Both the position numbers and the translations under genes were made by a program. Of a stretch of 33,629 nucleotides of DNA, positions 1-33,629 are shown in pieces (within the stretch, counting starts at the first letter, position 1; every line of letters begins with the position of its first letter). Source of the stretch: Neoroseomonas soli (GTDB taxonomy: Bacteria > Pseudomonadota > Alphaproteobacteria > Acetobacterales > Acetobacteraceae); assembly GCF_018129065.1 (NCBI RefSeq), contig NZ_JAAEDM010000058.1:1-33629 (forward strand), in the 5' to 3' direction. The notes under the pieces are model-generated. The model was given only the letters and a program-made list of their open reading frames with translations, searched no databases and was not told where the DNA came from.

Positions 1-126
1 CACGGCGCCGGAGGCCGCGCGCCCCGCGGCGGCGCCGGCCGCTCCGCCGGCCTGTTCGCAGCCGGACAGCAGCGCGAGGGAGAAGAGCAGGGCAGCGGGA
101 CGCCAGGAAAGGATGTGTGCCGGCAA
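1..126 (-). CDS. Lipoprotein, N-terminal part (gene runs off the window)
   Basis: Only the first 42 codons are in the window. The reading frame starts at a TTG preceded by AAGGAG with a 7-nt spacer. It gives a short n-region, a hydrophobic stretch (ALLFSLALLSG) and a lipobox with the cysteine at residue 23 (LLSGC), followed by an Ala/Gly-rich linker. This is a class II (lipoprotein) signal peptide, so the mature product should be lipid-anchored in the cell envelope. The function cannot be told from what is visible. It lies 55 bp downstream of the GT-C membrane protein gene on the same strand and may be cotranscribed with it. Confidence 0.6.
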   Translation of the reverse strand, partial: MPAHILSWRPAALLFSLALLSGCEQAGGAAGAAAGRAASGAV

Positions 127-181
127 GGTTCGTCTCCTTGTTCCGGTGCAGGCTAGACCAGTACGGCGCCTTGCTGAACCT

Positions 182-2014
182 TCATGGTTGCGGCGCGACG
201 GCGAGAAGGCGAAAGCCGCCGAGCGCCTCCGGCAGCGGCACCGGCACCAGCCAGCCCGGCCCCCTGCCGTCCCGCAGGCGCGCGGCGAGCGTGCCTTCCC
301 CGGCCATGCGCGCATCCGGGCCGGCGCAGGTGAGGACCAGCGCGACCCCGCGCCGGCGCAATACCTGGCGCGCGGCCTCAGGGTCGGTCGCGGCGAACAC
401 CGCGCGCGTGTCCTGCAGTGCCGCGCCGCCGCGGTGATAGGGGCCGGCGACGGCACGGAAGGGGGTGCGCCAGGCGATCTCGGGCCCGGCGTTGATGTCC
501 GCCGCCATCAGGATCGGCGCGGGGGAGCCCGGCGCAACACCTGGCCGCTCGGCGGCGAGCCATCGGGCGAGGGCGGTCACGTCGCAGGCCGCCTCCGCGT
601 GTCCCGCCGCCGCGCCCGCTGCGTCGGGGCCGGGCATTGCGGCAAAGGGCAGCGCAAGCAGTCCGGACAGCAGCAATGCTGCGGCCATCCCGCGGAAGAC
701 TTTGCTGCGAGGCCAAGCGGCACCGAGCACGGCACCCACCAGCCCCGCCCCGGCGACAGCGGCCGGCGCGGCGAGATCGAGGGCGAAGCGTCGCGCCGCG
801 AAGGCGGCGACCAGCCCGCTCAGCAGCGCCGCGAACAGCGCGAGCCCCGCTGGCCAGCGCCGGTCGCGCAGCCATCCGGGCGCGGCAAGTCCGAGAGCGA
901 TCAGCCCGGCCAGCGGGGGGCCGCCGAGCAGCGCCGGCACATCGGATGCGCGCCCCCGGCCGAAAGGCGGCAGCGGCTGCATTTCCTCGATGGCGGGGAG
1001 CAGGACGTCGCGGCTCGCCGCATCGGCGCTGCCGAAGGATCCGGCCAGGGCGTCGGGGAACAGCAGCAGCAGGACCGCGAGCGCGGCGACCGCCGAGGCC
1101 GCGCCGACTGCGACCCGTCGCGCGCGCGCCGTGTCGGCGAAGGGCAGAACGGCGGCGAAGACCGCGGCGATCGCGGCCGCCAGGGCGACATGATGCACCG
1201 ACACGCGGTCATACTCGACCGCGAGCCAGCCGGCCGGTGGCCGCTCCACCACGACGGCGAGCGCGAGTGTCGCGCCCATGGCCAATGCGATCCGCATCCC
1301 CTGCCTCGCCAGGCCACGCCCGTCATCGGCCGCCACGACGGCGAGGCCGGTCGCGAGCAGCACCGGCGCGGCGAGGATCAGCGCCTCCGGGCTGACCCAG
1401 ATGCCGAAGCCGAAGGCCGCCCCGGCCAGCACGGCCGCCCTCCGAGGGAAGTCGGGCCGCAGCGCCCGCACCGCCCCGCCGAGTGCGACAAGGAGCGCGA
1501 GCAGGATCAGCGCGTGATGGTCGGCGCGCCCGGGCATCGCATAGCCGGTCGCTGCCGGCATCGCGACCGCCATCGGCACGGCGAACCACGGCGCCGCCCC
1601 CGGCCAGAGTCCCCGCGCCGCCCAGGCCGCCGCGACCGCCGCGAGCACATGCAGCGCCGGCGAGACCAGCCCGCCCACGAGGAAGATCGCTTCCCGCGGA
1701 TCGAACCCCGCCAGCCCTTCCAGCGCCAGTGCCGGCAGCAGGATCAGCAGGTCGAGCGGCCGCGTCCAATGGAGCGACAGGCCCTCCGGCGCCGCGAGCG
1801 CGGGCGTGACCGTGTCGAACCAGCCGCCGCCAAGGCGCAGTTCGAGCACGCGCACGACCCGCATGTACGCGTCCGCATCCACCAGCCGCCCCTCCGCGAA
1901 GGGGGCATGGGGTCCGGCCAGTATGCCGAGATGCACCGCGGCGACCGCGGCCAGGGCGAAGAAAAGCAATCCCGGGCCAATCCGGGACGGTGGTTCCGCG
2001 GCGACGGGCGGCAT
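182..2014 (-). CDS. GT-C fold integral membrane protein, STT3/oligosaccharyltransferase-like
   Basis: A 610-residue polytopic membrane protein. An N-terminal hydrophobic segment is followed by an extracytoplasmic-type loop with DADAYMRVVRVLEL at about residues 47-60 and WFDTVTP just after. Later comes GRADHHALILLALL in a membrane segment. An acidic motif in the first loop followed by a DHH motif is the layout of GT-C glycosyltransferases such as STT3/PglB, which use polyprenyl-linked sugars on the periplasmic side. The C-terminal ~150 residues are soluble-looking. The ATG start has GAGG 8 nt upstream. The assignment rests on layout and motifs; acceptor and donor are unknown, and it could equally be a lipid-modifying GT-C enzyme. 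It is divergent from the NHL gene across a tandem repeat. Confidence 0.55.
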   Translation of the reverse strand: MPPVAAEPPSRIGPGLLFFALAAVAAVHLGILAGPHAPFAEGRLVDADAYMRVVRVLELRLGGGWFDTVTPALAAPEGLSLHWTRPLDLLILLPALALEGLAGFDPREAIFLVGGLVSPALHVLAAVAAAWAARGLWPGAAPWFAVPMAVAMPAATGYAMPGRADHHALILLALLVALGGAVRALRPDFPRRAAVLAGAAFGFGIWVSPEALILAAPVLLATGLAVVAADDGRGLARQGMRIALAMGATLALAVVVERPPAGWLAVEYDRVSVHHVALAAAIAAVFAAVLPFADTARARRVAVGAASAVAALAVLLLLFPDALAGSFGSADAASRDVLLPAIEEMQPLPPFGRGRASDVPALLGGPPLAGLIALGLAAPGWLRDRRWPAGLALFAALLSGLVAAFAARRFALDLAAPAAVAGAGLVGAVLGAAWPRSKVFRGMAAALLLSGLLALPFAAMPGPDAAGAAAGHAEAACDVTALARWLAAERPGVAPGSPAPILMAADINAGPEIAWRTPFRAVAGPYHRGGAALQDTRAVFAATDPEAARQVLRRRGVALVLTCAGPDARMAGEGTLAARLRDGRGPGWLVPVPLPEALGGFRLLAVAPQP

Positions 2015-2072
2015 CGGCGCGGCCTCGCTCCCCTGGGCTGCCGCTGCCGGTGTGCGCGGCGGCTCCGCGTCG

Positions 2073-2221
2073 AGTCAACAATGCGAGCGAGGGAATCGTG
2101 CGGCGATGAGGCGAACCACGCGCCGGTTGCCGCCGCACCGCCGCGCCTAGTCAACAATGCGGGCAAGGGGATCGTGCGGCGATGAGGCGAGCCACGCGCC
2201 GGTTGCCGCGGCGCCGCCGCG
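2073..2221. repeat. Two-copy tandem repeat, 76-bp period
   Basis: Positions 2073-2145 and 2149-2221 are near-identical (about 6 differences in 73 bp), each beginning AGTCAACAATGCG. The pair fills most of the 245-bp space between the divergent membrane-protein and NHL genes. On the minus strand each copy carries a TTGACT-like hexamer (reverse complement of AGTCAA), so the duplication may have doubled a promoter element. No protein role is evident. Confidence 0.85.
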
Positions 2222-2259
2222 GAGCCACCCTCGCGGCCGGCAGCAGCGGGAGCAGGCAG

Positions 2260-3108
2260 ATGGCTCGTCACGACCTCTTCGTTCGTCTCGGGGAGACGCT
2301 CTATCGCGTGGAGCGCCCCTGGGGCGAGGTCCCGAAAGGCGTGGGCGTGCCGAGCGACGTCGCCTGCGACGCCGAGGGCCGCGTCCATGTCCAACTCCGC
2401 CAGGACCCGATGGCCGACCCCGAAGGCCCGGCCGTCGTGGTGCTGTCGCCGGAGGGGCGGCACATCGCCGCCTGGGGCGGGGCAGAGGTGGCGGACGGCC
2501 ACATGCTCTCCGTCCATCCCGATGGCCGCGTCTTCGTGGTGGACCGGGACGCGCAGGAGATCATCGTCTTCAGCCGGGAGGGCAAGCGCCTGGGCGGCAT
2601 CGGCCGGCGCCACCGCCCGGGCGAACCCTTCAACGCCCCGTGCGACGTGGCCTTCGGGCCTGACGGGTCGATCTATGTCGCGGACGGCTACGGCGCCTCC
2701 TTCGTGCATCGCTTCAGCGCCGAGGGCACGCCGATGGGCCGCTGGGGTCGTCCGGGCGACGGGCCCGGCGAGTTCTCCACCCCGCACTCCGTCTGGGTGC
2801 TGCCCGATGGCCGCGTGACCGTCGCGGACCGCGAGAACAACCGCGTCCAGGTCTTCACGCCGGACGGCTCCTGGCTCGCCGACTGGACCGGCCACCACAA
2901 GCCGATGAGCGTGCATGGTGGGCCGGACGGCACGCTCTACGTGACGGACCAAGTGCCGCGCCTGTCCTGGCTCGCGCCGGACGGCGCGCTGATCGGGCGC
3001 TGCCGGCCGGTGCTGAACGGCGCGCACGGCATGTGGCGCGGGCCCGACGGGCGGATCTTCCTCAGCGAGCAGAATCCCTCGCGGCTGACCTGCCTGGTGC
3101 CGGTCTGA
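2260..3108 (+). CDS. NHL-repeat six-bladed beta-propeller protein
   Basis: A 282-residue protein made of repeated NHL/SMP-30-like blades. Recurrent units are of the type P-x-DVA-x-x-x-DG-x-(I/V)-(Y/F)-V-(A/V)-D, for example DVAFGPDGSIYVADGYG and SVWVLPDGRVTVADRENNRVQVF. This fold is found in peptidyl-hydroxyglycine amidating lyases, gluconolactonase-like enzymes and protein-interaction propellers; the sequence does not decide between enzyme and scaffold. No signal peptide is seen from the chosen ATG, which has GGGAG 7 nt upstream. An in-frame ATG 26 codons earlier lies in the tandem repeat, gives an arginine-rich leader and lacks a good ribosome site. The stop is 1 bp from the stop of the GMC remnant on the other strand. 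Confidence 0.75.
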   Translation: MARHDLFVRLGETLYRVERPWGEVPKGVGVPSDVACDAEGRVHVQLRQDPMADPEGPAVVVLSPEGRHIAAWGGAEVADGHMLSVHPDGRVFVVDRDAQEIIVFSREGKRLGGIGRRHRPGEPFNAPCDVAFGPDGSIYVADGYGASFVHRFSAEGTPMGRWGRPGDGPGEFSTPHSVWVLPDGRVTVADRENNRVQVFTPDGSWLADWTGHHKPMSVHGGPDGTLYVTDQVPRLSWLAPDGALIGRCRPVLNGAHGMWRGPDGRIFLSEQNPSRLTCLVPV

Positions 3109-3109
3109 C

Positions 3110-3243
3110 TTAGCCGCGCATGTCCTCGGCGATCAGGTCGGCGGCCTTTTCCGCGACCGAGAGCACCGTCGCGTTGATGTTGCGCACGGGGATGTCCGGG
3201 AAGACCAAAGCATCGGCCACGCGTAGCGCCTCGAGGCCGCGCG
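3110..3243 (-). pseudogene. C-terminal remnant of a GMC oxidoreductase
   Basis: About 43 codons survive, ending in TAA. They read like the last part of a glucose-methanol-choline oxidoreductase: [18 protein letters not shown], then [17 protein letters not shown]. They match the end of the intact GMC gene at 3999-5597 almost residue for residue, with roughly 85% nucleotide identity by eye, so this is a diverged paralogue rather than a fresh copy. The rest of the gene is missing. Homology stops at about 3243, where base composition changes and the immunity-like gene begins. The N-terminal part was probably replaced or deleted when that gene arrived. Confidence 0.8.
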
Positions 3244-3277
3244 GCGTTCTTTGTCTGTTTGAGCCTGAGTTCGGCTG

Positions 3278-3979
3278 CTATGCCTCCCGCACTTTCTGCA
3301 CGAGAAAGCCCTTCAGACCCTTGTCCCGCAACGCGGCCAGCAACGCGTCGGAGACGAAGAACTCGCCCATGGTGAAGTACGCATCCACCCACAGGTGCCG
3401 CCCGGCGATGACTGCGCGCGAAAGGCAGATGTCGTCGACGGTGCTCAGCACTTCGTTCAGCGTCTTGCGGCGCTGGCCCTGCTTGCCGATGCATTCCTCG
3501 GGCAACAGCGAGTTGTTGCGCACCAGCGGGTTCATGATGAAGTACTGGCCCGGCGCGACCTCTCGCCCATCCAGGCGCTCGATCGGCTTGCCGTTGGGCC
3601 GGCGGATCATGATCGGGAAGAACTGGTGCAGGCCGGGTTCGAAGGCTTCCACCACCTCCCGGAACTCCGCCGAAACGCCCCAGCACGCCACCACCGGCAT
3701 GAAGTCGGCCAACGCCTGGTGCTTCGAGGTGAGCCAGAACTCGGGCTTCACATCCCCCGGCTCGAAGCGGACGCCCTTGTTGCCGAAGTCGAACTCGCCA
3801 AGAGGCGTTCGTCGTTTACCGGCGTCAGTGAGCGCGCCACTCGCCCCCGGCCCCTCCTTTGGTGCCCCCCTTACACGCGGCCTAAGGCGCGTGTCGTGCG
3901 CGAACATGATCATCGCTGCCATCAAGTGCCTCGCCTCCGTCATCAGCCGCCGATCGGTAGAGAAAGCAGGGGGAGGCAA
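3278..3979 (-). CDS. Imm11-family (DUF1629-like) immunity protein, orphan
   Basis: A 233-residue soluble protein. The central and C-terminal parts follow the layout of the Imm11/DUF1629 family: VSAEFREVVEAFEPGLHQF, then FFPIMI, YFIMNPLV and a terminal block HLWVDAYFTMGEFFVSDALL followed by KGLKGFLVQKV. Members of this family neutralise polymorphic contact-dependent or secreted toxins in the cytoplasm. No toxin gene is visible, so it would be an orphan antitoxin. The start is uncertain. The TTG used here has GGGGAGG 6 nt upstream, but an ATG 12 codons in, and others after it, are possible, and the first ~50 residues look unlike the family. The gene seems less GC-rich than its surroundings and sits between a broken and an intact GMC gene, which suggests transfer. 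Confidence 0.6.
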   Translation of the reverse strand: MPPPAFSTDRRLMTEARHLMAAMIMFAHDTRLRPRVRGAPKEGPGASGALTDAGKRRTPLGEFDFGNKGVRFEPGDVKPEFWLTSKHQALADFMPVVACWGVSAEFREVVEAFEPGLHQFFPIMIRRPNGKPIERLDGREVAPGQYFIMNPLVRNNSLLPEECIGKQGQRRKTLNEVLSTVDDICLSRAVIAGRHLWVDAYFTMGEFFVSDALLAALRDKGLKGFLVQKVREA

Positions 3980-3998
3980 CGGGAACCTCCCCGCCCAT

Positions 3999-5597
3999 TC
4001 ATCTGCGCATATCCTCCGCGATCAGGTCCGCTGCCTTCTCGGCGACCGACAGCACCGTGGCGTTGATGTTGCACACCGGGATGTCCGGGAAGACCGAGGC
4101 ATCCGCCACGCGCAGCCCCTCGATGCCGCGAAGCCGCAGGCGCGCATCGAGCGGCGCGCCGAGATCGCCCCCCATCCGCACCGTGCAGGAGGGGTGATAG
4201 ACCGTCCCGCCCGTCGCCTTGGCGAAGGCGAGCAGCGCCTCGTCGGTGTCGGCCTCCGGCCCCGGGCGCACCTCCTGCGCGACGATGCCGCGCAGCGGTT
4301 CCGCCGCCATCCATCGGCGCGCCAGACGGATGCCGCGCACGACGCATTCCTCGTCGGCGCGCTCGGTCAGGAAGCGCGGGGCGATGGCGGGGGCGTCTTC
4401 CGCGCGCGGTGATTTCAGCGTCACGGAACCCCGGCTGTGCGGCCGGCACTGCCAGACGCCGAGGGTGAAGCCGGGCTCCGTCTCCGGCACGCCGATGCGC
4501 CCGTCCTGCCAGGACAGCGGCCCGCCGTTGATCTGGATGTCCGGCGCCTCCAGCCCATCCTGCGTGCGCGCGAACAGGGACATCATCCCCGGCGACCAGG
4601 TCAGCACCCCCTTGCCGCTGGTGATCCAGCGCAGCACCTCGAGCCCCAGCCGCGGCCAGACGATGCGGCGGTTGGCTGACCAGCGGTGATCGGTCAGGCG
4701 GTAGGTCAGCCGCGCGATGTAGTGGTCCTGCAGGTTCTGCCCCACGCCCGGCGCGTCGAGCACCGGCGCGATCCCGTGCTCCGCGACATGCGCCGCGGGC
4801 CCGACGCCGGAGAGCATCAGCAGGTGCGGCGACCCGATCGCGCCGGCGGACAGCACCACGCCGAAGCGCGCGCGGATGATCTGTTCCTGCCCCCCGCGCC
4901 GGATCGCGACGCCGGTCGCGCGCCCCTGCTCCACCACGATGCGCAGCGCGAGCGCGTTGTCGATGATGGCAAGGTTCGGCCGCGACAGCGCCGGCACCAG
5001 ATAGGCCCGCGCCGCAGAGATCCGCCGCTGCCCGCGCCGCGTCTGCTGGAAGGTGGCGAAGCCTTCGCGCCGCGGGCCGTTCATGTCCTCGTTCACCGGC
5101 AGGCCGATCGCCTCGGCCGCGTGCGCGAATTCGTCTAGCAGTTCGGGCCGCTCTGCCAGATGTTCGACCGGCTGCGGCCCCTGCGTGCCGCGCCCTTCGC
5201 CGCCGCCCGCGAAGGATTCGTGGCGCATGAAATAGGGCAGCAGGTCGTCCCACCCCCAGCCCGTACAGCCCTTCTGCGCCCACAGGTCGTAGTCCGACGG
5301 ATGCCCGCGCACATGGCCGAGCCCGTTGATGGATGACGACCCGCCCCACACGCGCCCACGCGGATAATCGAGCGCGCGGTTGCCCGTCGCGGCATCAGGC
5401 TCGGTGCGGAAGCCCCAGGTCAGCCGTGCATGATCCAGGATGCGCGCATAGCCCGCGGGGATGTGGATGTAGGGATGGCGGTCCTTGCCGCCGGCCTCGA
5501 TGACCGCGACGGTCGCGCCGTTCGCCGAGAGCCGGTTGGCCAGCACGCAGCCCGCGCTGCCCGCGCCGACGATCACATGGTCGAACATGGTGTCCAT
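3999..5597 (-). CDS. GMC-family FAD oxidoreductase (choline dehydrogenase-like)
   Basis: A 532-residue flavoprotein, a normal length for the family. The ADP-binding motif GAGSAGC is at residues 11-17. The first GMC signature (PRGRVWGGSSSINGL) starts near residue 79, and the second (GAIGSPHLLMLSGVGP) lies mid-protein. The catalytic pair is preserved: His468 in YHPSCTVRMG and Asn512 in NINAT, 44 residues apart as in choline oxidase/dehydrogenase. It should oxidise an alcohol group with FAD, but the substrate cannot be told. There is no signal peptide. Two in-frame ATGs (codons 1 and 4) are possible starts, with no clear ribosome site for either. It lies 50 bp downstream of the LysR gene on the same strand, and a remnant of a paralogue lies further downstream. 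Confidence 0.88.
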   Translation of the reverse strand: MDTMFDHVIVGAGSAGCVLANRLSANGATVAVIEAGGKDRHPYIHIPAGYARILDHARLTWGFRTEPDAATGNRALDYPRGRVWGGSSSINGLGHVRGHPSDYDLWAQKGCTGWGWDDLLPYFMRHESFAGGGEGRGTQGPQPVEHLAERPELLDEFAHAAEAIGLPVNEDMNGPRREGFATFQQTRRGQRRISAARAYLVPALSRPNLAIIDNALALRIVVEQGRATGVAIRRGGQEQIIRARFGVVLSAGAIGSPHLLMLSGVGPAAHVAEHGIAPVLDAPGVGQNLQDHYIARLTYRLTDHRWSANRRIVWPRLGLEVLRWITSGKGVLTWSPGMMSLFARTQDGLEAPDIQINGGPLSWQDGRIGVPETEPGFTLGVWQCRPHSRGSVTLKSPRAEDAPAIAPRFLTERADEECVVRGIRLARRWMAAEPLRGIVAQEVRPGPEADTDEALLAFAKATGGTVYHPSCTVRMGGDLGAPLDARLRLRGIEGLRVADASVFPDIPVCNINATVLSVAEKAADLIAEDMRR

Positions 5598-5647
5598 CGG
5601 TGCATCGGAGCGCGCCCACGCGACGCGGTCCAGAGGCCGCGCATGTT

Positions 5648-6598
5648 TCAGTCGTCCGGACCGCGCGGCGCGTTGCCGGCTTCCACCGCCGGCACCTCGC
5701 GCGCCACCGCGAGCATCAGGCGGCGGAGCCAGGCATGACCCGAATCACTCTCGAAGCGCCGGTGGAAGATCATCGACAGCCGCGTGTGGCGGATCGCGAC
5801 CGGCGATTCCCGCACCACCAGCCCATGCGCCTCGGCCATCCGGCGCGCGAGCCGCGCGGAGAGCGTCATCACCATGTCCGTGCGCGCCAGGATGTCGGGC
5901 ACCGCCGAGAGATGCGCGACCACCGCGCCCAGCCGCCGCCGCTTGCCGCGCGCCGCGAGCGCCACATCCAGCGCGCCGTCGCGCGAGCCGTTCGGGGAAT
6001 GGAGCAGATGCGGGAAGGTGATGAGCCGGTCCTCGTCCAGCACGCCGGTCGCGAGCGGATGGCCCGGCCGCATCAGCGTCCTGAATCCTTCGGGCAGCAG
6101 GCGGACGCGGGTGTAGATCGCCGGCGGCTCCGGCAGCACGCCGATGGCGAGCTCGGCCTCCCCGCGCTCGAGCAGCGACTGCCAGTTGGTGCGGTCCGCG
6201 TGGCGGATGGCGAGCAGGCAGCCGGGCGCCTCGCGCCCCATGTGCTCGAGCAGCGTCGGTGCCAGCACCGCCTCGGCATATTCGCTCAGCGCGACCTGGA
6301 AGACGCGGTCCGAGGTCGCGGGATCGAAGGGCGCGTGGACGGCGAAGGTTTCCTTCAGCCGGTCCAGCACCTCGGCCACCGGGCCGGCGAGGGCAAGGGC
6401 GAGTTCCGTCGGCTCCACGCCGCCCGGCCGGCGCAGGAACAGCTCGTCATTCAGCGCCGCCCGCAATCTCGCGAGGGCGTTGGACACCGCCGGCTGCGAC
6501 AGGTTGAGCCGCTGCGCCGCGCGGGTGACGTGGCGCTCGCGTGCCACCGCGTCGAAGACGCGCAGCAGGTTGAGGTCGAGGGTCGCGAGGTCCGCCAT
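5648..6598 (-). CDS. LysR-family transcriptional regulator
   Basis: A 316-residue regulator with the typical LysR N-terminus. DLNLLRVFDAVARERHVTRA leads into the recognition helix (AAQRLNLSQPAVSNALARLR), followed by the linker and a substrate-binding effector domain. I placed the start at the ATG giving MADLATLDLNLL. Longer in-frame readings extend into the divergent promoter region and add a non-homologous leader. It is transcribed away from the DoxX gene and toward the GMC gene, so it most likely controls one or both. The inducer is unknown. Confidence 0.88.
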   Translation of the reverse strand: MADLATLDLNLLRVFDAVARERHVTRAAQRLNLSQPAVSNALARLRAALNDELFLRRPGGVEPTELALALAGPVAEVLDRLKETFAVHAPFDPATSDRVFQVALSEYAEAVLAPTLLEHMGREAPGCLLAIRHADRTNWQSLLERGEAELAIGVLPEPPAIYTRVRLLPEGFRTLMRPGHPLATGVLDEDRLITFPHLLHSPNGSRDGALDVALAARGKRRRLGAVVAHLSAVPDILARTDMVMTLSARLARRMAEAHGLVVRESPVAIRHTRLSMIFHRRFESDSGHAWLRRLMLAVAREVPAVEAGNAPRGPDD

Positions 6599-6634
6599 TC
6601 GTGGCGGTGATGATGGACGTTTCGAAGGTCCGTT

Positions 6635-6653
6635 GGAAGGCGGCGTCCCTTCC
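6635..6653. promoter_or_regulatory. Inverted repeat in the LysR/DoxX divergent region
   Basis: GGAAGG and CCTTCC are separated by 7 nt, between the LysR and DoxX starts. Position and symmetry suit a LysR-type operator, but it does not contain the canonical T-N11-A box in an obvious way. Regulatory function is an inference. Confidence 0.3.
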
Positions 6654-6710
6654 GGGGCATGTTCCCCGCCAACGGAGGCCACCGGGGCCTCGCACCCAAG
6701 GACACCCGCC

Positions 6711-7145
6711 ATGATCGACCCGAAGACCACCACCCCCTATGCGACCTTCCTCCTCCGCGTGAGCCTGGGCCTGCTGTTCCTGGCGCATGGCGGCCTGCTG
6801 AAGCTCGGCACCTTCGGCCTGTCCGGCGTGATGGGCTTCTTCGGCTCCCTCGGCTATCCGCCGATCTTCGGCGCCATCGTCGCCTTCGCCGAGGTCGGCG
6901 CCGGCATCGCCCTCATCACCGGCGTCGGCGTGCGGATCGTCAGCCTGCTGACGCTGCCGATCATGATCGGCGCCACGATGCAGCACCTGCCGGCCGGCTG
7001 GCTGTTCAGCGGCCAGGGCGGCGGTTGGGAATTCCCTGCCTTCTGGACGGTGCTGATGGTGGTGCAGGCCGGCCTCGGCGCCGGCGCCTGGGCGCTGGAC
7101 GCGAACCGCCTGCTCGGCCGCCAGCCCAGCGTGGCGAACGCCTGA
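6711..7145 (+). CDS. DoxX family membrane protein
   Basis: A 144-residue protein with four hydrophobic segments. The first helix has the DoxX-type LRVSLGLLFLAHGGLLKL, followed by FGSLGYPPIFGAIVAFAEVG and a third segment ending in a QHLPAGW loop. The last helix is near residue 120. DoxX proteins are small inner-membrane proteins with roles in redox stress or quinone-linked electron transfer in some species; the specific role here is not shown. The ATG has AAGGA 8 nt upstream. It is single, divergent from the LysR gene and ends in a strong terminator, so it is a monocistronic unit and a likely LysR target. Confidence 0.85.
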   Translation: MIDPKTTTPYATFLLRVSLGLLFLAHGGLLKLGTFGLSGVMGFFGSLGYPPIFGAIVAFAEVGAGIALITGVGVRIVSLLTLPIMIGATMQHLPAGWLFSGQGGGWEFPAFWTVLMVVQAGLGAGAWALDANRLLGRQPSVANA

Positions 7146-7158
7146 CCCTGACAAGGAA

Positions 7159-7184
7159 CGCCCGGCGGGATGATCCGCCGGGCG
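7159..7184 (+). other. Perfect 10-bp hairpin downstream of the DoxX gene
   Basis: CGCCCGGCGG pairs perfectly with CCGCCGGGCG around a GATGAT loop, 13 nt after the DoxX stop. There is no following T-run. It may protect the transcript 3' end or assist the terminator just beyond it. Confidence 0.6.
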
Positions 7185-7198
7185 CTTCCGTGTGATGG

Positions 7199-7224
7199 CC
7201 CCCGCCTCGTGCGGGGGTTTTTTT
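7199..7224 (+). terminator. Rho-independent terminator of the DoxX gene
   Basis: CCCCCGC and GCGGGGG form a 7-bp stem with a CTCGT loop, followed immediately by seven T residues. This is the clearest intrinsic terminator in the window. It separates the plus-strand DoxX gene from the convergent SYLF gene. Confidence 0.9.
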
Positions 7225-7253
7225 CGTTCCGGGGCCGGCCTCGGGACCGCCGT

Positions 7254-8084
7254 TCAGCGGGTCCCGCCCCGCGGCGGGGCCGGCAGGCTCTCGGACTGGA
7301 CGCGGCCGCCGGCCGGGCCGGGCCCCGGCGTGATCACCGCCTGCGGCGCGGCCGAACCCTGCGGCGGTGCGGAACCCTGCGGAACCGGGGCGGTCGCGGC
7401 GGGCGCCTGGGACAGGCGCATCAGCGCCGCACGCAGCGGGTCGGAGGCCGGGTTGTGGGCCTCCATCCCGACCACGACCTGGCGTGCGGAGACGTCGCGG
7501 CCGAAATACTCGCGCATCCATTCGCTGCGTGACGAGACCAGGTTCCCGTCCAGCGTAATGCCCGCGAAAAGCCCGCGCGCGCGAGCGATGGTCACGATAT
7601 CCGCGCCGATCGCCGCCGTGGTCGAGCCCGAGATGCCGCGCCCCAGCGTGCCCAGCGCGACGCCGGCATCGGCGCCGAACTTGAACTGGCTGTCCAGCAT
7701 CGCGTCGAGCGCCTTGTCATTCATGATGAGCATCAGGACCTGCGCGTCCTGCACGCCGATCTGGAAGCCGATCGAGCCGCCGCCCATGGTGAAGAAGGCC
7801 GGCGAGGACCAGGACCCGCCGCCATCGCGCGCCACCATCACGCAGTCGCCGCCGGCGCCGCCGAAGATGAATCCGGCGCGGAAGACGCGGGGACAGATCA
7901 TCGCCGCCCGCGCGCGGCCGAGCATGGAGCGCGCATCCGCGCTCATCTCCCCGAGGTCGAGGATTTCCTGCAGGGCGAGCGTGGAACGGTCGACCAGCGC
8001 CTGCGCTTCCGACTGGGCGCGGGCCTTGTTCCCCCCGAGGACGAGGGCCAGTCCCGTGAGGGCAAGAAGGGCGAGACGGCGCAT
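7254..8084 (-). CDS. Secreted SYLF-domain (Ysc84-like) lipid-binding protein
   Basis: A 276-residue protein with an N-terminal signal peptide (MRRLALLALTGLALVLGGN, cleavage likely after KARA). A SYLF domain follows: MICPRVFRAGFIFGGAGGD, then SIGFQIGVQDAQVLMLIMND, GVALGTLGRGISG and FAGITLDGN near residues 60-185. The last ~50 residues are a Pro/Gln/Ala-rich low-complexity tail with PQGSAPPQGS repeats. SYLF domains bind phosphoinositide or other lipids; bacterial members are exported and of unclear function. The ATG has GGGAGG 8 nt upstream. It is convergent with DoxX and lies downstream of the histidine phosphatase across a hairpin-rich spacer. Confidence 0.85.
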   Translation of the reverse strand: MRRLALLALTGLALVLGGNKARAQSEAQALVDRSTLALQEILDLGEMSADARSMLGRARAAMICPRVFRAGFIFGGAGGDCVMVARDGGGSWSSPAFFTMGGGSIGFQIGVQDAQVLMLIMNDKALDAMLDSQFKFGADAGVALGTLGRGISGSTTAAIGADIVTIARARGLFAGITLDGNLVSSRSEWMREYFGRDVSARQVVVGMEAHNPASDPLRAALMRLSQAPAATAPVPQGSAPPQGSAAPQAVITPGPGPAGGRVQSESLPAPPRGGTR

Positions 8085-8147
8085 GAAGCGAACCTCCCAA
8101 GCCTTTGAATGTCGGCCCTTCTAGCCCGCCCTCTTGGTCATGACAAA

Positions 8148-8167
8148 GGTTTCGCGATGGCGAAACC
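8148..8167. other. Perfect 8-bp inverted repeat
   Basis: GGTTTCGC and GCGAAACC flank a GATG tetraloop, 63 bp upstream of the SYLF start. No T-run follows on either strand. It may be an operator or an RNA stem. Confidence 0.45.
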
Positions 8168-8196
8168 GTGAACGAATCCCTGCCCATTCCCGGGTT

Positions 8197-8235
8197 CCAA
8201 GGGCCTTTCGGCCCTTGGCGGGGGGCGGCGCCCCC
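8197..8235. repeat. REP-like paired hairpins
   Basis: A 9-bp perfect stem (CCAAGGGCC / GGCCCTTGG, loop TTTC, 8197-8218) is followed at once by a G-run/C-run stem (GGGGGC then GCCCCC, from 8221). They lie between the histidine phosphatase stop and the SYLF start. Tandem strong hairpins between same-strand genes resemble REP-type elements, but only one copy is present in this window. Confidence 0.45.
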
Positions 8236-8247
8236 TCGCTGCTTGCC

Positions 8248-8883
8248 CTAAACCGCCGCCGGCGGTGTCCAGGGTTCCTCGTTCACCGCGGCGACGCGCC
8301 AGTCCAGCCCGTGCTTCTCGATTCGCGTCAGCGACAGATTCTTGATCGAGAACACCAACGCCTGATCCGGAGAGAGCCCCATCGCGTGCGCTAGCATCGC
8401 GCGGATCGACCCGCCATGCGCGACGACGACGACGTCCTGCCCTTCGAGCAGCGTCGCCATGCGCTCCAGCGCGCCGGAGACGCGCGCCTGCATCTCCTTG
8501 AAGGATTCCCCGCCCGGCGGGTGTTCCTCCCCCGCATGCGGCCAGAAGGGATGGGCCGGGCGGGTCAGCAGCGCGGGCAGCGCCTCATGGGGAATGCCTT
8601 GCCAGTCGCCGAGGAATTGCTCGGCGAATTGCGGCTCGGGGTCGAGTTCGGCGTGCGGATACCCGGCCGCGAAGATCGCCGCCGCCGTGGCCCGCGTGCG
8701 GGACAGGTTGGTGACGAACCAGCGCGCCGGCTGCGGCAGGCGATGCGCAAGCCATCGATACGATGCCGCCTCCTGCCGCAGCGCCAGATCGCAGAGGGCG
8801 ACATCCATGGAACCGTAGAGCACGGCGCGGGCGGAAGGCTCGACCAGCGCATGGCGAACGAGGAAGAAGCGGGTGGGGGTCAC
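8248..8883 (-). CDS. Histidine phosphatase superfamily protein
   Basis: A 211-residue phosphoglycerate-mutase-like phosphatase. The phosphohistidine motif is LVRHALV with His11 (the usual RHG reads RHA). TNLSRTRATA near residue 58, Glu88 in the EQFLGDWQG region and the second catalytic His156 in VVVVAHGGSIRAM complete the active site. Such enzymes dephosphorylate small metabolites, including alpha-ribazole phosphate; the substrate here is not defined. The start is GTG with AGAGGA 5 nt upstream. There is no signal peptide, so it should be cytoplasmic. Confidence 0.85.
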   Translation of the reverse strand: MTPTRFFLVRHALVEPSARAVLYGSMDVALCDLALRQEAASYRWLAHRLPQPARWFVTNLSRTRATAAAIFAAGYPHAELDPEPQFAEQFLGDWQGIPHEALPALLTRPAHPFWPHAGEEHPPGGESFKEMQARVSGALERMATLLEGQDVVVVAHGGSIRAMLAHAMGLSPDQALVFSIKNLSLTRIEKHGLDWRVAAVNEEPWTPPAAV

Positions 8884-9036
8884 GCGCGTCCTCTAGCCCA
8901 GGCATCCCGCGCTGGGGAGGGGCGGAACACGACCCGGAGACCGCCCCCGCCCGGAGCGCCCGCCATGATGGCGGCCGGGCACCTCGGCCTTGGTCGCGCT
9001 TGCCTGGCCTGCATCCGGCCCGGCAGGATGCCGTTC

Positions 9037-9453
9037 ATGGCCCTGATCCCGCGCAGCACCGCGCTGCTCGCCTTCCTCGCCCTTCCCTTGAGCCGGGCCC
9101 TGGCCGATCCGCCGCCGGGACGAGGCCGTGGTCAAGGTCACGGTCAGGGCCAGGGGCAGGGCCAGGGTGGCCCGCCCGGCCACGCGCGGTTCGGCGGCAA
9201 TGACAGCGTCGTCATCCGCAACTGGGCCGCGGCGAACCCCGGCTGGTCCCCGCGCCCCTTGCCGCCCGGGCAGATGCGACAACTGGCGCGCGGCAAGCCG
9301 CTGCCACCGGGCATCGCGCGCCAGACGCTGCCGCCGGGGCTGATCGCGCAACTGCCAGCCTATCCGGGGCACAGCTACGCGATGGTCGGGACCTCGGTCG
9401 TGCTGCTCGGCGCCGGCGGCGTGGTGGTGGACATCGTCGCCGGGCTGTTCTGA
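9037..9453 (+). CDS. Small periplasmic RcnB/CigR-like protein
   Basis: A 138-residue protein with a signal peptide (ALLAFLALPLSRALA). A short repetitive Gly/Gln/Arg tract (GQGHGQGQGQGQGG) follows, and then a C-terminal domain with LPPGIARQTLPPGLIAQLP and a hydrophobic end (GTSVVLLGAGGVVVDIVAGLF). The LPPG repeats and the final hydrophobic strand are like RcnB/CigR-family envelope proteins, which affect metal homeostasis or virulence in enterobacteria; the role here is unknown. I chose the ATG with AGGA 8 nt upstream; another in-frame ATG lies three codons earlier. It is divergent from the histidine phosphatase and convergent with rsmI. Confidence 0.6.
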   Translation: MALIPRSTALLAFLALPLSRALADPPPGRGRGQGHGQGQGQGQGGPPGHARFGGNDSVVIRNWAAANPGWSPRPLPPGQMRQLARGKPLPPGIARQTLPPGLIAQLPAYPGHSYAMVGTSVVLLGAGGVVVDIVAGLF

Positions 9454-9464
9454 CGGCCCTGCCT

Positions 9465-10376
9465 TCAACCCTGCCCGTCACCCGCGAGCTCGAGGGCACG
9501 GGCATAGACCTCGCGCTTCCGCAGGCCGGTCGCCGCGGCGACGCTGGCCGCCGCGTCGCGCAGGCTCAGCCCCGCGGCGAGGGCCGCGCGCAGGCGGGCG
9601 TCGAGCTCGTCCTCTCCTACCGCTTCCTCGGGCGCGGGGCCGACGATGATGCAGATCTCCCCGCGCGCCTCGGCCGTCGCGTAATGGGCTGCGAGGTCGG
9701 CGAGCGTCCCGCGCCGCACTTCCTCGAAGCGCTTGGTCAGTTCGCGCGCGACCGCGGCCGGGCGGTCGGCGCCGAAGGCCTCGGCCATGGCGGCGAGCGC
9801 CTCGCCCAGGCGGTGCGGCGCTTCGAAGAAGACCAGCGTGGCGGAGAGCCCGGCCCGCTCGACGCCCCGCAGCCGCGCGAGGTCCGCCGCGCGCGGCCCC
9901 GCCCTGGCCGGCAGGAAGCCCAGGAACAGAAAGGGATGCGGCGGCAGGCCGGAGAGCGCGAGCGCCATCACCGCCGCATTCGGCCCCGGCACGGCGGAGA
10001 CCGCGATGCCCGCCTCGATGGCCGCGCGCACCAGCCGAAAGCCGGGATCGCTGACCAGCGGCGTGCCGGCATCCGAGACGAGCGCGAACCGTTCGCCCGC
10101 CTTCATGCGTTCGACAAGCCTGGGGGCTTGCGCCGCCTCATTGTGATCGTGCAAGGGGATCATGGTTGCCGCGATGCCCTGGCGCGCGAGCAGGCCGCCT
10201 GTCACCCTGCTGTCCTCGCACAGCACGGCGTCGGCGTCCCTGAGCGCCGCCATCGCGCGCGGCGAGAGGTCGCCGAGATTTCCGATCGGCGTCGCGACGA
10301 GCACCAGGGCCGGCTGCGCCGGACCACCGGGAGGATCGACGGACCGTGTCCCTTCTGCCTCGCCTTCGACTGTCAC
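9465..10376 (-). CDS. rsmI: 16S rRNA (cytidine1402-2'-O)-methyltransferase RsmI
   Basis: A 303-residue SAM-dependent tetrapyrrole-methylase-fold enzyme. The family motifs are in order: LVATPIGNLGDLSPRA near residue 26, LCEDSRVTGGLL, PLHDHNEA, LVSDAGTPLVSDPGFRLV, AVPGPNAAVMALALSGLP and FLFLGFLP, with a C-terminal helical domain. It 2'-O-methylates C1402 in the ribosomal decoding centre. The start is GTG with GGAGAGG 4 nt upstream. Its first codons overlap the first codons of the divergent LpoA-like gene by 31 bp. The same neighbourhood (rsmI divergent from lpoA/yraM) is known in enterobacteria, which supports both calls. Confidence 0.95.
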   Translation of the reverse strand: MTVEGEAEGTRSVDPPGGPAQPALVLVATPIGNLGDLSPRAMAALRDADAVLCEDSRVTGGLLARQGIAATMIPLHDHNEAAQAPRLVERMKAGERFALVSDAGTPLVSDPGFRLVRAAIEAGIAVSAVPGPNAAVMALALSGLPPHPFLFLGFLPARAGPRAADLARLRGVERAGLSATLVFFEAPHRLGEALAAMAEAFGADRPAAVARELTKRFEEVRRGTLADLAAHYATAEARGEICIIVGPAPEEAVGEDELDARLRAALAAGLSLRDAAASVAAATGLRKREVYARALELAGDGQG

Positions 10377-11488
10377 GCCGCCTCTCCGTGCCGGTGTTCG
10401 GTGCCCTTTTGGGCCTCGCGGCCTGCGGGCCGCAAGTCGGTGGGCCCGCCACGCGCGGGCCGCTGCAGGAACCGCCGCGCAATCGCATCGCGCTGCTGCT
10501 GCCGCTGAGTGGACCGCAGTCGCCGCTCGGAAGGGCGATGCAGCAGGCCGCCGAGCTCGCGCTGTTCGAGCGCGGCAACCGCAATGTGGACTTCCTGCCG
10601 ATCGACACCGGCGGCAGCGCCTCCGGCGCCGCGGGCGCCGCGCGCCGCGCCGTGTCCGACGGCGCGCGCGTCATCGTCGGGCCGCTCACCGCGCCCGAGA
10701 CCTCCGCCGCCTCGACGCCGGCGCGCGCGGGCCGCATCCCGATCCTCGCCTTCACCAACGACGTGGCACAGGCCGGGCCGGGCGTCTGGACCATGGGCGT
10801 CACGCCGGCGCAGCAGGTGCGGCGCGCCATGGGCGCGGCGATGTCGGGCGGCGCGCAGCGTTTCGCCCTGGCCGCACCGGACGACGCTTTCGGCCGTGCG
10901 CTGGCCTCCGCCGTGCAGCGCATGGCCTCCGAATGGGGCCTGGCGGAGCCGGTGGTGGTGATGCATCCGGTGCGCGCGAACGGCGCGGCGGTGGCGCAGG
11001 ACCTGCTCAGCCGCGCCTCGGGCGGGATCGACGCCGTGCTGATCGGCAGCACCGGCGCGCTCGCCCGCGGGGTGGCCGCCGGCCTCGCCGCCAATGCCAC
11101 CCCGGCACCGCGCATGCTGGGCCACGCGCTCTGGGCGCAGGACGCGTCGCTGGGGCAGGAACCGGCGCTGCACGGCGCGCTTTTCGCCGCGCCCGACCCG
11201 CGCGGCCGCGCCTCCTTCGATGCGCGCTACGAAGGCGCCTTCGGCGAACGCCCCCCGCGCGTCGCCGGCGTGGCCTATGACGCGGCGGGCGTCGCGGCGC
11301 GGGTGGTGCTGACGCCGCGCGGCCAGGCCGGCCCCAATACGGGGGAGATCTTCGACGGCGTGGACGGCCCCGTCCGCCTGCAGCCGGAAGGCCAGGTGCA
11401 GCGGGGCCTGGCGCTCTTCGCCGTCGAGCCGAGCGGCGAGGCGCGCATGGTTGAGCCCGCACCGACGCCCGGCGCCGCCGGTTCCTGA
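10346..11488 (+). CDS. LpoA-like lipoprotein, penicillin-binding protein activator
   Basis: A 380-residue lipoprotein. The signal peptide is basic (RLRLSRRLSVPVFGALLG) with lipobox LAAC at residues 24-27. The mature part has a periplasmic-binding-protein type I fold: IALLLPLSGPQSPLGRAMQQ, RVIVGPLTAPET, and PILAFTNDVAQAGPGVWTMG. This is the layout of the LpoA C-terminal domain, which stimulates class A penicillin-binding proteins from the outer membrane. The N-terminal TPR domain of enterobacterial LpoA is absent, as is common in alphaproteobacteria. The start is GTG with GGGAGG 11 nt upstream. Its neighbour rsmI is divergent and overlapping; a PhoR-like kinase follows after 17 bp. Confidence 0.8.
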   Translation: MSLLPRLRLSRRLSVPVFGALLGLAACGPQVGGPATRGPLQEPPRNRIALLLPLSGPQSPLGRAMQQAAELALFERGNRNVDFLPIDTGGSASGAAGAARRAVSDGARVIVGPLTAPETSAASTPARAGRIPILAFTNDVAQAGPGVWTMGVTPAQQVRRAMGAAMSGGAQRFALAAPDDAFGRALASAVQRMASEWGLAEPVVVMHPVRANGAAVAQDLLSRASGGIDAVLIGSTGALARGVAAGLAANATPAPRMLGHALWAQDASLGQEPALHGALFAAPDPRGRASFDARYEGAFGERPPRVAGVAYDAAGVAARVVLTPRGQAGPNTGEIFDGVDGPVRLQPEGQVQRGLALFAVEPSGEARMVEPAPTPGAAGS

Positions 11489-11505
11489 ACGGCCGAACGC
11501 CCGTA

Positions 11506-12885
11506 ATGCTGGGGGAGCGACCCCGCGCGGCCGCCTGGCTGCGCTCCAGCCTCATCGTCGCCGGCCTGCCCGCGGCGACGCTGCTGCTGCTGATGGCGAC
11601 CGGCGCCGTCGGCACCGGGGCGGGCTTTGTCGCGCTGCTCGTCACCCTGGCCTCGGCGGCGACGGTGGCGCGGCTCTGGCTCGGCAACCTCGGGGAACTC
11701 GCGAGCCAGATCCGCGCCGCGGCCTCCGGCGGCGCGGTGCCCAGCCTGAGCGTGGCGCCGCTGCTGGCCTCGGTGCAGGAGGTGGCGGACGGCGTCACCC
11801 GCCTCGCGCGCAGCTACGAGGAACGCGGCGCGCTGGTGGAACGCCTGCGCCGCGCCGACGCCGCCATCATCGAGGCGCTGCCCGACCCGCTGCTGGTGCT
11901 CTCGGCCGAGCGCGTGCCGTTGCGCGCCAACCGCGCGGCACGGGAGATGCTCGGCCGCCCGCAGGCCGCCGCCGCCCCGGCCGACGCCGCTGCGCTGCTC
12001 CGGCACCCGGCGCTGGCAGAGGCCCTCGACGGCGCCTTCACGAGCGGCGAGCCCGCCGCCGCGAACCTCGTGCTTCCCGTGCCGGTGATGCGGGAAGTCG
12101 CGGCGCAGGTCATCCCGATGGACCCGCCGCTCGCCGATGGCGGGCGGATGCTGGTGCTGCTCTCCGACCGCACGCAGGAACGCGCGCTCGAGCGCATGCG
12201 CGCGGATTTCGTCGCCAATGCCAGCCATGAATTGCGCACGCCGCTCGCCAGCCTGATCGGCTTCATCGAGACGCTGCGCGGCCCCGCCGCCGACGATCCC
12301 GCCGCGCAGCAGCGCTTCCTGCAGATCATGGCGGAACAGTCGGACCGCATGCGGCGGCTGATCGACGACCTGCTCGGGCTGTCGCGGATCGAGCTGACGG
12401 AACACCAGGCGCCATCCGGGCGCGTGGATGTCGAGACGCTGGCGCGCGCGGAGACGGACGCGATGGCGCCGATCCTCGCCACCCGGAAGGCGCAGCTCGA
12501 ACTCGAAGCCGCGCCTGCCATCGCCGAGCCGGCCGATGCCGACCAACTCGGACAGGTGATCCGCAACCTGCTCGAGAATGCCATCCGCCACGGGCGGGAG
12601 AACGGGCATGTCCGGCTCACGGTGGCGCCCGGCACCGCGCCGGACGGGCGCCCCGGCGTGGCGGTGAGCGTCGCCGATGACGGCCCCGGCGTCGCGCGCG
12701 AGCACATCCCGCGCCTGACCGAACGGTTCTACCGCGTGGACAAGGGGCGGTCCCGGCGCGCGGGCGGGACCGGGCTGGGGCTCGCCATCGTCAAGCACAT
12801 CGTCAACCGCCACCGCGGCACGCTGACGATCGAGAGCGAGGAAGGCGTCGGCACGACCTTCCGCGTCTGGCTGCCGGGCGGCTGA
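11506..12885 (+). CDS. phoR: PhoR-like sensor histidine kinase
   Basis: A 459-residue membrane kinase. Two adjacent membrane helices (about residues 15-33 and 39-58) with almost no periplasmic loop are followed by a PAS-like region (120-220). The H-box FVANASHELRTPL has His241. NLLENAIRH is the N-box, then DDGPGV (G1), RFYRVDKGR (F-box) and GTGLGLAIV (G2). The short loop, PAS domain and VANASHELRTPL match PhoR, the phosphate-starvation kinase. No phoB or pst genes follow within the window, which is unusual for phoR. It starts 17 bp after the LpoA-like gene and is probably cotranscribed. A PhoR role is an inference; histidine kinase is certain. Confidence 0.8.
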   Translation: MLGERPRAAAWLRSSLIVAGLPAATLLLLMATGAVGTGAGFVALLVTLASAATVARLWLGNLGELASQIRAAASGGAVPSLSVAPLLASVQEVADGVTRLARSYEERGALVERLRRADAAIIEALPDPLLVLSAERVPLRANRAAREMLGRPQAAAAPADAAALLRHPALAEALDGAFTSGEPAAANLVLPVPVMREVAAQVIPMDPPLADGGRMLVLLSDRTQERALERMRADFVANASHELRTPLASLIGFIETLRGPAADDPAAQQRFLQIMAEQSDRMRRLIDDLLGLSRIELTEHQAPSGRVDVETLARAETDAMAPILATRKAQLELEAAPAIAEPADADQLGQVIRNLLENAIRHGRENGHVRLTVAPGTAPDGRPGVAVSVADDGPGVAREHIPRLTERFYRVDKGRSRRAGGTGLGLAIVKHIVNRHRGTLTIESEEGVGTTFRVWLPGG

Positions 12886-12938
12886 GGGCGCGCCGCCGGC
12901 ACCTCCAGCGAATGGGCTTCATTGCATCCCTGTTCCAG

Positions 12939-12958
12939 TCCGGTCCGGTCCGGTCCGG
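12939..12958. repeat. Four tandem TCCGG units
   Basis: Four consecutive copies of TCCGG, bounded by CAG on the left and ACTG on the right. The outer 8 bases on each side (CAGTCCGG / CCGGACTG) are complementary, so the tract can fold. It lies 53 bp past the PhoR-like gene. Confidence 0.8.
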
Positions 12959-13013
12959 ACTGCTGCCCATTTTTCATGGAGTGATCCCATCCTCGGGCCA
13001 GGATCAGCGCATC

Positions 13014-13386
13014 GTGACCATGAAGGTCGCATTCCGCTGGAACCGGGACTGCGACAACAAGGATTGGATGGATTTCGACGCCGGCGAGACGTCCACCTCA
13101 TGTACTTCGCGTCCCGGAGCGCCAGTGGCAGCGGCCTGGCCAAGGACATCAACGAAGGGCTGGCGCGCGTCATATCGGCGCCCCATCGGACCACCGGCGG
13201 CGACACGCGGCGGCACCTGACCGTCCATTGCCGGGACCTGCGGCGGACCTGACAGTCTACATCAGCAGGAACGGCAATTTCTCCGGCCTCGACTACGCGC
13301 CGGTGTCGGGAACCAACCCGAAGACGGATCACGTCAACGACGACCGGCACGCGCCGGTGACCGCCAGCGTCGCGAACCTCTATTGA
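13014..13386 (+). pseudogene. Frameshifted remnant of an unrecognised gene
   Basis: This 633-bp gap between the PhoR-like and LLM genes holds no intact gene, but three pieces in three frames read like protein. VTMKVAFRWNRDCDNKDWMD is in the first. LMYFASRSASGSGLAKDINE (then GLARVIS) is in the second. TVYISRNGNFSGLDYAPVSG to a TGA at 13384-13386 is in the third, ending ASVANLY. Each shows ordinary amino-acid composition where the other frames turn Arg/Pro-rich. At least two frameshifts would be needed to join them. I do not recognise the family. It could instead be non-coding with chance open frames. Confidence 0.35.
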
Positions 13387-13518
13387 CGCGACACTTGCTC
13401 GCGAGGGGACGCGACCGCGCGCCGGGCTGAAGGTCGCTGCCCGCGGCCACCGTCACAGCGGCGTCTTGCCGGCGCGACGCGGCGCGGCCACGCTGTCGTG
13501 GTGCGGCGGAGGGGCCCC

Positions 13519-14826
13519 ATGGCGCGACGGCAGATGCATCTCGGTGTCTTCGTGCTCGGCACCGGCAACCACATCGCCGGCTGGCGGATGCCGGACGCCT
13601 ACGACTCCTTCCAGTCGCTGCCGGTCATCCAGCACATCGCGCGCATCGCGGAACGCGGCTGCTTCGACCTGCTGTTCCTGGGCGACACGCTGCAGGCCGG
13701 GGCGAACGACCATCCCTCCTACACCGCGCGGTTCGAGCCGATCACCATGCTCGCCGCGCTGGCGGCGAGCACGACGCATATCGGGCTCGGGGCCACGGCC
13801 TCGACCTCCTACAACGAGCCGTTCAACGTCGCGCGCTGGTTCGCCTCGCTGGATCATCTCAGCGGCGGGCGCGCGGCGTGGAATGCGGTGACGAGTTCCA
13901 ACCCGCGCGCGGCGCCGAATTTCGGGCGCGAGCACGCACCGCACGAAGCGCGCTACCGCGCCGCCGAGGAATTCGTCGATGTGGTGATGGGCCTGTGGGA
14001 CTGCTGGGACGAGGGCGCCATCGTCGCCGACCGCGCGAGCGGGCGTTACATCGACCCGGCGAGGATGCGCAGCCTCGATCATGTCGGCGAGTTCTTCAGC
14101 GTGAAGGGGCCGCTGAACATCGGGCGATGCCCGCAGGGGCGGCCGATCGTGCTGCAGGCGGGGGCGTCGGAGCCGGGGCTTAACCTGGCGGCGCGCACCG
14201 CGGACGTCGTCTTCTCGGTGGTGCAGGATCTCGAGGAGGCGAAGGCGGCCTATGCGTCCCTGAAGTCGCGCATGCCGGGCTTCGGGCGGCGGCCGGAGGA
14301 GATCGCGGTGCTGCCCGGCGTCATGCCCATCCTCGGGCGGACGCGGCAGGAAGCGCGGGACGTGCTGGACCGCCTGCAGTCCTTCACCACCGAGGGCAGC
14401 GCCGTGTCGCTGCTGTCGAGCCGGCTGGGCGTGGACGTCTCCGCCTTCCCGCCCGACGAGAAGGTGCCGGACCTGCCCCTGCCCTCGACCTCGCATGGCT
14501 TCGCGCGCGCGATGCTGTCGAAGGCGCGGCGGGAAGGGATGACCTGGCGTGACCTGCTGAACCTGACCGGCGCCGCGCGCGGCCACTGGGTGATCGCCGG
14601 CACGGCGACCGACATCGCCGACACGCTGCAGGAGTGGTTCGAAGGCGGTGCCGCGGACGGCTTCAACATCATGCCCGCCTGGTTCCCCGGCGCCTTCGAT
14701 GGCTTCGTGGACGAGGTGGTCCCCGAGTTGCAGCGCCGCGGCCTCTACCGCCGGCAGTACACGGCGAAGACGCTGCGCGGCCATCTCGGCCTGGACATGC
14801 CCGCGAACCGCTTCTTCCCGAAGTAG
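13519..14826 (+). CDS. LLM-class flavin-dependent monooxygenase (NtaA/SnaA/DszA family)
   Basis: A 435-residue FMN-dependent enzyme with a bacterial-luciferase-like barrel. Features in order are HLGVFVLGTGNHIAGWRMPD, FDLLFLGDTLQAG, STTHIGLGATASTSYNEPFN, ARWFASLDHLSGGRAAWNAV and TSSNPRAAPNFG. RPIVLQAGASEPGLNLAARTAD follows, then a C-terminal DGFNIMPAWFPGAFDGFVDE. Length and motifs match the nitrilotriacetate, pristinamycin and dibenzothiophene-sulfone monooxygenases, which need reduced FMN from a partner reductase. No reductase is adjacent. The ATG has GGAGG 6 nt upstream. The natural-looking end (NRFFPK) is followed by a TAG that is the first three bases of repeat element A. Confidence 0.9.
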   Translation: MARRQMHLGVFVLGTGNHIAGWRMPDAYDSFQSLPVIQHIARIAERGCFDLLFLGDTLQAGANDHPSYTARFEPITMLAALAASTTHIGLGATASTSYNEPFNVARWFASLDHLSGGRAAWNAVTSSNPRAAPNFGREHAPHEARYRAAEEFVDVVMGLWDCWDEGAIVADRASGRYIDPARMRSLDHVGEFFSVKGPLNIGRCPQGRPIVLQAGASEPGLNLAARTADVVFSVVQDLEEAKAAYASLKSRMPGFGRRPEEIAVLPGVMPILGRTRQEARDVLDRLQSFTTEGSAVSLLSSRLGVDVSAFPPDEKVPDLPLPSTSHGFARAMLSKARREGMTWRDLLNLTGAARGHWVIAGTATDIADTLQEWFEGGAADGFNIMPAWFPGAFDGFVDEVVPELQRRGLYRRQYTAKTLRGHLGLDMPANRFFPK

Positions 14827-14928
14827 AGCAGATCCCGATCAGTGGAATCATCTGACCGGGTGAAGATGCTCGCAAAAACAAGGGCCTGGAGCGGTGTTCG
14901 TGAGCCGAGGCGAACGGAAACCGCTTTA
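14824..14928 (+). repeat. Element A, copy 1 (degenerate)
   Basis: A 105-bp copy from TAGAGCAG to CCGCTTTA. Its internal hairpin is degraded (CCCGATCAGTGG, then CATCTGACCGGG), unlike the perfect stems of the two other copies. Its first three bases are the TAG stop of the LLM gene. Its last two (TA) are shared with element B copy 1. Confidence 0.9.
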
Positions 14929-15046
14929 GTGTCCTGATTCCGAAATCCTGCGGACTTCGTTCTCAGGCCACTAGGCTTTGTTTTGCGTGGCCTGCTTGTT
15001 CGCTTCGTTCGCTGGAAATCCAGCGAACTTCGCGTGCAGGACACTA
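14927..15046 (+). repeat. Element B, copy 1
   Basis: A 120-bp copy bounded by TAGTGTCCTG and CAGGACACTA, 8-bp perfect terminal inverted repeats (GTGTCCTG) inside TA dinucleotides. It has no coding capacity. It contains an internal stem (TTCGCTGG / CCAGCGAA). It is the reverse complement of the copy at 31042-31161. Confidence 0.9.
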
Positions 15047-15284
15047 GCCGCGCCGGATGGCCGGGAGCATTTCGCCGACCGCGACCTTCGACCTCAGGGC
15101 CGCGACGCTTTCGGTTAGTGGGACGAAGCGACTGCTCCCATAGCAGCACCGGACGGATGGATCCTCGCGGCGCGATGGGACGCGCAAGGAAATCCGTTGT
15201 TACCACAATTCGTGGTGGGCCGTGACCCGAACAAGCGCCTTTCGGGGCGATGCCGACCCAGGTTCCGTCAGCCTCTTGTGGGTA
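15047..15284. other. Intergenic, nothing recognised
   Basis: This stretch lies between element B and the stop of the GntR gene. Open frames here are short and Arg/Ser/Pro-rich, as expected for chance frames. I see no terminator with a T-run and no RNA gene. Confidence 0.5.
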
Positions 15285-15959
15285 TCACCGACCGCGCGCG
15301 ACGGCCCGGATGGAACGCTGAGTGTCGCGAATGTGCTCGGTGAGAAGCGCGACCGCTTCCTCGGTGCGTCCCTTCTGCACGAGGTCGAGCAGGCGATGGT
15401 GCTCGCGCTGCGGGCGTTCCTTGCCGGCAACCGTCGAGATCTTGCGCCGTGCGGCCGCGTTGAAGTGCTTGAAGTTGCGCTCGATGGCGTCAAGCAGTCG
15501 GCGGCACTCACAGGGCAGATAGAGTGCCCAGTGGAAGGCCCAGTTCATCGCCGACCATTTCGCGGGATCTGGTGCCGTGTCGTACTCCGCGAGGATCGCG
15601 CGCGCCGCAGCGATGTCGGCATCGGCGGCATTCGGCACGGCGAGGCGGAGCGCATGACACTCCAGCGCGATGCGGACCTCCAGCATCTCCTGGATCTCGG
15701 CATCGCTGACGATGGTGACCGTGGCGCCCCGGTTGGGCGAATAGTTGATCAGGCCCTCGGCCTGGAGCGCGCGCAGCGCCTCGCGCACCGGAATGCGGCT
15801 GGTGCCGAAGCGCAGCGCCAACTCTTCCTGGCGCAGGGGCGCGCCGGGCGCGAGCCGGCCTTCGACGATGTCCCGGCGCAGCGCCTCGGCCAGCGTCTCG
15901 GCGGCGAGGCCCGAGGGGGCGGTGTCTCTCGCCGTCTCAAGCACGGATGCGCGGCTCAT
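15285..15959 (-). CDS. GntR-family transcriptional regulator, FCD type
   Basis: A 224-residue regulator. The winged-helix domain (residues ~18-80) carries LAEALRRDIVEGRLAPGAPL and the recognition part RFGTSRIPVREALRALQAEG. The FCD effector domain follows with LEVRIALECHALRLA, NWAFHWALY, REHHRLLDLV and LLTEHIRDT; its histidines are placed as in the metal/ligand site of FCD proteins. The ATG is preceded by AGGAG, which overlaps the stop of the upstream oxidoreductase (TAGGAG), so the two are translationally linked. Such regulators usually repress adjacent catabolic operons and are released by a carboxylic or amino acid. GATTGGATACAAT sites at 17201 and 24781 are its probable targets. Confidence 0.9.
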   Translation of the reverse strand: MSRASVLETARDTAPSGLAAETLAEALRRDIVEGRLAPGAPLRQEELALRFGTSRIPVREALRALQAEGLINYSPNRGATVTIVSDAEIQEMLEVRIALECHALRLAVPNAADADIAAARAILAEYDTAPDPAKWSAMNWAFHWALYLPCECRRLLDAIERNFKHFNAAARRKISTVAGKERPQREHHRLLDLVQKGRTEEAVALLTEHIRDTQRSIRAVARGR

Positions 15960-15970
15960 TCGGTCATCTC

Positions 15971-17137
15971 CTACAGTATGCCGCGCTCGCGGTAGGGCTC
16001 GTTGCGCAGGACGCGATCCCAGCCGAGCCGCGCAAGGTCGATCGTTTGGTATCCGCCGTCCAGGATCAACTCGGCGATCGCCCGCCCGACGCCCGGTGCA
16101 TGCATCAGCCCGTGGCCTGAGAAGCCCGCCGCCATCAGGAAGCCCGGGCAGTCCGGCCAGGGTCCGATGATGGCGTTCCCGTCGAGTTCGTTCTGGTCGT
16201 AGAGGCCGGCCATGACGCTCTTCTCCCGGGTCCGCTCGAAGGCCGGGAACCGGTGCGCCAGCGCCGGCCAGACCACGCGTTCGAAATAGCCGTGATCGAC
16301 CTCGAAGTTGAAGCCCCGCGGCTCGTCGCTGTCCGGCATGCCACCCGTGTAGCCGCGCCCCTCGGGCCGGAAGGCCAGCCGGTCGAGGTCCTTGACGTAG
16401 GGGAGCGGCTCGATCGCGGTCTCGCACTCGAAGTAGTGCTCAAAGCGGCGCATCGGGCGGATCGGACTCCGCATCCCGGCCATGGCGCAGACCTGGTCGG
16501 CCCAGGCACCCGCGGCATTGACGACGAAACGCGTCGTCATCGACCCGCCCGAGGCGAAGCGGACTGCGCGGATGCGTGCGCCATCGCGCTCGATGGCCGC
16601 GGCCTCCTCCGGCAGGAATTCCGCACCCAGGTCGCGCGCCTTGCGGCGGAAGCCCTGCTGCACGCCGTGCGGATCAACCCAGGCATCGTCGAGGGAATGC
16701 GCAGCGAGCTCGAGGTCATCCACGAACATCGATGGGAAGCGGTGCTTCAGCGCCGCCCGGTCCAGCAGATCGATCCGCACGCCGTGCGCGCGCTGCGTGG
16801 CGGCACTCTCCTCCAGCAGCCGGGTGCCGCGCCCGTCCACGATGAAGAGGTAGCCGCCCTTGCGGAAGCTGATCTCCGCCGGGACGCCGTCCACGGCCAT
16901 CTCCTCCGCGAAGCGTTCGTAGAAGGGAATCGAGAAGTTCGAGAGCTGGATGTTCTCCGGCCCGGAGAAGAGGCGCCGCACCCCGCCCGAGGCGCGCGGC
17001 GTCGAGGCCAGCGCATAGGTCGGGTCGCGCTCGATCACCGTCACCCGCGGCGCGTTGTTCCGCATGCGCAGGAAGCAGGCGACGGCACAGCCGATCGCCC
17101 CTCCGCCGATGATGACCACGTCCGCGCTGCCCGGCAT
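15971..17137 (-). CDS. FAD-dependent oxidoreductase (DAO family)
   Basis: A 388-residue flavoprotein of the D-amino-acid oxidase/sarcosine oxidase fold. The dinucleotide-binding motif VVIIGGGAIGCAVACFL is near residues 7-23, followed by VTVIERDPTYALAS and RASGGVRRLFS. Near the end NAIIGPWPDCPGFLMAAGFS and GHGLMHAPGVGRAIAELI form the C-terminal FAD-contact region. Substrates of this fold are amines or N-substituted amino acids, oxidised to imines. The start with AGGGAG 6 nt upstream was chosen; a longer frame runs into the divergent promoter. It is the first gene of a two-gene unit with the GntR regulator and is divergent from a second FAD oxidoreductase. Confidence 0.87.
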   Translation of the reverse strand: MPGSADVVIIGGGAIGCAVACFLRMRNNAPRVTVIERDPTYALASTPRASGGVRRLFSGPENIQLSNFSIPFYERFAEEMAVDGVPAEISFRKGGYLFIVDGRGTRLLEESAATQRAHGVRIDLLDRAALKHRFPSMFVDDLELAAHSLDDAWVDPHGVQQGFRRKARDLGAEFLPEEAAAIERDGARIRAVRFASGGSMTTRFVVNAAGAWADQVCAMAGMRSPIRPMRRFEHYFECETAIEPLPYVKDLDRLAFRPEGRGYTGGMPDSDEPRGFNFEVDHGYFERVVWPALAHRFPAFERTREKSVMAGLYDQNELDGNAIIGPWPDCPGFLMAAGFSGHGLMHAPGVGRAIAELILDGGYQTIDLARLGWDRVLRNEPYRERGIL

Positions 17138-17238
17138 CCGGTGCTCCCTTTCTTGATTGGTGACGATAGGGGCTTGCCCGCAAGGATGCAATGTGATTAC
17201 GATTGGATACAATTTGAGGCGATGGGAAGGACCTACTG
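17138..17238. promoter_or_regulatory. Divergent promoter region of the two FAD oxidoreductase genes
   Basis: On the minus strand TTGCAT (17191-17186) and TATCGT (17168-17163) are separated by exactly 17 nt, a plausible promoter for the DAO-GntR unit. On the plus strand TACAAT (17208-17213) is a good -10 but lies inside the putative operator, and its -35 is weak. A repressor on the operator would block the plus promoter directly and sit just upstream of the minus -35. Confidence 0.45.
17201..17214 (+). promoter_or_regulatory. Putative GntR operator, site 1
   Basis: GATTGGATACAATT, with near-dyad ATTG/CAAT half sites around GATA. It is 24 nt upstream of the plus-strand FAD oxidoreductase start. 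Its first 13 bases recur in front of the amidohydrolase gene 7.6 kb away, in the same orientation relative to the gene. Palindromic AT-containing sites of this size are typical of FCD-type GntR proteins. Confidence 0.55.
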
Positions 17239-18615
17239 ATGAGCATCCCGGAGGGCGGTACGGACGTTGCCGTCATCGGCGCCGGCATCGTCGGCATCGC
17301 GGTGGCGCACTACCTGGCGGTGCGCCACGGCGTCCGCCGCCTGGTGCTCGTCGAACAGGGCGACCCCATGGCCCTGACCTCCGCCCAGTCGGGGGAGAAC
17401 TACAGGAACTGGTGGCCGCATCCGGTGATGCGCGCCTTCACCGACGACGCCATCGACCTGATGGAGGAGATCGCGCGCGCGAGCGACAATCGCCTGCGCA
17501 TGACACGGCGCGGCTACGCCCTCGTCACCCGGCGCGAAAACCCCGAGGACCTCTTCGCCGAACTTGCGCGCGGCTACGGCGACGGTGCCGCCTCGCGCAT
17601 CCGTTTCCACAAGGGCGGCGACACCGGCTACGTCCCGGCGACATCATCGGACTGGCGGACGGCACCGGATGGCGTGGACGTGCTCATGGATCGCGCGCTG
17701 ATCCGGGCGCATTTCCCGTCCTATGCGCCGGACGTCGCGACGATCCTGCACATCCGCCGGGCGGGCGATATCAGCGGCCAGCAGATGGGAGCGTGGATGC
17801 TGGAGCAGATCCGCACCGCGGGCGGGCGGCTGATGCGTGCGCGCCTTGCCGGCATCGATGGCGGCGCCCCCTTCACGCTCCGGCTGGAGGGCGCGAATGG
17901 TCCGACGACGCTGCGCGCGGATCGCATCGTCAACGCGGCCGGCCCCTTCTTCGGCGACGTCGCGGCCATGCTCGGCGAGCCAGTTCCGCTGCAGACCGTG
18001 TTCCAGCAGAAGATCGCCTTCGAGGATCGCGAGCGCGCAATTCCGCGCTCCATGCCCTTCTCCATCGACCTGGACGGCCAGACATTGTCCTGGACGGAGG
18101 AGGAGCGCGAGATCCTCGCCTCCGATCCGACGACCGTCCCGCTGACGCGCCCGATGCCCGGCGCGATCCATTGCCGGCCCGAAGGTGGCGATGGCGGCAC
18201 CTGGCTGAAGCTCGGCTGGGCGTACAACCGAACGCCCTCTGACCCGCATGCCGAGCCGCCGCCGGTCGATCCCAACTTTCCCGACGTGGTGCTGCGCGGC
18301 GCGAGCCGGCTGAATCCGTCGCTCGCCGCCTATCTCGGCCGGCTGCCACGTGGTGCGCGGCATTACGGCGGCTACTACGCCATGACGCCGGAGAACTGGC
18401 CGCTGATCGGGCCCATGCGCACGCCGGGTGCGTTCATGGCAGGCGCGCTGTCCGGCTATGGAACCATGGCGGCCACGGCGACGGGCGCGCTCTGCGCCGC
18501 CTGGATGCAGGATGCGGCGCGGCCGGACTACGCCGACCTCTTCACGCTGCGCCGCTACGACGATGCCGCGCTCATGGCGGAACTGCGCGGCGATGAAAGC
18601 AAGGGCGTCCTGTAA
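17239..18615 (+). CDS. FAD-dependent oxidoreductase (DAO family), second
   Basis: A 458-residue flavoprotein. The FAD motif VAVIGAGIVGIAVAHYLAVR is near residues 10-29, then LVLVEQGDPMALTSAQSGEN and YRNWWPHPVMRAF. RIVNAAGPFFGDVAAMLG and the C-terminal MTPENWPLIGPM with GALSGYGTMAATATGALCA form the second FAD contact. It is distantly related to its divergent neighbour, and longer. The role is probably oxidation of an amine or N-alkyl amino acid imported by the genes downstream; the substrate is unknown. The ATG has AAGGA 7 nt upstream. It heads a plus-strand unit continuing with three solute-binding proteins, 27 bp to the first. Confidence 0.87.
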   Translation: MSIPEGGTDVAVIGAGIVGIAVAHYLAVRHGVRRLVLVEQGDPMALTSAQSGENYRNWWPHPVMRAFTDDAIDLMEEIARASDNRLRMTRRGYALVTRRENPEDLFAELARGYGDGAASRIRFHKGGDTGYVPATSSDWRTAPDGVDVLMDRALIRAHFPSYAPDVATILHIRRAGDISGQQMGAWMLEQIRTAGGRLMRARLAGIDGGAPFTLRLEGANGPTTLRADRIVNAAGPFFGDVAAMLGEPVPLQTVFQQKIAFEDRERAIPRSMPFSIDLDGQTLSWTEEEREILASDPTTVPLTRPMPGAIHCRPEGGDGGTWLKLGWAYNRTPSDPHAEPPPVDPNFPDVVLRGASRLNPSLAAYLGRLPRGARHYGGYYAMTPENWPLIGPMRTPGAFMAGALSGYGTMAATATGALCAAWMQDAARPDYADLFTLRRYDDAALMAELRGDESKGVL

Positions 18616-18642
18616 CGCACCGCACGACAAGGAGGCATCGAC

Positions 18643-19707
18643 ATGAAAGCCAAGAAGACATCGGCACGGCGCCTGGCCACCATCCTCGGCGCGGTCACCG
18701 CACTCGCGGCGACATGGGGCGCAACCCCCGCCTTCGCCCAGGCCCAGCCGCAGGCGAATACGACCGAGGCGGTCCGCCAGCGCGGCACCCTGCGCTGCGG
18801 CGTGCAGGGGCCGAGCAATCCCGGCTTCGGCGCGCCCGACTCTCGTGGCGAATGGCAGGGCTTCAACGTGGACATCTGCCGCGCCATCGCGACGATGATC
18901 CTGGGTGATCCCAGCAAGATCAGCATCGTCCCACTCTCCACCCAGGCGCGCTTCCCGGCGCTGCAGTCAGGCGAGATCGACGTCGCGACCAACAGCACGA
19001 CCTGGACGATGCAGCGCGACGCGCAGCTTGGTTTCAACTTTCCGGCGATCGTCTTCTACGACGGGCAGGGCATCATGGTGCGCCGCTCGCTTGGCATCGA
19101 CAGCGCCACGAAGCTCGACGGCGCTACGGTCTGCGTGCCGCCCGGCACCACGACGGAACTCAACGTGACCGACTGGTTCCGGGCACGGAACCTGCGCTTC
19201 ACGCCGCTGGTCATCGAATCGCGCGTTGAACTGACCCGCGCCTACGATGCCGGCCGCTGCGACGCGATCACCTACGACGCGACCATCCTCTATGCCCAGC
19301 GCACCACGCTGCAGAACCCGCAGGACCACGTCGTCCTGCCGGAACGCCTGTCCAAGGAACCCCTCGGGGTGGCGGTGCGCCACGGCGACGACCGCTTCCA
19401 CGATATCGTCGGCTGGGCGGTCTTCACGCTGATCAACGCCGAGGAACTCGGCATCACCCGCACCAACGTCCGCGAGCAGCTCAACAGCCGCGACCCGCAG
19501 GTGCGCCGCCTGCTCGGCGTCGAGGGCGCGCTCGGCGAGACGCTCGGCATCTCCAACGACTTCGGCCTGCGCATGATCGAGGCGCTCGGCAACTACGGCG
19601 AGATCTTCGATCGCAACCTCGGCCCGGCGACGCCCCTCGGCGTCGATCGCGGGATCAACCGCCTCTACACGAATGGCGGCATCCTCTACGCGCCACCGAA
19701 CCGCTGA
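18643..19707 (+). CDS. ABC transporter amino-acid-binding protein (AapJ/BztA-like)
   Basis: A 354-residue periplasmic protein. The signal peptide ends near AFA-QAQ (residue ~32). The mature part opens with VRQRGTLRCGVQGPSNPGFG and continues with GFNVDICRAIATMILGD, DVATNSTTWTMQRDA and VCVPPGTTTELNVTDWFRA. It ends with the family's RDPQVRRLLGVEGALG block and ALGNYGEIFDRNLG. This is the general L-amino-acid-binding protein type (AapJ), which normally works with AapQ, AapM and AapP. None of these is present here. The ribosome site AAGGAGG with a 7-nt spacer is near optimal, as expected for an abundant binding protein. Confidence 0.9.
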   Translation: MKAKKTSARRLATILGAVTALAATWGATPAFAQAQPQANTTEAVRQRGTLRCGVQGPSNPGFGAPDSRGEWQGFNVDICRAIATMILGDPSKISIVPLSTQARFPALQSGEIDVATNSTTWTMQRDAQLGFNFPAIVFYDGQGIMVRRSLGIDSATKLDGATVCVPPGTTTELNVTDWFRARNLRFTPLVIESRVELTRAYDAGRCDAITYDATILYAQRTTLQNPQDHVVLPERLSKEPLGVAVRHGDDRFHDIVGWAVFTLINAEELGITRTNVREQLNSRDPQVRRLLGVEGALGETLGISNDFGLRMIEALGNYGEIFDRNLGPATPLGVDRGINRLYTNGGILYAPPNR

Positions 19708-19722
19708 GGTGCGCGCGATGCG

Positions 19723-19773
19723 CCTGGGCTGGCTGTTCCGTGGCGGGTCGCCGATCGGGACAGCCATCCCAGG
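19723..19773 (+). other. Long intercistronic stem-loop between binding-protein genes
   Basis: A 17-bp interrupted stem (left arm CCTGGGCTGGCTGTTCC, right arm GGGACAGCCATCCCAGG) with one mismatch, one G-U pair and a 17-nt loop. It starts 16 nt after the AapJ-like stop, with no T-run. Such stems commonly protect the upstream binding-protein mRNA from 3' decay. That role is inferred. Confidence 0.55.
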
Positions 19774-19807
19774 GCGAAAAGAGATCAAGGAAACAGAGGT
19801 GTCCAAG

Positions 19808-20800
19808 ATGCTTCGACGTCATGTCCTGCTTGCCGCACCCGCCCTGCTGATTGGCAAGGCGATCCACGCCCAGCCCATCGCGGGCGGGCGACCGGTTCGG
19901 TTGATCGTTCCCTTCGCGCCAGGCGGCGCCTTTGACCTGGTGGGACGCATCCTCGCCGAACGCCTGCCGGCCGCCCTGGGCAACCATGTCGTGGTGGAAA
20001 ACCGGGCCGGTGCCGGCGGCCTGATCGGCGTCGATGCAGTCGCCAAGGCGGACAAGGATGGCACGACCATCGGCCTGGTCGGCGTGGCGGCCCTCTGCGC
20101 GGCGCCCTTCCTCTACAGCCGGATGCCGTTCGATCCGGTGCGCGATCTCGCGCCCGTCACGCAGATCACGGATGGCGCGATGCTGTGCGTGGTCAATGCC
20201 GACAACGCGCGACGCAACGGATGGACCGATTTCCGCGCCCTGATCGCATGGGCGAAGGCGCATCCGGACACGCTGCGCATGGGCTATTCCGGGCCGGGTT
20301 CGACGGCGCATCTGAACATCATGACGGTCGGCCGCCTGACCGGGGCGAGCTTCCTGCGCGTGCCCTACCGCGGCGGCAGCACGACGATCAACGACCTCGT
20401 CGCCGGCCATATCGACATGATGTTCGATGTCATGCCCGCGCTCATTCCGCATGTGCAGGCGGGCGCGCTCGTGCCCCTCGCAGTGTCCACCCCGGAGCCG
20501 GTCGCGGCCGTGCCGAGCGTGCCGGGCATGGCCTCCTTCGCCGATCTCGGACTCGGGCAGTATTCCTTCGACACCTGGAACGCCATCATGGCGCCGGCCG
20601 GCACCCCCGGACCGATCGTCGCGCGGCTGTTCCAGGCGATCCGCCAGGTGGCCACGCAGCCGGATTTCGCCGAACGGCTGAAGCCGCTCGGCTACGGCGT
20701 CGTGACGAGCGAGAGCCCCGCCGCGCTGGCGGCGAAGATCGCGCGGGAGACGCCGGTGTGGAAGCAACTCGTGGAGACCTCCGGTGCCAGGCTCGACTGA
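19808..20800 (+). CDS. Tripartite tricarboxylate transporter substrate-binding protein (TctC/Bug family)
   Basis: A 330-residue periplasmic protein. A short signal peptide (LLAAPALLIGKAIHA) is followed by PVRLIVPFAPGGAFDLVGRI, the family's phosphate/carboxylate-binding loop. VVVENRAGAGGLIGVDAVAK, MGYSGPGSTAHLNIMTVGRL, VPYRGGSTTINDLVAGHIDM and the C-terminal YGVVTSESPAALAAKIARE are also diagnostic. Bug proteins bind carboxylates or amino acids for TctAB permeases or for sensing. No tctA or tctB is nearby. The ATG used has AGAGG 8 nt upstream; a GTG three codons earlier with AAGGA 7 nt upstream is equally possible. Confidence 0.9.
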   Translation: MLRRHVLLAAPALLIGKAIHAQPIAGGRPVRLIVPFAPGGAFDLVGRILAERLPAALGNHVVVENRAGAGGLIGVDAVAKADKDGTTIGLVGVAALCAAPFLYSRMPFDPVRDLAPVTQITDGAMLCVVNADNARRNGWTDFRALIAWAKAHPDTLRMGYSGPGSTAHLNIMTVGRLTGASFLRVPYRGGSTTINDLVAGHIDMMFDVMPALIPHVQAGALVPLAVSTPEPVAAVPSVPGMASFADLGLGQYSFDTWNAIMAPAGTPGPIVARLFQAIRQVATQPDFAERLKPLGYGVVTSESPAALAAKIARETPVWKQLVETSGARLD

Positions 20801-20831
20801 CCGCCTGCCCGCCCCTGCCGCGAGACCTGCC

Positions 20832-22436
20832 ATGACAGCCATCCATCGCCGGCGCCTGCTGCAGGGCGTGGGCCTCGCCCTGGTCGGCCTGCCCGATTGC
20901 GGCCGCGCGCAGCCGGCTGCCGGGCGCAATCTGCGCATCGCCTCGGTCACGGAGGCCGTGTCGCTCGACCCGCATCTCCAGTACTTCGGACCGGACCGGA
21001 AGGCGCATCGCCATATCTTCGAATCGCTCTGCGCGCCGGACGCGCGCCAGCACCTGCAGCCGGCGCTTGCGCAATCCTGGCATGCCCTCGACGACCGGAC
21101 GTGGGAGTTCCGCCTGCGCCCCGGCGTGCGCTTCCACGACGGGTCGCCCTTCACGGCGGAGGATGCGATCTTCTCGCTGGAGCGGGCGCCGCGTGTTCCC
21201 GGCGGTGCCTCCTCACTCGGCGCCTTCACCCAGTCGATCGCGGCGCTCGAAGCACCCGACCCGCTGACGCTGCGGGTGCGCACGCGCACGGTCGCCCCGC
21301 TGCTGCCGAACGATCTGTCGAATATCTTCATCGTCTCGAAGCGGCGCGCGGAGACAGCGACGACCGCCGACTTCAATCGCGGGGAAGCTGTGATCGGGAC
21401 CGGCCCCTACCGTTTCGTGGAGTGGCGCAAGGGATTCTTCCTGCACCTGCGCGGCTTCGCCGATCACTGGGGCGGCGCGCCGCCATGGAACGAGGTCCGC
21501 ATGGACCTGATCGCCGATGACGCGGCGCGGGTGCAGGCCCTGCTCTCCGGCGAGGCCGATATCGCCGACCAGCTCCCGCCCGGCCGCATCGCGGCATTGC
21601 AGGCGACGCCGTCGGTCACGGTGGTCGATTGCCCGTCGAACTTCCTGCTCTTCCTCAATCTCGACCAGTTCCGCCAGGTCTCGCCGTACATCACGAGCAA
21701 GGACGGTCGTGAACTGCCCAACCCGCTGCTGAAGCGAGAGGTCCGCCGCGCGCTGTCGATGGCCGTCGATCGCGCCCGGCTGGCGCGGGAGGTGATGCAG
21801 GGCACGGCCGAACCGGCCGATCAGTTGCTGCCGCAGGGCTTCGCCGGACGCGTGCCCGGTACCCTTGCCGAGCCACACGACCCCGCGGCCGCCCGTGCCC
21901 TGCTCGCGGCCGCCGGCTACCGGGACGGGTGGCGGATGACGCTGCACGGAACCAGCGACCGCTATTCCATGGACGGGCCGCTGCTGGAGGCGGTGGCGCG
22001 GGACTGGCGGGCCATCGGCCTCGATGTCTCGGCCGTTTCCCTGCCGTCGGCGGAGTTCTTCCGCCGCTCCGGCACGCGCGACACGCCGCCCGAATTCAGC
22101 GTGATGCAGGTGGGCTGGGGTACGCCAAGCGGCGAATCCTCATCCACCCTGAAGGGTGTGCTGGCGACGCAGGACTTCGCTCGCGGCTTCGGGGCGTCCA
22201 ATCGCGGGCGCTACTCCAACCCTGCCATGGACCGTCTGCTGGATACGGCGTTGGCGACCGTGGACGACGGGCGCCGCGATGCCCTGCTGCAGGATGCAAC
22301 CCGACTGGCCGTTGGCGAGGACCGGGGGATCATTCCCTTGATCCACCCGCGCAATCTCTGGGCCGTGCGGCGCGGCATCGCCTATGTGCCGCGCGCGGAC
22401 AACCAGACCTCGGCCATGGACGCGCGGCCAGCGTAG
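20832..22436 (+). CDS. ABC transporter peptide-binding protein (SBP family 5, DppA-like)
   Basis: A 534-residue periplasmic binding protein. The N-terminus has a twin-arginine-like signal (HRRRLLQGVGLALVG). The SBP_bac_5 features are VSLDPHLQYFG, LAQSWHALDDRTWEFRLRPG, VRFHDGSPFTAEDAIFSLER, GTGPYRFVEWRKG, LLSGEADIADQLPP, VRRALSMAVDRARLAREVMQ and a C-terminal IPLIHPRNLWAVRRGIAYVP. It should bind an oligopeptide or similar ligand. No DppBCDF permease follows. The GTG 16 codons earlier overlaps the previous gene and was not used; the chosen ATG has only a weak GAG upstream. The gene ends 5 bp from the stop of the convergent CobW-type gene. Confidence 0.9.
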   Translation: MTAIHRRRLLQGVGLALVGLPDCGRAQPAAGRNLRIASVTEAVSLDPHLQYFGPDRKAHRHIFESLCAPDARQHLQPALAQSWHALDDRTWEFRLRPGVRFHDGSPFTAEDAIFSLERAPRVPGGASSLGAFTQSIAALEAPDPLTLRVRTRTVAPLLPNDLSNIFIVSKRRAETATTADFNRGEAVIGTGPYRFVEWRKGFFLHLRGFADHWGGAPPWNEVRMDLIADDAARVQALLSGEADIADQLPPGRIAALQATPSVTVVDCPSNFLLFLNLDQFRQVSPYITSKDGRELPNPLLKREVRRALSMAVDRARLAREVMQGTAEPADQLLPQGFAGRVPGTLAEPHDPAAARALLAAAGYRDGWRMTLHGTSDRYSMDGPLLEAVARDWRAIGLDVSAVSLPSAEFFRRSGTRDTPPEFSVMQVGWGTPSGESSSTLKGVLATQDFARGFGASNRGRYSNPAMDRLLDTALATVDDGRRDALLQDATRLAVGEDRGIIPLIHPRNLWAVRRGIAYVPRADNQTSAMDARPA

Positions 22437-22441
22437 CGTGA

Positions 22442-23508
<1,067 letters not shown>

Positions 23509-23512
<4 letters not shown>

Positions 23513-24744
23513 TGCAGGGTATCCTTGTAGAAGCGGCCGCCCTTCATGATCGCGGCGATGTTGGGTCCACCGTCCTTGAAGATGCCGAGATCCGCATACG
23601 GATCGCCTTCGACGACGATCAGGTCCGCATGAGAGCCTGGGATCAACTCGCCCAATTGCCCCTCCTGCCGCAGGATGCGCGCATTCACCAGGGTCGCTGA
23701 GCGGATGACCTCGGCCGCCGGCATTGCCTCCCGGTGAATGGCAAGGCCATCGCATTGGTAGAGCTGGGTATGCATGGACAGGTCGGTGCCGAACCCGATC
23801 GGCACGCCGGCCGCCCGGCAGATCTCGAGCGAGGTGAGCCCGGCTGCGTTGACGCGCTCATTCTTCGCCAGGCTCACCGGCGACTTGCCGGACGCGGCAC
23901 CGAGGATCTTCGTCATGCGGTAGGTGATGAGGGTCGGGACGAGGAACGCGTCGCGCTCCGCCATCAGCGCCGCGGTCGGGGGTTCGATGAAGTTGCCATG
24001 CTCGATGGTGCGCACGCCGGCCAGGATGGCGCGGCGGATCGCCTCATCGGCATAGGCGTGACCGGCCACGTAGGTGCCCCAGCGGCGGGCCTCCTCGCAG
24101 ACCGCCTCGATCTCGTCCACGCGGTACTGCAGGCTGTCCAGCGGATCATTGGGCGAGGCGGTTCCGCCACTCAGCATGATCTTGATGTGGTCGGAGCCCT
24201 TGCGCAGCTCGTCGCGGACCGCCCGGAGCACCTCGGGCAGCCCATCGGCGATGACGCTGAAGATTTCCAGGGCTGAGCAGCAGATGAAATCATTGGTGGA
24301 ATCCGGGCGCAGGCGGAAATCGCCGTGGCCGCCCGTCTGGCTGATCGCGCGGCCGGAGACGAACAGCCGCGGCGTGTCGATGTAGCCGGCCTCCGACGCT
24401 TCCCTCATGCCATAGTCGCCGCCGGCCATGTCGCGCACCGTCGTGAAGCCGCGCATGAGCATGCCCTTGAGAACGAAGGCCGCCTTGGCGGAGGCATAGG
24501 TCACCGGCACATTGCGCAGCAGCCCGATGTTCATCTCGTTCATGAACATGTGGACATGCGCATCGATGAGGCCCGGCATCACGGTGCGCCCGCCAACGTC
24601 CACGCGCCGCGCGCTGGCCGAGCGGATCGGTGCATCGGACACTTCCCGGACCCGGTCGTCCTCGACCAGGACCTCGATGCCCTCCAGCAGCTCATCCCGT
24701 CGCGGATCGAGGAATCGGCCGCCATGCAGCACGATCATGCCCAT
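23509..24744 (-). CDS. Metal-dependent amidohydrolase (Xaa-Pro/Xaa-Arg dipeptidase-like, imidazolonepropionase clade)
   Basis: A 411-residue binuclear-metal amidohydrolase with all ligands visible: His63 and His65 in DAHVHMF, the carbamylated-lysine candidate Lys188 in HIKIMLSGG, His229 in VAGHAYADEA, His249 in IEHGNF and Asp321 in FGTDLSMH. The beta-sandwich ends (N-terminal LHGGRFLDP, C-terminal GSHADLIVVEGDP) are present. This clade includes peptidases releasing C-terminal Pro, Arg or Lys, so cleavage of a peptide or N-acyl amino acid is likely. The start was chosen for GGGAG 6 nt upstream; the longer frame runs through the putative operator. It is coupled to the CobW-type gene and carries GntR site 2 in its promoter. 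Confidence 0.87.
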
Positions 24745-24780
24745 CGCATACTCCCATGGTGCGAACGACAATCCGGAGTG

Positions 24781-24794
24781 GATTGTATCCAATC
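24781..24794 (-). promoter_or_regulatory. Putative GntR operator, site 2
   Basis: Read on the minus strand this is GATTGGATACAATC, 36 nt upstream of the amidohydrolase start. It matches site 1 in 13 of 14 positions and has better dyad symmetry (GATTG/CAATC). A TATAAA lies just upstream on the same strand, so the operator overlaps the promoter with either -10 choice (TATAAA or TACAAT). Confidence 0.55.
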
Positions 24795-24912
24795 TTTATA
24801 GATCATATACCAGTGAAGAAAGCGAGATCGCTTGTTCGCAGACGCCTCGCCATCTCCACGTGACGATGGCCGCCCGGGGCGCGGCCCTGCCTCCCATCTT
24901 CCAGCGGTTCGC

Positions 24913-25018
24913 TAGAGCAGATCCCGATCAGGTGGACTCACCTGATCGGGTGAAGATGCTCGCAAGAACAAAGGCCTGGAGCGGTGTTCGTGAGCCGAGG
25001 CGAACGGAAACCGTTCTA
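24913..25018 (+). repeat. Element A, copy 2
   Basis: A 106-bp copy from TAGAGCAG to CCGTTCTA, flanked so that CTAG is read at both ends. It contains a perfect 12-bp stem (CCCGATCAGGTG and its complement, loop GACT, 24923-24950). Its right-hand CTA, read on the minus strand, is the TAG stop of proC. It separates proC from the amidohydrolase promoter. The rest of the 270-bp gap (24795-24912) shows nothing recognisable. Confidence 0.92.
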
Positions 25019-25831
25019 GGCGACCGTCTCGCCCAGTTCGATCGACCGCCGGTGGGCCGCTTCCATGGCGCGCGAAAGGAGGTCCTGCAGGGTCTCTCCC
25101 TCCTCGAACACGCGCAGCGCCGCGTCGGTCGTCCCTGCCGGGCTGCGGACCGCCGCCTTGAGCTGCGCAGGATCGGCGCCCGGTACCGCGAGCATGGCCG
25201 ATGCGCCGGCAACCGTGGCGCGCGCCAGGACATCGGCCAGCGGCGCCGGCAGCCCAAGCGCGGCGCCGGCACGCGCCATCGCTTCCACCACGGCGAAGAC
25301 ATAGGCGGGCCCGCTGCCGGAGACCGCCGTGACGGCGTCGATCATCGCTTCCGCCGGCAGCCAGTGCGTCGTCCCCACCGCGCCGAAGAGCGCATCGCAG
25401 CGCTGACGGTCCTCCGCCGTGACCGAGGCCTCCGCCCAGAGCGCCGTCACGCCCGCGCCGACCAGGGCCGGGGTATTGGGCATGGTGCGGACGATGCGGG
25501 CCTCCGGCAGATGACGGCGCAGTGCCTCCACGCGCGCTCCGGCGACAATCGAGGCGACCAGGCCTCGCCCAGCCGCGGAAGCCGCAAGCGGCGGCAAGGC
25601 CACCGGCAACGCCTGTGGCTTGACGGCGAGAACGACCAGCGCCGGCCGGACCGCTTCGGGCAGCCGGTCCCGCACATCCACTGCCGCGCCGCGTGGCAGG
25701 AGAGCGCGGGCGCGCCCGGGATCGGGATCGACCGCCACGATCCGGGCCGCCGGCTTGCGCACAAGAAGCCCCGCGGCGAGTGCCGCGCCCATGTTGCCGC
25801 AGCCGAGGAGCAGGAGGTCGGTATCATGCAC
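25016..25831 (-). CDS. proC: Pyrroline-5-carboxylate reductase
   Basis: A 271-residue NADPH-dependent enzyme reducing pyrroline-5-carboxylate to proline. The Rossmann motif LLLLGCGNMGAALAAGLL is at the N-terminus, followed by VVLAVKPQALP, RTMPNTPALVGAGVTAL, and the ProC signature AVSGSGPAYVFAVVEAMARA with LKAAVRSPAGTTDAALRVFE in the dimerisation domain. The start is GTG; GAGGAA upstream overlaps the putA stop. It lies 13 bp after putA on the same strand, so the proline-forming step is apparently cotranscribed with proline oxidation. Its TAG stop is the end of element A. Confidence 0.9.
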   Translation of the reverse strand: MHDTDLLLLGCGNMGAALAAGLLVRKPAARIVAVDPDPGRARALLPRGAAVDVRDRLPEAVRPALVVLAVKPQALPVALPPLAASAAGRGLVASIVAGARVEALRRHLPEARIVRTMPNTPALVGAGVTALWAEASVTAEDRQRCDALFGAVGTTHWLPAEAMIDAVTAVSGSGPAYVFAVVEAMARAGAALGLPAPLADVLARATVAGASAMLAVPGADPAQLKAAVRSPAGTTDAALRVFEEGETLQDLLSRAMEAAHRRSIELGETVA

Positions 25832-25844
25832 GACGCGGTGTTCC

Positions 25845-28800
25845 TCAGAGGCTCATCAGGGACGCATTGCCGCCGGCGGCGGCGGTGTTGATGCTGGTGC
25901 TACGCTCGGCCACGAGCATGTCGGGCGGATAGATCTGTCCTGCTGCGACCTCCTGCGGCGACAGGGCGAGCACCGGGCGGATCGGCCCATCCGCTGCGGC
26001 GACGGCCTGGAGCAGCGCGCGCAGCGCCTCCGGGCCGCCTTCGAACAGGATGGCATCGAAGGCCCCCGGCTTCGTGTTCGCCGCCACGACGACGTGCGCT
26101 GCGAGGGCTGGGGGCATGCCGTCGAGTGCGTCCAGCACGGCCGCGGGGGCCTGCACGCGCACGGCATTGCCGGTCGCCAGGCAGGCCGTGACCTGCAACA
26201 GCAGGCCGTCCCGCGTCTCGGCATGGCAAAGCACGATGCCGCGCGGGTGCAGGCTGTATCGGTTCGCCTCGCCGACCGGACCCGGCAACTCGATGTCGAG
26301 GCCGGCACGCGATGCTGAGACCTGGCGCCCGGCGGCCTCCGCCATGCCGGGATGCCGGGCACGCAGCCAGTCGAGATAGGCCGCGGCTGCCGGGACCGGC
26401 ATCGTGGCCGGCAGCGGCGGCGCGGCGGGGCAGGCCGCGAGCAGCCGCCGCAGATACAGCGGCCCGCCCGCCTTCGGCCCGGTGCCCGACAGGCCATGCC
26501 CGCCGAAGGGCTGCACCCCCACCACCGCGCCGATCATGTTGCGGTTGACGTAGAGATTGCCCGCCACCGCCCGCGCCGTGACGTGCGCGACGGTCGCATC
26601 GATGCGCGAATGCACGCCGAAGGTCAGGCCGTAGCCGGTGGCCTCGATGTCGCGCAGCAGCGAGTCGAGTCCCTCGCGCCGGAAGCGCAGCACGTGCAGG
26701 ACGGGGCCGAAGACCTCCCGCGCCAGCTCCACCAGGCCGTCGATCTCAATCAGCGTCGGCGCGACGAAGGTGCCCTGCGCGCAGACCTCCGGCAGCGGGA
26801 TCGCGTGGACCCGGCGCCCCTTCGCGCGCATCGCCGCGATGTGGGCGAGGATGCCCTCGCGCGCTTCCGCCGTGATCACCGGCCCCACATCGGTCGCCAG
26901 CCGGTCCGTGTTGCCCAGCGCGAGGTCCGCCATGGCGCCGCGCAGCATCGCCAGCACGCGATCGGCGATCTCCTCCTGCAGGCACAACACGCGCAGCGCC
27001 GAACAACGCTGCCCCGCACTGTCGAAGGCGGAGGCCAGCACATCCGCCACCACCTGCTCGGGCAATGCGGAGGAATCCACCACCAGCGCGTTCTGCCCGC
27101 CGGTCTCGGCGATCAGCGGCACGGGCGTGCCGTCCGGGTTCAGCCGCTGGGCCAGGCTGCGGGCGATCAGCCGCGCCACCTCGGTCGAGCCGGTGAACAT
27201 CACGCCGCGCACCCGCGCATCGGCCACCAACTGCGCGCCGACGCGCCCGTCGCCAGGCAGCAGTTGCAGCGCGCCGGGCGGCACCCCAGCCTCATGCAGG
27301 ATGCCGACCGCGAGCGCGGCGATCAGCGGCGTCTCCTCGGCCGGCTTGGCGAGCACGACATTGCCGGCCGCGAGCGCCGCTGCGACCTGCCCGGTGAAGA
27401 TGGCGAGCGGGAAGTTCCACGGCGAGATGCAGGACACGGGGCCAAGCGGCACCTGCACGGCGGGATCGAAGCCGCGCGCCTGAGCGGCATAGTAGCGGAG
27501 GAAATCCACCGCCTCGCGCACTTCGCCGACCGCGTTCGCCAGCGTCTTGCCCGCCTCCCGCACGATCGGGCCGAGCAGCGCCGGCATCCGCGCTTCCAGC
27601 ATGTCGGCCGCGCGCTCCAGCAGGCCGGCCCGCGCGGCGGGCGGCGTGGCGGCCCAGCCCGGCGCGGCGGCCTCCGCCTGGGCGAGGGCGGTCTCCACCA
27701 CCTTCGGTGTCGCCTCGATCACCTCGCCCACCACGTCGCGATGGTCGGCGGGGTTGCGTACCGCGCGCGCCTCGCCCACCGCGGCGCCGTCTGCCAGAAG
27801 CGGCACGGCTTGCAGTGGCTGCGCAGCGGTGGCGGCCAGCGTCTCCGAGAGCGTCGCGAGCGTCGCCTCGTCGGCGAGGTCCAGCCCTGCCGAGTTCCGC
27901 CGCGTCGCGCCGAACAGGTCGCGTGGCAGGGCGATGCGCGGATGCGGCGCGCCGAGGGGCGTGATCGCGCGCGCTTCCGCCACCGGGTCCGCCGCCAGCG
28001 CCTCCACCGGCACGGAGGCATCGCCGATCCGGTGCACGAAGGAGGAATTCGCCCCGTTCTCCAGCAACCGCCGCACGAGATACGCCAGCAGCGTCTCATG
28101 CGTGCCGACCGGGGCGTAGATGCGGCAGGGCCGGTCCAGCCCGTCCGGCCCGACCACATCCTCGTAGAGCGGTTCGCCCATGCCGTGCAGGCATTGGAAT
28201 TCGTAGCGGCCGGGATGGAACTCCGGCCCGGCCATGGCGTGGATCGCGGCGAGCGTGCGCGCATTGTGCGTGGCGAATTGCGGGAAGACCGCGTCCGGCG
28301 CTTCCAGCAGCCTGCGCGCGCAGGCGAGGTAGGAGACGTCAGTGTGCACCTTGCGTGTGAAGACCGGGAAATCCTCCTGCCCTTCGATCTGCGCGCGCTT
28401 GATCTCGCTGTCCCAATAGGCGCCCTTGACCAGGCGCAGCATGATCCGGTGCCCGCTGCGGCGCGCCAGGTCGATGACCCAGTCGAGCACGAAGGGCGCA
28501 CGCTTGCCGTAGGCCTGGACGACGAAGCCGATGCCGTCCCAGCCCCGCAGCGCCGGCGCCGTGCACAGCGCCTCGAGGATGTCGAGCGAGAGGTCGAGCC
28601 GCTCGGATTCCTCCGCGTCGATGTTCAGCCCGATGTCGTGCCGCCGCGCCAGCGTCGCGAGGTGCAGAACGCGCGGCAGCAGTTCCGTCATCGCGCGGTT
28701 CCGCTGCGCGCGGGCGTAGCGCGGATGCAGCGCGGACAGCTTGATGCTGATCCCCGGCCCCTCGATGATTCCCCGCCCGGCCGAGGCTGCGCCGATCGCC

Positions 28801-29519
28801 GCGATCGCATCCTCGTAGGCACTCAGGTAGCGCGCCGCGTCCTCCGCCGTCGCCGCGGCCTCGCCCAGCATGTCGTAGGAGTGGCGGAAGCCGCGCGCCT
28901 CCATCTGCCGCGCGCGCGCCAGCGCCTCCCCGATCGTCTGGCCCATGACGAACTGCTCGCCCATCATCCGCATCGCGACGTCCATGCCGCGCCGAATCAC
29001 CGGTTCCCCGGCGCGGGCGAGCACCCTGCCGAGGGCGGCGCCCAGCCCCGGCTCGTCTTCCGCCGCGACGAGCCGTCCGGTCAGCATCAGCCCCCAGGTC
29101 GCCGCATTGACGAAGAGCGAGGGGCTGTGGCCGAGATGCGACCGCCAGTCGCCATGGCCGATCTTGTCGCGGATCAGCGCGTCGCGCGTGGCGGTGTCAG
29201 GGATGCGCAGCAGCGCCTCGGCGAGGCACATCAGCGCCACGCCTTCGGCCGAGGAGAGCGAGAATTCCTGCACCAGCGCCTCCACGATGCCGCTACGGCG
29301 CTTGCCGCGCAGCGCCGTGACCAGGCGGCGCGCGAGAGCCTCCGCCGCGGCGTCCTGCTCGTGCGACAGCGTCGCCGCGGTGATCAGCGACGGCAGGCAT
29401 TCCTCCTCTGCCCGGCGCGTGGCCGCGGTGATCGCGGCGCGCAGCGGGGGCTCCTGGCGTGTCTCGCTCACGAAGGCGGCGAAGGGCGCTGGGTGAGGCA
29501 CGTGGGGGACAGCAGACAT
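25845..29519 (-). CDS. putA: Bifunctional proline dehydrogenase / pyrroline-5-carboxylate dehydrogenase
   Basis: A 1224-residue enzyme converting proline to glutamate with FAD and NAD. The proline dehydrogenase barrel (about residues 170-490) has IEGPGISIKLSALHPRYA, LNIDAEESERLDLSLDIL, IMLRLVKGAYWDSEIKRAQ and EFQCLHGMGEPLYEDVVG. The aldehyde dehydrogenase part (about 560-1010) has SCISPWNFPLAIFTGQVAAA, FTGSTEVARLIAR, the catalytic Glu in LIAETGGQNA and Cys in SAGQRCSALR. About 200 further residues form the C-terminal domain of long PutAs. No ribbon-helix-helix domain is present at the N-terminus, so it is not a self-repressing PutA. The ATG with AGGAAG 5 nt upstream was chosen. It is divergent from a broken Lrp-type regulator and upstream of proC. 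Confidence 0.95.
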   Translation of the reverse strand: MSAVPHVPHPAPFAAFVSETRQEPPLRAAITAATRRAEEECLPSLITAATLSHEQDAAAEALARRLVTALRGKRRSGIVEALVQEFSLSSAEGVALMCLAEALLRIPDTATRDALIRDKIGHGDWRSHLGHSPSLFVNAATWGLMLTGRLVAAEDEPGLGAALGRVLARAGEPVIRRGMDVAMRMMGEQFVMGQTIGEALARARQMEARGFRHSYDMLGEAAATAEDAARYLSAYEDAIAAIGAASAGRGIIEGPGISIKLSALHPRYARAQRNRAMTELLPRVLHLATLARRHDIGLNIDAEESERLDLSLDILEALCTAPALRGWDGIGFVVQAYGKRAPFVLDWVIDLARRSGHRIMLRLVKGAYWDSEIKRAQIEGQEDFPVFTRKVHTDVSYLACARRLLEAPDAVFPQFATHNARTLAAIHAMAGPEFHPGRYEFQCLHGMGEPLYEDVVGPDGLDRPCRIYAPVGTHETLLAYLVRRLLENGANSSFVHRIGDASVPVEALAADPVAEARAITPLGAPHPRIALPRDLFGATRRNSAGLDLADEATLATLSETLAATAAQPLQAVPLLADGAAVGEARAVRNPADHRDVVGEVIEATPKVVETALAQAEAAAPGWAATPPAARAGLLERAADMLEARMPALLGPIVREAGKTLANAVGEVREAVDFLRYYAAQARGFDPAVQVPLGPVSCISPWNFPLAIFTGQVAAALAAGNVVLAKPAEETPLIAALAVGILHEAGVPPGALQLLPGDGRVGAQLVADARVRGVMFTGSTEVARLIARSLAQRLNPDGTPVPLIAETGGQNALVVDSSALPEQVVADVLASAFDSAGQRCSALRVLCLQEEIADRVLAMLRGAMADLALGNTDRLATDVGPVITAEAREGILAHIAAMRAKGRRVHAIPLPEVCAQGTFVAPTLIEIDGLVELAREVFGPVLHVLRFRREGLDSLLRDIEATGYGLTFGVHSRIDATVAHVTARAVAGNLYVNRNMIGAVVGVQPFGGHGLSGTGPKAGGPLYLRRLLAACPAAPPLPATMPVPAAAAYLDWLRARHPGMAEAAGRQVSASRAGLDIELPGPVGEANRYSLHPRGIVLCHAETRDGLLLQVTACLATGNAVRVQAPAAVLDALDGMPPALAAHVVVAANTKPGAFDAILFEGGPEALRALLQAVAAADGPIRPVLALSPQEVAAGQIYPPDMLVAERSTSINTAAAGGNASLMSL

Positions 29520-29632
29520 TGTCGCTTCCTGATCAGACTGCATTCAGGCCTGCAGGCTAGGAACGGCGTCGCCGGATAGGTATCGCAGAATTGCTAGAAA
29601 TACCGTGTTATTCGTGGTGTTTTAGCTCAGAT
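29520..29632. promoter_or_regulatory. Likely putA promoter and Lrp-type control region
   Basis: The stretch from about 29575 to 29632 is clearly AT-richer than anything nearby (GCAGAATTGCTAGAAAT, then TGTTATTCGTGGTGTTTTAG). It lies between putA and the divergent regulator remnant. In alphaproteobacteria PutR, an Lrp-type activator, binds this kind of region. I cannot place the -35/-10 with confidence. Confidence 0.4.
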
Positions 29633-29905
29633 ATGGTTAATCGTACTGGACCCGGCGCGCACCGACCGGGTGATCCTGGCATGCTCCAGCGCAAGAGGCG
29701 GATCACAAGCCTCGAATTGGCAGACCGCAACGGCCTGTCCCCAACCGCCGCCAGCGAAAGGACGCGCCGGCTTGTGAAGGACGGGTTCGGTGCGCGGCTC
29801 GACCCGCAGCGCCTCGGCTTCGGCCCGTTGTTTTCGTGGAGGTGCTGCCCGACAGGACCGCGCCCGACGCCTTCGATCTCTTCGCCGCTGCGTCACGCCG
29901 GAATC
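29633..29905 (+). pseudogene. Decayed Lrp/AsnC-family regulator, PutR-like
   Basis: Pieces of one Lrp-type regulator appear in three frames. LDPARTDRVILA (from 29646) is in one frame. LQRKRRITSLELADRNGLSP with TAASERTRRLVKDGF and GARLDPQRLGFG is in a second. VEVLPDRTAPDAFDLFAAAS is in a third. Together they give the helix-turn-helix and the beginning of the ligand-binding domain, about half of a normal ~150-residue protein; after ~29905 similarity ends. At least two frameshifts and a 3' loss make it non-functional. The position, divergent from putA, is that of PutR, which activates putA in response to proline. The 29906-30110 remainder shows nothing recognisable. Confidence 0.75.
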
Positions 29906-30110
29906 ATCCAGCACCTCATCCCCGACCGGAGGCCGCTTGGCGCCGGGGCTGCCACGGCCCGGACGCGTCCCTCGCGACGAAGGATGGCGTCACGCGGCTT
30001 CCTGTCGGCTCGCTGACGCCCTGCGTCAGCCGCAGGTCAGCGGCGCTGCCGCATTCCTCGGCGCATCGCCCTGCAACACGCAGCGCGACGCTTCGAAGGA
30101 CAAGGATCTC

Positions 30111-30389
30111 ATGCGCAAGCTCGCCATCGCCGCCGCCGCACTCGCTTCCGTGGGCGCCTTCGCGGCCGTCGCCCAGGCCGGTAGCCTCGGCCGTCCCTGC
30201 ACCTCCGCTCCCGAAAGCCAGTGGCTCACGCTCGATGCGCTGCGGGCCCGGGCGGAGGCCGAGGGCTACCGGGTCCAGAGGGCGAAGATCAAGGCCGCCT
30301 GCGGCGAGATCTACGCGCTCGACCGCAATGGCGCGCGCGTCGAGCTGTTCCTGGACCCGGCCTCGGGCCGGATCGTCGCGACCCAGTGA
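30111..30389 (+). CDS. Small exported PepSY-domain protein
   Basis: A 92-residue protein with a signal peptide (LAIAAAALASVGAFAAVAQA). A single PepSY-like domain follows: WLTLDALRARAEAEGYRV, then KAACGEIYALDRNGARVELF and the family's closing FLDPASGRIV. Two cysteines (in RPCTS and AACGE) could pair in the periplasm. PepSY domains are regulatory or inhibitory modules often found beside two-component systems and membrane cytochromes. The ATG has AAGGA 4 nt upstream. Earlier in-frame starts run into the decayed regulator and were not used. A cytochrome b561 gene follows after 15 bp. Confidence 0.8.
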   Translation: MRKLAIAAAALASVGAFAAVAQAGSLGRPCTSAPESQWLTLDALRARAEAEGYRVQRAKIKAACGEIYALDRNGARVELFLDPASGRIVATQ

Positions 30390-30404
30390 AGAGCGGGACG
30401 TGAC

Positions 30405-31010
30405 ATGACGCTCCGCAGCGATGCGGCCGAAGCCGGCGGCGCGATGCCGCCGGAGACGGCCATCGCCCCCGGCGGCCGGGGCGCCGCGCCGGCAGGCACG
30501 GTTCCGGTGTGGGATCCCTTCGTGCGCTTCTTCCACTGGAGCCTGGTCGGCCTTTTCGCCCTCGCCTTCGCGACTGGCGACGAGGTCGAATGGCTGCACC
30601 TGGCGGCCGGCTATTCCGTCGCGGCCCTCGTCGCGCTCCGGCTCGTCTGGGGCTTCGTCGGCGCGCGGCACGCCCGCTTCTCCGGCTTCGTCCGCCCGCC
30701 GCGGGAAGTGTTGGCCTATCTGCGCGACGCCGCCCGGCTGCGGGCGCCGCGCCATCTCGGGCACAATCCGGCCGGAGGCGCGATGGTCGTCGCCCTGCTC
30801 GGGATGCTGGCCGGCCTTACCGCGACCGGCTTCATGATGACGACGGACGCCTTCTGGGGCGCGCAATGGGTGGAGGACCTGCATGAGGGCTTCGCCAACG
30901 CGACGCTGCTCCTCATCGGCCTCCATGTGGCCGGCGTCCTCTTCGCCAGCTTCGAGCACGGCGAGAACCTGGTCCGGGCGATGATCACCGGCCGCAAGCG
31001 CGCCCGCTGA
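30405..31010 (+). CDS. Cytochrome b561-type membrane protein
   Basis: A 201-residue membrane protein with four hydrophobic segments. VWDPFVRFFHWSLVGLFALA contains the first haem-ligand His, WLHLAAGYSVAALVALRLVW the second, and the C-terminal half has EDLHEGFANATLLLIGLHVA with further histidines. This is the two-haem b-type cytochrome layout that passes electrons across the inner membrane. The ~30-residue N-terminal extension is Ala/Gly/Pro-rich and not conserved-looking. GGGA lies 6 nt upstream of the ATG. It pairs with the PepSY gene in a two-gene unit, a common combination. Confidence 0.88.
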   Translation: MTLRSDAAEAGGAMPPETAIAPGGRGAAPAGTVPVWDPFVRFFHWSLVGLFALAFATGDEVEWLHLAAGYSVAALVALRLVWGFVGARHARFSGFVRPPREVLAYLRDAARLRAPRHLGHNPAGGAMVVALLGMLAGLTATGFMMTTDAFWGAQWVEDLHEGFANATLLLIGLHVAGVLFASFEHGENLVRAMITGRKRAR

Positions 31011-31041
31011 GGGCCCGCAGGCCGACGGCCCGGGCGATCGC

Positions 31042-31161
31042 TAGTGTCCTGCCCGTGAAGTTCGCTGGATTTCCAGCGAACGAAGCGGACAAGCAGGCCA
31101 CTGAAAACAAAGGCTGGTGGCCTGAGAACGAAGTCCGCAGGATTTCGGAATCAGGACACCA
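31042..31161 (-). repeat. Element B, copy 2 (opposite orientation to copy 1)
   Basis: A 120-bp copy bounded by TAGTGTCCTG and CAGGACACCA. It has the stem TTCGCTGG/CCAGCGAA (31061-31080) and a second pairing CAGGCCAC/GTGGCCTG. It is nearly the exact reverse complement of 14927-15046. Its right end overlaps the left end of element A copy 3 by two bases. Confidence 0.92.
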
Positions 31162-31265
31162 GAGCAGATCCCGATCAGGTGGACTCACCTGATCGGGTGA
31201 AGATGCTCGCAAGAACAAAGGCCTGGAGCGGTGTTCGTGAGCCGGGGCGAACGGAAACCGCTCTA
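31160..31265 (+). repeat. Element A, copy 3
   Basis: A 106-bp copy, almost identical to copy 2 (left end CAGAGCAG, right end CCGCTCTA), with the same perfect 12-bp stem at 31170-31197. Its terminal CTA, read on the minus strand, is the TAG stop of the sensor kinase gene. Elements A and B together fill nearly all the space between the convergent cytochrome and kinase genes. Confidence 0.92.
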
Positions 31266-32684
31266 AGCGGTGCCCGGGCTGCCCCGGCCGCCGGCCAGGC
31301 GGATCTCGGCCTTCAACCCCCCGAGGCGCTCGGACCGGCCGAGGCCGAGCGCGCCGCCATAGGCTTCCGCCAGGTCGCCCACGATCGCCAGCCCCAACCC
31401 GGTGCCCGGCTTCGTCGTGTCGAGGCGCCCGCCGCGGGCCAGCGCCTCCTCCGTCCGGTCCTCGGCGATGCCCGGGCCGTCATCCTCCACGGCCAGCACG
31501 ACCACGCCGGGCTTCCCCTCGTCGCAAGCGCCGGCGAGGCGGACGCCCTCCCGCGCCCATTTCGCCGCGTTTTCCGCGAGGTTGCCGAGCATCTCCGCCA
31601 GATCCTGGGCATCCGCATGGACGACGAGATCGGCCGGCACCTCCACCGTCCAGGCGAGTTCCTGCCCCCGAGGTGTCCGGCGCAGCACCTCCACCACCTG
31701 CCGCGCCACCAGGGCAGGTGCCGCCTGGCGGGGCGCGCCGCCGGCCTGCGCGGCCCGGGCGCGCGCCAGTTCGCGCTCCACATGCCGCCGCATGGCCTCG
31801 GTGACGCTCTCGATCTCCTCCGCCGTGCCGTCCTCGCCCCGCCCCCGCAGCCGCGCGGCCTCGGCCGCCAGCGCGGTGAGCGGCGTCTTGAGGCCATGCG
31901 CCAGGTCGCCCGCCCGCGCCCGCGCCCGCGCGAGCGCCTCGTCCTGCGCATCGAGGAGGTGATCCAGCTCGGCGGCGAGCGGCCGCACCTCGTCCGGGAA
32001 TCCCGCCGCGCCGAGCCGCGCCTCCCGCCCCGCGCGGACCGCGCCGAGGCGCCGGCGGAGTTCGCCCAACGGCCGCAGCCCGACCGTCACCTGCACCCAG
32101 GCGGCGGCGATCAGGAAGACGGCCAGCACCGCAAGCGATGGCGCCAATTCGGCCGCGAAGGCGCGCCCGGCGGCGCTGATCTCGGCCCGGTCCGTCGCGA
32201 CCGCAACGCGCAGGCTGCCGCCGCCGAGGCTCGCCGGCAGTGCGACACGCCGCTCCAGTGCAAGGAGCGAAGCGCCACCGGGGCCGGGGATGGTGTGCTG
32301 GTGCACCTCTCCGCTCCCCAGCGGATCGGGCGGCAGCCGCAGGATCTCATCCCACAGGGAGCGCGAGCGCAGCACGGCCGCAGCGCCGCCGCCCGGTGGG
32401 GGCGGTTCCTCCGCGATCTGCCAGTAGAGTCCGCCGAGAGGTTCCTGGAAACGCGGTTCGGCCGGCAGGCGGGCGAGCTGCAGGGCGCCATCCTGCGCGC
32501 GTTCGAGCCCGTCGATCAGTTGCCGCAGATGCGTCTCGAGCTCGAGGGCCACCCGCCGCTCCACGTGCCGCTCGAACAGCAGCACGAGACCGAAGCCGGC
32601 CAGCGCCAGCGCGAGCAGGATCGAGGCGCCGCCAGCGGCGAGCAGTCGCAGCCGCAGTGAACCGGTGCCGCCCTGCCGCTTCAC
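31263..32684 (-). CDS. Two-component sensor histidine kinase
   Basis: A 473-residue kinase. Membrane helices are at about residues 14-36 and 181-201, flanking a ~145-residue periplasmic sensor domain that is Pro/Gly-rich. A HAMP-like linker leads to the H-box DLAHGLKTPLTAL with His263. NLAENAAKWA, DDGPGI and GTGLGLAIV are the N, G1 and G2 boxes. The HGLKTPL form is typical of PhoQ/QseC-type kinases. The start is a GTG overlapping the response-regulator stop (GTGA), so the two are translationally coupled. Longer in-frame readings are a shadow of the regulator gene. Its TAG stop is the end of element A. Confidence 0.9.
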   Translation of the reverse strand: MKRQGGTGSLRLRLLAAGGASILLALALAGFGLVLLFERHVERRVALELETHLRQLIDGLERAQDGALQLARLPAEPRFQEPLGGLYWQIAEEPPPPGGGAAAVLRSRSLWDEILRLPPDPLGSGEVHQHTIPGPGGASLLALERRVALPASLGGGSLRVAVATDRAEISAAGRAFAAELAPSLAVLAVFLIAAAWVQVTVGLRPLGELRRRLGAVRAGREARLGAAGFPDEVRPLAAELDHLLDAQDEALARARARAGDLAHGLKTPLTALAAEAARLRGRGEDGTAEEIESVTEAMRRHVERELARARAAQAGGAPRQAAPALVARQVVEVLRRTPRGQELAWTVEVPADLVVHADAQDLAEMLGNLAENAAKWAREGVRLAGACDEGKPGVVVLAVEDDGPGIAEDRTEEALARGGRLDTTKPGTGLGLAIVGDLAEAYGGALGLGRSERLGGLKAEIRLAGGRGSPGTA

Positions 32685-33352
32685 GCCGTCGATTGCTCCT
32701 CGGGTACGAGATAGCCGAAGCCGCGGCGGGTCTCGATCAGGTCCACGCCGAGCTTGCGCCGCAGGCGGCCCATCAGCACCTCGACCGCATTCGGGTCGCG
32801 GTCGTGGTCGTGATCGTAGAGGTGTTCCATCAGCTCGGTCGGCGGCACGACCCGCCCGGCATGGTGCATCAGGTAGCTGAGGCAGCGGTATTCGAGCGGC
32901 GAGAGCGCGACCGGCGCGCCCGCCACCGTCACTCGCATCTGTCGCGTGTCCAGCACGACCGGGCCGATCGCGAGCGACGGCGTGGCGCGCCCCGCGGCAC
33001 GGCGCAGCAGGGCGCGCACGCGCGCCAGCAACTCCTCCATGGCGAAGGGTTTCGGCAGGTAGTCGTCGGCGCCCGCGTCGATCCCCTCCACGCGCTCCGC
33101 CCAGGCGCCGCGCGCAGTCAGGATCAGCACCGGGAAGCCGCGATTGCCGGCGCGCCACTTCTTCAGCACGGCGAGGCCATCCATCTTCGGCAGGCCGAGG
33201 TCGAGCACGGCGGCGTCATAGTCCTCGGTGTCGCCCCGGAACCAGGCCGCTTCACCGTCGCGGACGTGGTCCACCGCATAGCCTGCGCCCACCAGGGCCG
33301 ACAGCACCGCGCGGGCGATCCGCGCATCATCCTCGACGAGCAGGATCCGCAT
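32681..33352 (-). CDS. OmpR-family response regulator (PhoP/QseB-like)
   Basis: A 223-residue regulator. The receiver domain has the acidic pair Glu7/Asp8 (LLVEDDARI), phospho-acceptor Asp51 in VLDLGLPKMDG and Lys101 in YLPKPF. The winged-helix DNA-binding domain ends ALSPLEYRCLSYLMHHAG, VEVLMGRLRRKLG and TRRGFGYLVPE. It should be phosphorylated by the coupled kinase downstream and control an envelope or metal-stress regulon. The PepSY gene ends 3 bp upstream, so PepSY, regulator and kinase form one operon. Confidence 0.93.
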   Translation of the reverse strand: MRILLVEDDARIARAVLSALVGAGYAVDHVRDGEAAWFRGDTEDYDAAVLDLGLPKMDGLAVLKKWRAGNRGFPVLILTARGAWAERVEGIDAGADDYLPKPFAMEELLARVRALLRRAAGRATPSLAIGPVVLDTRQMRVTVAGAPVALSPLEYRCLSYLMHHAGRVVPPTELMEHLYDHDHDRDPNAVEVLMGRLRRKLGVDLIETRRGFGYLVPEEQSTA

Positions 33353-33355
33353 GGC

Positions 33356-33629
33356 TCAGTCCGCCCGGCGCCGCAGGACGCGCGCCGTGGCCGCGTCCAC
33401 ATGGACCTCCACCAGGCGGCCCGCCGGCCCGATCACCTTGAACTCATAGATCCAGCGCCCGTCGTCGCGATCGAAATCCACGCCGACCACCTCGCCGCCG
33501 AGTTCCGGGCGCACGCGCGCGAGGACCTCGGCGAGCGGCAGCGCCTCCCCACGCTCCAGCGCCGCGCGGGCGCGGTCGTGATCGTGGTCGCGCCGCGGGC
33601 GGGCGAGCGCGGGGCGGGCCGCGAGGATG
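33356..33629 (-). CDS. PepSY-domain protein, C-terminal part (gene runs off the window)
   Basis: The last 91 codons of a gene entering from the right edge. An acidic/His segment (RDHDHDRAR) leads into a PepSY domain: LPLAEVLARVRPELGGEVVG, then VDFDRDDGRWIYEFKVIGPA and the closing VEVHVDAATARVL. A signal peptide would lie outside the window. It immediately precedes the response regulator and kinase, the usual place for a PepSY protein that tunes the kinase. Confidence 0.75.
   Translation of the reverse strand, partial: ILAARPALARPRRDHDHDRARAALERGEALPLAEVLARVRPELGGEVVGVDFDRDDGRWIYEFKVIGPAGRLVEVHVDAATARVLRRRAD

What the first reader, a model, noticed from the sequence alone, without database searches (positions are those of the whole stretch)
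14824..31265. Element A supplies the TAG stop codon of its neighbour in all three copies
Copies at 14824-14928, 24913-25018 and 31160-31265 each begin or end exactly at the stop codon of a flanking gene. The LLM monooxygenase uses the left TAG; proC and the sensor kinase use the right end read backwards. Three of three is unlikely to be chance. Proposed mechanism: a TA-targeting non-autonomous element. In GC-rich coding DNA the TA dinucleotide is scarce except in TAG/TAA stops, so such an element lands at gene ends without breaking genes, and then places a 12-bp hairpin directly after the stop. That could turn it into a dispersed 3'-UTR module.
Basis: partly seen in the sequence, partly recalled or inferred. 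Interest (0 to 1): 0.75.

Follow-up and report, generated by a model that had tools for sequence, protein, structure and literature searches.

The report
Mobile two-hairpin repeats at stop codons
A mobile DNA repeat of about 106 bases is scattered through this bacterium and sits very often exactly at the stop codons of genes, most likely because it inserts at a short site that is harmless to hit there; the stop codon usually came first and was not supplied by the repeat.

Summary
In 1.08 Mb read from this 5.24 Mb draft genome there are 108 copies of element A and 25 of a second element B, at 104 merged sites. At 66 of the 104 a gene's stop lies exactly at an outer end.

'A supplies the TAG' is mostly not supported. 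Orthologues in relatives end at the same residue in 18 of 26 gene-genome pairs for seven genes and 4 of 11 for the LLM gene, and use TAG more often than average. The stop usually came first; TA appears to be duplicated on insertion.

'TA is scarce except at stops' is wrong: 2947 TA in genes against 61 at stops in 400 kb. CTAG is the preferred site. Availability of CTAG does not explain everything: stops are 63% of sites against 26% of unoccupied non-genic CTAG. The excess is confined to convergent gene pairs.

A fits the published outline of alphaproteobacterial CIR elements (two arms, linker, TA ends, GANTC in a loop), though four diverged relatives lack GANTC and sequence kinship to CIR was not testable. 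REP termini providing TAG stops are already in print (PMC3733652). I file it as a new member of a known kind, with an unexplained excess at convergent stops.

The parts
14824..14928 (+). Element A, copy 1; left TAG is the stop of the LLM monooxygenase gene; right TA shared with element B
24913..25018 (+). Element A, copy 2; right end read backwards is the TAG stop of proC
31160..31265 (+). Element A, copy 3; right end read backwards is the TAG stop of the sensor kinase gene; left end mutated to CAG and joined to element B
14927..15046 (+). Element B, copy 1, abutting A copy 1
31042..31161 (-). Element B, copy 2, abutting A copy 3
24915..24963 (+). First arm of A copy 2 (12-bp stem with a 5-bp outer stem); approximate limits from the fold
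24974..25021 (+). Second arm of A copy 2; approximate limits from the fold
24935..24939 (+). GANTC (GACTC) in the loop of the first arm, copy 2
   Evidence: sequence; columns
14845..14849 (+). GANTC (GAATC) in the first arm, copy 1
   Evidence: sequence
31182..31186 (+). GANTC (GACTC) in the first arm, copy 3
   Evidence: sequence
13534..14826 (+). Luciferase-like (LLM) monooxygenase gene ending at A copy 1
25016..25831 (-). proC (pyrroline-5-carboxylate reductase) ending at A copy 2
31263..32684 (-). Sensor histidine kinase gene ending at A copy 3

Best explanation
Element A is a non-autonomous mobile repeat made of two hairpins and a linker, of the CIR kind. It inserts at TA, preferably within CTAG, and duplicates the TA (partly shown). 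CTAG is rare in the GC-rich genes but its TAG is often a stop codon. At a stop the duplication leaves the gene ending intact, so insertions there survive, above all between convergent genes where no promoter lies (survival is inferred from occupancy). Insertions in genes or between divergent genes are lost. After insertion the end that serves as stop stays TAG while other ends decay. The transposase is unknown.
For: 66 of 104 sites at a stop, 0 in genes, 2 between divergent genes. Estimated occupancy of CTAG: convergent stops 55%, codirectional stops 11%, other 3' spacers 9-10%, divergent 1%, genes 0% (the convergent-stop estimate rests on 3 empty sites). Base outside the terminal dinucleotide is C at 155 of 199 ends. 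Two nested copies whose interrupted linker matches a sister copy in length if one TA was target (by eye). Five sites with a TAG for each of two convergent genes. Same stop residue in 18 of 26 and 4 of 11 orthologue comparisons; TAG in 10 of those 22 against 15% in this genome's background, P = 7e-4, or 7 of 17 without four paralogue rows and G007, P = 0.008 (rows are not independent). Stop-serving ends 69 TAG and 2 TAA, against 42 TAG of 128 other ends, and only 4 genes run into an element.
Against: Only one empty site clean on both sides, and there the relative reads TCAG (stop TGA), so TA duplication is not directly shown. 8 of 26 and 7 of 11 orthologue comparisons stop elsewhere. CTAG availability does not account for the excess at convergent stops (47:3 against 15:10, P = 5.5e-4). 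TA is intact at both ends in only 27 of 93 good copies. No partner transposase found.
Confidence: 0.66

Rival explanations
1. Retention for function. A inserts widely, but copies behind stops, mainly between convergent genes, are kept because the two hairpins shield or end both transcripts, as a 3'-end module.
For: Excess only at convergent stops; stable folds on both strands, z = -9.5 and -5.0; sites 62 convergent, 35 codirectional, 2 divergent against gene pairs 51, 234, 45 in background.
Against: No terminator-like site at A; 5 in the region against 5.0 expected. Orientation to the gene is not significantly biased (A 35:22, P = 0.11; B 7:7). Avoidance of promoters gives much of the same pattern.
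Confidence: 0.17
2. The element really supplies or converts the stop: it carries its own TAG ends and lands near gene ends, replacing TGA by TAG or shortening the gene slightly.
For: At the clean empty site the relative's stop is TGA and own is TAG. 12 of 22 same-position orthologue stops are not TAG. Five of 26 and 4 of 11 orthologues are longer.
Against: Three of 26 and 3 of 11 are shorter, and 22 of 37 end at the same residue, which chance landing near gene ends would not give. TAG is over-represented in those orthologues.
Confidence: 0.1
3. A is a REPIN-like pair of REPs moved by a RAYT-type tyrosine transposase, tagged CTAG instead of GTAG.
For: Two inverted hairpins, each with TAG at its foot; [quoted passage not shown]
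Against: Tag is CTAG, arms are longer than 20-40 bp REPs and joined in a fixed 106-bp unit; nested copies suggest TA duplication. RAYT genes were not searched for.
Confidence: 0.05

Closest known systems
CIR elements (CcrM-associated intergenic repeats of Caulobacter and Brucella; as described in PMC2229807, section 7 and Table 1 passages)
   Same: About 110 bp, two long inverted repeats forming two arms joined by a linker, TA at the ends, GANTC at the loop of one arm, intergenic only, alphaproteobacterial host with a CcrM-like gene.
   Different: Two of six frames of A have no stop (the review reports stops in all six for CIR). Four diverged relatives of A lack GANTC. No CIR sequence was at hand for comparison. 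CIR placement at stop codons is not mentioned in what I read.
GTAG-tagged REPs (PMC3733652)
   Same: Termini often provide TAG stops to flanking genes; mostly in convergent or unidirectional spacers.
   Different: 20-40 bp units with one GTAG end, linked to RAYT transposases; A is a 106-bp double hairpin with CTAG at both ends.
TA-duplicating bacterial MITEs: Correia/NEMIS, ERIC, RUP (PMC2229807)
   Same: About 100-155 bp, non-autonomous, TA at termini, target duplication; RUP is linked to IS630-Spn1.
   Different: Those fold by pairing of 5' and 3' ends; A folds as two separate arms. No partner found for A.

Membership tests
CIR elements | about 110 bp | tested here: met
   105-107 bp in 90 of 93 good copies
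CIR elements | two inverted-repeat arms joined by a linker | tested here: met
   fold of copy 2 and of the consensus
CIR elements | GANTC at or near a terminal loop of one arm | tested here: met
   75 of 93 own copies and 15 of 19 G006 copies; N has 24 parsimony steps against 5, 10, 8, 4 for G, A, T, C. Absent in relatives from G007, Komagataeibacter, Indioceanicola and Tistrella
CIR elements | TA at the termini | tested here: met
   consensus TA at both ends; intact at both ends in 27 of 93
CIR elements | not found inside genes | tested here: met
   0 of 104 sites
CIR elements | stop codons in all six frames (reported as unpublished) | tested here: not met
   no stop in one forward and one reverse frame of the consensus; not a defining feature in my view
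CIR elements | sequence kinship with CIR1-CIR4 | not testable with these tools
   the 2003 paper is not held
GTAG REP / REPIN | GTAG tag on a 20-40 bp palindrome | tested here: not met
   base before TA is C at 155 of 199 ends; fixed 106-bp unit
GTAG REP / REPIN | RAYT transposase in the genome | not tested
   no search made
IS630-type MITE | TA target duplication | tested here: inconclusive
   nested copies agree; the one clean empty site has CA
IS630-type MITE | partner transposon with the same ends | tested here: not met
   one broken DDE_3 gene without A or B ends within the held locus; draft assembly, so a partner could be missing

The most novel reading that the evidence does not exclude
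A CIR-like element that seeks, or is strongly retained at, the shared 3' boundary of convergent genes, giving each gene its own TAG, a hairpin pair usable in both directions and a CcrM methylation site, so that cell-cycle methylation could act at transcript ends.
Probability: 0.12. Interest if true: 0.72.

Novelty: new member of a known kind. Interest (0 to 1): 0.45.

Why it matters
The review read here says more information is needed on how CIR elements move (PMC2229807). This genome offers about a hundred copies with defined ends, nested insertions and a strong positional rule, so target choice can be tested. The freely varying N inside an otherwise kept GANTC suggests that the methylation site itself is under constraint in this lineage. 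It also warns that a stop codon at the edge of a repeat need not have come from the repeat.

Tried and rejected
Blind fetching of 1.2 Mb of relative G006 gave few usable empty sites; only L060 was clean on both sides. Partners of IS630 type and of DUF4096 (IS5-like) type were sought: one broken gene and three loci, none with A or B ends; one DUF4096 locus (L249) has the bare hexamers TAGAGC and GCTCTA 1.4 kb apart around the gene, with no further likeness to A that I could see. Other transposase families were not searched. Rfam gave no match in the window at gathering thresholds. A first gene caller misread the LLM gene and was replaced. Seven paper searches listed nothing that describes A or B; I saw listings for these, passages of PMC2229807 (and its section 7), PMC2759123, PMC5082802 and PMC3733652. 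A scan of named genomes for the 19-base core gave 3 records, which match the profile only over the core with E 0.007-0.03, so I take them as chance. The idea that IS870 and IS1031 of the IS5 family share this target is recalled; searches gave no support.

Full report
Observation. The genes are a luciferase-like monooxygenase, proC and a histidine kinase. The left dinucleotide of copy 3 has decayed to CA.

Copies in the genome. A 19-base core matches 77 times with up to 3 mismatches, against 3 for the reversed control; the left end matches 94 times against 0. The first similarity search listed 46 but scored only 40 of 128 candidates. I fetched stretches around the core and left-end hits except one left-end hit (C47), and 400 kb of background; B hits elsewhere were not fetched, so B is under-counted. 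In the 1.08 Mb held, a profile finds 108 copies of A (score 28 or more) and 25 of B (score 60 or more), merging into 104 sites.

Stops. 66 of 104 sites have a stop at an outer end; 61 at one end and 5 at both. Of 199 outer ends, 71 serve as stops (69 TAG, 2 TAA). Of the other 128, 42 read TAG, 40 TGG, 18 CAG and 28 something else. Four genes run into an element, two of them by one base beyond the stop position. A stop-serving end must read as a stop, so the contrast is partly by construction; what is informative is how few genes run on through a decayed end.

More than the target gives? In 400 kb of background, TA occurs 2947 times in genes, 639 times between genes and 61 times at stops. Unoccupied CTAG: 13 stops, 37 intergenic, 19 in genes. 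Stops are 63% of sites against 26% of non-genic CTAG, P = 1.5e-5. By context, codirectional spacers show no excess (17:10 against 18:14, P = 0.79); convergent ones do (47:3 against 15:10, P = 5.5e-4). Occupied sites are counted over the genome stretches and empty sites in a sample, so these are rates, not a census. Sites are 62 convergent, 35 codirectional, 2 divergent and 5 at stretch edges; background gene pairs are 51, 234 and 45.

Which came first. Nine gene ends were sought in four relatives; seven gave rows above 55% identity among the 30 loci returned, proC and one other did not. Counting each gene once per genome, the stop is at the same residue in 18 of 26 pairs, later in 5, earlier in 3. 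Four of the 26 are paralogue rows at 63-66% identity, all at the same residue. For the LLM gene 4 of 11 relatives stop at the same residue, 4 later, 3 earlier. TAG is used in 10 of the 22 same-position cases, against 51 of 339 stops in this genome's background and 141 of 1120 in G006. A profile check of the 41 relative loci finds A-like sequence in two: at the LLM stop of G007, and in L208 about 0.9 kb from the match. So the LLM case in G007 is not element-free: a diverged two-hairpin element sits at the same TAG there, either an old shared insertion or a second one. Its core matches once in G007 and not in three other relatives.

Insertion. Two A copies (in L065 and L085) lie inside older A copies at the same linker position; the interrupted linker fits a sister copy (L229) in length if one TA belonged to the target (by eye). 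At L060 the relative has ACGTCAGGCGCC where own has GCGCCAG, element, TAGGCGCC: one dinucleotide repeated, position kept, stop codon TGA in the relative. This neither proves nor excludes TA duplication.

What A is. It folds as two arms (-63.9 kcal/mol, z = -9.5; reverse strand z = -5.0). GANTC lies in the first loop in 75 of 93 own copies and 15 of 19 G006 copies. On a tree made without those columns, N changes 24 times and its neighbours 5, 10, 8 and 4 times; unpaired columns average 10.2, and two other columns also reach 24. A CcrM-like gene with a RAMA domain is present (the methylase reading of the frame is by eye). A brings few of the genome's GANTC sites: background intergenic density is 1.93 per kb.

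Relatives. In 1.2 Mb of G006, 28 A-like hits, 8 with a TAG stop exactly at an end. In the genus the exact core within 2 mismatches occurs in 2 of 35 genomes, this one included. Diverged relatives lie on plasmids of Komagataeibacter, Indioceanicola and Tistrella; the Indioceanicola copy begins at the TAG ending a 313-codon frame. None of these three, nor the G007 copy, has GANTC, which speaks against GANTC as a fixed mark of the whole family.

Known and new. That REP termini often provide TAG stops is in print for another repeat class (PMC3733652). Added here are the count, the context control, the orthologue test and the behaviour of GANTC.

Noticed in passing
L118 from about 2790 (G007): A diverged two-hairpin element sits at the orthologous LLM stop codon of another species.
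   Followed up: partly
L254:1201-1306 (Indioceanicola profundi plasmid): An A-family copy begins exactly at the TAG that ends a 313-codon frame, in another family of Rhodospirillales.
   Followed up: partly
L215 (G013), after the stop of the L051 orthologue: A short hairpin stands right behind the TAG, too diverged for the A profile (by eye; one search found no match).
   Followed up: no
L086 next to the A copy at 3336-3441; L138, L145, L148, L159, L187 of G006: Another dispersed repeat of about 140 bp shared with G006 abuts A.
   Followed up: no
window 14927-15046 and 31042-31161: Element B shares TA/CTAG ends with A, abuts it often, and also lies at stops; 14 of the 71 stop ends belong to B copies.
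   Followed up: partly
window 2046-2197: A 76-base tandem duplication, 83% identical.
   Followed up: no
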